Under the pieces are notes generated by a model, which worked only from the letters and a program-made list of their open reading frames with translations, was not told the origin of the DNA and made no database searches. From the NCBI GenBank assembly GCA_013995675.1, contig VWRR01000001.1:868001-932000 (forward strand): a stretch of DNA of 64,000 bases. Reading direction: 5' to 3'. The translations under genes were made by a program, and so were the position numbers. The stretch comes from Cyanidiococcus yangmingshanensis (taxonomy: Eukaryota; Rhodophyta; Bangiophyceae; Cyanidiales; Cyanidiaceae). Positions 1-64,000 of the stretch are shown here, in pieces (position 1 is the first letter of the stretch; every line of letters starts with the position of its first letter).

Positions 1-1268
1 CAGACCGCAGCCTGTGCCTGAATGCGATCGGACCTAGAGACCTTTTAGCGTCCTGGTCATTCGAGGATGCATTGACATCGCCACTTGGGCAGATAAACTG
101 GATCCTTGGAGGCCTCGAGACCATTTGTTTCGCCCCTGAGCACATGGCTCCGCAAGCGAGTTGAAACATGGGCTGCATGAATCATTCACGCCTCAATATG
201 GATTCTCTGCGCTGTATCGAGAGAGCGTCTCCAGAGCGATCTTTCCGAAGCGGCAGCTGGTCAGTGACTCCATAGAGTCCATGGTGGATTGCGTCAACAT
301 CGAGCCAACGGACAACAAGACGAAGAAGCACCCCGCCAGCGGAAATTATCGGCTTGTCCGCCTTCTCCTTTCTAACGAAAACGTCCCTAGCGCTTTCATC
401 TGCATGCAAACACCTCGAGTCACGAGCTCACTCGCGACGCGATCCCGAGAAAACGTCGTCTCATCGAAAAAACCCGATTCCATCCCAAGTCGCCAATCAG
501 AGTCTGTCGGGAGGCTCTGGATGGATCGACGATTCCGAGCGGAGTCTCCTCACATCAAGTTTGCTCGATGCATTCCAACAAGTACATACATATACGTATA
601 TATCTACATGCGACATGCTGGCTTGCATGCATCCATCGTGACTGAATCGGCGCTGCCCCAAAGCATGCACACGCCCAAGCGATAGAGACGATCCCTGTTC
701 ATCGCCACCTGCATGCATGAGACAGCGCACGCATAAACAACCGCTCATCAATGGAATCACACGCTTCGATCGCGCTCACCCAAGCGTCATCGCATCTGTT
801 TTCAACAAAAACTTCATCGTGCCTGGAGCTTGCGCTGAACGCCTGATCCGACCGATGAACAGGACACCACCAGGTCCAGGTTGGCCATACGGACCCGACG
901 CAGCGCCTGACCATGATGTGTGACGACCATTCGCGGCATCTCGTGTCGTGATCGGCGTCTGGGCTCAGCAGGCAGTGCACCCTCGATGCTGCTGAGACTG
1001 CATTTGGCGCGCTTTCTCTTGGCGATCGATGCTGCAAGGCCGATTTCATGCTTGATTTGCGCGGGCGATTTCCGTCAACGGAGCGAGGAACGGCGGGCGT
1101 CGAGATTTTTATTCCGTTTTGGCCTGTACCGGACAAGCGTTTTTCAACGCTCTGCGTGCGCGCTCCATGCAGGAAATAATTCAGTTTAGCGTATCTACGA
1201 CGATCTTTTCGGGGGGTTCCAATCTCTTTCGTTCTGGAAAGAGGGAACGTTGTTGTGTTGGTGCTGGT
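1..1268. other. non-coding stretch, no gene seen
   Basis: Both strands carry only short open frames with no recognisable domain. The stretch has several copies of the self-complementary word GCATGC (for example near 628 and 712) and an alternating AT-rich patch near 583-612. The 3' part probably holds the promoter of the gene starting at 1269. I see no RNA gene. Confidence 0.5.
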
Positions 1269-2477
1269 ATGTCAGCGGTTGTGAGTGGCAGGGGCTCTGT
1301 TCCCTTGCGGTCGTTGGGGGCACCAGCGCAAGCGCGTTCCACGCCCCAGGTGCCAAAGCGTTCCGGTGTGCTGCGTTGTCTCATGAGTGACGGAACTAGT
1401 CCTGAAGGGAGTTGGAAGGCAGCAAGTGATCGAGATGAACGCTGCGACGCGAGCAGCGCGACAGAGCAGGAGACCAGGGGTGAGCGCAAGTTCCCCGACG
1501 CCGAGTACGGTGGCACGCATACCTCTGGCCAGCGAGTTCGGTCCATCTGCGCGTCTGCGCCTGTACACGATAGCGACGAGCTATTGATCCGCGACTTTGC
1601 CACGGATCGTTCTGTACGAACCATCCTCTACTACATGGCCGAGTTCCATGACGAACCCGCGCTGCGCTGGATTCTCGACTTTGACCAGTACGGCAGTAGC
1701 TTTCCGAGCACTGCGGACCGCGCATCCCGTTATCAACAGGCGTACCATTTCTTGCGGAATACTGTCGAGTATTTGAGCGGGATGATGGCAGCGCCATCCG
1801 AGACGCACACGATGGTTGTGGGGACTCGAATTAAGCGCGAGTTCACCTTCACGTTGGAGCCGTTCCGCTATGCTCAGCGCATCATGGCGGCGAGAGAGTC
1901 CATTTCTGAGGAGCTTCGTCGAGACCTCGGTCTTGTAATCTCCGAAAACAACGAGATTCTTTCCGAGCTCTACCATGAACAGAGTGGACAAGCCCATCAA
2001 GCACAACGCATTCTTGATCATGACGACTTTACCACAGACGCGTCGCCCTTGAGATACTACAATTATCGATACATGAAGGCGTTGTTAACGAGGCGAGCAA
2101 CGGCACGTTTTCTGAACCGGTTGCGTTTTGAAGGACGGCACGCCGAACACGACTGGTTGAGCAAATGGCCACGCTGGGAGCAGGAGGTACAAGATGGCGA
2201 CGATCTCATTCGGTCTCTGCTGCGTCTCGGTCATGTTCGATGTGAAGGGCAGAAATTCTTCTGCGAGACTCACGATCGGGTCGTGGTGCGCGACGGTGTT
2301 GGCGCTCGCACCGAAACCTCCGTCTCTTTCATGCCAAGCGACTTTGTCAATGAGCTCCTGATCTTGCGAGCGTTACTGGCGCGTGAATGGAGGTCGCATC
2401 TCGCTCCGGAGAAGATCAAAGCAGAGCATCTGGCTATCCTACGTGACCATCTCAGGCGCTCGATTCCAGGCCAGTGA
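1269..2477 (+). CDS. two-repeat DUF760-like protein, probably plastid targeted
   Basis: Open for 402 codons from the ATG at 1269; the frame also runs upstream to 1119. This start is preferred because the first 40 residues (MSAVVSGRGSVPLRSL and on) are rich in S, R, A and P and poor in acidic residues, like a plastid transit peptide. The mature part consists of two similar halves, each a helix, a second helix, a short beta-like stretch and a long helix. The last part of each aligns: EFTFTLEPFRYAQRIMAARE in the first and ETSVSFMPSDFVNELLILRA in the second. That order resembles the DUF760 domain of plant plastid proteins, which has no assigned reaction. A resemblance of single helices to the Rubisco chaperone RbcX was considered but is weaker. 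The reading frame is intact. Function unknown. Confidence 0.55.
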   Translation: MSAVVSGRGSVPLRSLGAPAQARSTPQVPKRSGVLRCLMSDGTSPEGSWKAASDRDERCDASSATEQETRGERKFPDAEYGGTHTSGQRVRSICASAPVHDSDELLIRDFATDRSVRTILYYMAEFHDEPALRWILDFDQYGSSFPSTADRASRYQQAYHFLRNTVEYLSGMMAAPSETHTMVVGTRIKREFTFTLEPFRYAQRIMAARESISEELRRDLGLVISENNEILSELYHEQSGQAHQAQRILDHDDFTTDASPLRYYNYRYMKALLTRRATARFLNRLRFEGRHAEHDWLSKWPRWEQEVQDGDDLIRSLLRLGHVRCEGQKFFCETHDRVVVRDGVGARTETSVSFMPSDFVNELLILRALLAREWRSHLAPEKIKAEHLAILRDHLRRSIPGQ

Positions 2478-3576
2478 AAAGATCTTTTGTGCAGAGAAAC
2501 GACGGGTAAATAAGCGGTCCGAATGGTGGTGGTTGTGCCTGTGGAAGTCTCTCTCAACGACCATTGGAATTGGTCTTTCGGAGGGGCTGCTGGACCTTGT
2601 CATGGATAGCGGTTCGATCGACACGTCCTAGCGTTCCACACAAAGTCAAGCTTTTGTACGGTACAGAGCGGGGCTTTTCGAATGTTTTCGTTGCAGGAAT
2701 TTCGTTCAAATGTAAATTGCTTCCCCCGCGAACCTTTTGAAGATGTTCATGGTCCAGGACCCTGGTCCTGGATGTTTCGTGATCAACGAATCGAGTCCGA
2801 CGCCGAGGACAACACTGGAACAGGCGGTGGCGTGCGAAGCTGACCAAGACCAGAGCGTTACGGATCGAGAATGCGAAGCGTTGCGTTCTCCAACCAGGTC
2901 TCGTTCATTTCGGAGCGGCTCGGGACGAATCATCTCGGGTCTGGTACGAGCAGAACAAGCTGGCAGGGTCGCTTCGAATGTGGCAGCCTCGAGCTCAATC
3001 CGAATCGGTAGAATCCATTGTAGCTCGTGAACAGTCCCGAGCAAGCATTGCTCTGGAGAGTGAGCATTGGATGTCTTTGGTGTTGCGCAGAGAATCCCGA
3101 TCAGTGCAGTGCACCTGATTCGATTCTCGCACATAATGAGCGTCTCCTTCAAAGGGGTGCAGGATACATGCAACCAGCGAATACCGAACATGCAGTGACG
3201 GGTCCGATTCATTTCCGTTGTACGTCAGCGCATATGATCGAGGTTGATGGCGCGCACGAGGAAATGACGTGTCGCGCACATTTCGAGGCACTGTCCCTCT
3301 TTACGATCCATTGTGATGTCCAGGCATCGAAACGGAGATTTGCCTGGTCTCGTGAACAGCATGCGTATCGATTGATGCGAGCCGGTCTTGTTGCATGTCG
3401 CATGAAACGGCTTGGAGAGCCGATCGACACCACTCCAGATCCGTCCTGTTATTGTCAGCGACCGGTGAACAGGGGCAGCGCTCATGTGTGTTGCACGCTG
3501 CGTTCTGGCCGTGACGGCGAGAGGCGTTTTCGGGACGCCCTAAGCTGCTCGCTGGCGCGCTGAACCATCGGCAAAA
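2478..3576. other. inter-gene stretch with unassigned open frames
   Basis: The stretch lies between two convergent genes. Several overlapping frames of 70-178 codons exist, the longest on the plus strand at 3027-3563, but none shows a known domain. A plus-strand frame without ATG from about 2820 to 3115 has protein-like composition (W, E and R rich). A broken or short unknown gene here cannot be excluded. Confidence 0.35.
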
Positions 3577-5868
3577 TCATTTGGCCTCGCCGTATCGGCT
3601 CCCGTGCCAGAGCCGTTCGCGTAACTCGTCCATGCGAGCCTCGACTTTGTATTTAACCTCTCGAACTAGGGGCTGTTCGCGAATGCGCTGCACCTGACGT
3701 CGTAAGAGGAGCTCCAGTGCGGCGGCGCGTCGACAATGCGGCCCATACGTGCGGTTCATATGGGGCACCTCGACCAGCACCAGAAACAATACATGAAGCA
3801 CCTGGGAGCAGAGGGCGAACCAGAAGGCTCGCCAGCTGGCTGCCGCCAGACTTAGTCCGTACATCCATAGATAGCCAAGTACACAGTCTGGATTGTTCAA
3901 GTATCGATAGATGCCCGCATAAGACGGCCGTAACAATGCCTCTACTGAAGTTGGACGCTTCCAGGGGCCGCTATGATGCGAAAGCGCACACGGCTCTAGG
4001 AAAAAGTCCCCATAAAACCAACCGTAATCTCCGAGAATGCGGTATGCGGATATCGAGGAGGAGGCGCCAACAAGGATGAGCGCGGATCCGCCGACCAAAG
4101 CAGCAGTGCGACCCGAAACCAGAGACCACATGGAGGGGATGCGAATGGGCTCCGCTTCGTGGAGCGCAAGCATCACGAACACCAAGTGGTTCATGACGAG
4201 GCTCATGTTGAACGTGCGTTGCCACTGGCGGAATGCCTCCGCGGCACAATGGCCACGCTCTTCAAAATGACGCGTCCACCAGCGCCGAGTGCTCTGTAGG
4301 AACAGTACTGTTCCTAGGCCAAACCAGTGAAAGACCATCCAACCGATGACCTGCATGGAAGTAGTAACGGCGTGTCAAGCTCCATCCCGATAGCGCTGGA
4401 GTCAAGATTGTCATGAACGCCAATATCAGCAACGATAAATCTGAATTTCGAAAAGGATCTAGGTTCGCGAGCACAACAGCCTCCTTCTCGATATTGTCCC
4501 GGGAGCAGCAAGACGCTGTGCAAGCCCTCTCGCCGAGGCTGTTGCTAGAGGTTGCTGGACCCTGTGCTCTTTCACTAGGGCCAGTATATTTTTTGGATGT
4601 GCGGCTCCTCCACACACATGAGAAATAACAACTGGGACGTATGGGCAATCAGAGACACAATCAATAGGGTGTAGGACCGACAGATCAAGCTAAAGCCAGT
4701 AGTATGCAGTGTAACCCACAGTGTACATAGGGTGGGGGAAAAGTTCGAAGACGCCGTCAAACGTGAGCTCGCCCTCCATGAGGAAGAAAAAGTCACCCCA
4801 GTACCAGGCGAAATCACCGACGACACGATGTGCGCTGGTTTTCGCCCAAAACGAAAAGCCAATGAGCGCCGCACCCAGCAGGTAGCAGAGCCACATGTCG
4901 GGACGCAGAAACCAATTCTCCACTACCGGCCAATGAAATACTCGATAGCACAGCAGCAAATAGGACCAACCATCGTTCGCTAGGATGATCGTGGCCAAAC
5001 ATCGGAAAGCGACCCAGGCTTCGAAATCGACCGGCAGCAGCTGCTGTTGTCGCCGCGTCTCTGCGTCCACTGGGGGCTCGCCCGATGACCTCGGCTCCAA
5101 TACGATGGAGCTCCGAAAACATCTCCGAACCCAACGCTTCCACACTGGCGACAAATTCGTCCACCAATGCGTCATCACAGCACGTTGCGACTGCATACGT
5201 AAGAGACACCCGAGGCCAACATTGTAGGCCAGGCGCCAACAGAAAAAAAGCATCACCGAAGCGACAACGCCATTCGAACGACTATTTGACTGTGGATCGG
5301 CACACCACGAGTCCAGCACAGGAAACCATCGCACTGTTGCTAGGAGCTGAAGCAGCAAAAGTATATGCAGGAGGTATTCGAGCGGGCCCCAGCTCCAGGC
5401 ATCGAATACCAGTGCGGTCATGCTTTTGGTGGCTGGTACTCGAAACCGCTCGCTCGATATGAGGCCTGTCCCGTAACGTGGTCGCAACGATTCAGTCTTC
5501 ACAGATAGAACTGGTACACTGCTGTGCGTTAACGACGAACACGAAACAGCCGGAGCGCCCTCCGTGGCCGACACCGTCGTCGCCAAACCGCCAACCAATT
5601 GGCTCTCCGCAGCTTTCTCGCCAATCATCGAGGCATGAAATCGTGTCTGCACGGAAGTTTGGGTGAGATCATCCGTGTCTGAACGCAGACACGATCCAAG
5701 AGCACGTCGTCTGGCCCTCGCGTCCCCCGAGCGGAGCGAGCTCGCCTCATCGGAAAGCGATGAGGTCGACGGCGCACGGCTTGGAGTGCGTCTGCTTTTC
5801 CGCCCCCTCTGGTTTCTTCTGCGTCCAGCAAGGGTATGCAGCTCTGCATCATCCATGCCAAGCTCCAT
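3577..5868 (-). CDS. CHO2: phosphatidylethanolamine N-methyltransferase, CHO2 type, in four frame segments
   Basis: CHO2 enzymes methylate phosphatidylethanolamine with S-adenosylmethionine in the ER membrane on the way to phosphatidylcholine. From the ATG at 5868 an N-terminal Ser/Arg-rich region is followed by several hydrophobic segments and the family motif FPHPMYTVGYTAYY. The next expected residues (GFSLICRSY, then EEPHIQKIY) continue in the next frame, then GPSERAQGP in another, and the second half (FHWFGLGTVLFLQS, WTRHF, second methyltransferase-like unit) in a fourth. Each step needs one base skipped, near 4698, 4583 and 4360. The first two sites share TAC-T-GGC followed shortly by TAG. 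Corrected length is about 762 residues, a little shorter than yeast Cho2. Sequence error, real decay or frameshifting are all possible; the homology is clear across all parts. Confidence 0.85.
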
Positions 5869-6802
5869 ACCGCACACAAAACTTGGTTGCGTTCGGCACG
5901 ATTAGCCTCGTGCGTCGTCTGGCGGACAACGACACGCAGACGACAACCTGGCGCGCCTGGGCACGCATGCGCCCCAGATGGGATGCGTGCGCGTGCACGC
6001 ATGGTGGCTGGTTTGTGGCGAGCGATGCGCGACGAAGGCGGGCCACGCGCCAGCCGGCCTTTTGATCATCGCCATCGCGATCGCGCCGTCGCCCTTTGGC
6101 AACGGGCCAACAGACCGAGAGCGATTGAGACGAAACGCAATTTTTCTGTATGTTTTGGACATGCGTGGGCGAACCCCACGGGGCGCATGCGATGATACGG
6201 CGTTCTCGCCGTGGTCGTGCCGCGGACCAGGATGCGCATGTGCATGGTCTGTGTTGGTGCATCCGGCGATGAGGCAACGAGTTGCTGTGGTGCCACTCTG
6301 GTCGCCGTGTCTCGCTGGGGCACTCTTATCGCTCTCGGTCACTGGTCGAGCGAGCGAGGGGAGACGGTGAGACCGAAGCACCGGATCATTGGGCTAGGGC
6401 CAGCGATCGAGAGCCATCCTCCACAGCCGACATGAGACAAGTCAGACATACACTCGTCTCGAGTCGATTATTCTGAAATTGTTTTCAAACAGAGAACCAC
6501 AAGGATTGCAAGGACCAGGCGTGTAGCTGCGATATGCTATCCCTGTCCGTACTCGGTGTCAGCCGGGGCCTGTCTCGGGTACCAGTTGCGCGAATGGTCA
6601 TGACTGACGGCGCGAACCGCAAGGCGAGCGCTGTTTAGAGAGCACGCTCCATTCGGGTTTCGGGTGACGAGTTGCGATCCTGGGTCCTGTTTGCGATCCA
6701 TCGGCACCGACGGGCGCATCGCTTTACTTGACTCACAGAGGCGATGTGTCCGCCGGTCTCCTCGGGAGCGTTCGAAAGGCCATCCGCCTCTGTTTATGGA
6801 TT
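5869..6802. other. inter-gene stretch
   Basis: This holds the 5' flank of CHO2 and the 3' flank of DXS (both minus strand). Overlapping open frames of 70-160 codons on both strands around 5850-6440 reflect GC-rich DNA poor in stop codons; they show no conserved domain and no common frame. No RNA gene was recognised. Confidence 0.5.
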
Positions 6803-9125
6803 TCAGTTTCCAGCCCGCAAATTGCGTGTTGGGGAGGTTCCTCCAGAAGTGTTCAAGGTGCCGTTGGATCCAAAACGTAAACTGCCCTTGCCGACGAGTT
6901 GTAGGGCTGTCCGCACGATGTGCGCTGCCGATAGGCCCGCCTCCTCGTACTGCTTCCGATTGGGTGCCAGCTTCGATGAACACATCTGGGATGACCATTG
7001 GGCGTACTTTGCACTGACCATCATCCAAGAGTCCATTCAAAGCTGCATAATGTAATACGTGGTCACCGAAACCCCCAATACTGCCCTCCTCGACAGTAAT
7101 CAGCACATCATGATTCCGAATGAGTCGACGAATCAAATCTGTGTCCAGCGGTTTCATGAAGCGAGCATCCGCCACGGTGGACGGAACCTGCATCCCCTCC
7201 AGTTGCTCTGCTGCCTGCACTGCTTCCAGCAATCGGGTCCCGATCGAGAGGATCGCTACTCCACGGGACGCGCCTGGCACATCGCCGGTTCCAACAGCCT
7301 GCTTCTCCCGAATGACCCGTCCCTTGCCGACGGGAAGCACTTTGCCCCGTGTTGGGAGCGCATCCATATCGTAACCGAAACGCTCACGAAGCACGTCGAG
7401 TCCAATAGCAGTTCCACGCGGATACCGCACCGCGCATGGGCCATCGTCGTACGCACGCGCAGTTGCTACCATATGTATGAGCTCGACTTCGTCACTAGGT
7501 GCCATGATCATCATGTTCGGAACACAAGCCAAATATGCTAAATCAAACGTGCCATGATGTGTTGGCCCATCGTTGCCGACAAGACCAGCTCGGTCAAGAA
7601 TAAAGCGCACTGGGAGCTTTTGCAAGGCCACATCATGAACGACCTGATCATACGCGCGTTGCAAAAAAGTCGAATAAATGCAACAGAACGGCTTAAACCC
7701 TTGAATCGCTAGTCCAGCTGCAAAGGTTACCGCATGCTGCTCGGCGATCCCAACGTCGAAGCAGCGCGTCGGGTGTGCCTCCCCAAAGGCGCCCATACCT
7801 GTGCCACCTGGCATCGCTGCAGTGATGCCGATAATGCGACGATCCTCATCGGCTTCAGCAATGAGCGCCTTGGCGAAGACAGCGGTGTAACTCGGAGGTG
7901 AGTACGCTGGAACGATTTGCTTGCCCGTAGCCAGATCAAATTTTGAAACGCCGTGATATTTGTCAAAGGCAACTTCGGCGGGCGGGTAACCGCGTCCTTT
8001 CTCAGTTTTCACATGAAGCAAGATAGGCTTGTTCCCAGGCGCATCACGAATGTTGCGCAGAACGTTCACCAATACATCCATATCATGGCCGTCGACTGGA
8101 CCGACGTAATAGAAGCCCAGCTCTTCAAAGAGGGTCGCGCGATTACCACCGGCGCCTTGCGCGACCCAAGCTCGGGCGTACTCGTCCAGTTGCGCGGCTG
8201 TGCGCTGCAAAGGGTCTGGGAAAAGGCGCGAAAACTCCTTCGCCAGCGTGCGAACGTCCTGGAATTCTTTGCTAGTAAGCAAGCGTGACGTGTAACCGCT
8301 GAGTGCTCCAGCAGGACCCGTCCCAGCTGCAGACTTGGTCCCGGTTGGCAGACTCACCTGCCCATTATCGTTCAAGATGACAATCACCCGCGAGTTCAGG
8401 TAGCCAGCGTTATTCATAGCCTCGTAGGCCATTCCACCCGTGAGGGCTCCATCCCCGATAACCGCTATGGAGTGGTGCTTCTTTCCCGCTAGATCCCGTC
8501 CGACTGCAATGCCTAGTGCTGCTGAAATCGATGTCGACGAATGGCCTGCACCGAAAACGTCATATTCACTTTCAGCTCTCCGGGTGAAACCGCTGATTCC
8601 GCCAGTCTTCCTCAGCGTATGCATCCGATGTCGCCGACCCGTCAGAATCTTGTGAGGATACGTCTGATGACTCACATCCCAGATGACCGCATCTTCCGGC
8701 GTATTGAAAACATAATGCAACGCAATCGTGAGCTCAACAACGCCCAACGAAGCACCCAGGTGCCCGCCAGTCTTGCTTACAGCCCGCAGCACTTCCCAGC
8801 GCAGCTCGTGTGCTAACTGCTTCAGTTCTCCGACAGTGAAGTGACGCATATCCGCAGGGAAACGCACTGCATCTAATAGCGGCGTGCTCAGCGGCGCTGC
8901 ACTCGTGTATTCGGGATTATGACTCGCTCCGGCAGCGCCGTCATCGACCGCGACAAGCCAGGAGGCGGACCGACGCCACGCCCGTGCTGAGCGTTTCAGA
9001 AGCAACTGCTTGCGTACACACGCACACGTACCCGCCTCTGGACCAGAACTGGCCGTACCACACTTGGTTCGCGGATGCCAGTCCCCCGGCGAAACTACAA
9101 ACGCAAAAGGTCGCAACGCCTCCAT
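6803..9125 (-). CDS. DXS: 1-deoxy-D-xylulose-5-phosphate synthase, plastid
   Basis: DXS condenses pyruvate and glyceraldehyde 3-phosphate with thiamine diphosphate, the first step of the plastid MEP isoprenoid pathway. The ATG at 9125 gives a 60-90 residue Arg/Ser/Ala-rich transit peptide. The ThDP site is visible as [18 protein letters not shown] and ILNDN (GDG at residue 224, NDN at 252), the catalytic His region as [10 protein letters not shown], and the transketolase-like pyrimidine domain as [16 protein letters not shown]. Near the C terminus the frame must change once: after FIEAGTQSE the family sequence continues as [13 protein letters not shown] one base further on (extra base near 6953), ending at 6803. 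The uncorrected frame instead reads about 135 unrelated residues to 6537. Corrected length is about 773 residues, normal for a plastid DXS. Confidence 0.96.
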
Positions 9126-9798
9126 GAACTGCAGTACACCCTTTCCGATCGCGGCGAAGAAACGTCACAACAGAGCACTTCCCCAAGTAACGAAGGCGCG
9201 AGAACCCAGCCGCACCGATCGAACTTGGAAGTCTCCAAGAAGCCAACAGATACACTCACCGTTTTCTTTCACAAAGATGTGTCGTTTCGATAATAACCGC
9301 AATGACTTGAGGAACGTGAAACGTCACCGAGTACCTGCAGACGAAGTAGGTGGCGTTGTCGGAGTGGCCACGTGAGCGCGCGGCCGCCTCATCGCATCGA
9401 GCGCGCCTCCGCCATCAGTGCGCAAACGAGCCGCGCCCATGAGCGCATCGCTGGAGCTTAGATGATCTTGGACTCGAACGTTCAAAACTTGAACTGTTGG
9501 ACATCGCGCTCGGGAGTCTGCGGCGACAGCCGCTGGCAGGGACACTTCCCGGCAGCAAGATCTGAGACAAGATGGTACTTTTCCGATTCAACTGGCCTTT
9601 ATAGGACTCACCACCGAGGGCGCCGTACCCTGGGCGCCGATTCGGGGCGTTCGCGGGCGCAACCGCTGGCGCCAGCGTCCTCCCATGGTCGCATGTTCGT
9701 TGAAAATGCCACATTTGATCTCGGGTTATCAGTGAACTCTCAGGATTCATGAGTCGTGTCTAATCATGCACGGTCATCTGTGCAATTGCCATTCATCC
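9126..9798. other. inter-gene stretch, 5' flank of DXS
   Basis: This separates the A43 stop from the DXS start, both minus strand. It should contain the DXS promoter. Short open frames on both strands have no recognisable domain. No TATA-like element convinced me. Confidence 0.45.
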
Positions 9799-11025
9799 TC
9801 AAGTTCGTGTAGACTCGCGCATTGGCCGTTTCCTTGTGCTGCTTTGCAGAGCAACAGACGTCTCCGGACTGATCATCCGTTCGTCAAACTGCTGTGCGTC
9901 TGAGGCGGCCGCCAACTCCGCAAGAGGATCCATAGAATCATCTCCGAGACTGAACAGTGAGTTATAGATTGCTCCAGAATTTGCAGACGACGTATCCAGA
10001 TCCTCATCCCCGATGCTCGAGCTGAAGCCGGGGGTAGAACTCCAAATACTTTCGCGATCCAGGGCGTCAGTGGCCGTCCCATAATCTTCGAAATCCATGA
10101 GAGAGGTCGATGTATCTGTTGGTGCTTTCGCAGGTGCCGCGACCCACAATTTATCGAGATCCACGAGTTGGTTGAGCGCAGAGGCCATCAACCGTTCGCC
10201 CGTTGAGGTCGCTTGTTTTGCGATCCTCAAAAACCGTTCAACATCAGCTTGAAGGAGCTTGTCTTCGAATAATTCTTCATCCGGAAGTGTGTACTCGAGA
10301 GAAGGACTCGACGATGAGCCCGATGCTGCGCCACGAGCCGAAGCATAGACATTCTCGTTGGCTTGCGTGCCCTGAGTGCTGCCCCGAATCAGGAAAAGTC
10401 CGTTCGCGGCGAGCTGCACATCCTTGACCTGGAAGCAAACAACATGTCCCAAGCGAAGGTCTGCTTCCTGAGTGGTTGCTCCCGAAGTCTCAGAGCGATC
10501 CAGACAAGTCCAACAGTCTTTTTCACGTTGATATCTTCCACACATGTCCTCTTTGCCTATAGCCGCGTGGAATATACCAAAGACTCGTAAGGCTATATGC
10601 CGTGCGCCAAAGAAAACGACGCGTCCGTATAGGCGAGGGGGCGCTCTTGACACGGTCTCGCCAGGTGAGTCTGTTCCTATGCGACCAACGGGCACAAAAG
10701 GCGTGAAAACGAGCGCATCGACGTGAATGTGGATGTGGAGAAAGCCTCGGTCTGTGGCCCAGATATCGAGCATCGACTCAGGGGATATCCAGTCATGAGT
10801 CTGCTGCGATCGTTCTCGTCGAGTGCCTTGAGGTGGAAGCGCCTGCAACAGCACGATCGCGCCCTGAAGGATCGGATCGTACCGAAAGAGACGTCTCAGC
10901 AGCTGGCGACGAATTGCACTAAATAAAGCGTAGTCACTCCGCATCACCGCTGGACTCAGAGACAGACGTTCCTCCAAACGCACTCTTTTCCAAAGCGGGG
11001 ACTCGCTCAGCGTTCGAGGCAACAT
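9799..11025 (-). CDS. RPA43: RNA polymerase I subunit A43 (RPA43)-like
   Basis: A43 forms the Rpb7-like part of the Pol I stalk that contacts the initiation factor Rrn3 for rRNA transcription in the nucleolus. The intact 408-residue protein has an N-terminal Rpb7-N-like region (residues about 60-160), with LVFTPFVPVGRIG and then LYGRVVFFGARHIALRVFGI followed by FHAAIG, the pattern of A43 around the start of its OB domain. The family block LRLGHVVCFQVKDVQLAANG with FLIRG follows. The C-terminal third is acidic and Ser-rich (residues about 290-400), typical of the disordered tail of this family. The ATG at 11025 is the first in frame. The fold assignment is stronger than the exact orthology. 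Confidence 0.75.
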   Translation of the reverse strand: MLPRTLSESPLWKRVRLEERLSLSPAVMRSDYALFSAIRRQLLRRLFRYDPILQGAIVLLQALPPQGTRRERSQQTHDWISPESMLDIWATDRGFLHIHIHVDALVFTPFVPVGRIGTDSPGETVSRAPPRLYGRVVFFGARHIALRVFGIFHAAIGKEDMCGRYQREKDCWTCLDRSETSGATTQEADLRLGHVVCFQVKDVQLAANGLFLIRGSTQGTQANENVYASARGAASGSSSSPSLEYTLPDEELFEDKLLQADVERFLRIAKQATSTGERLMASALNQLVDLDKLWVAAPAKAPTDTSTSLMDFEDYGTATDALDRESIWSSTPGFSSSIGDEDLDTSSANSGAIYNSLFSLGDDSMDPLAELAAASDAQQFDERMISPETSVALQSSTRKRPMRESTRT

Positions 11026-12233
11026 GATCGCTCGCGTTCTAAGAAGGTCGAGCTGCTTCCCGAAAGCCTACGTTCGCAGAGTCTCCAACCTTGTTCCAAA
11101 GAGAATTCTATCGGTGCATCAGCCTGATTTTATGAGGGCGGGACGAAAGTAGGCCTCACCTCCAGCGATGGGTCAGTGTCCCTCTGTCCTCGCCGGCGGT
11201 CTACGCGACACCTCTACGACCTGGGTTGCCGCGTCGCAAGCCGTTGCTGTTTCTCACGCCAGACCGAGAGATGAACTTGTTCTGCGAACGATCGCTGCCA
11301 ATACGGCCACGAGTCTCGCGAGCACTTGTGAGTCTGATTCGTAAGAGGGCCACAGCGGTTATGGCCTGTGTCTCTGAAACCGCAGCATCTCTAGATGAGG
11401 TGCGGGAACGCCGCCGCCACGTGGCGAGGTTCAGTCTGCTGGCGGTCTGCAACGTCCAGCTTTTCCCTCGTTGTTTTGCAATTCATGTTTATAGCACAAG
11501 TTACGCAGTTCAGGGAACGCTTTTACAGAATCGGCTCGGTTACATTGATGGGGAATGTCTGGTCTGATGCTAATCGCTAGCATGACGCGATGGTTGGATG
11601 CCTGTGCGCCACATCGACAGCGTTCGCATGCAACGTCGCCAAAAAGAATTAGAGGACAAGCAGCTGGCCAAGATATCATTCATGATTTTGGAGGCCTTTA
11701 TGACCACCGGCGGGTCCTTCATCGCCTCTAATGCCCATGACGCGTGCTTGTAATTCGCAGACGAGAATCACTTTCGAGCAACGTTCTGCTGCGTCTACGT
11801 TTCCGCTTGCATACGTACAAGGCCACAGCGTTGTACTGTCCGTAAAAGTTCAAAACGGGAGCGCATTTTAGCGAATGTTATTCAGGAAGTTTCGTTGAGC
11901 AACCCGCTATCCATGAGAGCGCACAACCACAATGAGGATATAGCGGTCAAGCGAGCATCTGTGAGCGCCAACCAGAACGAACGTCTACGCTTCTCTGATG
12001 AGCATGCGTTCCAGGCTCCGGAATCCAGGCTCCCATGCCCAAGGCATCCATCCGCATGAAGATATGAGATCACTCAACGAGATCGCCGCATTCCGGGACG
12101 AGCGCTCGTGGTGAACGGAGACGAACAGATCCTCTGCGAAGGCCTGTCATCAGCTATTGACCGCAACATTCGGTTGCAGAGTCCTCGTCTCGTCGAGCAA
12201 AATCTCTTCTCGAGTCAGCGCGCGGTGCTGCCC
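11026..12233. other. inter-gene stretch, no gene seen
   Basis: This is 1.2 kb between two minus-strand genes. Open frames up to 113 codons (for example plus strand 11226-11567) show no domain and no matching partner frame. It should include the A43 promoter. Nothing else was recognised. Confidence 0.45.
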
Positions 12234-12830
12234 TCATGTCGACTGTGGTTGCGTCGAGGTCGAACTGGAGCCTCCTTCTGTCTCCATTAGACTTTGCAGA
12301 GAAGCCAGCATATCTTCCATCAATCGTTGGCGGATTCGTTTTTGAAGAAAATCCTCCACAAGACCCCATATTTCATCAAAGGTGCATCCACGACGACACT
12401 GCATGATGGCCTGACGGGCGTCGTTCACAGATGGTGCCTCCGTTTGTCGCGCATTCTGGAGAACACGAACCAGGGCTGCTGCAGACCAACGTTCCAATAG
12501 CTGATTACGCTGTAACTCTAGCTCGTGTTGCCTCTCAATCTCGGCGGCAAGCTGTGCCTCGAGGGATTCGATTTCCTCGATGATACCGCGGTGTCGCTCT
12601 CGCTGCAGCAAGCGAAGCCGTTCACGCGTGCTCTCCAGACTCCGTTGCAGGTCCGCGAGCCGACCACGTAGCGTCGCGACAGGGTACGTGGAATCGTAGA
12701 TACGTGAAAACTCCTCTTCGATGCCGTCAATTACTTCGAGCTCCACGGAGTTGCGTCCTTCGAGGCGCCTCTCCAGAGCCTCAATAAAAGCCTCCTCCTG
12801 CGAACTGAGCTCTGTTGAAATCGCCGCCAT
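12234..12830 (-). CDS. VPS37: VPS37-like ESCRT-I subunit (Mod(r) domain)
   Basis: VPS37 is a coiled-coil subunit of ESCRT-I, which sorts ubiquitinated membrane proteins into multivesicular endosomes. From the ATG at 12830 the product is about 198 residues. The frame extends upstream to 12902 with only a TTG, so the ATG is preferred. A long Glu/Arg/Leu-rich coiled coil (residues about 40-115) is followed by QLLERWSAAALVRVLQNARQ and, after a gap, FDEIWGLVEDFLQKRI. This matches the order in Mod(r) domains (a Leu-rich ERFSP-like helix, an acidic helix, then the SEELAEKFLEG-like helix). The C terminus is Ser/Thr-rich. The reading frame is intact. Assignment rests on pattern and order, so a generic coiled-coil protein remains possible. 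Confidence 0.6.
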   Translation of the reverse strand: MAAISTELSSQEEAFIEALERRLEGRNSVELEVIDGIEEEFSRIYDSTYPVATLRGRLADLQRSLESTRERLRLLQRERHRGIIEEIESLEAQLAAEIERQHELELQRNQLLERWSAAALVRVLQNARQTEAPSVNDARQAIMQCRRGCTFDEIWGLVEDFLQKRIRQRLMEDMLASLQSLMETEGGSSSTSTQPQST

Positions 12831-14557
12831 GAAACGTCCGAGCGTAGAATTCAGTCGTGGAAGGGATCGCCCCGAGAACCAAAGTACCCTCCGCGATGGC
12901 AACGATAGCTTGTTCGTGCTCGCCTGCCTCGGATCAGGTTTTGTGCTGGAGACAACTCCACTGCAGGCTTCAAAACCGTTCAGTTCTCTTTCCGGGCGTT
13001 CGTTCTGAAAGACAGTGTTTGAACAACCCTCGATCCCAAGCGTTGCGCCCAGCTCAGTTGCGGGTCCGCGCAGTGCTCCTCAACACAAACGAACGGAGCG
13101 CTCGACAGCTTCTCAAACTGGCTACGTTCAGTGTCACCAAGAAGCCCTCTACGCCTTTGAGCGTTTGCAGTGAAACAGAACTCAACGGTACGTATCCGGG
13201 TTCAGCGCTTCCGCATTCGTCCAGTTATTGGGGCGGCTTCCGCTCAGCGGCACACTGAATGGCTACGTTAGGCAGTAGATACGGCCGGCGTTAAGGCGCA
13301 ACTTCTAGAGACAAATGATCGCTGGGGCGCTGGTGCTGAGGAGCCCGACGAGCGCCGGACCAAAACCAAACAGGTCAGCGCTGTCGAGGTTTGGCGCGTC
13401 CAGGTGTCGCGTGCGCTGCTGCACTTACATCGGGAACGAACCAACCCATCTGCATCTGTGAAGAAAGCTCATTCTCAAAGATTTTTATGGAAGCTACGGT
13501 AGTCATGAGGCATTGAGGAAGGCTTGATGGAGGCCCATGTCCAAGGAATTGGCGTATCCAGCGTTTCTGTCAAGGCTGATTCGTGTTGCGTGCGTTATGC
13601 TTTCGCTGGGCCCAACGATGCTGACAGGAGATCGCTGAACCCAAAATCCCATCCTTCGCTCACTCAAGTCGTGAAATACACGGTCTCGGTTAAGAGCGAC
13701 ATGCGCATCGGCGGCGAACAAAGAATGACACACGCAAAAGAATATGGGCGCCACCGATCTTCTCGAATCTTACCGAGTCCGAACGCATGCATTTTTGAGC
13801 AGCTTTTCAGCAGATTCGGGAGATGATTTTCCGAAAAAATACAGGTCGTAATATCCTGATACACGCGTGAGTTATGCGATCGGCGTTCTGATTCAGTTTA
13901 GGTTCTTGCAAGTAACTTTTAAAGAGATTGGGGTATCTGCAGTCTTAACGCTAGCCAGACAGGTTGTCTCCATCGGCTCGGGCACATACAAATACGCTCG
14001 TCTCGACCAAGGGTATTAGGAAGGTGTCTTCTGAGACAGGAATTCGAGTCGCAAACCCGATATCGAAATCGAGCTTGGTGCAGCCAGGCCCGTTCAGGAG
14101 TCTTCGACGGCCGCACGGAGACTCCACCTTCAAAGGAACGACTACAGCCTCCCAATACAGCTAAGATGCTAGTTGTCCATGTTTGCACCATACCTTTGGA
14201 GCAACTCGGCAGGCCGCGGCTCTACTCTCTATCCTGATACCTCGGCCGTAACGCCATGGGCGCTCTTCGTCAACCTAACCCTAGCCAGGGAAACTCTCCA
14301 ACCCTAGACGTTCTGGCGAGAGCTGCATCATCCAATACATATTTCGCTTTGCAATTCTAATGTATGCCGCCGTGCACAAGCGCCTGCCGTGGCGCACCTT
14401 CGGTTGACCAGTGCATGGCTGAACAAACGCTGAACGACCCGGGAGCATTGGGGCTGGCAAGTCGTACGCAACCGCCGCCACCCGCGTCAACGGCCTGATA
14501 CGCAAGCGATGCGCAAGCGTTCATACCGTTACAGTCGCAAGCCAAGCGCATTGTACC
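12831..14557. other. inter-gene stretch between divergent genes
   Basis: This 1.7 kb lies between the VPS37-like gene (minus) and the oxidoreductase (plus), so it should hold two promoters. Open frames of 60-133 codons have no recognisable domain. A short telomere-like string near 14271-14284 is too short to mean anything. Confidence 0.45.
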
Positions 14558-15848
14558 ATGGTTTTCGTTCCGCTGAACATCTTTCCTGTAAGAAATCAAG
14601 GCACTCATCGACTCATCACTGGAGAAGTGCGTTGATTCGAGGTGCTCTCCGACGGTGAGTCGGGCCTGGAGACGGCCAACGAAACCGTTTCGTCAACTGC
14701 GTTGCACTCGGAAGCAGTTGCGTGCTCAGTCGGCGTTCTCTTCGTCGACGCCAGCAACACCAGCACCTGGATCCGTCATACCAAAAGGCGTTGTGGCGCG
14801 GGACAAGGTAAACATCGCTGTTATTGGTGCTGGACGCATCGGCCAGGTCCATGCGGAAAATATTGCGTTCAAGTTGCGTCGAGCGAACCTGGTTGGTGTG
14901 GCTTCCGGAACGAAGGAGCTGGCGGAGCGCTGCTCGCTGGCTGCTGGTTGCAAACCTTATTATGATTATCACCAGCTTTTGGAGGACCCGAGCGTAGATG
15001 CTGTTTGTATATGCTCTGCGAGCACGCAGCACACGAAACAGATCAAGGAAGCAGCCGAGGCTGGCAAACATATTTTTGTGGAGAAACCAATCGACATCGA
15101 CCTGGAGAAAATTGACGATGCGCTTGTAGCGGTACGCAAGGCCGGTGTGAAACTCCAGGTCGGTTTCAACCGTCGTTTCGATACGAACTACATGCGCGTG
15201 CGTAAGGCAATCGAGACCGGAGAGATTGGTGAGACCCACATCTTTCACATCGTGAGTCGGGATCCGGAGCCACCACCAGCACACTACTCGGCCAGCTCTG
15301 GTGGCATCTGGATGGATTGCACCATTCATGACTTTGATATGGCGCGCTTTCTTATTGGTGATGAGGTCGAGGAGGTGTACGCCCAAGGAGCAGTTCGAAT
15401 CACACCAGGGATTGCTCAGTACGGGGATGTCGACACTTCACTGGTCATGCTGAGGTTCCGGAACCAAACGATCGGCACCATCGACAATTCCCGTCGAGCG
15501 GTCTACGGCTATGACCAGCGGTGTGAAGTTTTTGGTAGTGCTGGCTCTATTTCGATCAATAACAGCTACACGAATACGGCTGTAGTGAGCACTGCACACC
15601 ACATTCAACGTGATTTGCCAATGCATTTCTTCATGGATCGATATACCGACTCTTTTGTTCGGGAGATGGAGATGTTCTGCAGTGCTCTGCTCGATGGAGA
15701 TCCAATTCCGTGCACCGGTCTAGACGGGAGAGCGCCGGTTCTGATCGCCCTGGCTGCGCGTCAGAGCTATCACGCTGGTGCACCGGTGAAGACTCAGGAC
15801 GTGGATAGGCCACTCCCGACCGAGTTGCTCGGGTGGGATGGAGAATGA
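14558..15848 (+). CDS. inositol 2-dehydrogenase-like oxidoreductase (Gfo/Idh/MocA), with targeting extension
   Basis: This family uses NAD(P) to oxidise or reduce sugars and cyclitols; the closest type by pattern is IolG, myo-inositol to scyllo-inosose. The catalytic frame shows the Rossmann motif VNIAVIGAGRIGQVHAENI, the EKP motif in HIFVEKPIDIDLE, GFNRRFD, and the substrate-pocket block GGIWMDCTIHDFDMARFL with the expected D and H residues. Ahead of it lies about 45 residues rich in R, S, T and A, like an organelle presequence. That frame has no ATG between its upstream stop (about 14590) and the Rossmann fold. The nearest ATG, at 14558, lies one frame back and would join by one skipped base near 14630, giving about 429 residues. 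A non-ATG start is the alternative. The targeting compartment is uncertain. A bacterial origin of the gene is plausible but untested. Confidence 0.88.
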
Positions 15849-17895
15849 ATATGGAGGCGGACGTGAATGAAGAAGGCTGCCGATCGTGAGACGAGCACGT
15901 GTAGACTTGGTTTCGTGAAGCACTTGGTATGCCCTCGGGTTGGAGCTTTTCAGAAATGCAGTGATCGTATCCGTTTGATGTGCGTTTATGCAATCATATG
16001 ACCCAACAAGTCACGTAAATTTCATCTCTGCGAGGGTCGGAGCTTGTTGCGCCAGAGGGCTTGTACATGGAAGTGGGATTGATGGTTTTTCATCCGACAG
16101 TTTTGTACGCTGATGGGTTGTGCTCGGTGCATCAGAAACCCACCTTTGCGAGCAATGTATGTGCTAAAGAGACCGATTCTAAACTCGCATGAATGCTTAG
16201 GCCCTTTATCGACGACCTGCGACCTGTGACAGACATCGGGGCGTCATGAGCTATTTGAGGCTATGGGTTTTCGCCTGAGAATGCGATCGTTCCAGTTTTG
16301 TCCATCAAATCCTGGCCATAGAGTGGTCGAACGCCAAATTCCTGGTCAGCTCTAGCGAGCAGTTAGGCCTGCCGGCCTTGGCGAATCCGTTCCAGGGACA
16401 TGGCTCAAAAAGTCTGCACGACACAAGTTTGGTGAAACCTAAAGGAGGAGCGTCGAATGACATGGGAGACGCCGGCAGGTCTCAAAAGCGGCTCTATCAG
16501 TTTGTGACACGGTTGGTATTATTTCGGGAACGACTGGTTTATCCGTGCCTTGGAACGCACATGCAACATAGTCTCTGGACGCCAGAGCATTCACCCAGTC
16601 CTTTTCATTGCCCACGAAGCTAAAGGCTGTGATTTGGTCTCGTCAGCAAACCCCAACCAGCGACGAAAGAAATTTCAAACCAGAACCCCTACTGGCTGCT
16701 CTGGGGTTCCGCTTCGGCTTGAGCGCATCGGCACCACCACCAAGTGTGCCCCAGCGACCATCCAAAGAGATGAGCAGACCACCAGTGACCCATCTAACGC
16801 GTCCATCACTCGAGTGAGACCGGTGTCATGATGAATGCTCTGGGACGATACCGAATCGAACACCACGACTCGACGATGATGGCATCGCTCCAGCCATCTT
16901 CGCGCCCCGGTCCCTACCTAGGAACAGACCCATGGATCGACGGGTCTCCTGGACGTCGAGATAACGATCGCCACTCGTCTCGTATGGCGTTCGGCTCAAC
17001 ACCAGAGACACTTGGGAAACGGAGCAATTCCAATTCACGACTGATGAGGACACGAAACCCTCTTCGAAAAATTCGAACCTGATCTCTGTCTGTCTGTCTG
17101 TCTGTCTCTCACTGGGCAAACGTCGATCCCCTCACGAGAGGATACCACCACTTGACCGTACAAGTCATGGCTCTGGTGACTGCCGCCTCGCATGTGCACC
17201 ACTGTTTGTTTCTGGTACGGACTCGTGGTTTCGCTGCTCGGCACGGCGTTGCGACCGACCTCGAGCCTTTGGTGAAACGCTTTGTTTGCACCGAGTATGC
17301 TCCCGACGATCCGTTCTTGATGGTGACACTGAGCGTCCTTTAGAACCTTGACAATATTCATCGTACCATCCTTGTCGACGAGTCGTCTCGCCAGTATTCA
17401 TTCGTCACTGATGAGAAACGCTATTTTCGGGGCAACAGCCAGCAAGAAATCGAAAAGAGAAGCGAGCAATGAACGAGAGAGATCAGGAAAGCGTTTGCGC
17501 TCCTGACAAGCTTCACGGAGACATCCGCCTATTTTTCCTACAACTGGAATGCTTGACCAGCATTGAGCCTATCGAATGGCCAATGGGATGCTTTTGAAAA
17601 AAAGAGTCTGGTAGGGTCGACTCGTGCAAAGTTCGCAAACGGATCACCGCAGTGCGGTGTCCCTGGTTCTGGCGGCCGACGATCGAGGCGCTTGGCAACT
17701 TGTTCGACCCAGCGCTCAGTGCACTGTTGGAGAGCATCTGTTTTCGTTTTGTCAAGGGAGCACCGAACAATTCTTTGACTTGTATTCTACCGGGAGGAGG
17801 TCCTTTCCACAGAGATACAGGCACCTGTGTGCGAAGCTCAGACGTTGCGGACGAGGTAAAAGTTGCGGTCGGACGATTTGACGACCAATTCCGCA
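15849..17895. other. inter-gene stretch, about 2 kb
   Basis: This is the longest gene-free stretch. Open frames up to 129 codons on both strands show no domain. It contains a tetranucleotide run listed separately and should hold the SmD1 promoter near its end. Confidence 0.45.
17087..17106. repeat. (TGTC)5 microsatellite
   Basis: Five perfect copies of TGTC in a row inside the inter-gene stretch upstream of SmD1. No function is implied. Confidence 0.9.
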
Positions 17896-18333
17896 ATGAC
17901 ACCGCTGCTATATTTTCTGACGCGTCTTCGCGGAGACACCGTCACGGTCGAACTGAAAGATGGTACACAAGTGACGGGTACCGTGCAACGAGTGGACAAT
18001 GAAATGAACGTTTACCTCTTGAACGTCTCTGTCGTTTGCTCTTCAGGCACGAGAGCGCCGAGCGCTGCTTTTGATACGCTTGCAGCACCCGTTCTGCAAC
18101 CTTGGGATAAACGGGCCGGAGAACCAGATCCAGTCATCATTGAAACTGGAGCACAGCGCCCAGAAACCGCAAAGGAATACCGCGTGCGAGGTTCAACCAT
18201 CCGGTATATTGTCCTGCCTGAGACCTTGAGCATGGAAGCAGCGCTGCGTGCTATGCATAAGTTTGCTCGTCGGAAACGTTCTACGCAAAACCATGGAAAA
18301 AAGCCGTCCATTGGGAATTCGCTCACTCGATGA
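17896..18333 (+). CDS. SMD1: spliceosomal Sm protein D1, lacking the RG tail
   Basis: SmD1 is one of the seven Sm ring proteins of U1, U2, U4 and U5 snRNPs. The ATG at 17896 gives MTPLLYFLTRLRGDTV, aligning with the family start MKLVRFLMKLSHETV. The Sm1 motif reads VTVELKDGTQVTGTVQRVD, and the Sm2 motif YRVRGSTIRYIVLPETL. Two differences stand out. The segment between Sm1 and Sm2 is about 35 residues longer than usual, an insertion rich in A, P and S. The C terminus, normally a long Arg-Gly repeat, is only a short basic tail ending SIGNSLTR. The frame is intact and about 145 residues long. The missing RG tail would remove the usual methylation and SMN-binding region, which fits an organism with very few introns, but that link is an inference. 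Confidence 0.9.
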   Translation: MTPLLYFLTRLRGDTVTVELKDGTQVTGTVQRVDNEMNVYLLNVSVVCSSGTRAPSAAFDTLAAPVLQPWDKRAGEPDPVIIETGAQRPETAKEYRVRGSTIRYIVLPETLSMEAALRAMHKFARRKRSTQNHGKKPSIGNSLTR

Positions 18334-19835
18334 CTCATCATGGTTTGCGCGTTCAAACCGCAATGACCATACACACGAGAGAGTGTATCTCTGTCGAGCG
18401 CTCGGGATGATTACTACGGGTATCACTAGAACTGGAACGTGTTGTGCATTGACTGCACCCAGGTATCGTATCACCTGGAAGGCACTCAGTTCCAGATCTA
18501 CAAGTTTCGGGACAATCAACTGCAGATTCAAAAGCCGCAACGAATAGCAGGATCATCATGCGTAACCAACTGGTGGTCGTATGACGGGCCGACTGCCATT
18601 TCATACGACGATCCGGCTTGGTGGCGGCGGTAGCGGAGCCAACGAGTGCGCAGCATTTTCTACACCAGAACGCTCGCATGTCTCTCTGTTTGCTGTACAG
18701 CTCACTGAAACGCAACGTTGGGTATGGATCGGTCTAGCGTACAAATGTTTCATGTGGATAGGGTGGTGGTTTGTGGCGAGACGGCACCTGAGCTCGCTCG
18801 ATCTCGTGTAGGTTGATACTCATCAACTGAAACAAGCTGCTTTTAGAGTATCCGAGCATGTCGATCGATGTGAATAGGCGTGCGTGGTATCGAGAAGCTC
18901 GTTACCACCAGCGCCTCGTTACGAATCATGGATCGTAGCAGTTCACCGATGTCGTCGTGTGGCCGCTCGCTTCCCCGTCTCGACCCGAACAGTTTTCCGA
19001 ATCAGTGATCAGGGTTTGCAACGCTATTCCCAGAGATGGTCATATATGGGTCCGTCTGAACCGAGGCACCTCATTTCGACGAGCTTGCGGCTGATGTCAG
19101 ACGGATCCAAAAACATGAAACGACGCGTGCCAAAACAGAAACATCCAGGGGTGCAGCGTGTCGCACCTGAACGAAACATAGGACTTGTCCGTTTCTTTCA
19201 CACCAGTCGGTGCAAATAACTTGTATCAAAAGCGACGAAACGCTCAATTAAAATATCGAGCATCCGTTTGAAAAACGTCTTGAGTTTTCAGGGGCTTTTT
19301 TACCCCAAAAGACGGTTTCGTGCCCAAACTCAAGCGGCAAACTTGTCTGAAAAAATTCAATCCGTTTGTCAAGCGACCATTGAACAACTTTATATTAGAA
19401 AAAATGGCCAAGTTGGTGGTCTGGAGAGCACCAACAAGTCTCGAGGACGAGTATGCCTGGCGATCCAGGCGTGGTGCCGTACTCAATGCCCCCGCTCGTG
19501 CCCCCGATACCACTTCTCTTCTTTCGGCACTTGACCCATTCAACTTTTAATTCAACTTAGACTCCAAATCGAGCGAAATGAACTTGGAAAGTCTGTTTCG
19601 ACTTGCTTATAAAATCGGTTTGACGACCAAACGGACAGCGCCCTTGTGTGCCCCCGAATGCACTGGCCTGACGGACGTTTCGTTGTCCTGGTCAGTGCTT
19701 GTCGGGCACCGACCGCTCGCAAACGAGTCCCCGACCTCGGTCTCTGTTCTGAGTCGCGATTAGCAGTCTGATCTACATCTCGTGAGACATCTTGAAAGTA
19801 AGGCCGTCGCACAGGGCTGTTTGGCGTTCCTCGTT
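18334..19835. other. inter-gene stretch, no gene assigned
   Basis: This is 1.5 kb between SmD1 and the adaptin gene. Frames of 60-111 codons occur on both strands. A basic 76-codon frame at 19320-19550 (plus) is the most protein-like but matches nothing I know. The region includes the adaptin promoter. Confidence 0.4.
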
Positions 19836-22677
19836 ATGCAGAAGGAACTAGACAAGGCCTTTCGTAGCGCGAAGAACGCACTATCCTCGGCCAAGAAACA
19901 GTATATCGTCTATGCCCTGCGGGACACGGTGAAGCACTTTCGGAAGCAACGGACAGCTTCAGATGAGCGAGAGTTCGTGAAAAAGCAGTTGGCACAGGTT
20001 AGGGATCTGTCCCGTCAAGAGGATCGTTTTTTCCGTCGACGCAACGTGGCGAAACTCGTCTTCTTCTATCTAAATGGCTACAACGTCGATTTTGGGGCTA
20101 TGGAGTGCGTGAAACTGTGCGCGAGTGACAAGTTCAAGGACAAACGTATAGGGTATATGGCCTTACAGGTGCTGCTGGACGAGCAGGCTGAAGTCCTTCT
20201 CCTCATCGTGAACGTTTTGAAGCAGGATCTCCAGAGCGATAACCACCAGATCGTCGCTCTTGCACTGCACGCCCTTGCGAATCTGGCTTCCGCTGAACTG
20301 GCACGAGACTTGGCCCCTGACGTAGAGCGTCTGCTTTATTCAAGAAACCCATTTCTCCGGAAAAAGGCGGCGCTCGCTGCCGTGCGTCTTTGTCGGCGGG
20401 CCCCCGAACTGGCAGATACGTTTCGGGCAGCGGCACTGGAACTGCTCAAGATGCCCCATCATCACGGTGTTGTCATCTGCGGTTTGGCGCTGCTGAATGA
20501 GTTGTTGACCATCGCCCCTGGCGCGCTTTGGAATATCCTGCGAAGCGAGTACTTGTCACCGCTACTGCAAATGTTGCGGGAGACAGCCACAGCAGGCTTC
20601 AACGCAGAGTACGGCTTCCAAGGTGTTTGCGATCCGTTCCTGCAATGTCGATTGCTGCAAATGCTCCGTCGGTTGAGCCAAAGTGGTGAGTTCGCAACCG
20701 AAGAACTGCATCGAACGCTTATTGACGTGGCACGTTCTAGTGAACGCTCCCATGCAGTCGTTCTGGAATGTGTTCGGACGATCCTTGAAGTCGCGAACAC
20801 GCCGCCAAACAATATCATATTCGCGGTTCAACGGCTGGGAGACTTTTTGCGGAATCGGGATCCCAACCTCCGATTGACAGCACTGCAGCTGCTTCGCCAA
20901 GCCGCAACTTTGAGCATGGCTACTGTGGCACAACACCAGGAGACGATTTTCGAATGTCTCCATGACCAGGACCCAACGATACAGCGTCGGGCGATGGATC
21001 TCATTTTTTCCATCGGCTCAGCAGAATCCATGGAGCGTATCGTGGACGAGTTGGTGTCTTATCTACGTACGACACGGGAGCCTGTCTATCGTTATGAGAT
21101 CCTTCAACGCCTGTGGGCACTTGGCGAACAGGCTGAGATAGGAGTGTTATCGAGATTGCGGCTCTTTTTCTGTACTGCGCAAAGTCTCCCTGTAGATGAT
21201 GAAGGCTTCGATCTACCAGTCATTCAGGAAATCGAGTCAGAGCTGGCAGACGATGTCGTTGCGCTCATGTTGTCGCATTCGTATGAGGGCGCGACCGCCT
21301 CTCGTCTGCTCTTTGAGATAGTCATGGAACAGGTTTCTGCTGCTCGGGCTGCTGTGACTCTCTTACTGCACATTGCACTCCTCTTCGCTGCGGAGCGTGG
21401 CATCTTTCGCTCAACTGAGGGCACGGGGTCTGATCACAACATTGACTCCTTGACGACAGCAACAGATATGACTGATTCCAATGGTCATTCCTCGTCTGCT
21501 CCCGGATCAGGTCGTCTCTTGGATGATCGCAACGCTTCGACCATCACGCCTTCATCTGCTGCGAATAACTCCGAAGACAGTGAACCTCTAGCCATGCGCG
21601 AGGACGCAACTGCTAATATTCGTATGGCTGAGACGGCCCTCTCTATGCCGCGTGATCGGGACTTGTCCCTGCGCCAACGGCAAGAGCGAGCATACCTTTA
21701 CCGAACGACCATACTCGGACGACTAGCGATCGATGTGCTCTTTCGCACCGCGCTTCGTTCGAGAAACTCGGCAAGTGCTACCTATATCGAATGTTTGAGA
21801 CTCATCAAGGAACGATGCACTGCGCTGAATGTGCAAGTTCAGCAAAGGGCTCGAGAGTATGCGCATTCTCTTGAAAACGTTAACGCTGATAGAATGGATC
21901 AACTCGAGTCATCCTTGTGCTTACCGTCTTCATGTTCCGTGCTGGCATGGAGAAAACGAGGCGTGCTTCATGGTGGACAGGGCAACGTGCGCATGGACCC
22001 TTGCGAACAACGGCGCTGTCGTCGCTTTGTCAATGCCACAGCTCATTTCCTTCGATGAGAACGAGAATGTGTCAGAAGCCTCGAGAGCCTCAACAGATGC
22101 GCAGTTGCCAGGGACGTTGTCGGACCATGACTGATCCGTTTGGACAAAGCGAACGGGACGGTGGTGCGCTTCCGAGCTCCATACGGCAATGAGTGCCCTT
22201 GGAACGACCAAAGACGAGGGATACGACCTCGTCACCAATGAGGCAGCTTTCGATCGAGCGAATCATGATTTCGAAAGCGACCGTGAGCGACATCCCTTTC
22301 GCCAAATCCATGAGGATGAATTCCTCTGTATTCGCATCCGATTGCTCTCATCGAGTTCTCCAGACAACCAGGGCATGCAGGTTGTCCATGTCGAAGCTCA
22401 GTTTGCGAACAAGACGCCTCGTGTACTCGCCAAGTTCCTTTTCCAAGTATCAGTACCCAAATTCGTGCGACTGGAAATGATGCCAGCCAATGCGGGGAGT
22501 CTGCCGCCATCGACACAGCCTCAGACTGTGATGCAACGTCTCCGGCTCTTCAAGGAGCGCACCGAGATGCGACCCTTCTCTTTTCGATTTCGTTTCACGT
22601 TTATCGACCCCTCCGGTCAGCAGCTGGTGCGGCAAGGAGTGGTGAACGACGTCCTACGTGTCCTGAATGGCAGATGA
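19836..22677 (+). CDS. AP1G: AP-1 complex subunit gamma (gamma-adaptin), frame-shifted hinge
   Basis: Gamma-adaptin is a large subunit of the AP-1 clathrin adaptor at the trans-Golgi network and endosomes. The ATG at 19836 (MQKELDKAFRSAKNALSS) is preferred over an upstream GTG. The trunk (about 650 residues of HEAT-like helices) contains family blocks such as DKRIGYMALQVLLDEQ, NHQIVALALHALANL and RKKAALAAVRLCR. The C-terminal gamma ear lies in 22189-22677, with FLFQVSVPKFVRLEMMP and FRFRFTFIDPSGQQLV. In between, the hinge shifts frame: the trunk frame stops at 22058. The next frame carries a clathrin-box-like LISFDE at 22042-22059 and stops at 22134, and a third frame offers DPF near 22136-22144. 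Trunk and ear are one base out of register overall. About three single-base changes would reconcile the parts, two of them extra bases. Confidence 0.88.
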
Positions 22678-23416
22678 GCGCCACCAAGGGGCCTTGTGGA
22701 ATCCGTACAGGTTCGATTCATCGGATCCACGATCTCCTCGAGCGGGCGCTGCATGCTGACTCGGAACACATATCGACGGGTTTACCCAGGGCTGTTCGAT
22801 ACCAGCGTTGTTGAAGTTGGACCCGAAAGGCTCAATACAATGAAGGCCGGACCAGTTTGCATTCTCGGCAGTCGCGTCCCGACTCGTTGGGACGACGCGC
22901 ACTTTTTCCTTTCATATAAATCCTATTCAAACTGTGCGAGGAACAAGGAATTTTACGGTGCCATCCAAGTCCGAGCCCGTCTCCGTCAGCGTACTAGGGT
23001 CGGAGCGAGTTGTCTCGATAGGATCTCTCCCATCGATGGCGGGTTATCTGTTCGCTCAGTCCAGGAGGAATGTCCACGGTCATCCTTCCATCGAGTCTGT
23101 CGACGTCGTTCTTCCATGGCTTGAGGCTATGCTCCCATCTCCGCGATCCAAATGGATCGTCACCTAGTGGCATTCTTCATGACTCGTTGACGTGCCCAGT
23201 CGCTTGGAAGCCTTTTTCCTTGATGGGGCGCAAGAGTCGGGGTCTTGGCTACCGCACGGAACACGACACTCACCGCGCGATTTTCATCATTCTTGCAAGT
23301 GTCTTCGGGGAACGACGCAACGAGCCATCAGCAAGATGATGCAGTTGATTGAGCCACTTGGCGAGTTCTGACGCACTTCACTCTCCTAACGAGTGCGGAA
23401 CGCTGATGCGGATCCC
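22678..23416. other. stretch between convergent genes
   Basis: This lies between the 3' ends of the adaptin and GRP170 genes. Plus-strand frames at 22696-23124, 22934-23167 and 23070-23339 overlap in succession but show no known domain. I cannot support a gene here. Confidence 0.35.
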
Positions 23417-26161
23417 CTACAACTCGGTATGATCCATATGTTGTTTTGGTACGGTTGATATCGATACTGACGCGAGCGTTTCCGTTGGTCCGGGCGTAAG
23501 CCTTACCTCATGGCTTCGCTCACTGCTTCTCTCTGCATGCGTCTGGTTCATGGAGAGCAATGCGCTAGCAAAGCGTTCTGAAAGCGACTGCAACTCCTGC
23601 TCTGTTTGATCCACCAAAGCAGCCGACGGATGCGCTTTGAACCGTTCCGAGAGCTCACGAACTTGCTCCAGCAGGGTGTCCAGATCTGATGATCCTTTGC
23701 TTTCTGCTCGGAGTGGATGCGGCTGCTTAGGTTCGTGGCGATGCTGGAGGATCCAGTGCTCGAGCTGCTGCAGGGTTTTCATGCCTTTCTGGTAGGTTTC
23801 TACCCGATGATAGACCGGATTGGTGATGCGCTCAAGTTCTTGCAACCGCTGTTCCAGCCCAGCGACATCCAGTTCTGTGCTGGGTCGCTGATGCATCCAC
23901 AGCTCCGCTTGATGGACCTGCTTCAGTATCTTCTCGCGCTCGCTTTCCCAGCAGAGTCTTCGAGCGAGGGCGCCAGAATGTTCCCGACGCGTCCGAGGCG
24001 CCAAAGTCCTCATGCGCTCGCAACAGCATCGCTTCCACGGCATTCAACAAATGGGCTCGACGTTCTCGCTCGAGATCCTGAGCATCCAGGGTTGCCAGAT
24101 AGAACCCGGATTCGCGCCTACTCGCTTCAGCTCTGGTCCCATACAGACGACTTTCGTGACGGACGCAGTTTTCTTGTTTTTGCTCGGTTCGAAGCAGAGG
24201 CCGGCTCCTTCCGGGTAACGGTGCTTGGGGCTATCGTTTCCTCGGTTGCATTGGTCTCGACCGAGCGCTCTTGCAGAGGCTTGCTTGGGTCGGTCTCGGA
24301 GGTGCCACCAGGAGCATGATCTAGATGTTGGTCACGGCGAACTCCCTCACCGGCGCGCCATATATCAGTTTTCACGGTCCCGTTCCATTGAATCTGAGCA
24401 CTCGCCAACTCAACTTCACCAAGTGCATCCATGCCGAAACGAACCTCCAGATCCATTGGGGATTCGTGGCCTTCTGGCCATCCCTCAAACTTCCAGTGAG
24501 CAACGCGAGAGGCGTTCGTCCAAAAGTCTGTGGTATCGCCGCCCTCGTATAGGTGCAGCTCTGTGTTTGCGCTGACATTCAAGAACTTGATACGACGAGA
24601 CCCATCGAAGCGAGCCATTCGAGCAGAGAGCTCCTCACAATGGTCATGTGGCTGCCGATCTGCAGCACCGCTCGCCGCACAGACCATGAATCCCCGTGGA
24701 TGCACATCATAAATGCCTATTTGACGCACACGAAATAGTGGTGAAAGCGCGGCTGCATAGAAAGCCGCACCCATAATCGCTGCTTCTTCGGCGTTCACGG
24801 TCTTCTGCCAGAGATGGCCTTCCGGCGATGCGTTGGATCTCTTGTTCAACACGCGGCATCCGCGAACCCCCACCTAGCGGTATGAGCGCATCCAGCACTG
24901 TCTTGTTGGCACTCCGTTGATGACTTGAAAGCAACCGCTGGACGCATAGCTGGATCTGCTCAAACAGTCCACTGCACCGCGTCTCAAATTCTGCTCGTGA
25001 GATCAACAGATGGTGCTCTGTGCCGTCGGGGAGCTTCGATGTGGAACAGGGCCTCCTGGTTGGCACTGAGAACCTCCCGCACTCGGTTTGACTCTCGTTC
25101 GAGACGCAACTGGAAACGTCGTTCAGCATCTGCCTGTGACAGCCGCTGTCAACAGCGAACGCTCCCTCAGCCGATCCAAGACGAGATCAGAAAGACAATG
25201 GTCGAAGGCGCGACCTCCAACGCGATCATCCCATGCGTACTCCAGAACCTCAATCGCTTGCACAGGCAAGGGAACGTTTCCAGCTGCCGTGCTCGATTCT
25301 TTCGTCATTTTGTTGGATGTCGTGAAGCGGATCAGCGCTGTTGTGGTCCCCTGAGCACCGACATCGACGAACAGCACCGTCTGCGTACCGTTGATCGCTC
25401 GATCCAGAGCAAACCGAATGGCTGCCGCCAATGGAGTGTGTACGAGTCCACGAACGTTCCAACCGGCGAGGCGAGCCGCTTTGACTAAAGCAGCACGCTG
25501 CGACTGTCGGAACCATACCGGCACGGTAAGGACGGCATCCGAGCCGAAGAGATGCTCGTTGGGGGTGCTCGACAACTGCTCCTCCTCCTCCGGCGACAAG
25601 GTCGCCCGCATGGCAGCATACGCTCGTCGTCTCACCTGTCCGAGAAGCATGCCAACCAGCTCAATATCAGTGAAAACAAGTTCTTGACGTCTACCGAGCT
25701 GTACGATGCAACGGTGGACGAGTCGCTCCCGCTGGCTCCTGGACGAGGCGACCAGAGCCCCTTGACCAGAACAGTTGGTCTGTTCGAATAGCGTTCGAAC
25801 GCCTCGGACCGCATAGTCTGGCCATCTCCCGTACGCAGGAGACATACCAGACTCCCCAAAGCGTCGTTCCAGTAGTCTCTCTGTCACTGGGACGAAGGCG
25901 ATCAATGCCGGCGTTTCTCGTTTGCTCTGCTCGTTGGTGAGTACCTGGATTCCAGGTCAGCGCTTGGCTCGCTGCAAATCGGACGTTTTCTGAGCCGAGA
26001 TCAATTCCAAAGGCAGCGAGCTGGCTGGTCCCTTGGAGACGTGTCGTCGTCGTCGTTGTCGCAGCGATCACTGGACAGAGGGCTGCGAGCCACAGCGCCC
26101 AGAGCGTTAGCGCACCGACGAAGAGATGGAGCCATTGCCGCTGCAGCGCAGTCTTCACCAT
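23417..26161 (-). CDS. HYOU1: GRP170/HYOU1-type ER Hsp70-family chaperone, seven frame segments
   Basis: GRP170 proteins are large ER Hsp70 relatives that act as nucleotide-exchange factors for BiP and as holdases. The ATG at 26161 begins a clear signal peptide (hydrophobic core LHLFVGALTLWALWLAALC). The ATPase domain starts with AAFGIDLGSENVRFA and continues in later frames with QSKRETPALIAFVP, VLFVDVGAQGTTTALIRF, ESNRVREVLSANQEAL, ALIPLGGGSRMPRVEQEIQR and KTVNAEEAAIMGAAFYAAAL. A beta domain and an acidic, linker-rich region follow, and the C-terminal helical part contains AHLLNAVEAMLLRAHEDFG and ESEREKILKQVHQAELWM. Joining these needs six frame changes, near 25950, 25134, 25030, 24820, 24135 and 23970, all in the sense of one extra base. 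Corrected length is about 912 residues against roughly 1000 in animals. No ER-retention signal is seen at the end (HMDHTEL), although DHTEL is close to the HDEL type. Confidence 0.87.
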
Positions 26162-27608
26162 GCCGATCCAGCGCTGTACAATTGCTGCGAACACTAGCAC
26201 GCGAAATCAGTCGTCCTAGGAAAGCCTTCTTCACTGGTCGACGACGCTCAGCTGGCAGTGACCCAGACAGCGCGGGGAATTGTTCGACGAAGCCGTCGCT
26301 GGTCAGGCGTGTCTATGGGCCGAGTTCCCCTAGAACGCTCCGACTCAGAGGCTCTGTTCGACGAGGACCAGCCGCTGACTTGCGCGTCAACTGAATACGC
26401 TTCAATAGGTGGGAAAATCAAAAGTCTTTATTCTTTTTAGGTAGCAGTGGCGGTTTGGATGCTTCTTGGCAACGCAAGAACGGTCGATAGGACCGATTGC
26501 GGCTATGTATCGCATCACAGGTGACCTCTACGATCGCATGATCGACTTTCCTGCGTTTCATTGCTCGCTACCTGCTTCTGTCCATGTCTTGCTAGGTAAA
26601 TGAAAGCGTCGCTGTGCGGAGCAAACCCCTGTTGGTATCGTATGTCGTTGAGGTCGCGGCCATCGAAACATAGTGTGCGCGATACAAAGTCTCAGTCTCG
26701 GCGAAGAGAACGTGTCATCTTGGAATTGAGACGACGAGACGCGCAAGTGTATTCCGCCATGATTGGAAAGTTCTGAAATGCTTCCCAGCAAACAGCTCGT
26801 GAATGATAGTGGTGCTCGTCTTCAGGGATACAGATTCGCGCAAGCCGACCATGAGATCGTCTCTATGCCGCGTCGCCCAGCAGGGCACGCCTCATGCTGG
26901 GTGGACGACCCAGCAGCTGCGACTGCCTCTCGTTCAAATCGATCAAGTCGAACTTTTGCAGCAGAACTTGATTCCGTGCTCTCTTCGTGCCCCTCAGGTT
27001 TGCGTTTGAAGGGACCCGCAGGAAACCCGAAACAAGACAGAAGATGTTCGGGGACACAGTTCGCCTCGCGATATACGGTGCGTCATCCCTGATCATCGCC
27101 TCCTATTGTTGTGCTTCCCTCCAACGGGACATCATTTCACTGGGATGTTTGCGGACTTCTTCGGGAGCTTTCCAGATCCAGTGCCGGATGTGCTTCGAGA
27201 CGACCCTATCGAACGATCGCGCTCCGTTTAGATACCGAATCACAGCGATGAGTATCTTTCGATCATGAAAACTTAAACCATTCAAACTGGAAAAATATTC
27301 CGAACGAGCGAAAATGATATTTGGTTTGGAGATAGGGACCGGCTGCCTGGCTTGCAGTATTCAGAGACGAACTCGTGTCAGATTGAATCGGTTTCGCACG
27401 ATTTGAGTGCATAGCTGCATTGCCTGGACCCATAGGGCATGGCTGAAGACGTCTTCGAGGACTCGCTCGGGTCTCGCCTCTGTTGGGATACTCACTATTT
27501 GGGCAGCAAGCTCGCTTGTGAGCAGCGTTACTCAAGTGCTAATCTATGTTGAAACAGTTAGCTCGTTGTGAGCAACATTGAAAAGTCGACGTTGATCGAA
27601 ACGTCCAG
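26162..27608. other. inter-gene stretch with a protein-like fragment
   Basis: This lies between divergent genes. Most frames look random. On the minus strand at 27103-27285 a frame without ATG reads as a helical, basic segment (for example KAPEEVRKHPSEMMSRWRE). It would join a frame at 27263-27535 by one skipped base. No family was recognised, so it is noted but not called as a gene. Confidence 0.35.
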
Positions 27609-28864
27609 ATGCACAAGTGTTGGCGTGTTCTCCTACAACTCTGCAAAGTTTTGCTCGCGCGATTGTTATTCGGTAGGCGGTTGGAACTATATACGCACGG
27701 GTTTTGGGGCCTGGAGGACCATTTTATAGCGGGGCGAGGGCGTCTGCTGCTGGATCGTCTTGCACCCCCGGTGAACGTTTCCCTGCACGACAGGCTGGCT
27801 GCTTCTTGGTAGAACAACGCTGGGAAACTGGAGTAGGGCAGGAATCGCTCCAGATGAGCGCGTTCTGATTCGTGATCGCGCTCATGATCGACATGAACTT
27901 GTTGTGGAGGGTTATTCACGAGCACCGGGACGCAACTTAACCTCGGAACCCGAACCCGAGGGCAGACGGCTACTCGTTGTGCCCTTTGCCAGGCATCAGC
28001 TCGATGCAGTTGACCGCTGGATACGCTGGAACTTGCCACTCGCGTGCTTTCCGACCGAAGTCGTCCCCGCTTCAGCAAGGACCGTCGTCGCATTCTATAT
28101 CAGCACGACATGGGATGCTGCCGCAAGCGGGCGCCTACTCGAGACCCTGTCCCGCGTCGGTGCTAGCGCATGGGGTTCCTGCCTCGAGCCCGATGTCTAC
28201 TTCATTGAGGCACAGCTCGACGCTCGAGCCGACCGGTACGCTCGGAGTACCTGGGTCTCAGAGCGTGACTCGGCAGGTACAGGAAATATGTTTTACCCGC
28301 TTCTCTTTGCAGCTAGCGCGGCGCTCGACGATGAAAGCAGGCGAACGGTGCCTCTCGAACCGTTTCTAGAGACGTATCAACGCTCGCTGAAGATACAGCG
28401 AGCGTCAATGTCGGCATCATTCTCGATGAACGTCTCGGGCTGGCTTGTGGAAACTTCGAAACTGCCCGGGGCTCGTTATCTCTTCTGGTGTGAGCCCGAC
28501 TGCAATGCAGTGCGCGCCCGTTTCGACGTTGCCTTCCGCCGTATCACCCAGCTCGCGGATGAGCGACGTCTCTGGGTACTTGGTTCACCGCTACGGAGTG
28601 CAAACCAGGATGCGCGTATCTCATGGCGAATACAATATCATGAGGCTGCCGACCGAACCCATCTGAACGGGAATGCTATTTACCGCGTCGGTGATCTGGA
28701 TTTCTGCCGCTGGCTTTGGCGTGTATGGCGAAGACACGGAGCCGCTGCTTTCGATGTGGCTATGGATCGACAACTGCACTTCCAATACAGACGGCTTCTG
28801 GGAAAGAGCAAACATCCTGAGTCGTTTTGCCCAGACGGACTGGATCCACAACATGGGAAACTGA
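27609..28864 (+). CDS. conserved unknown protein, possible type II membrane glycosyltransferase
   Basis: The central frame opens at 27904 with a GTG and reads LLVVPFARHQLDAVDRWIRW, RYLFWCEPDCNAVRARFD, RLWVLGSPLRS and HLNGNAIYRVGDLDF. This order of motifs resembles nucleotide-sugar-dependent transferases of algae and fungi, but I cannot name the family and see no certain DxD. Upstream, in the previous frame, an ATG at 27609 begins a short basic stretch with a hydrophobic segment (VLLQLCKVLLARLLF) that would serve as a type II membrane anchor. Downstream, the frame after one skipped base near 28768 ends NILSRFAQTDWIHNMGN, a more family-like ending than the uncorrected tail to 28935. With both changes the product is about 417 residues. 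The substrate is unknown. Confidence 0.6.
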
Positions 28865-30381
28865 GCCGTATGAATGGCGAACGATTCGACGTCATCATAG
28901 GAGTTGCTTTTTCGTGCACGGCAAGTACGTCTTGAATATGAGTGCGGTTTGAGCATGCGCTGTAGCAGACCCTCTTGAGAAAGATTTGAACCGCTGACTT
29001 TCAAAACAACGTGAACGTCATCGACCTTCCATTCGAGTCTTCATGCGCTACGATCGCCGGACCCGGGACCGAGCACCGTCGGATGCACCGACCAAAGCGC
29101 CCTGCAGAAACTCTTTTCGAACACATTCAGGCGATGCTGGACGGGATCATCGAGTGTGTCGAATGGATCTCATCTGAAGCATCTTGATGCAACAACGACT
29201 TGTATTCCATTCAAGCGGAGCAGCAAGGGCATCAGCTCGCGCGAAACCATCCGTGATTAGCAGTAGGATTTTACCAAAGCCGAGCCGCTTGCCTTTTCGG
29301 ATACAGTCTGGCGCCTTGTCCGTCTCTCGCCGATATCCAAGCTTGCTGAGCATGAAGGTGCTCTGCGAGCATTTCGTCACAGGCCTGCTCACTCGTCTGT
29401 TCTCCTCCGCGGCTACAGACGGATTTGCGTATTGGTGGCAATTCTATGACTTCGACGGTGTCGTCACGCTGCAGTTCAGCGTGCGAACGCCTTTTGGACA
29501 CAGCTCGTGGTTTCCAACCATGCTCCAGACTCGACACACCCTATAAGTAAAGCTCCTGCTGGGATGCGTGTTTCTCACCCTGTCTCAGAGACTGCATCCG
29601 GCGTCATATTCTATGAACTTGTGCGTAAGAACTTGAGCAATTCAAGAAAATCGAGACCGAGCCACTCCTAACTATGATTTCCATCGCACCTGCTGACGAT
29701 TCGACAAATCGATACCATCACGTATCGATGCGCAGCCGTAGGCAAGGCGGGTCCATGCGCTGCACCAATCGCCCCGGAGCACAATTGACCTATCTGTCGA
29801 TACTCATCCCTGCTGAACATCTTTTGGAGGTGTTCGAGGTACCCATCAGCCACCAGGTGCATCAAAGGAGGCTTCGTCTAACCAAGAGCCTGCGCTCACA
29901 TTCATTCAACTATCTGCATGACACGCAATCCCTTCTCTGGCAACCACGCCAGGATCGCAGACCGCCTCCGACGGCGTTGCCGCCATCGGGTCGCCATCGG
30001 GTCGCCATCGGGTCGCCGGGCAGGTACGCCCGATGCGCGCGCGCCCCGCCAAACAGATCCGTCGAAAAGACAAGGGGGCCGCTGCGTTCCCGGTGCGCGC
30101 GCTCCCCGCCAGAGACAGCGTGTCGCTGTGTCCGTTGCAACGGATGCGCGGTGCGCCTCGTCCCATTCGCAACAGAGCACGGACGGCGGGCCGTCGGCCA
30201 CAGGCGCTCTGGCTGGACGGGCACACGCCTCGCGGATGACGGACGCCACCGATCGGCCAAGCGGCAATCTCCGGGCTGTCATCGCGGACGCGCGTCTTGC
30301 AAGCCGACGCCAGCGGACGCTGTGGTGCAGCCACTCGAAACGAGTGCGTCATTGAGTTTCGTCAAGCGACGCTAGGAGATC
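28865..30381. other. inter-gene stretch with a GC-rich island
   Basis: The stretch separates two plus-strand genes. On the minus strand, two overlapping frames at 29147-29537 look mildly protein-like but lack an ATG. From about 29920 to 30330 the DNA is strongly GC-rich and open in several frames on both strands; I read this as composition, not as genes. Confidence 0.4.
29981..30020. repeat. short tandem repeat, 11-bp unit
   Basis: Roughly three and a half copies of CGCCATCGGGT follow one another inside the GC-rich island upstream of the ATP-grasp gene. Two looser related blocks, each ending in CCCCGCCA, lie near 30035-30050 and 30095-30112. Confidence 0.7.
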
Positions 30382-32134
30382 ATGAGCTCGTTTACCGAGT
30401 CACTTGCACAGCGATATGATCAGGTGGGAAGCGCTGGGGAAAATGTGGACTTTTTGTTGAATAAACGGAAACTTCCATCAACGGCGATTGAGCGCGTGCC
30501 CAACGTGGTGGAGCTCGAGGGCATGCTCAGCAGTAGCGCTGGCACGCCGAATAGTGCTCGCTTAGGACGGGTGATGGATCAGAGTCAGGAACTAGCTCGT
30601 TCGTTGAGATCTGCGAACTTTATAGCCACTAGTGCAGTCCTTGCCAAGACGAGTGGTGAATCGTTCTCCCCGTCTCTGCTGAGCCGTTTGAAGCTAGGCA
30701 AGAGCACATCGAGTCCATTCGACTTTTCAGCCTGTATTCAGCAGCTTTCCGCATATCAAACCGCAGGCATTGGAGAAGGATACGCCCGAAACGCAGGCGG
30801 CTCGTCGAAAGTTGCTTCGCGGCTCCCAGGTGCTCATTTTCCAGGCGGGCTACAGCGGTAAGCGGTTTATTTTTGAGCACCTGAAGGAGCTGGGGGTCAA
30901 GCTGACGATTCTCGACGGCCCGGATAGCTGGGCAAAGTGTCTCCTCGATGATGAGGTTATTGAATCATACATTGAGTTGGACTTCACTGACTACAACACG
31001 TTGTTCGAGCGGGCGATCGATGCAATCCTTGACTCGGGGATCACCTTCGATGCCGTCGCCACCTTCTACGAGGACGCCGTCGCGATTGTATCCCGCATCG
31101 CGGAGACGCTCAACTTGCCAGGAAATCCGAGTTCAGCTTGTCAGGCTGCTCGTAACAAGTATGTTACGCGGGAGATCATGCGTCAGCGGGGTCTGCCGAC
31201 GCCCAAATGTTATCACATCATGGACTTTGCTGATCTTGAGCCAGCTGGTCAACATGTCGGTTTCCCGGCGATTCTGAAGCCTGCTTTTGGTGCTGCCTCG
31301 ATGGGCGTTCATAAGGTGTGCAGTGTCCAGGAACTAGTGGATACTTTTCGGGCAGTTCGGGCGACCATGGATGTACATGCAGACACGATTTGGTCGCAGG
31401 GCACGGATCTACTGTTGGAAGAATTCTACGATGGCGACGAGTTTGATATTGATGCACTCATGTCGAAAGGTGAGGTTGTGTATGTGTCGCTCTCGGATAA
31501 CTGGGCATGCTGGGAGCCATGGTTTCAGGAGACCGGCATGAATATTCCCTCACTGTACCCGGTCGAAAAACAAGAGGAATTGATACGGTTCGGATCGGAG
31601 GCACTGCATGCGCTCGGGTTCACGGATGGAGCGTTCCACGTCGAGGTCAAGTACACCTCGAGAGGTCCGCGATTAATTGAAGTGAACGCACGTATGGGCG
31701 GTATGTGTGTTCGAGATGCGAACTTGCGGACGTGGGGTGTTGATTTAGTCGAGGAACACATAATGACAGCGCTTGGTATCCCGATTCGGCCTCGAAAGCC
31801 ACCCAAGCCATTGGTGTGTTTCGCACAGGCCGCCGTGAATGCCCCCTACTCCGGTGTTGTCGAATCGGGTGACTGGCTCGAGGGTCTCAACAAGTACGCT
31901 CACTGTAAGTTGAAGCGCTATCTTGTGGCGGCTGGAGCGAAAGTGATCGGCCCAGAGGATGGTATGCCCGATTGGGTGGCAGAGGTTATATTCGAAGGCC
32001 CTGATGTGGCGGAGCTGTTGGAGGAGATGCGTGAGGCAGTGTGTGGTCTGCCGGTGCCCATTCGACCGTGCCGTGAGGAGGCGCGGCGTGGGTGGTTCTT
32101 TCCCGATTTCGCTTACCCTTTTACGCGACCTTAA
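30382..32134 (+). CDS. ATP-grasp ligase, carnosine-synthase-like
   Basis: ATP-grasp ligases join a carboxylate to an amine or thiol via an acyl phosphate. The catalytic frame (from about 30770) starts with a nucleotide-fold segment SQVLIFQAGYSGKRFIFEHL. It then shows the ATP-grasp core: FPAILKPAFGAASMGVHKV (lysine and glycine-rich loop), LLLEEFYDGDEFDIDALMS, and the metal-binding ending LIEVNARMGGMCVRD with the conserved E and N. The order and the GYSGKRFIFE start resemble vertebrate carnosine synthase CARNS1, but the real substrates in an alga are unknown. The ATG at 30382 lies in the preceding frame and opens a 130-residue extension rich in S, L and A; joining it needs one skipped base near 30765, in ACC-GCA-g-GCA. 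Translation could instead begin inside the catalytic frame. Corrected length is about 583 residues. Confidence 0.82.
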
Positions 32135-33340
32135 CCACCACACAAGATAGCGATTTATCAAAACCTTAGATGCGCTCGTTGCATGACGCTAATGCTACGA
32201 CGAGTCCTCAAGGTTTTAGGCGCGCGTCCAGGAAATATAGCTTGGTATAATCAGAAATGCGCGGTTTTGAGGTCAGAGCGGGTACGGACCCGTCGCGCCC
32301 AGACCTGAAACTCGTCGTGAGTAGTCTCGTTCGCTGGAGCAGTCTTCGTGCACAACTGAATTGGTGCGTTCCGTAACGCACGCTGCTGTTTCGATGGCGG
32401 GACCTGAGGCGCCTCGTTTAGGACCAAATTCGAACCGCAAGACTGGACTCGAGCTCGATCTATCTAGAGCGCACAGCACTGCCTCTTGATTCGAGATGAT
32501 GCTCCTGGGCTGCAGCCTCTGCCCTGAACGCCCATGGACGAGGTCTCGAACGATATGGCCCACAGATGGTCGCTAGACATGGGGTTTGTGCATCGAGCGT
32601 CCAAGCGAGGCGATTCTCTTTGGCTTGAAGCCGGACGGCGCGACACAAATACTGGCGTTCGTCGGCGGGCCGCACCCGAACGAACTCGGACAGAGTGTGC
32701 TTGCCTCTCGCTCGATGGGCCATAGAGTGCGCACATCCAGACAAGCCGCGCGTGAGTAGGTTCCCCGGTTCAGAAGAGCCCAGCGTGCTGGCCTCGTTCA
32801 GGATCTATGTGTTTACTCGTTCGTGTTGATAGATGTGTACTCGCTTATTCAGTCAGAAATCGATTTGATCAACAATTAGGAAAGGAGGATGGGATTTGCA
32901 TCGGATGGGATTATTGTGCCGACACGTAAAGCTGTGTAAAGAATCTTCCATGAAGCACGTTGAAGATTGTAGCCCCAGCGCCGTATCTGTGCGAACGCGA
33001 GCCCATCCGCGTCGATGTTATTGGCACAGTCGAGTCTGCGGATTCGGGTTTGCAGCGCGTGCAAACTCGGCAAAGTTGGCGCAAACTTCATCCGGAGCGT
33101 GCGTTGAGGCGAGGGTGATCCCCCACAGAGACCAACGCCATCGTATTCTGCGGGAACGGGCGAGACGCCAGCCTGTTGCGAGAGCAAAACAGGGCTTCGA
33201 CAAAGAGCGCAGGAACACATGATGCCAGTCCGTGCCTGTTGCTTCATGCTGGGGTTCTTGTCCGCGACGTTTTCCATCAACTTTTGCAACGACACATGAG
33301 TCATTCGACAATCTTTAACCTGCTTTACAAGTTTGGCAGT
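32135..33340. other. stretch between convergent genes
   Basis: This is 1.2 kb between the 3' ends of the ATP-grasp gene and the minus-strand gene that follows. Frames up to 142 codons, such as minus strand 32876-33304, show no known domain. Nothing else was recognised. Confidence 0.4.
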
Positions 33341-34416
33341 TTACAAGGCTGCGTTTTGTTGTGTGTCACGAGTTGGCCGCGTAAACGCTGTTCGCTCGCC
33401 AGGTGACGCCATCTGGTAACCCTTCGCAGCAAGCGCCTCGTTACGGCACTTCAGCGCTGGTGCACTTGTACTGTGATGCCGCAAGGCAGCTTCCGACGAC
33501 TCGAGCGCCCGATCAAACTGGGCATCCAAAAGGCAGATTCGACTCAATACCACCAAAGCGGCTGCACAGAGTCGATGCAACACTGCGGCTCGGTCTGTAG
33601 ATCCGACCGGTACCATATCGTCTCCAGCGAGCACTTCGTTATCGACGAGGTGGCGTTCAAGCGTGGCTACAACCTGTTCCTCCATTGGGCGCAACGATTC
33701 CAGTGACGGCTGCGTGAGCGCCGGCTGTCTCGCCAGTAAACGTTCTTGGATCGCACCAAGCTTGTCGACGACTTGTTCAGTGTTGTTCCAGGGCTTCGAT
33801 CAAGTCCGGGTATGGAAACGCCGGTGTTTTTCGCTCTTGCTGCTCAAAAATTTCTCGAATTGCTGCCAGTAGTTGGCGAATGCCTCGTACTCTTCGAAGG
33901 AGTCTCGGGACTGCACAAGGACGCCGACCAGGCTGCCGAGGTGCTGAGGCTCGTGCCGACAACCCCGGCGCAAACACAAGCGCTGTTCGGACCAGCGCCG
34001 CAAGCTCCGAGGCAACTACAAGCCTCCTACTTGCCAGTCCTTTCTGAACCGCCCCCCAGAGCGCGTGCAAAAGCAGCGCATAGTCTAAAGTCCTTCGCGA
34101 GCCCTGAGCAACGCAGGTCCGATGTTGGCAGACGCGCAGGATCACGGTCCTTTGCTTCTAAGTGAGTGCGAGCGCTTCCCAACAGCTTCCGACAGCGCTT
34201 TTGATCAAGGTCTCTCTGTCGACGTCCAACAAAGCCGATATATGGGTCTAAAGGTGGAAACTGGCAACACCAGCCCAGCGCTCGCGTCACCATGACCGGA
34301 AACGGCAGGGAAAAATGGACGCGCTTCGGAGGTGCACAACACGCCCGCAAGCTTTCCGCCGGACGGCTGGTCGTGGCATCTACGCAGTGCGTATCGTTGA
34401 CCTCACTCGACAGCAT
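33341..34416 (-). CDS. unrecognised TPR-like protein, three frame segments
   Basis: Three successive minus-strand frames read as one protein. The first, from the ATG at 34416, includes FPPLDPYIGFVGRRQRDLDQ. The second holds Leu/Ala-rich helices and ends QERKTPAFPYPDLIEALEQ. The third contains RLCAAALVVLSRICLLDAQF and a typical TPR-like helix pair (FDRALESSEAALRHHSTSAP). Each junction needs one skipped base; the second is at CAA-c-ACT near 33784 and the first lies near 34100. The corrected product is about 357 residues. The helix pair near the C terminus suggests a tetratricopeptide protein, so a role in a multi-protein complex is likely, but the family is unknown. The first segment is the least certain. 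Confidence 0.45.
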
Positions 34417-34672
34417 AGGTTCAGGGAGGAGGTGATTGTGTGAGCGCGCTCAGACAGCTTTTTTCGTTCACAACTGCTTCTCTGATTGATCACGCTCCAT
34501 TGCAGCGACTACCTGGTTGCCCGACGACGAACGCTTGGGTCGGCAACCTCGTTGCGCTGGTGCCAAACAGACGCTGCGTTGCCCATCAACCTCGAAGACG
34601 TGAAGTTAAACAGGATCATCTACCGAAACGAACGCCGAACCGACTGTTTCCTCTAGATAAAGAATTGGTGCA

Positions 34673-35607
34673 ATGAGGGCGAAGCGACCGGATGGAGCGA
34701 AAGCTCGCAGGACAGGAGTAGGTCCCTGCTCCGCCTCTGTCGTCGTCGACGAAACTGCAGAGCCGCCTTGCTGCTCGTTTGCGGGCGGCCCACTTTCGTT
34801 ATCTCAACGAGCGCCTGTATACGACCGACTCAATCGAGTCGTTTCGATTTCTTCCAAGCGAATCCGGAACACTTTGCGCTCTATCACGAAGGATACCGAG
34901 AGCAGGAGACCAAATGGCCGGTAAAGCCGACGCAGCTCTGCATCGAGTTGCTACAACAACGGATTTGCCAATGCGGAGAGACGTCTGCCCCGATTCGCTC
35001 TTCGCCGAATTGCAAAGCAACTACAGAGCCGTACCGTATTGTGGATATGGGCTGCGGTCAGGCAACGATCGCATCGATGTTAGACAGCAGCATTTCGACC
35101 TCATGGTCCGCTCGCAGAGGTTTTCCCGTCCGAGTGCACTCATTCGACCTCGTTGCAGAGAACGAATTGGTCACTGCGCGTGATGTGGCTCAGGGAACCG
35201 GCTTATCTGAGGCGTATGCCGACGCTGTCGTCTTCTGTCTATCTCTGATGGGTCCAAATTACGGCGCTATGGTGGACGAGGGGATTCGTTTACTTCGACG
35301 GGATCCTAGCCGGCCTGGTCTGCTTCTTATAGTCGAGATCGCCAGTCGATTCCAGGAAGCGGGGAAAAAGGGGTCTCCGCACCGAAGCAACACGCCTGTG
35401 ACGAACAAGGGCACTCCAGCCTCACTTTCGCTGGAGCAGCGATTTTTGCTTGCGATCCAATCCCGGGGTCTGCGCCTCCAGCGACGAAGCCTACTCAATA
35501 ACTACTTTGTCCTCTTCGCGCTCGAGGCATCCGTCACCGACAAAACGACAAGACAAACGTTCTTACCGATGCCAGCTCTGAAACCTTGTCTCTATAAGAA
35601 GCGTTGA
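34673..35607 (+). CDS. RRP8: RRP8-type 25S rRNA adenine methyltransferase
   Basis: RRP8 is a nucleolar S-adenosylmethionine enzyme that makes m1A in the large-subunit rRNA. The family start is split over three frames: an N-terminal basic region from the ATG at 34673, then KLQSRLAARLRAAHFRYLNE and RLYTTDSIESF in the next frame, then DFFQANPEHFALYHEGYREQ with KWPVKP in the third. The third frame continues to the stop at 35607 with motif I VDMGCGQATIASML, VHSFDLVA, AVVFCLSLMGPNYG and LLLIVEIASRFQ, all characteristic of RRP8. The two junctions, near 34752 and 34852, each need one skipped base. Corrected length is about 310 residues. The substrate nucleotide is inferred from the family. Confidence 0.9.
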
Positions 35608-36001
35608 GAGGGTATTCCGTTGGCGCCGTATGCTAAAGGTACACGAAGCGCAACGACGCGTGTGCACCCACTCTTATGCGTCTCCAGCGACCATTCGGAC
35701 TGCGTAGGAGGATTTTGATCTGAACACCGAATGGATGTGGATTGAGTTCACCATCCGATGATGATCAAGCCGGCGGCGTATCGATGAGGTTGCATTTACG
35801 CGCTTCGAGCATGCGTCGCTATGCAGATCACATTTCCGGGCACTTACCAGTTCTGCACCAGGGGCAACGCCCATATCCGAGCTACAGGATCCTATCGATA
35901 TCGCTGCTTGATTTTCAGGTCGACGAGATATCGCAACTTGTTTCCACAGAGCAACGCTCGATTTGTCGCGCGTCGCTGCGTTTCCGTCCTGAACCTGTTG
36001 C
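35608..36001. other. short stretch between convergent genes
   Basis: About 390 bases between the 3' ends of RRP8 and RPT3. No gene or RNA was seen; it should contain both polyadenylation regions. Confidence 0.5.
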
Positions 36002-37249
36002 TCACCGATAAAATGCAAACTCAGTCTCGTCCTTCTCTATGTTCTCCTTATAGGCTATATCGAAATCCTTGTGGAGCACCACGTATCGGTTGTTTCGGAC
36101 TGCGAGCATGCCCGCCTGTTGGCAGACCGCCGCGATGGCAGCGCCCGAAAGACGATCTGGGCGTGATACAAACTCCTCCAGATCGACATCCTCCGACAGA
36201 TTCATCTTCGCCGTGATAACCTGAAAGATTTGGCGCTTCTGGCGTCGGTCGGGCAGTGGGAACTCGATTTTGCGATCCAACCGTCCCGGACGCAACAGGG
36301 CAGGATCCAACGTATCCGCCCGATTGGTCGCCATAATCACTTTCACATTATCATGCTGATCAAACCCATCCATACACTGCAAAAGCTCCATCAGAATCCT
36401 TTGAACTTCCCGATCTGCCCCAGTTTGGGCATCAAAGCGCTTCGTTGCCACGGCATCGATCTCATCGATAAAGACGATTGCGGGTTGATTCTCTCGCGCA
36501 AGGCGGAAAATATCACGCACCATTCGAGGACCCTCCCCGAGATACTTTTGCACCAGCTGCGAAGCCTGTACCCGGATAAATGCCGCCGTTGTATGGTGGG
36601 CGACCGCCTTGGCCAACAGTGTTTTGCCCGTACCCGGTGGTCCGTAGAGCAGGACTCCGCGAGGGGGATCAATCCCGATGGACTGGAAGAGTTCCGGATT
36701 GGTCAACGGCAACTCGACTGCTTCCCGAATTTCTTGTTTCTGAGTGTCGAGACCGCCAATATCAGCGTAGGTCACGTCAGGTTTCTCGCCCTGTTCCAGA
36801 ATAGCGATGCTCGAGTCCGACTCTGGAGGCAGGGTGTCCACCAAAGCGTTCGAGTGACGATGCAGGGCCACAGTAGCGTTCGGCTTTAGCAACTCCCGAT
36901 TCACCGTCGAAAGACACCGAACGTACGAGTTCGCTCCAGTCGTGCTGCTTACGATGACATAGTTCTCATCTATAGCTTCAAGGAAGCTACCCAAAACTAG
37001 CGGAACCGACTGAATGCGACGCACCTCCTCTTGAGCGTGCACAAGTTCCCGTTGGAGATGCCGCAGCTCGTCTTTGACATACTCTTCCTGAATCTGCAAA
37101 AGCTCGTATTGTCGCTGCAGACGCTTCAAACGCAAGAACGGATCTTCTTTCGCTAGTCTCCGAGAACCTCTCTCATTTGCTCCGTGTTTTGGCGGGAGCA
37201 CAAGCTCAGCAACGCCCCCACTGGTCAGAACAGCTGCTGATGAGGCCAT
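36002..37249 (-). CDS. RPT3: 26S proteasome regulatory ATPase RPT3
   Basis: RPT3 (PSMC4) is one of the six AAA ATPases of the proteasome base that unfold substrates. The intact product from the ATG at 37249 is about 415 residues, the family's usual length. It has an N-terminal coiled coil (residues about 35-75), an OB domain, Walker [19 protein letters not shown], Walker [20 protein letters not shown], the second region of homology [20 protein letters not shown], and a C terminus DETEFAFYR. The last residues and the [13 protein letters not shown] block fit RPT3 better than its paralogues. The usual pore loop region reads [13 protein letters not shown] instead of the common [20 protein letters not shown] frame extends two codons upstream; the ATG is preferred. 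Confidence 0.96.
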
Positions 37250-37868
37250 AGGCACCGTGTTTCAGCACAGGACGAACGATTAACGTTGCGCAATCGAACC
37301 GGGCCGAGCGTCCCGTTTTGCGGGCGCGCGCCGGCGGTGGGCCGAACGTCAACAACGTTACGAACGCCAGCTCATCGCTCTCGCGAACGAGTGGGCTACT
37401 GTGTTCCTTTGGGACAAAGGCATGCTGGGCAAGAAGTCTTGCTCCTCAGTAGTGCATTTACATCAGTGGAGTCGATGGAGTGCTCCATAGAGCCGGGGAA
37501 GCGCGTCTTTAAGGGTACAGACAACGCAAAACGTTTTCGAAGGATAGCCCTGGCTCGTAAAGCGCGTTGCACCGCTTCATTTATCCTGCGGGGAGCTTTA
37601 TGTTTCGTTCAATGTTGCGTTGATTGCCTTGGATTTTGGTGGTGGTCATAGGCGCGAGATGCCGCTTTGTCGCCAGCCGGGATTGAGGGACCCGAAATAA
37701 ACTTGTTGTTCGTCGTTAAGGGAAGCCTGTCCATCGAGCTGAGGCGTGAACACTAGGGCAGCTCCATCCGGGACATTAAAATAGTTGCGAACAAGGCGTT
37801 GCGATGTTGTCTCTATGCAACGCGCGTGGGTATCGATTCATGAGGGACGAACACGCCCACGCATGAAC
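37250..37868. other. inter-gene stretch
   Basis: About 600 bases between two minus-strand genes, holding the RPT3 promoter and the DnaJ 3' end. A plus-strand 121-codon frame at 37286-37651 has no known domain. Nothing else was seen. Confidence 0.5.
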
Positions 37869-38640
37869 TCAGACGTTTGTGCAAGTCACTCTCGTTTGGC
37901 ATCGTCCATTCGAGCAAATTTTGGTCTCTTCACAGCGCTGATAGCCCGACGGCCGACGTTGATGCCCATGGGTTCGATGCTGTCGAAATCCGCCTTGGTG
38001 ACCACCGAAAAACTCGCCAAAAAGGTCATCGAAGGGAAAGCCTGCACCAAAGCTCCCCTCGGGTCTGTGACCATCACCTTGGAAAGTAAAACGGAAATTC
38101 GCTCCGTGCGGGTGTCCAAATGGTCCCCCTCCTGAAAAGAAGAACTGTTGTTGCTGTCCGGGGCGACCTTGAAAAGGTCCCGCCTGCCCACCACTCTGTT
38201 CATGTTGCTTGAGCCCTTCCTCACCGAGCTGATCGTAGACTCTTCGCTTCTCCGGATCGCTCAAGACTTCATAGGCTCGTGCGATCAATCGGAACTTGCG
38301 CTCCGCCCTCTTATCTTCACGATTCTTATCGGGGTGGTACTTTTTGGCCAGTTTCAGATATGCTCGCTTCACCTCCCGCTCGCTTGCGTCTCGTGACACC
38401 CCCAGAACGGTATAGTAGGACTGAGCAGCTTCGGCGCCCGTCAGACTGGACCTCCACAAGCCCCCGAGCGCTTAGCCGAACTCGGCCGACTGTACACGTG
38501 CGCTCTCCCGCGCACAATTGAGATGGTTCCGTGTCGTGTCCGACCCGAAACGGCGACTGAAACGTCGCTAAGAAAAGCAAAACCACCAACAGCCACCGGG
38601 AAACATCATTTCTCAAAACTATTCGGGTCCCTCTGGCCAT
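37869..38640 (-). CDS. secretory-pathway DnaJ (Hsp40) protein
   Basis: J proteins stimulate the ATPase of Hsp70; one with a signal peptide would work with BiP in the ER. The J domain reads [30 protein letters not shown] (HPD motif intact) and [20 protein letters not shown], followed by a Gly/Phe/Gln-rich region and [11 protein letters not shown]. There is no zinc-finger region. In the J-domain frame only a TTG precedes it. One frame back, an ATG at 38640 begins [16 protein letters not shown] and a hydrophobic core [11 protein letters not shown], a good signal peptide; the join needs one skipped base between about 38410 and 38470. The corrected product is about 256 residues with a short Cys-containing C terminus ([11 protein letters not shown]). 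The ER location depends on that join. Confidence 0.82.
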
Positions 38641-40408
38641 GCTCAAGCCTTTCAACACCGACAATCAGCGACTTGATGCCCGGAAGCGCAGTAGGAAGCA
38701 CGTTCGCCTGAAACTCAATACGGTTCTGCACACGGAAGTTGAACGGGCTGCCGCAGCGCAATGCCAGCGTCGGCTGCGAACGATCCCTGCTTCCCGGGCG
38801 TGCGCAGCATCGCGCTCTTGCCGGAGTGTGGCGAAAACGTGCCCCCCACAATGTGACATGACGTCACGCGATGGCTGATCCGCAGGCGCGCCGATGTTGA
38901 TTGCGTGCGACGCAGATCGGTCCGATTGGACAAGCCGCCTGCAGGACTGGGAGACGGTGGCCCCATATGGATGCCAATAGAGCCGACAGGCTGTGCGGAT
39001 GGAGAGGCTGGCTCAGCGCGAGCAGCGGAGCGCTATTTTCTAGCGAGTGATGTAACGACGTCGTTGTGGAACTGGAATCGATGCTCTTTTTTGGAGAGCA
39101 AAACGAGTCATCGATCGTTGCTGAGTGTGCTCACAGACCTCCAAGATGTCGTTTGGGTTCTTGGAACCCTCACTGCACCAAAGTGCGTAGCTGGGAAGCA
39201 CAAACAATCAGCCGAAGATGGGTGGAGATCACTGTAACGCTCTTTGGTGATGTTGGGAACTGAAGCCGGGCAGTGTGCTCAGCTTCATGACGATATCCTG
39301 TCAGAGGTTTCCAGTCTCTAACCATAATCACTTTTGAGAGATGATTGACTGAGACTGTTCGTTGACTTCAATGGATTGAAACAGGAAACTGATCTCGAGG
39401 ACTATCCTGAAGACCCATTCGTGAATCCAGGTGCAACACCTCGGTGATCAGGTAGAGCGCCTGGTTTCTCGATGGAGCGCTTACGAGTCTGTGTCGCTTC
39501 GCGTCTGTAAACATGCTGACTCGCTCGCGTTTCTGCTGACCGGCTGTATCGTGGCGTGGGACGCCCGTGCCAGCACCGGATCCTGATCTCGATGCAGGCT
39601 CTTCGAGTCCCGGGCCGAACTAGAAAACGATTGGGTAACCATTCGCGTGTGCCAAGTCATTTGGAGCTCAAAAAACTTATGTTCATTGCACGACGTATGT
39701 ACAGTCTGCCATACGCTGACTTTATGACAGGGAAACCGTATCGCCACGAACTGAGAGATCGTTCGCCTCAGGCGAGACAGATCGCGAATGCGTACTGTCA
39801 CGACCAATGCGCGCCTAGGCTGGAAAGTCGCTGATACGCCGGCCACGGACGTCAGCTGCAACCTGGACGAGATGATCAACGTCCGCCCGCAAACGCTCGC
39901 CTCCTAGTGTGCCGTGAATATTCGTTCGAGCTGTCTGGATCTGTGCTAGCTGCAATCACGGACGCCGCCTATCAAGCAAGAATCGATACACGAGCGCCGG
40001 CTTTCGACTGGTCGCTGGATGGCCTCTGCACGTGCATGCTGCAAAGAAAGACGACCCTAGATCCTTTTGGAGATCATCTCGATCCGGCTGCGTAGACAAC
40101 TGCGGGATGTCTATGCGTTCGGACAGGCGAAATGCGACATTCCGACTGGTTTCAGAGGAGCCACCTCGCCCAGACCGAGTGTCGCCTGCTTGTTTGCGGG
40201 ATGTAGACACGGGATACTATCTACAGTTACTGTTCAAAGCCAAGTTTGCTTCCATATAGCTTCACGACTCACTCCGATCACAAGGACGAGGCGCAAAATC
40301 GCTATTGCTTTGGCGCAATGCCTCTCATGGAGGAGGGATTCATGAACACGTCAGCAGGGAATGAGTTACACGCCCGAATCGCTTCATCATCATTATTATT
40401 ATTATCAT
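38641..40408. other. inter-gene stretch, 1.8 kb
   Basis: This lies between the DnaJ start and the palmitoyltransferase stop (both minus). Frames up to 132 codons occur on both strands. On the minus strand just upstream of 39815 a frame without ATG ends GERLRADVDHLVQVAADVRG, which looks protein-like, but I could not connect it to a start or a family. Confidence 0.4.
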
Positions 40409-40409
40409 T
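40384..40409. repeat. TCA/TTA trinucleotide run
   Basis: A short trinucleotide microsatellite (TCA repeats grading into TTA) directly after the stop codon of the palmitoyltransferase gene on the minus strand, so it would lie in its 3' untranslated region. Confidence 0.85.
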
Positions 40410-41497
40410 CAAACACTGTAAGTCTGGACGCGCGGAGATGAAAGCCGCTCCGGCAAAGGTAGTACCACACGATCGTATTTGTATGCTGCCGAGGCCGCCG
40501 ATGATTGAACTGAACGATACCATGATGCATCCAGCTCCATGTTCTGCGCTGCGGCATCCAGATCCTTGGGATCTATTTGGATCATCTCGAGAAACTTGGG
40601 GTCTATGCGTGCATGAATCTTCACCTTACTCGGCGGTTTCCGTGAACACAATACTTTTCCCAGATTCTTGAAACCCTTAGGCTGAAACGGACTGCCTTGA
40701 TCTCGAAAACTGTGCTTGAACGACTCCGCTGTTGTCTTGTTCGCGAAGATGAGCGTGGTGTGAAAGACGCTCAGAGCGCCCGTAAAGACAATGCCAAACA
40801 ACGCGATGACGAGGATAACCAAACTCGCTGCCGTCGGGCCGTTGGAGAGCGAGCGGGCGAAGCCAGCAAAGCCGTTCGAAGAAGCCCCTATGTCACTTTC
40901 TGAGCGGATACATTCGCCAAATATACAATCGTAAACGCGAAAACAAAGCCAGAGAGCGCAAAACACGAAAGGACGAAAATATAAAAAGTACGGTAGTTGC
41001 GAATCCCTATGCAGTTACTCACCCAGGGGCAATGGTGATCGAAGCGTTCCACGCAATTGTTGCATGTGGAGCAGTGCGAGCAACGTGGCGGTCGGTACAA
41101 CTGGCAAGTTTCACAATACTTCATCACGAAGCGCTGCCCATCGCAGAAAGTCTCTTTCTTTCGCAAAAGCGGAGAACTTCTCCGTATTCTCTGCGCGAAG
41201 AGATCCACTTCCTGGCGCGGAAGAATTCCGGGATCATCAAACACTGTAAGGAAGAACGCCGTCAGGGTTATCAGAAGTAACGGCGGAAACGTCACGAGTA
41301 CAGCAATGCCCGTTCCGAGATAGTTCTCCACCAGAAACGGAACTGGTATCGCCACAAAGAGACCCATCGCAACGGCGATAAGCGCGAACTGTTGCCAGCG
41401 CACCCCACGGGTCTGGTCCACTGATGCACTTGCCGTGACAGTAGAAACGGTTACGCCCAGGCCAGACGTCACTCGGGAAGCGTCCGCGGATGGTCAT
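40409..41497 (-). CDS. DHHC palmitoyltransferase
   Basis: DHHC enzymes attach palmitate to cysteines of proteins at Golgi, ER or plasma membranes. The cysteine-rich domain is complete: [20 protein letters not shown] and [19 protein letters not shown], with the catalytic DHHC. Two hydrophobic segments lie before it (residues about 25-75) and two after; the downstream [10 protein letters not shown] carries the TTxE motif of the family. Two frame problems exist. The enzyme frame starts without an ATG, and an ATG at 41497 lies one base out of register. After YLANVSAQK the frame must change near 40893 in the opposite sense (one base missing) to reach [20 protein letters not shown] and the TTxE motif. 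The corrected product is about 362 residues with four membrane segments. Substrates are unknown. Confidence 0.93.
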
Positions 41498-42997
41498 CGT
41501 TGCGAATGGTCAGCGTGCTTCTCCAAGATGCACCCTCGATAAACCCGTAGGTTGCACTGGAAATGAACCACTGTTCCGGCTCCAAGTCAGCAGTCCAAGT
41601 CCCAGGTTCCCTTCCCCGATCAACCTGGTTGGCTGCAGAGATCGTTACAAGGAGGGATTCGCGCGACGTACGCCCACAGGGTGCGCAGTCGTGGCTCTGG
41701 ATCCGCGCCCGGTCGATCGGCACAACGCCGCCCGCGATCTTCGGCTGGCGGCGCGTGGCGTCGATGCGCCCGCCAGCGACTGGGCCATTCGAGGCGACCC
41801 CCAGCAGCTACGCTCGAAGACGCGCCACGCTGCTGCCGATCGAGTTCAATTCTGGTGATTTGTTGGTGCCTCTCTAACCAGCATGTTTTATCCGAATGGA
41901 GATGGCCTCCTCTGGTTGAAACCGTGTCTAGAGCTCACGCATTTACGTTACGGGTGTAGATCGATGTTCGATTCCGAGTGAGTAGCCGCTCGAGGCATCC
42001 ACTCGTCCTGGAATGGAGCGAGCCAGGGCATGTATTGCTTCAACTTTTTGGTGACGACAGGTCCAAGAACCATGCTCTCATTGTCAGAATAAATCTGTAT
42101 GGAGCATACATGCTGGATTCCCTCGTTCCTCAGAAGAGCTCGATCAGGAACAAGGCATTACGCTCCGGTGATGCTCTTGTTTCTATCGGTGCGATGCTTG
42201 TGTTTGTATTTGTATGTTTGTTATCTTGACAACGCTTGCATCGTTTCGGGGGTTACGTGCATATCACCTCGTCTATGGTGCACCGCGGATCGATGTGGGT
42301 CCTTTTCCAGCGGCTCCACGGGCTGCATCCGCCCGTTTCGTGTCATCGCTGCTCTAAGCAAGCGTTTCGGCAACCGTCCCAGTGCCCCAGAATCATCCAG
42401 CCCAGGTGTATCCACCAGGGAACAATGCCCGAGCTCCCGATCGGTCTACATGAGTCAGATGTAGACCCATGATCACCGAACAAGACGAGTTCCCCTGTAC
42501 TAGACTTGTACACGAGATGCCTGGCGCCACGGAGAAACTGCAGGGAAACTCCGGCACGACCACCATGCCAGCATATCACTGTACATCTATTCTCAGTATA
42601 CGGCAACGCTCCCGCAAAACACTGAATCCATTTATCCTGTCACTGCTGCGTCAGCCAGTTGACCCCATCGCTCCCGATAGCCGGTCTCCTTCGTTCCATC
42701 CGTGGGATCACCGCTGAGCGTCACCGACAGGGCCGATGCAGAAACCGACCCTGCATACCCCCGGAGCTATGCATGCAGCATAGACGCTGGCCCGGTGTCC
42801 GGCGAGAACGCCACCAGGACAAGATGGGACACGCCAGCCAGCCAGCCAGCCATATCTGCGATCAGATTCGCTGGGCGCGACGCTCCGGAGACGCCCACGA
42901 GCGGCTGCGATGGATCCGATCCCGTGGATAGCGTCCATTTTGAGGTGCTGGCTCGCTGAAGCGCCTCTCAACAGAAAGCAGCTGCTCGTCTAAATTG
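41498..42997. other. inter-gene stretch between divergent genes
   Basis: This 1.5 kb should hold the promoters of the palmitoyltransferase and glutamate decarboxylase genes. Open frames up to 122 codons show no domain. A short (GCCA)n run lies at about 42833-42852. Confidence 0.45.
42833..42852. repeat. (GCCA)n microsatellite
   Basis: About five copies of GCCA in the 5' flank of the glutamate decarboxylase gene. No function is implied. Confidence 0.8.
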
Positions 42998-44774
42998 ATG
43001 CCTCTACATAAGGCCGTTGATCACAAAGGGAGTTCCAAGCATCTCCATCACATTGATACGAGCAGTTTGGCGTTTGAGACGGGATTCTCGAGTTTTGCTT
43101 TGGAGGAGTTTCCCAAATATGAGTTGCGGGCCGAACCTATGCCCTCTGCAGTCGCTGAAGGCATCATAACACAGGAGCTGGAGCTTGACGGGAATCCTGC
43201 GCTAAATCTTGCATCATTCGTTACGACTCGTTTCGATGAGACCACACACAAGCTCTGTGATCGGATGCTTCCCGTGAACTGGATCGACTTTGACGAGTAT
43301 CCGCAGACCGTGGAGATCCATAACCGCTGTGTGAATATTATCGCGCACCTTTTTCATGCGCCCGTAGCTGACGGTGACCAGGCTGTTGGCACCAGCACGG
43401 TTGGATCCTCGGAGGCGATCATGCTTGCTGTGCTTGCCATGAAATGGCGCTGGCGTGCGGCCCGCAAAGCTGCCGGCAAGGACTACGCGCGCCCGAATAT
43501 GGTCATGGGTGCCGAGGTTCAGGTCTGTTGGGAGAAAGCAACCGCTTATTTTGATGTCGAGGCACGCTATGTTCCATTGCATGACGATGTTTACGTTATG
43601 GACCCGGAGCAGGCGATTGCACAATGCGATGAGAACACGATCGGAATCTGTGGGATTCTAGGGACAACCTACACTGGACAATTTGAAGCAAGTTCAGCGG
43701 CTGGCACAGCATACAAATTTCCGAGATCTGAACAAGGAACTAACCGCGAGCGATGGAGAACGACCCGATGCTACGTTGTAGGATATCGCCAAATTGGATG
43801 CGTTGGTGACCCAGATGAATGAAAGCAAAGGTTACGATATTGGCATTCATGTTGATGCGGCCTCTGGCGGCTTTGTGGCACCGTTCTGTTACCCGAATCT
43901 GAAATGGGACTTTCGTCTGAAAAACGTGCGTTCCATCAACGTTTCAGGGCACAAGTACGGTCTAGCCCCGTGTGGCATCGGGTGGCTCATCTTCCGGAGC
44001 GCGGAATACTTGCCCGATGAGCTGGTCTTTCATGTGAACTATCTGGGAGCAGATCAGGCCTCTTTCACGTTGAACTTTTCGCGTGGCTCCGCACAGATCA
44101 TTGCCTCTTATTATTTGCTGCTGCGGCTAGGCCGTCGCGGATACGCGAATATGATGAAGACCTTGAAAGAGTTGGCAGCGTATTTCGCCGGGCGAATCAC
44201 CGAAGATCAACGCTTTCGGCTCCTGAGTGACGCTGAAAGTCTTCCGCTGATTGCATTCGCCATTCCCGACGACCAGCGCCCGAGCTTGGGTTTTGACGAG
44301 TTTGCGCTCGCAGCCGAGTTGCGTAAGCGTGGATGGATTGTGCCAGCGTATACGCTCGCTCCGGATCTGCAGCATCAGAAACTCCTGCGGGTGGTGGTGC
44401 GGGTCGGCTTTACTCGGGATCGTGCAGACATGCTGATACAGGACATTCGCGCAGCGTATGATCATTTGCGAGCCATGTCCGGACTTTTGCACTTGGTCGA
44501 ACGTGGTCTAACGGTGGCGGACACCGAAGGTGCGGCCAAAGTGGAGAGCGCGCATTCGGCAACTGCTCTCGGCAAGCTGATGCACGGCAACAAGACTATT
44601 GAGGAGCATGTCAAGGAGTTTCGTGAGCAGCATGAGCAACCGGCGGCGCGGCATTTGCTCCATGCGCAAAGCTGGGGCACACTCACCGTCAAAAGTGGAA
44701 AGGATCATTCACATAACGGAAAGCACGCGGATCATCATCGTTCGCGCAAAAAGCGTAGTGGAGCAGTTTGCTAA
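42998..44774 (+). CDS. GAD: glutamate decarboxylase, two exons
   Basis: GAD removes the alpha-carboxyl of glutamate to make GABA, using pyridoxal phosphate. Exon 1 (42998-43687) contains FVTTRFDETTHKLCDRMLPV, TSTVGSSEAIMLAVLAMKWR and GICGILGTTYTGQFE. Exon 2 (43782-44774) continues DIAKLDALVTQMNESKGYDI, IHVDAASGGFVAPFCYP and the PLP-lysine motif SINVSGHKYGLAPCGIGW. The join falls exactly between codons and restores the family sequence TGQFE-D. The product is about 560 residues; the last 90 residues are hydrophilic and His/Lys-rich at the very end, longer than bacterial GadB and without an obvious calmodulin-binding helix. The ATG at 42998 follows a TTG codon in frame. No targeting peptide is evident, so a cytosolic enzyme is likely. 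Confidence 0.95.
43688..43781 (+). other. GC-AG spliceosomal intron in GAD
   Basis: The 94-nt intron starts GCAAGT and ends TTGTAG, with a branch-point-like AACTAAC at 43738-43744, about 38 nt from the 3' end. Removing it restores the GAD family sequence in phase 0. The unspliced frame stays open, so only homology reveals the intron. Confidence 0.88.
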
Positions 44775-45421
44775 TCGGAACGGAAGGCGCATTTGCTCAT
44801 GGCGGAAAAGTTTGAACGACGCGTACCTCATCTACCTCTGTTCGTATCATGAGGCGCGAATGCAATACGTACTGCGATGTTTGCTGCTCTCCAGACCAGC
44901 AGCGTTGAAAGGACAAGCTCATCCATCACAGGAGCGGCCCAGCATCCCGATCAATCTGGCTTGGATTGAGTTTGAAAGATATCCACCTTAAAAGGGTCCA
45001 TGATTCTAGTCAGGAGACGTTCGCGACATCCAAGTCACTCGAGGACCCGAGCTCGGTATCGCGCCACGCCAGACCAGCACACTCACGGCAGCGTTGACGC
45101 TCCGTCGACCATCCCAACTGTCACGAAACTTTGTATCGAGCAAGGACAGATTCAAGCGGATGGGGACACGAATGGTATTGAAATGAAGAAAGGAGTGGCC
45201 GACGGTGGTGTCGTCCTCGGCGCGGTCGCGCTCGGCCGGTCAGTGGCCCGTCGGTGCGTCTGCGACGCTCGCTCGAGCCAATCCGCCAGTGTTTCTTCTT
45301 CGAAAAAGAGCGGTTGAGGGTAGCGCTCATCCTGTCTTTTCGTCGATAAATGGCATCTAGAGTTCCTTGATTGTCTACTTTCTAGAATTACTATTGCTGC
45401 TAGAAGTTCTCAACTGACGTA
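44775..45421. other. inter-gene stretch
   Basis: About 650 bases between two plus-strand genes, holding the promoter of the glucosidase gene. Frames of 69-105 codons show no domain; no RNA gene was seen. Confidence 0.5.
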
Positions 45422-48293
45422 ATGGTTGCTGATCTTGTTCCTTTGCGGCAGAGACGATACCCGTCTTCGCAACGCCCGTGGAGACCAACGTGCTCTCTGC
45501 GCTCCCTCTTGGTGTTCATTCTGGTTATGGTCTGCAATGGGTGCTTCTTGATCGTGCCAGCTACTCTAGCGACGGACGCTCTCACTTCTAGGGGGAAAGG
45601 GCGGGCTCTAAATATCCGAGCAACGATCCGAGGGGAACCAAACCTCGATCCACACGTGATGGGCTCGCTTGTGCCGGGGGTTTTCGCTGGCTACCGACGC
45701 CCAGTGCCCAACTCGCCTTTGTTGGGTGCTATGTGGTTTTCAGCCGATGATCCGCTTGGTTTTACGCGTCTGCGGCAACACTGTGCGTCGAGCGTGGACG
45801 GTTCGAATCCGCTCCGATATGGTTGGCTACAGCACAATGGTCGAGACTATGGAGTGCGTTTCATTCAAGAGCATGGATGGAACTTGACAATCGCTCACCT
45901 TGCTCATACAGAGTCACTCGACCTGCCTAATGGTTCGGAGACGGTTCGAAATCCGCCATCGGGGTTCTCCTTTCGAATTCGAGGGAGCGGTGAAGGATGC
46001 CACAACGTATCCCTGCTGATCTACTGGGCCGCGCAGCGTGACGAGATCAATCCCGCAGACCTGGAACCTTCATCTCCATCAAAGATTCAACCACCGGTTT
46101 TTGAAGATTGCCCGCAACCATCGATCGAAGAAGAGCCGCGGGGTCATGTACATGTTCGGTGTGGCACCATGCGAGACCAGTGGCACATCGTACCGGTTTG
46201 TGGCCTGCCAGAGCGCTCCAGACCTCGTCGGAGAGGACATCGGCGTCGACGTCGATCCAATGCATCCAAATCGGAGACTTTTCGTGCAGTCTGGGAAAGT
46301 TCCGATCTCGGCAGGATCCATTTGCGTCGAGGCCAAGCGACAGTCGGGACACCTAGTGAAGTCAAGTCGGTTATCGAGACTTGGCTGAGTGAGAACCGCC
46401 ATCGCCGCCTTGAGCAGCTCCGTGTTGCCCATGAGCAGGAACGAGCAGCGCTGTTGTCGTTGGATGCCGCATCGAACAGTTTTGATGAGTATGTGCAACG
46501 TTGGTTGCAACAACCCGCTGAGCGTCTGCCGACGATTGTGACCACTGAGTTCGACGATCACCTCCAAGACGACGCGAGTGGAGACCGTCAAAAAGGGGAA
46601 CCATTCACGCGATCACGGCATAAAGGATCCCCAGCGTGTGAACCTCCTGGTAGCTCAGCTTACATTGCAGACACCTTTCGAGATTATCGTGACCTCGAAC
46701 GAGCTGATGAACGCAACCAGATTTGCCTCAATGCTTGAACAAGCGGAGAAGCGGTTTGAAGAGCGGTTTCAGGAGGTCTTCCCTCGTATTCGCGCGAGCC
46801 AGTTCAACACCCGTCAAGTGGCTCAAGCGCAGGAGGCCCTTGCTGGTTTACTCGGAGGAATCTCATACTTCTACGGCAGTCTGATTGTTGAAGAGAATCA
46901 GACTGGCGTCGAGTCGGAGCCGATCTCGATCACCCAACCATTAGCACTGATCAGTGCAGTCCCATCCGAGAACAAATTTCCCCGTGGTTTCCTCTGGGAC
47001 GAAGGTTTTCATCATCTGCTGATTCAACGCTGGGATCCTGAACTTTCCTTCATTTGTCTTCATTCCTGGCTCCAGCTGACCATGGAGTCGGGCTGGATAC
47101 CGCGCGAACTGGCTCCCGGTATTGAGGCTCGCAGTCGTTTTCCGAAAGATCTGACCAAGCTTTTGGTTCAGTCGGAGCGCGTTGCGAATCCACCGACGCT
47201 GCTGATTCCACTGCATCGGCATTGGCGGATGTTGCAGGAAGCGTTTCCATTGGTTGAACTCGATACGCTCTTGAGTCTTTGCGCCGAGGGCGGCGATGCA
47301 GCACTCGTCGATTACACTGCGATGATTCTGGACAAGTCGATTGATCGTTGTGAGACTGTAACCCGCGTGGCTGATACTGCGCAACGTCTGACGGATCTGG
47401 CTCTGCAAAAAATGGCACGCTATCTTCTCTGGCTGAACAAGACCCAGGAACACTATGGCTGGTTCGGGCGCAACTTGACAACGCTTCGCGTGCAAGATGG
47501 TGACTATCCGACGACGCTCGCCTCGGGATTCGACGACTTTCCGAGAGCGCCGGTGGCAAGTGCGAGGGAGGCGCATGTCGATCTACTCTCCTGGATTTTG
47601 TACGGTATTGGCAGGCTAGTCGCCTGGGTTCCGTATGATGGGCGCGCGGTCGACTCGCACAAACACATCCTCCATGAACTCAGATCACTGGAAAAGTCGC
47701 TGCAACGTCGGCTCTTTGATATACACTGGAGTTCCAAAGCAGACATGTTCTGCGACATGGACCAAGCGGAATCAAGTGCGTCGGAGTCGGCGAGCCCCTG
47801 GCAGCACCATTGTCATCTGGGATACCCAACCTTGCTCCCGTTATCGTTGGGCTTGCTACCCGTCAATGCAACCCAGACACGAGCGCTCCTCGAAGCTGCA
47901 GCGGATCCGCGACAGCTCTGGAGCCCGTACGGTTTGCGCTCCCTGAGCGCCGCGGACCCCTTCTACATGCGAGGAGATCGATACTGGACTGGTCCTATAT
48001 GGGTCCCCATGAACTACTTGACCTTGGCGGCGCTGAAAGAGAAATATGCGCGCTTGCCCGGACCCTCCCAGAAGTCAGCCGCGCATCTGTACGAGCGCAC
48101 GCGCCAGGCAATCATCGAGACTGTCCTTCGTGAACATGAACGAACAGGATTCTTTTGGGAGCACTATGATCCCGCAACAGGTCGAGGCGGTGGTGGCCAC
48201 CCCTTCACTGGATGGACTGCACTGGTTGTTCTCATCATGGACGAGGACTATAGCGGCATCATCGATTCAGATGGATCGTTTCTCGTAGACTAA
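45422..48293 (+). CDS. MOGS: mannosyl-oligosaccharide glucosidase (glucosidase I, GH63)
   Basis: Glucosidase I removes the outermost glucose from the N-glycan precursor in the ER. From the ATG at 45422 a single N-terminal hydrophobic segment (LLVFILVMVCNGCFLIV) acts as a type II anchor. The N-terminal beta domain has FAGYRRPVPNSPLLGAMWFS and LRYGWLQHNGRDYGVRFIQE. The catalytic (alpha/alpha)6 domain has LAGLLGGISYFYGSLIV, FPRGFLWDEGFHHLLIQRWD (acidic catalytic region), LASGFDDFPRAP, LWSPYGLRSLSAADPFY, YWTGPIWVPMNYL and HPFTGWTALVVLIM. Between the domains the frame changes once, by one skipped base somewhere in 46590-46640; downstream the sequence resumes with VNLLVAQLTLQTPFEIIV. Corrected length is about 956 residues, about 120 longer than the human enzyme, the excess lying in Arg/Ser-rich and charged segments of the N-terminal half. 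Confidence 0.94.
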
Positions 48294-48971
48294 CCAAGGA
48301 AACCATTTTGAGACTGCATTTGACCGTACAGGTTGGATTGGTCTCGTTGCAATACCCTGTCTTCCGCCCGCCCCCATCAAAGATCGTTTCTCGTCCTCCA
48401 TCGGATCGTTGAACCGATACAGTATCGCAAATTGTCCAAATTCGCTTCCATGCAACGAAGCGCCAGCAGCCGTACCGCGGAACGCCGCAGGCACGATGCC
48501 AGCAGCATCGCCGTCATGCTTGTCCGCACCCATCGCCGCCTGGATCGACGAATCCATCACCATAGAGCGGGCGCGGGACGACCCGACGACCGAACGGGAT
48601 TTCGATCACGACGCGCCGAATGCGTGTGCAGCAGCAGACAGCCGTCGAACGATCCTGTACTTGATCGCCCTTTGATGGAAAGGCGTTGCGAATTTCTGCC
48701 CAACGCCGGCGCTGTTCGCGATCGCACGCCGATCAATTCAAATTCCTGGTGGCGCTGCGCGCTATGCAGCCTGGGTGGCTGTTTGGGCGACCAGCGTCGT
48801 CGCCACAGGGAATATAATTGGGGTCTTGTTTCCAGTGACGGCCTGCAGCCGCTACGGCCTGGACCAACGCGTCGATACGCGCGCCACGTCTGTCTCCAGG
48901 GTATCCTTTTTTATAGGAGGGAGTACCCCTGAGAAGGAAGCGTTCTTTTTACGGCCAGAGCGATATAAACA
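48294..48971. other. inter-gene stretch
   Basis: About 680 bases between two plus-strand genes. Frames up to 199 codons (plus strand 48333-48932) are Arg-rich and lack a domain; I treat them as chance. The CAP-H promoter should lie here. Confidence 0.45.
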
Positions 48972-51482
48972 ATGAGAAGTACAGTTGGCTCGAACGTGTT
49001 GTTGGCAGGCAGTGCTGGAGCTGGTGTTCAAGCTGGCTCCTTGGTTACTAAGGAACGTGATTCTGAGCAGCCGCTGGGATCGTCGTTCACTGCGCTGGAG
49101 GACTCGTTGTGCTGGAATGATGATATGCAGGAGCGGCACGAGGCCCGAATCGCTCGCCAGTCAAAGAACGTTTCCAAAAGTGTTCGGTATGGCCGCTCAC
49201 CGCTATTGCGGCGAAGCAGAGAGGCTGGCGCTTCCGAAGAGCTCGAGCTAGACACAACGGCGAAGAAGCTGTCAGACCCGGAACTTTTGCAGCTGTATGC
49301 GACGACGATTCGCCTCTGTGCTGAGAACCGCGTCAATGCCGTAAACTCATGGCAGCTGAACCTCATTGACTATATCGCAGCAATGGCGTTTAGTCGAGAC
49401 AGCAGCAACGATGTTGCGCGGAAACGAACGAATCGACAGTCCGTAACCGACGCTTTGACACAAGAGGCGTTGGGTACGAATTTTGCGCTTGCAGGTTCCA
49501 CGATCGATGCCGGTGTGAAGATCTACTCCTACCGGGTCGACTCGGTCCATAACAACGCCTATCGCGTGCTCAGCGGACTCTCCCAGCAACCTTCGACCGA
49601 TGCAGAGGTCGTTGTCCAGGAGGACGCAGACTGCAGCAGCAACGAGGCAGACTCAGCGTCAGAGACGCCTTCTGCCAACCGTCCATCGGGTCGACTGAAG
49701 CATTCGAAACATGGCTGGGGCGAATCGACCCTGGAATCGAACCCAGACCAAATCACTCTGAGGAGTCTCGAAGAGGAGTGCACCATCGATCCACTCTTTA
49801 TGAAACTGAGTGAGCTCTTTGATCAAAATGGATCTCAAGAGTTGTTGTTACGCGTGTTGGATATTCTCCCGGACGGATCGCTAGCACTGGATTCGGACGA
49901 ACTTGCGGACGCCGTTGGCCGCACCCTTGCCCTCGACGACGAAACCAAGTCTGACGCCTCCGTACAGGTTCCTGCAGAGCTCTTTCCGGCAGCCCTGGTC
50001 TCCTGGATTCATACGCCTCAAGCCGAGTTGTGCCCGAACTTTACCAGCATGTTGCGCCAGCTCGAGTGCGAGGCCGCCGAAGCGATCCGGGCTGAACAGG
50101 CTGCAGCAGACCGTACCGAGCCCGCTCTGGAGATGCAATCGCTTAGTCCAGTCGCTGACGGGCGGAATCTCCATGAAGGAGACGGGCTGAGTTCACCCCG
50201 AGACTATGGCGACGGCTTTGATGGTATGGAGCTGTTCTCGGGTCCGTGGCTTTCCACTGAGACGGACCGCGCGATGACCGCGAGCGGCAAAATCGACGCA
50301 TGTTGTCATTCTGCTCTTGATGGGCTCATCCGTAGCGCTCACGAGAACGAGCATGACGAGGATGAAGATGAAGATCACGGAATTTCAGGCCTTGCAACGG
50401 GTATCGCGACCGTCGAGGACAGCTCGATGCCCCAGGGCTCAAGCGCGGACAAGGACGCGCTCCTCAGCCGGATTGCTGGAATCGGTGCTAGTAACGTCGA
50501 TGCATTCCAGTTATATGTGGCACTGCAAAGAAGCGGTCAAGCAGCAAAAAGCCTCCTGAGCGCCATTCCCCGTGACTTGTTCAGCAGCTGGGCAGGTCCG
50601 GAGCACTGGCGGCTTCCCCAGCTGAGCCAAGTACTGGCCGGTCAAGGGCGAACAACCACACCCAAACGCCCGCGTCGCAAGGCACTCCAGCCGATCGACT
50701 TTCGAAAACCGATCCTGGACCCCGCCTTTGAGGACAAGTTCCAAATATGTCGTCGGAAAGCAGCGACGCAGCTCTCAACTGCCGTCTTTGAACGCCACTG
50801 CAGTCAACGAACGACGCTGCCGCCAGACCACCGATACACTGCAGACGCACTCTTCCGTCTCTTCACGCAACCCGACTGTTTGGTCCTCGGTACGAATAGC
50901 ACAGAAGCTCTTGTCGACTTTGGTCGCTCGCCGAGCGATGCCCTGAAAACGCTCGAAACCGATCTGGACTGGCGAGCGTTCCAAGACGAGCACTTTTGTG
51001 CGCCGCTGGACGCCACTGCCGGTGCAGACGCCAGCGACGTTGACCTCGAGGTCCCATTTGCTTCCCTGGCGCTCACCTCGGACATTGACATCTTGGGTGA
51101 TGCGACCACAATACCGCTCATTGACGCTCCGCCGGCTGTAGAGCGAATCGAAGTAGCCCATGCAACCCGAGCCAAACGAGTCGATATGCAGCTCCTGAAG
51201 AGACAACTCTGGGACGCGATCGAGAGCCAGATAGGGAACGGAGCCTTTCCGGGCACACCGAGCGAAATCCCAGAGACGACCTTGACTCGACTGCTGTCGA
51301 ATACATTGCCCCAGCTGACACCCTCCTTACGTGCCGAACTCTCCCTCTCGTACGTCTTTATTGCGCTCCTACATCTCGCGAACGAACGAGCCCTGGTCCT
51401 CGAATCGACATTTCCCGCTCTGGACAACTTGATCATTCGATGGCCTTCGATAAGCGCTCCTCTTTTACAACGCGATCGGTAA
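48972..51482 (+). CDS. CAPH: condensin complex subunit 2 (CAP-H, Brn1)
   Basis: CAP-H is the kleisin that links the SMC2/SMC4 heads and HEAT subunits of condensin I for mitotic chromosome compaction. The intact 836-residue protein has the family's N-terminal block: RVNAVNSWQLNLIDYIAAM, TNFALAGSTIDAGVKIYSYR and VDSVHNNAYRVLSGL (residues about 115-205). A long, acidic, poorly conserved middle follows, including a run of D, E and H at about residue 460. A later conserved stretch near FRKPILDPAFEDKF and the C-terminal winged-helix-like region with VDMQLLKRQLWDAIESQIG follow. The ATG at 48972 is the first in frame. Its last 18 bases overlap the end of the convergent OGDH gene. Confidence 0.92.
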   Translation: MRSTVGSNVLLAGSAGAGVQAGSLVTKERDSEQPLGSSFTALEDSLCWNDDMQERHEARIARQSKNVSKSVRYGRSPLLRRSREAGASEELELDTTAKKLSDPELLQLYATTIRLCAENRVNAVNSWQLNLIDYIAAMAFSRDSSNDVARKRTNRQSVTDALTQEALGTNFALAGSTIDAGVKIYSYRVDSVHNNAYRVLSGLSQQPSTDAEVVVQEDADCSSNEADSASETPSANRPSGRLKHSKHGWGESTLESNPDQITLRSLEEECTIDPLFMKLSELFDQNGSQELLLRVLDILPDGSLALDSDELADAVGRTLALDDETKSDASVQVPAELFPAALVSWIHTPQAELCPNFTSMLRQLECEAAEAIRAEQAAADRTEPALEMQSLSPVADGRNLHEGDGLSSPRDYGDGFDGMELFSGPWLSTETDRAMTASGKIDACCHSALDGLIRSAHENEHDEDEDEDHGISGLATGIATVEDSSMPQGSSADKDALLSRIAGIGASNVDAFQLYVALQRSGQAAKSLLSAIPRDLFSSWAGPEHWRLPQLSQVLAGQGRTTTPKRPRRKALQPIDFRKPILDPAFEDKFQICRRKAATQLSTAVFERHCSQRTTLPPDHRYTADALFRLFTQPDCLVLGTNSTEALVDFGRSPSDALKTLETDLDWRAFQDEHFCAPLDATAGADASDVDLEVPFASLALTSDIDILGDATTIPLIDAPPAVERIEVAHATRAKRVDMQLLKRQLWDAIESQIGNGAFPGTPSEIPETTLTRLLSNTLPQLTPSLRAELSLSYVFIALLHLANERALVLESTFPALDNLIIRWPSISAPLLQRDR

Positions 51483-54400
51483 CAGCTTCTCTGCCAATGC
51501 CTGATCAATGAGCTCCTTTTGCTCCGCTTCGTGAATCGCGTAGATGCCTGTCGCGGGTGCTGCTGCCGGTCTCCGTCCAGCGTACGCGACCAAGCGCTCC
51601 TTTCCATGTGCGTCATCGACGAGACCGCGCAACGTTGTGCGGATACGGGGCTGCACATAGAACCAGGCACCGGCGTTCTTCGGCTCCTCCTGGCACCAAA
51701 CCAGCTCGGCTTTGGGGTAGGCGTGCAGCACCTCAGCGACGCGATCGTATGGGAACGGCGAGATCTGCTCCAACCGTACAATCGCAACATCTTCGATCCG
51801 GCGATTCAGGCGCTCTGCAACGAGTTCGTAGTAAACCTTGCCTTGACATAAAATGAGACGACGCACGTGTTCACCGGAGGCGATCTGGGGATCCGTTTCT
51901 GGGATTAGTCGATGGAAGCGCGTGCCTGTGAGAAAGTCGCTGATTGGTGACTTGCATTGCGGGTGTCGTAGGAGTTCCTTCGGAGTCAGTAGGATCAGCG
52001 GTTTGCGAAAGTCGCGGTGAATCTGACGACGGAGGACGTGAAAGTAGTTGGCTGGCGTGCTGGCATTCACGACTTGCAGGTTTGCACGCTGAATCTGCAT
52101 CCGATGGTCCATGTCGAGTTCGGGGGGGATCTCGTCGGGATCGTCGTCCGCGAGCTGGAGAAATCGCTCCAGACGAGCCGAAGAGTGGTCTGGTCCCTGG
52201 CCACCGAAACTGTGCGGCAGCAGCATGGTGATTCCACACTGACGTCGCCATTTCTTCTCGCCAGAGGCAATGAACTCGTCAATGATGACTTGGGCGCTGT
52301 TCATAAAGTCTCCGAATTGAGCCTCATGCATGACGAGTGCTCGTGGCGATTCCAGCGAGTAACCAACCTCAAACCCGAGGACTGCGTACTCGCTGAGCGA
52401 TGAGTTGCAGACACGGAACTGCCCGGAGGGATTGCCTTCTATATGGTCCAACGGCACGTAACGTTCCTCCGTTTCCTGGTCGATGAACGCCGCGTGACGT
52501 TGAGAAAAGGTACCTCGCTCGCTATCCTGGCCACTGAGGCGGACATGAGTGCCTTCGCACATGAGCGTTCCGAAAGCGAGCTGTTCCGCCAACGCCCAAT
52601 CGATACCTTGGCCTTGCTCTAACATGCGCTTGCGCTGGTCCAGAAACCTTTTCAAGTGTGCGTGAATATGGAATTGTTCGGGGACTCGACAGAGAGCGCG
52701 ACCAACGCGCATCAACGTCTCCTTATCGACCCCAGTCTGCCGAATCGGGCTGAGCTGAAATTCGGATTTGAATCCTTTCCAGTGCGAAGAGAGCCAGTCG
52801 GTGTCGCTCGGTTTCCAATTCGGTGCGTTGCGAAAGCTGGTCTCGAACCGACGCATGTGTTGATCGCGTAGCTGCTGCACCTCACTGGGTTGGATGATTT
52901 GCTCATTCACCAGCCGATGGGTGTACAGCTGCAGGACAGTCGGATGCGCAGCGATCTTCTTGTACATCAGGGGCTGGGTGAAGCTCGGTTCATCCAATTC
53001 GTTGTGACCATGCCGCCGATAACAGAAGACGTCCACCACCACGTCTTTGCGAAAGCGTTGCCGGTACTCCATCGCGAGCCGAAAGACATGGACAACGGAC
53101 TCGACGTCGTCGCCGTTGACATGGAATATCGGTACGCCGACACACTTGGCGACATCTGTGGGATAGGGCGAAGAACGCGCATGCTTCGGATCCGTCGTGA
53201 AACCTATCTGGTTGTTGATGATCACGTGGACTGTGCCACCAATGGTATAGTCGTGGAGGTCACTGAGCTCCAGCGTCTCCGCAACAACACCTTGACCCGC
53301 GAATGCCGCATCGCCGTGGAGCAGCAGCGCCATGGTTTTGCGCCGATCCACATCATAGGTGAAGAACTGTTTCGCACGCGTTTTGCCGACAACGACGGGA
53401 TCGACTGCTTCCAGATGACTCGGGTTGGCAACCAACGAAAGATGCATCTGCTTCCCATTCGACAGCGCTCGATCCGAACTCGTACCTAGATGGTACTTGA
53501 CATCTCCGGATCCACCAGCCAAGTAGATACGCGTGCGGCTCTCGTCAGGGTTGAACTCGTGAAAAATTTGTTCCAGAGGTTTCTTCACCACCTGCGCTAG
53601 GACATTCAGACGTCCACGATGCGGCATCCCGATAATCACGTTCTCGACGCCAAGCTCGCTTCCTCGCGTGAGCATCGCTTGCAAACCAGAAATAATACTC
53701 TCGCCACCCTCCAGTCCAAAGCGCTTTGCAGTCGCAAATTTGTACGAGAGAAACTTTTCAAACAATTCCGCTTCCGCAGTATGGTTCCAGATTTGCTTTT
53801 TCTCCTCCGGTGTGAGCCGAAACATGGGGCCAAACACTTCCACCCGCGAAGCAATCCAGTCCTTTTCCTCTTTGCTGGTCATGTGGCGGTATTCGAACCC
53901 AATGGTCCCACAGTAGGCATTCTTCAGCATGGAGTGGATCTCTCGCAACGTACGCAGCGGTCGACCCGGCAAATCGCCACCGACATAGAAAATCCGGTCC
54001 ATATCGGCCTCGCTGAAGCCGTACGAAACCGGATCAAGGTCGTGACGCACTCGAGCAGGACTCAAGGCGCTATCCTCGTGGGCACCAGCGACAACGTGGC
54101 CGCTTGAAGCGGACAGTCCGAGCGGGTCAAGGTTCGCAACCAAGTGGCCACGGTGACGAAACGCTCGAATCATGGACATGATCCGCACCGTATCACGAGC
54201 AACCTCCAACACGTCGCGACCTTGCGTCACTGAGGGCGCCGCTCGAGAAACCCGCTCACGTTGCGGTCGACTCAAGAGACTCGTTGCCTGACCGAGTGGC
54301 GCGCCTGTCTCAATGTTTCGAAAGAACGCCTGCCAACTGCTGTGAACTTTGGACGGATCGCGAAGCCATAGTTCGTACATCTCCTCCAGAACGTTCGCAT

Positions 54401-54623
54401 TGGTTCCGTTAAGAAAATCCTCTGCTGCAGAGAGGCCAGACTCTGCCAGCGTCGGTTGCCGGTGCGAGCTCAAAGAGGCGGCTGCCACGCCACCACCTTT
54501 GCTCGCTGCACTCGACAGCGCACCAACCTGAAACCCGACACTTGCGAGCAACGATTGCCCCGACCCAGCCACACGAAAAGGCCGTGCAATGTTCGGGTAC
54601 AATGAACGTACCAGGGCACTCAT
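51465..54623 (-). CDS. OGDH: 2-oxoglutarate dehydrogenase E1 component
   Basis: E1 of the mitochondrial 2-oxoglutarate dehydrogenase complex decarboxylates 2-oxoglutarate with thiamine diphosphate in the TCA cycle. The intact 1052-residue protein has the family length. An N-terminal basic, Ser/Ala-rich presequence precedes EDFLNGTNANVLEEMYELWL (the E2-binding region). Core motifs include GMPHRGRLNVLAQVV, HGDAAFAGQGVVAETLEL, HVIINNQIGFTTDP, VDVFCYRRHGHNELDEP, LVMHEAQFGDFMN and LLPHSFGGQGPDHSSARLER. The ATG at 54623 is the first in frame. The stop at 51465-51467 lies inside the 3' end of CAP-H on the other strand. No frame change is needed anywhere, unlike most genes to its left. Confidence 0.98.
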   Translation of the reverse strand: MSALVRSLYPNIARPFRVAGSGQSLLASVGFQVGALSSAASKGGGVAAASLSSHRQPTLAESGLSAAEDFLNGTNANVLEEMYELWLRDPSKVHSSWQAFFRNIETGAPLGQATSLLSRPQRERVSRAAPSVTQGRDVLEVARDTVRIMSMIRAFRHRGHLVANLDPLGLSASSGHVVAGAHEDSALSPARVRHDLDPVSYGFSEADMDRIFYVGGDLPGRPLRTLREIHSMLKNAYCGTIGFEYRHMTSKEEKDWIASRVEVFGPMFRLTPEEKKQIWNHTAEAELFEKFLSYKFATAKRFGLEGGESIISGLQAMLTRGSELGVENVIIGMPHRGRLNVLAQVVKKPLEQIFHEFNPDESRTRIYLAGGSGDVKYHLGTSSDRALSNGKQMHLSLVANPSHLEAVDPVVVGKTRAKQFFTYDVDRRKTMALLLHGDAAFAGQGVVAETLELSDLHDYTIGGTVHVIINNQIGFTTDPKHARSSPYPTDVAKCVGVPIFHVNGDDVESVVHVFRLAMEYRQRFRKDVVVDVFCYRRHGHNELDEPSFTQPLMYKKIAAHPTVLQLYTHRLVNEQIIQPSEVQQLRDQHMRRFETSFRNAPNWKPSDTDWLSSHWKGFKSEFQLSPIRQTGVDKETLMRVGRALCRVPEQFHIHAHLKRFLDQRKRMLEQGQGIDWALAEQLAFGTLMCEGTHVRLSGQDSERGTFSQRHAAFIDQETEERYVPLDHIEGNPSGQFRVCNSSLSEYAVLGFEVGYSLESPRALVMHEAQFGDFMNSAQVIIDEFIASGEKKWRRQCGITMLLPHSFGGQGPDHSSARLERFLQLADDDPDEIPPELDMDHRMQIQRANLQVVNASTPANYFHVLRRQIHRDFRKPLILLTPKELLRHPQCKSPISDFLTGTRFHRLIPETDPQIASGEHVRRLILCQGKVYYELVAERLNRRIEDVAIVRLEQISPFPYDRVAEVLHAYPKAELVWCQEEPKNAGAWFYVQPRIRTTLRGLVDDAHGKERLVAYAGRRPAAAPATGIYAIHEAEQKELIDQALAEKLLPIAL

Positions 54624-55083
54624 CGAGTCCGCGTTCTTGGGTCTCAGTGCAGGGATAGAGCGCTTCTACGAGTTCAGTCGCACGGGCACGAACGCGTTCA
54701 TCAAATGGGTCGCGAATCGACGTCCAGGCAGGAGCCATCCACCCAACGATTCATACTTATACATAATGGAATGATATCGTATAATCTTGATCAGGAAAAC
54801 GATGCCGGGCAGGAGCGGCGCCTCCGCGGTGGCCGACACGCACCCGCGGCGCCGTTCCCGTGTGACAACGCGTTGATGGCGCGTGACCTGTCCGGTTGCG
54901 TGCACGCATGACCCTGGAACACGCATTCGTGCGTGCATGCGTGTTCCGTCGTTTGCGGAGCACGCTTCATCGAGCAGGTTGGTGTAGTCATCTTCTTGAT
55001 TGTTTTGGAACGTTGGTATAATTGGAGTTGTAGTCTTCTTTAGAACGTCCAGGGGGTCTGAACTTGACCATTCGTTTTGACGC
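54624..55083. promoter_or_regulatory. divergent promoter region OGDH / MnmG
   Basis: These 460 bases separate the start codons of two divergent genes for organelle proteins, so both promoters must lie here. The centre (about 54800-54960) is GC-rich with repeated GCATGC/GTGCATGC-like words; the outer part (54760-54790) is AT-rich. Exact promoter elements were not identified. Confidence 0.5.
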
Positions 55084-57348
55084 ATGTTTGTTCTTACGAA
55101 CTCTGGATGTATCGCAGGTACGTCTTTCAAAGGTACGCGTCTTGAACGGAGAGCACTTGTCCAGCAACAGGGAGCTGGGGGTCGTGGAGCGCAACTCCGT
55201 CGAAATGTGGCTCGAGGCCGCCAGCATGGCATCGGGGTGTTCGCGGTCATGCAAGACCATGGGCCGGAGGCTCCGCTGCCGCAGCAGTCGGAACGGCCGC
55301 TGCCAACGCCGAACTTGCCCGATGAGCACTTTTCCAAGCAGACACCAAGCATGCGTTCCTCTCGTGGAGGAGCGCTCTATCCCGAAGGTGAGTATGACGT
55401 GATTGTGATTGGTGCGGGACACGCGGGCTGTGAAGCGGCCTTGGCATCAGCTCGTCTGGGCGCACGAACGTTGCTCCTGACCATGAACCTGGATCGGATT
55501 GCGTGGCAGCCGTGCAACCCTGCTGTCGGTGGTCCAGCCAAGTCCACATTGGTGCACGAAGTGGACGCGCTGGGTGGCTGGATTGGGAAAATCGCGGACC
55601 GGACTTATCTGCAGCGACGGGTTTTGAACCGCGGTAAAGGCCCAGCAGTGTGGGCTCTGCGTGCACAAACAGACAAACGGGAGTACTCGACGGAGATGCG
55701 AAAAGTACTGGAGCAAGCCGCAAATTTAGAGATTCGCGAAGGTATGGTTTATGACCTAGCGCTGGGTCCGAATGGCGAGGTCAGCGGTGTAGAGACCTAT
55801 TTCGGTGGGGCGTTTCGGGCTCGAGCGGTGGTGCTCACCACCGGTACCTTCCTCGGCGGTACCATTTGGGTCGGGAACAAGTCCATGCCTGCCGGTCGAG
55901 CTGGTGAACCGTCCTCTTTCGGGCTTACGGAGACGTTGCAGAACATGGGATTTGAGACTGGCCGCTTGAAAACCGGGACGCCTCCACGGGTGGACTCCCG
56001 CACCATTGATTACTCGGTGATGGAGCCGCAGCCGTCGGACCCCGATGATCATTGGTTCAGTTTTGATCCCTTAGAATGGAATCCAAGGAGTGACATCATT
56101 CCCTGCCATCTGACCCGGACAACCGCCGAAACGCACCGGATCATTCGGGAGAACCTTCACCTGACACCCAAGTACGGTGGGTTTATGAGTTCTACCGGGC
56201 CGAGATACTGTCCTAGCATTGAGGACAAGATCGTTCGCTTCGCAGAGAAAGAGAGCCATCAGATCTTCATTGAGCCGGAAGGCCGCACCATTCCCGAGGT
56301 CTACGTTCAAGGCTTCTCCACCGGGATGCCCGAATCCGTCCAACTCGCGATGCTGCAGTCGATACCCGGCCTGGAGAAGTGTCGAATGGTTCGGCCCGCC
56401 TACTCTGTGGACTACGACTACCTCCCGGGTTGGCAGGTCTATCACTCCCTTCACAGCAAGAAAATCGAGGGTCTCTTTCTGGCTGGCCAGGTGCTCGGCA
56501 CTACTGGATACGAAGAGGCCGCTGCTCAGGGTATCATCGCGGGTGTGAACGCGGCCCGTTTCGCCCAACGACGGAGCCAATCGGATTTGATCATGCTCGA
56601 CCGAGATGAATCCTTCATCGGCGTCATGATCGACGACCTCTGCACAAAAGAGCTCGATGAACCGTATCGCGTTCTGACCTCACGCGCCGAATTTCGGTTG
56701 CTGCTTCGGGCGGACAACGCGGACGAGCGCATGACTCCGCTGGGGCGTGAACTCGGTCTCCTCGACGACCGTCGTTGGAATCTCTTCCAGGAAAAGATGA
56801 TGCGCATCGAGCGTCAACGCGAGCGGCTCGAGAAGAAAACGATTCGCGGCGACAGCGAGATTGCCCGCCAGATTCAAGAACGATGTGATGTGGGCAACAT
56901 CCAAGGCGTCGTCTCGCTGGCGGATCTCTTACGGCGACCGCGGCTGGGTCTAAGTTTGCTCAACCAACTGGGTCTCGTCAACGATGCGGAGCCGGACCTC
57001 ACTGGCTACGACTGGGAGACGATTGAAATTCGCATCAAATACCAGGGCTATATCGAGCAACAGAAAGATACAGTCCGCCGACTCAAAGCTGAATACAGTC
57101 GAGTCATTCCGGCCGATATTGATTACTACGCAATCACACAGCTTAGTCGAGAGAGCATGGATCGATTAAGCAAAGTGCGGCCGTCGACCCTGGGTCAAGC
57201 GGTGCAGGTAGGCGGCGTCAAGCCTGCCGATATCCTGGTGCTGCTTGTATGGCTCGAGCGCTACCGACGCAGTGCGGCTGAGGGTGCCGTCCCAGCTGCA
57301 GATGCCAACAAGGCGACGGTTACGCCTGTGGTCAGCGTGGAACCCTGA
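55084..57348 (+). CDS. MTO1: organellar tRNA uridine-5-carboxymethylaminomethyl enzyme MnmG (GidA, MTO1)
   Basis: MnmG with MnmE modifies the wobble uridine of certain tRNAs in bacteria, mitochondria and plastids, using FAD. The 754-residue frame is intact. The FAD-binding motif DVIVIGAGHAGCEAALASAR starts at about residue 105, then PCNPAVGGPAKSTLVHEVDA, VVLTTGTFLGGTIWVG, TGPRYCPSIEDKIVRFAEKE and the signature AGQVLGTTGYEEAAAQGIIA. The helical C-terminal domain has TSRAEFRLLLRADNADERMT and IDYYAITQLSRESMDRL. About 100 residues precede the core, basic at first, consistent with a targeting peptide; a later ATG (for example M56 or M90) could also be used. Whether it serves mitochondria, plastid or both cannot be told. 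Confidence 0.96.
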   Translation: MFVLTNSGCIAGTSFKGTRLERRALVQQQGAGGRGAQLRRNVARGRQHGIGVFAVMQDHGPEAPLPQQSERPLPTPNLPDEHFSKQTPSMRSSRGGALYPEGEYDVIVIGAGHAGCEAALASARLGARTLLLTMNLDRIAWQPCNPAVGGPAKSTLVHEVDALGGWIGKIADRTYLQRRVLNRGKGPAVWALRAQTDKREYSTEMRKVLEQAANLEIREGMVYDLALGPNGEVSGVETYFGGAFRARAVVLTTGTFLGGTIWVGNKSMPAGRAGEPSSFGLTETLQNMGFETGRLKTGTPPRVDSRTIDYSVMEPQPSDPDDHWFSFDPLEWNPRSDIIPCHLTRTTAETHRIIRENLHLTPKYGGFMSSTGPRYCPSIEDKIVRFAEKESHQIFIEPEGRTIPEVYVQGFSTGMPESVQLAMLQSIPGLEKCRMVRPAYSVDYDYLPGWQVYHSLHSKKIEGLFLAGQVLGTTGYEEAAAQGIIAGVNAARFAQRRSQSDLIMLDRDESFIGVMIDDLCTKELDEPYRVLTSRAEFRLLLRADNADERMTPLGRELGLLDDRRWNLFQEKMMRIERQRERLEKKTIRGDSEIARQIQERCDVGNIQGVVSLADLLRRPRLGLSLLNQLGLVNDAEPDLTGYDWETIEIRIKYQGYIEQQKDTVRRLKAEYSRVIPADIDYYAITQLSRESMDRLSKVRPSTLGQAVQVGGVKPADILVLLVWLERYRRSAAEGAVPAADANKATVTPVVSVEP

Positions 57349-57929
57349 ATCTGCATGGATTTCAAAATGCTATGAATAAAGCACGCCGCGAGTGCTGGCT
57401 CAGTGAATCACGATGATGGGGTGTGTTGGTTTCGAGAGAAACACGGCCACGCAAGTCTGATCATTTGGGAATCTTAGGGAATTGCTCCAGATGAGTAACT
57501 ACTTTTCCAAAAAGGGTCCGGTGCTGGCGCGGACGCAACGTAGCTATCCGTTTCCGAAGACGGGATGTCGTTCGAGGTCTGCTGGACCGGACCGGGGCTG
57601 GCCTAGGCCCCGGTCTGATTGCGTATAGTTATTCCCAGAGACGCAAGCCGCCGCGACCGAAACAGCGTACGGGAGCCGTGCCCAGCCTCTCGCCTCATTC
57701 GTTATTCAGTTTCGGATCAGGCGTTGTTTGTGCTAGCGAACGATCCGATGCGTCCCGGGGTGAATCAACGCTCGGTCCTTGGGAAGCGCAGCGCGTCGAG
57801 CTTGCAAACGCTGGATCGATTGATGGTCTCGTGCAGCGACCCATCGGCACTGGGATTACTCGATTTCAGCAACTTGCTCTGCGTGAAGTTGCAGAAACTC
57901 TACACGATGAACATAGTTGGATGACCGGA
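57349..57929. other. stretch between convergent genes
   Basis: About 580 bases between the 3' ends of MnmG and uL3m. Short frames on the plus strand (57619-58070) have no domain. No RNA gene was seen. Confidence 0.5.
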
Positions 57930-59048
57930 CTAGGTCGCTTTCGTGGAGAGGTTCTCCAGGATCCAGGCGTTCTTTCGAGGCGCCGCGAACCAGTCTGTGG
58001 GGGTCTCCGTTGGCGACTGGTCGGCAGTTGCTGTCTCCGTATCGACGCTGGATGTCGGGAACGGTGGTAACTGGGGTAGGTCGGCCCACCATTTAAGGCC
58101 GCTATGCTTCACTGCGTCGCGAACAAGCACCCAGTTCCCTGCATGACCCGGAACCGGGCCTGACACAAACAGCAGGTTTCGACTGCAATCAATACGCTCA
58201 AGCCGCAAGTTCTGCACCGTTGTTCGACGACCGCCCATACGCCCGGGCATTCGTTTACCTTTGAAGACGCGACCAGGATCCTGGCGCTGACCTGTGGCTC
58301 CCAAGGAACGATGCGTAAGCGAAACGCCATGGGAGGCAGGCAGACCACTAAACCCGTGGCGTTTCATAACACCCTGGAAGCCTTTGCCCAGACTCGTACC
58401 CGTCACATCCAAATATTGACCCGGTACAAAGTGACGAACAGTGATAGGGGTTCCCGGTTGCACACAAGCAGCTGCAGCGGGCGCTACTCGAAACTCTGCC
58501 AGCTTCTCCTTTACATCACAGCCGGCATAAGCGCAGTGGTAACGATGAGGCTTCTTCGCTTGATAGGGACGCATAAAGCCTGCACCGATCTGCACGCTCC
58601 ACTCTGAGAGCCCTTTCAATGGTGAAGCGTTGTCGGGAAGTCGCTTCACTTGGATGACGTGGTTGTTGTCGACGTGCAGCACGGTTAGGCAGTGGTATAC
58701 TCCGTTGGCATCCCAGTATGGCAGCATTCCGATCTTGCGGGCGATAACTCCTAATCGGCGCACCAGACCTTGATAGAGTTCCGTCAGTGGCTCCTCGCTG
58801 GGCGGTGGCAGGACCGTGACGCGACGCTGCAATGGCAGCGCCTCTCTGGCAGTACAGAGGGAGCGAGCCCGCCAGCCGGACCCAACTGCACTGATGAACC
58901 GCCGTAGCACGGAAACACTCATGGCGCTGTCCATGCACTGCCGTTCTTCTGGCCCAGTCTCGGTTTCTGATGCCGCTCCTCCAGCGCTGGTTGATGAACA
59001 CCAGGATCGTCGAGCGTTTTCGGAGAGGGACCTGCCGTAGCGGCGCAT
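57930..59048 (-). CDS. MRPL3: mitochondrial large-subunit ribosomal protein uL3m
   Basis: uL3 is an early-assembling protein near the peptidyl transferase centre. The intact 372-residue frame contains RRLGVIARKIGMLPYWDANG, CLTVLHVDNNHVIQVKRL, the L3 signature region DVTGTSLGKGFQGVMKRHGF and ASHGVSLTHRSLGATGQRQD with RMPGRMGGRRTTVQNLRLER, all of bacterial type. Red algal plastid genomes usually encode their own rpl3, so a mitochondrial role is favoured. In-frame ATG codons occur at 59048 and 58922; the latter begins MSVSVLRRFISAVGSGWRAR, a good amphipathic presequence, and may be the true start. The C-terminal 40 residues are Thr/Ser-rich and not conserved. Confidence 0.93.
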   Translation of the reverse strand: MRRYGRSLSENARRSWCSSTSAGGAASETETGPEERQCMDSAMSVSVLRRFISAVGSGWRARSLCTAREALPLQRRVTVLPPPSEEPLTELYQGLVRRLGVIARKIGMLPYWDANGVYHCLTVLHVDNNHVIQVKRLPDNASPLKGLSEWSVQIGAGFMRPYQAKKPHRYHCAYAGCDVKEKLAEFRVAPAAAACVQPGTPITVRHFVPGQYLDVTGTSLGKGFQGVMKRHGFSGLPASHGVSLTHRSLGATGQRQDPGRVFKGKRMPGRMGGRRTTVQNLRLERIDCSRNLLFVSGPVPGHAGNWVLVRDAVKHSGLKWWADLPQLPPFPTSSVDTETATADQSPTETPTDWFAAPRKNAWILENLSTKAT

Positions 59049-60105
59049 GGGTCCCGTCGGGGACGCGTCGCTGGAGCCGAATATGCTGAGGCGAACGCTC
59101 TAGACACCAAGGTTTCTGTCTCTGGCGCTGGTGTGAGTTTCCGTCTCCTGATCACGTAATGGGCAAGTTCTTTGAATTGATCTGAAGACGGATCGTATCT
59201 GCTTTCGCTACTGCTTGAGCCGTGATTGAAGACTGCCCACCTGGTTGCGCACTTTTACGGGATGCTGCTCGAGACTTGGGTGCTGCGTCTATCGATCGAA
59301 AGACGGGCGCAGTAGTCCTGGAGCCTCACGTCGTTCTAGTCGGCGTGAAGTACGGTTGACTATATGGGTAGTGAAAGATTTTGAGGGCGCGTCGCTCTAC
59401 TCTCTGGAGTTTAGGGTTGCTCGGTCCAGGGCGCGGCGATCGGACTATCCGGCGAGTCGAGCGGTGTTGTTCCGGGACGTCTGTGTGTGTGTGTGTGTGT
59501 GTGGATGCGAGCTGCTTGCTCTGGGTCCCCAAGGATGCAGCGGTTCATCCGACGGTCATGATGCTTGCGTCGTGAACCGTGGCTAATGCCGTGCCTCGCG
59601 CATGCGTTGTTCGCGATATCGCCAAGGACTTGCGACCTATGCATGATCTGAGAGGTGCACGAAACCCATGCAGAATAGAGCCAACTCATCAAGTAACAAG
59701 CGTCTATGATGTTCCGTGTCGGTTAGATGTTCTCATGCGAGGCCAGCAGGAGCACACGCTCGTCTGGGAACCGTTTGAAGTGCGCGCCCCCGCCAGTTCA
59801 CGTTTCGTAGACGAATTACGATTCTGTAGCGTCGATGGAACGCGAGCGTATCGTACCGGTCAACGCAACGGATTCCATGGGTAAGAATTCCAGTGGTCTT
59901 CTTTCGATCAGATCAACCTCTATGGGTCTGTTGATACGAGCAAAGTGAACCGGCAACGGCGCTGGTACTCGCAATGTCGTTGGATCGCCTCCGTGCAGCG
60001 GCGTCTATGTCAGCGTTCATCCGTACGAACACCCGTGTCGGTGACTCCGCTGCAATATAGGCCGTCCGGTCTGCCAATGACATCGCCCCATGGTTGTTCG
60101 ACGCA
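59049..60105. other. inter-gene stretch, about 1 kb
   Basis: This lies between two minus-strand genes. It contains the uL3m promoter and a GT microsatellite listed separately. Frames up to 113 codons have no recognisable domain. Confidence 0.45.
59482..59503. repeat. (GT)n dinucleotide microsatellite
   Basis: Eleven uninterrupted TG units in the 5' flank of uL3m. Open frames through it give Cys-Val repeats, which are not real protein. Confidence 0.92.
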
Positions 60106-60904
60106 TCATCGATCCTGGGAAGAGGCATCAATTCGCTCTCCTCGCTCCTGCGGACGTTGCACAGAGTTTCTATCTACCTTGTCCGCTGTGGACCGATGGG
60201 TCCGCCTCCGAAGCCACTCAACGAGGACTGACTCACGCATCTTGGCAGCGATCCGGTGAAGCCAAGAAGCCAACCCGTGAGGTGTTACATTCGTCTGCGA
60301 CGAAGATGCATCCAAGTGCTCCATGTTGTTCTTCGAGGCGGCCGCCTCCATAGAGGCATTCCAGTTTCGCAGCGAACGGCCGAGCGAGCCCTGTTCGAGG
60401 CGTCGTCGAAGGCGGCTTGGCACGCTTTCGGGGCTCCGCATTGCTGAAGCAAAACTCTCCAGGTCTCTCGTGCCAGTATACCAGAGTAGAACTCGCCAGC
60501 CAATATATCCACCACACGCACAGAGCAGCGTGCCGTACACGAGTGCCAGGGAAGCTGCCCTCAGCGCTGCTGCATGCACTCCTGAAGCCGGGCCAGTCAT
60601 CTTTTCGCAATGGTTGACCCTGTTTACTGGCTGGGTCGACCCTATAGGTGGAACCGAGTCGTTCGTAGCTGTTCTCAGCTCACGTTTTCTGAGTCGCGTG
60701 AACAACGCGCCGCTTACCAGCGTCGTGGAGAAGAACACGCCAACAGCGAATCGCCCCAGCCTGAACTTTGGTCAGTACTGGACGGTTCGCTCGCATCAAC
60801 CCGAAATCTTCGCCTCGACTCGCTTCCATGCTCGCCCACGCATCGTACGTAGAGCGAGTCCCGATGGACGCGAGGGGCTCCTCGCGCTCATCGGCCCTGG
60901 CCAT
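60106..60904 (-). CDS. TMEM242-like small membrane protein
   Basis: TMEM242 is a two-pass inner mitochondrial membrane protein reported to help assemble ATP synthase in animals. Here the second membrane segment and what follows fit well: ALRAASLALVYGTLLCACGG, then WRVLLWYTGTRDLESFASAM, against the family's ALRALGWGTL and an LGVxSMxEFRxKM-like ending. The first membrane segment GRFAVGVFFSTTLVSGALF ends in a basic RLRKREL, also as in the family. The start, MARADEREEPLASIGTRSTY, is in the preceding frame (ATG at 60904), joined by one skipped base near 60765. Corrected length is about 265 residues, longer than the animal protein because of a basic C-terminal tail. The similarity is short, so this remains a proposal. 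Confidence 0.5.
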
Positions 60905-61702
60905 ACGTCTGCAGCAGTTTGCCACACCCTGAAAAACACCAAACGTCAGAAGCCGCTTCAACAGCGCAATCTTTAGCACCGTAAATCCCTCTCAATGCTC
61001 ACTCTCCAACAGGATTTTCACGCCATCGTCACCGTTCATGCACCTACCGCGATCGCGGCAGCGCTCGCAGAGGACGCGAACACTGCGGCTCGCGCCGACA
61101 TGGGCGCCTGCGCACGCAGCGCCCCAACGAACGTTCACGAACAGAGACCGGCTTTGATGAAAAAGAACCAAGAATCATCACCTACTTGACCATACATCTT
61201 CATGTTTCAGGAAATATCCGTCTGAATAGACTCCATGATATTCGTCACGTATGGCAACGCGTTCCCGCCGAGTGCTTGGCACCAAGAATACGACGATATC
61301 GCTTGGAGGCGAGACCTTGTCCGCAACGTGCTCCAGACCAGCAGCTTTCAAATGCTTATGATCCTCGCACATATGCAGTGCAGATAGAGAGACAGAGGGA
61401 CTGATGCCTTATTTTCGTAGATATTCTCGTGTATGGAGGCATGCTTGATGCGAGAAGCGGTGTGCTGCACACTCGTCTGCGGGGATGCTGATAGGCGGGG
61501 GCGGGACTGTCCACCTTGCGGGCCGGCGCGGGCCGTCGTGGCGAGACGCACCTCCTATTGGCTAGACTGAGGAACTTGAGGACGAAGGGCGCGGTTCCTT
61601 TACGGACGAGGAAATCACAGGTCTGCGCTCGTTGTGCACCGGTGATCAACAAGGAACGATCCATCTGTCGTGTTGTGACTTTGGTTGTGGACGCTGATCG
61701 CT
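60905..61702. other. stretch between divergent genes
   Basis: About 800 bases with the promoters of the TMEM242-like and TOM40 genes. Frames up to 102 codons have no domain. Nothing else was recognised. Confidence 0.45.
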
Positions 61703-62768
61703 ATGGCGTCCACGTTCAAGACGACGGGAGGTGCTGCTAGCGCGTCGGGTTACGGTGGCGACTCGGCGACTACACCAGGGACGACTGTGCAGCGCCACGA
61801 ACAACCGTCCTTTATGACGGGTGCTCCGGCTTATACGTCCTCGAGCTGGTGGTGGCGAGCGATCGAACGAACCGAGCTGCCGAACCCGGGCGCTTACGAG
61901 GAGATCAACCAGGAAGCGAGCGCGGTGCTGCGTCCGAACCTATTCGATGGGACGCGATTCGATATGAACCTCCCGATCACGCCGACACTCTCGACCGGTC
62001 ACTCGATTGAAATGGGTTCTTCGCAGGCGACTCCAGGGTATGCGCTCTCCGTGAACTATATAACCAGCACGTTGATCGCGGTTTCACGGATGGATATGAG
62101 TGGTCGATTCAACGGGCGGGTCTTTTACACCCATACACCACGTCTGATCTCGAAACTTTTGATCAGTCGTCAGCCGGCAGAGGACCCTGCAGCGGCGGCA
62201 GCGATGTTGGCGGCAGCAACTGGTGGGGCAACTGTCGCATCGCCTTCGAATACAGCAACGACCACGGTGATGTATGATCTGGACTATCGAGGGAGCGACT
62301 ACTCGGCGAATCTCAAGGTCGGCACCGGTGGGGTCGTCTCGGTCGCGTACATGCAGAGTATTGTGCCATCATTTTCTATGGGCGGCGAGGGATTCTTCCA
62401 GATGCGAACAAGTTCAGTGCGTTGACGGCGGCGGCACGATATCTCACGACTGATGGGATTTTCTCAGCGACCGTGGCGAGTTTCGGACCAGTTGTAGCAT
62501 CCTACGTGCATCGAGTGAATCCTCGAGTCTCTTTAGCTGCCGAGCTCTTCTGGGATGCTCGCAGTCGAGAGTCGTACTTGACTGCTGGCTATAAATTCGA
62601 TCTGCGATCCGCGACCGTGATCGGACAGGTGACCTCGCTGGGAAAGTGGCAGCCATGTTGGAAGAGAAGCTGAGCCCCGGTGTAAGTTTTCTTCTCTCAG
62701 GGGAGATTGATCACCGCCAACAACAATACAAGTTTGGGTTTGGCTTGCAGATTGGTGGCTCTGCCTAA
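61703..62768 (+). CDS. TOM40: TOM40, mitochondrial outer-membrane import channel
   Basis: TOM40 is the beta-barrel pore of the TOM complex. The ATG at 61703 opens a Gly/Ser/Thr-rich N terminus, then PGAYEEINQEASAVLRPNLF with FDGTRFDMNL, the family's entry to the barrel (PGxYExhxxExxxVhxxxxFxGhxhxh). Beta strands of alternating character follow. The C-terminal half continues in a second frame (SALTAAARYLTTDGIFSATV, NPRVSLAAELFWDARSRESY) and the last strands in a third (VAAMLEEKLSPGVSFLLSGE, YKFGFGLQIGG, stop at 62768). Unlike most genes here, both changes (near 62401 and 62643) are in the sense of a missing base; the second sits in GGAAAG, as if one A of AAAA were lost. Corrected length is about 355 residues, normal for TOM40. 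Confidence 0.92.
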
Positions 62769-63128
62769 CCGCGTCGCCTCGGATCGCATGCATGAATGAT
62801 AGGCCTTGTGTGGCCATTCGGGTACCATCTCTCCAGTGCACTGCCCGAACGGGATGTATTCCAAAGCAACAACTTCACAGGCCCGTATCTCGAGCAACAA
62901 AAGAGCACAGAAGCGAGCCTCGAACGCTCTCTCTACCCGCGAACGCTAGGTTCGCTCCACGCGTGATACACGACGCAGGCCCAAGCCAGCCAGTGCCGCG
63001 CGCGTAACGTGTGCTCACCACGCCCAAGGACAAGCACCATGGCGAGATGGAAAGGATGCGCTCACTTCCCAGACTCCGAAGCGAGACTACAACGCGCTCA
63101 ACGAGTGGTCATATCGGTATCGATTGGT
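62769..63128. other. stretch between convergent genes
   Basis: About 360 bases between the 3' ends of TOM40 and the TEN1-like gene. No gene or RNA was seen. Confidence 0.5.
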
Positions 63129-63741
63129 TCAGCGGTCTCGTCGAGACCCTGTCGCGAAGATGCCTCTGCCGCCTGATCCTACAAAGGCAGTCGCAGCTTC
63201 CACGCAGGCGAAATATTCTCGTAAATATGCCTCCCGCTCGCGCAGGACCTGCTCGTACAGAACCATATCGAGTCCGTCCACACAACGTAGAGCGACTGCG
63301 TCGAGAAGGACCTTGGCTGTGACGTGGGACTGGTGGTCGTTCGGCCGCCCCCCGACGGTACCCCCGTCACGCTCAGGGGAGTATCGAAACCCAACGAAGC
63401 TTTCGGTGAAAAACCATTTGGGTAGACGGAGTTTGGGGTGCGTCGCCAGGCTGCTCCACGTTGCGGTTGGCGGCGTGTCGGGTACCGAATAGAGTCGACC
63501 AGTGACTTCGACCAGCGCGCCAATACGAATGCCTTCCGGTAGATGACCGCCCATATGAACACCTAGTCGCCACGTTCTATACTCTAGTACCAGGAACGCA
63601 ACGTCGGGGCAAAACTGGGCCAAGCGAGCAACAACCCGCACAGTCGTCTGCGTTCGCGTCAAGTGAGCCGCTTCCGCAACGAGCCTCTCAAAAGTGATCA
63701 GGAGCGCAGGCTGCAAGTCCGCTGTCCGTCGCAGCCATCAT
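63129..63741 (-). CDS. OB-fold protein, TEN1-like
   Basis: TEN1 is the small OB-fold partner of STN1 in the CST complex, which caps telomeres and aids fill-in synthesis. The frame reads LLITFERLVAEAAHLTRTQT, then VRVVARLAQFCPDVAFLVLE and GIRIGALVEVTGRLYSV, an OB-fold strand pattern matching TEN1's start. After a non-conserved insert it ends ALRCVDGLDMVLYEQVLRER, closely like the last helix of TEN1-type proteins (DGLDxxLYxxAL). It has no ATG in its own frame upstream. An ATG pair at 63741 (MMAATDSG) lies one base out of register and would join near 63717. Corrected length is about 203 residues against 120-125 in animals, the excess lying in the insert. Another OB-fold family member, such as an RPA-like protein, is possible. 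Confidence 0.5.
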
Positions 63742-64000
63742 GCCGCGTGGCCCCGAAACACAGCAACAACAAACCGAAACAACTTGTGTAGAACGTGACG
63801 TCCGACTGCAACGTCCTCGTTCGAAGGTCCGAGCTCCGTTACTGCGCTGGTAGAAGCGCGCGTGACCTGAACGAACGTCCGTCTCGAGTTTTCTATTGTT
63901 TCTAGTCGCTTGGTCGGTTTCGGGTCTTGTTATCGCAGTTTCGGTCTCAACGAGCAGAGAAAAGCGATGCACTGTAGAAAAAAAAGTGTCCGCATCACAT
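63742..64000. other. window end, 5' flank of the TEN1-like gene
   Basis: The last 260 bases show no separate gene; the promoter of the minus-strand TEN1-like gene should lie here. Confidence 0.45.

Follow-up and report, generated by a model that had tools for sequence, protein, structure and literature searches.

The window, a stretch of 64,000 nucleotides from the red alga Cyanidiococcus yangmingshanensis, raises the question of why many of its conserved genes can be read as whole proteins only if the frame moves by one base, mostly in the same direction. It spans positions 868,001 to 932,000 of contig C1 (G000:C1:868001-932000; 1,044,797 bases) in a genome assembly of 12,072,675 bases and 20 contigs, and has a GC content of 51-58% in 2-kb steps. 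The available text of PMC13353863 describes the C. yangmingshanensis genome as 12.0-12.1 Mb in 20 contigs with 54.6% GC. The original prediction, made from the letters of the window, counted about 25 frame changes, about 21 requiring that a base be skipped and about four that one be added. We confirmed that conserved genes carry frame changes and that most have one direction, but not the exact counts. The changes are, with high confidence, consensus errors of this Cyanidiococcus assembly that are biased toward insertion.

Frame changes in genes of the window

Sixteen pairs of ORFs, chosen as parts of one protein, were compared by frame arithmetic (Table 1). Twelve of the steps are net +1 and four are net +2 (equivalent to -1). 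Pfam matches of one protein are present in both parts for the first CHO2 step, adaptin, the PLP decarboxylase, glucosidase I and DHHC. Within this set, one domain continues from frame to frame in PEMT/CHO2, the PLP decarboxylase and DHHC, and N- and C-terminal domains occur in different frames in glucosidase I and AP-1 gamma adaptin. The second and third CHO2 steps were paired using P0005, an annotated protein of the same species. For the ATP-grasp gene (no Pfam match in its upstream part) and the first step in TOM40, just one of the two parts matches Pfam. The frame model described below, coding score or reading by eye was the basis for the second step in TOM40 and for the pair at 33341-34157, neither ORF of which matches Pfam.

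The sole +2 step in GRP170 resolves into two +1 changes when aligned to homologues. The other three +2 steps, two in TOM40 and one in DHHC, had been read as sites where a base must be added. The net +2/-1 steps were recovered, and they may reflect missing bases or, instead, pairs of extra bases. In the PLP decarboxylase, an in-frame stop directly precedes the second ORF (window 43650-43950), and one extra base may be insufficient to account for it.

Changes had also been proposed for DXS, DnaJ and RRP8. One open ORF contains the domains of DXS, and a single ORF covers the entire DnaJ domain; a frame change was confirmed in neither gene, and RRP8 is likewise not among the genes in which one was confirmed. 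The changes had been placed between positions 3577 and 63741; they are found in the window, and also on sequences outside it.

Table 1. Genes with frame changes; positions are those of the window unless a locus is named.
Feature	Position	Strand	Frame changes and basis
CHO2-like phospholipid methyltransferase (PEMT)	3577..5901	-	Four overlapping frames; extra bases near 4698, 4583, 4360
PEMT pieces (Pfam) of the CHO2-like gene	ORFs 4690-5901, 4575-4922, 3577-4374	-	
AP-1 gamma type adaptin	19764..22677	+	Adaptin_N and Alpha_adaptinC2 (Pfam); frames differ by net +1
GRP170-like HSP70	23417..26161	-	Extra bases near 25954, 25134, 25034, 24820, 24129, 23978; frame-aware alignment
ATP-grasp gene	30376..32134	+	Net +1 near 30746; frame model, coding score; ATP-grasp match downstream
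Gene without family match	33341..34157	-	Net +1 near 33788; frame model and coding score only
DHHC palmitoyltransferase	40409..41493	-	Pfam DHHC 6-76 then 50-132; net +2 (or -1) step
PLP-dependent decarboxylase	42944..44774	+	PF00282 positions 17-218 then 226-373; net +1, called near 43781
Glucosidase I (GH63)	45404..48293	+	N- and C-terminal GH63 domains in two frames; net +1, called near 46577
TOM40/porin	61679..62768	+	Net +2 (or -1) twice, with calls near 62363, 62629; Porin_3 in first ORF (the ORF scanned with Pfam) and frame model
PRP8-like spliceosome gene	L028:1-3989 with L044 (G000:C6 ~296703-303989)	-	Nine extra bases relative to P0125, P0126

Placement of the changes by alignment to homologues

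Three genes chosen because they seemed to carry several changes, and whose density of changes is therefore not typical, were aligned to homologues in a frame-aware manner. All 18 of the changes placed in this way are extra bases (three in CHO2, six in GRP170 and nine in PRP8). The extra bases predicted in CHO2 and GRP170 are supported by alignment to P0005, and to P0001 and P0002, respectively.

P0005 (CCYA_CCYA01G0066 [Cyanidiococcus yangmingshanensis]; in the search, 98% identical across 80% of the query) is a single chain of 613 amino acids that, compared at the protein level, needs no skip at any of the three CHO2 sites. Once the window is read with three one-base skips, 608 of 613 residues are identical. 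P0006, a relative from a JGI source, is identical at 511 of 608 aligned positions and indicates the same three sites. No residue is gained or lost relative to P0005 at any of them, which indicates one surplus base rather than an intron. This argues against introns or overlapping neighbor genes that mimic frame changes, an explanation that we consider extremely unlikely. An old-frame stop does lie within 10 bases of some frame-model calls, and these may be gene ends; however, introns within ORFs are reported to number just 35-36 in this species (PMC13353863).

Five CHO2 residues (window 3577-5421) differ from P0005. At two of these the window has W and C, where both P0005 and P0006 have S and W. 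Substitution errors may thus occur as well.

The contig that encodes P0005 has 1,044,960 bases rather than the 1,044,797 of C1, and is thus another record of the species. The CHO2 gene is some 172 kb away from the far end of C1, whereas the number 66 in the name of P0005 suggests a position near one end of its chromosome. The two records therefore seem to be opposite in direction, or to differ at this place by an inversion of this chromosome that, according to PMC9812998, distinguishes two strains.

Both relatives of GRP170, P0001 (55% identity) and P0002, are predicted as one protein, and all six GRP170 sites and all nine PRP8 sites are spanned by relatives predicted as single proteins. For both genes the protein search returned relatives (P0001, 55%, and P0125, 73%, respectively) and no C. 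yangmingshanensis protein; the gene models of this species may be broken there too, or absent from the searched set. In the CHO2 and GRP170 proteins, sequence is kept on both sides of each break, and the alignments contain no in-frame stops. Both deletions called by the frame model in PRP8 prove by alignment to be pairs of insertions, one in L028 and one in L044, the latter outside the 25 modeled sequences. A gene for a mitochondrial-type HSP70 (L029:5645) has one extra base inside the conserved motif INEPTAAALAYG.

Number and direction of frame changes in the sampled genome

A second-order, phase-specific model that is free to change frame was trained on 304 kb of the 12.07 Mb genome, made up of the window plus 24 loci, each 10 kb long (25 sequences). 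A fifth-order model was dropped due to overfitting and missed coding sequence. The second-order model called 39 extra bases and 9 missing bases. Three extra-base calls were lost under a filter for flanks of 90 nt or more, leaving 36 extra-base and 9 missing-base calls in 170,068 modeled coding bases (binomial P 6.6e-5). Of these, 10 and 2, respectively, are in the window, and the bias is also found outside it (26 versus 7, P 0.0013). That 9 of the 45 filtered calls are missing-base changes is a point against the error explanation; one of them, in L028 (part of PRP8), is the insertion pair noted above. The counts are lower bounds: none of the three CHO2 changes was called, and close pairs were merged.

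Indels simulated in intact modeled genes of at least 900 nt served as a control. The model recovered 280 of 336 insertions and 286 of 336 deletions, and assigned the wrong direction to one of 336 in each case. The method itself therefore does not create the imbalance. Of the 25 sequences, 18 carry one or more filtered calls, and calls per sequence fit a single rate (chi2 27.0, 24 df). Several contigs carry frame changes, which are spread over the sampled genome (304 kb of 12.07 Mb) rather than being specific to certain genes.

Unfiltered frame changes affect 31 of the 123 modeled genes, a number that weighs against true recent mutations, i.e., many strain-specific insertions or pseudogenes in the sequenced strain. 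PRP8 alone has nine and CHO2 three, and these are usually essential or important genes. Five of the 613 CHO2 residues depart from the annotated protein, so the strain may not be the same; however, every placed change is one extra base, and the CHO2 and GRP170 alignments are free of in-frame stops. We consider recent mutation very improbable.

Stops and codons at the junctions

Widespread programmed +1 frameshifting, in which ribosomes skip one base at many sites as in Euplotes, would account for the net +1 bias on several contigs and for the preservation of protein sequence around the breaks. Against it, the annotated CHO2 of the same species requires no shift at any of the three sites, and the relatives of GRP170 and PRP8 are predicted as single proteins. 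A stop is the next old-frame codon at only one of the 18 placed junctions. The next codons are of 13 different kinds over the 18 sites, with no shared shift codon, although the exact extra base is ambiguous by a few positions. The median distance to the next old-frame stop is 73.5 nt for the 36 extra-base calls, compared with 45 nt for 141 simulated random insertions. Neither PMC9812998 nor PMC13353863 uses the word "frameshift" in its main text. Given the single stop, the variety of codons, the stop distances and the unbroken P0005 chain, stop-linked or codon-linked +1 shifting is not supported, and programmed shifting as a whole appears exceedingly improbable.

Base context of the extra bases

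The extra bases at the 18 placed sites tend to lie between C and G. The posterior weight of C-x-G is 3.38, compared with 1.48 in simulation (P 0.0002, the floor of 5000 resamplings), and that of C-[T/A]-G is 2.62 versus 0.70 (P 0.0002). Added bases equal to a neighbor are not enriched at these sites (8.61 versus 7.71 simulated, P 0.24). The C^G pattern was noticed post hoc in the same data, among ten features examined. Support is weak at 27 other sites, where resolution is low: the P value of C-x-G is 0.034, that of C-[T/A]-G 0.010 and that of C-T-G 0.11. Six further sites were placed by eye using PDB relatives and the HSP70 motif; two are compatible with C^G, three are T duplications and one is G-T-C. 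The preference for C^G steps is thus a weak lead only. That errors favoring C^G, with T or A added between, mark modified cytosines that disturb the long-read signal is conceivable but unlikely.

Non-coding sequence and RNA genes

The telomere unit of the assembly is AATGGGGGG, in agreement with the entry for C. yangmingshanensis in PMC13353863. In telomere arrays (L033-L043) it is mixed with AATGGGGTG, AATGGGGG and AATGGGGGGA units; the 180 units include 149 of 9 bases, 13 of 8 bases and 12 of 10 bases. These arrays were rejected as a non-coding control because lengths vary both ways and the variants may be natural. The first 300 bases of C1 contain no telomere repeat. A subtelomeric sequence of 9.4 kb at the start of C1 (L009, G000:C1:1-10000) has a copy of 96% identity close to the end of C9, and shorter matches lie close to the ends of many contigs. 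The pair was rejected as a control, being too divergent to separate errors from mutations.

ARAGORN yielded no tRNA for the window or any of the 24 loci, and a tRNA family search listed 16 matches. A scan of six sources against Rfam at the gathering threshold gave no match. Two conserved 18S rRNA motifs had no match in the whole genome with at most one mismatch. The species has two rRNA units according to the available text of PMC13353863.

Origin of the frame changes

Four lines of evidence support insertion error: the P0005 chain needs no skips, the changes occur on several contigs, they show no stop or codon signature, and sequence is kept around the breaks. The same explanation was preferred in the original prediction, and it stands. 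Most likely, then, the finding is an assembly artifact. The organism would translate uninterrupted frames into ordinary proteins, and the errors would have arisen in a long-read consensus without effective short-read correction, a platform and a cause that we infer.

The comparison within the species involves one gene (CHO2), with P0005 compared as a protein. The gene models in the assembly of P0005 were finished by hand, according to the available part of PMC9812998, so a hidden correction in this gene model is conceivable. Other assemblies of the species, from strains 8.1.23 F7 (PMC9812998) and NIES-4659 (PMC13353863), are described in the available texts as built from PacBio reads with Pilon correction. 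This is a point against the error explanation if it applies here, as Pilon should have removed such errors. Conversely, the 92.4% of complete BUSCOs in the published F7 gene set (PMC9812998, available part) was counted in favor of error. An earlier genome (Liu et al., 2020) is cited in the available parts of PMC9812998 and PMC10272599.

Recognizing probable consensus error guards against falsely inferring widespread frameshifting in an alga. Claims regarding gene content, gene fission and pseudogenes from this assembly are also unreliable, given the fraction of modeled genes with a frame change.

Comparison with known systems

In Euplotes, +1 ribosomal frameshifting is linked to stops. The C. 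yangmingshanensis sequence resembles this system in having net +1 changes in many conserved genes, but differs in that a stop follows just one of 18 junctions, no shift codon is common to the sites, and the annotated CHO2 has no shift. The programmed +1 frameshifts of Ty1, Ty3, antizyme and prfB use one or a few fixed shift sites. One base is skipped in these as well, whereas the 18 sites placed here are followed by 13 different codons.

Residual indel errors are a known class in long-read assemblies without effective short-read polishing. The likeness to such errors includes scattered one-base indels on several contigs, the lack of a stop or codon signature, and the fact that a second record of the species has the gene intact. 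The changes differ from typical long-read indel errors in that insertions strongly predominate (36 of 45 calls, and all 18 placed changes), and in that copies of a neighboring base are no more common than in random insertions.
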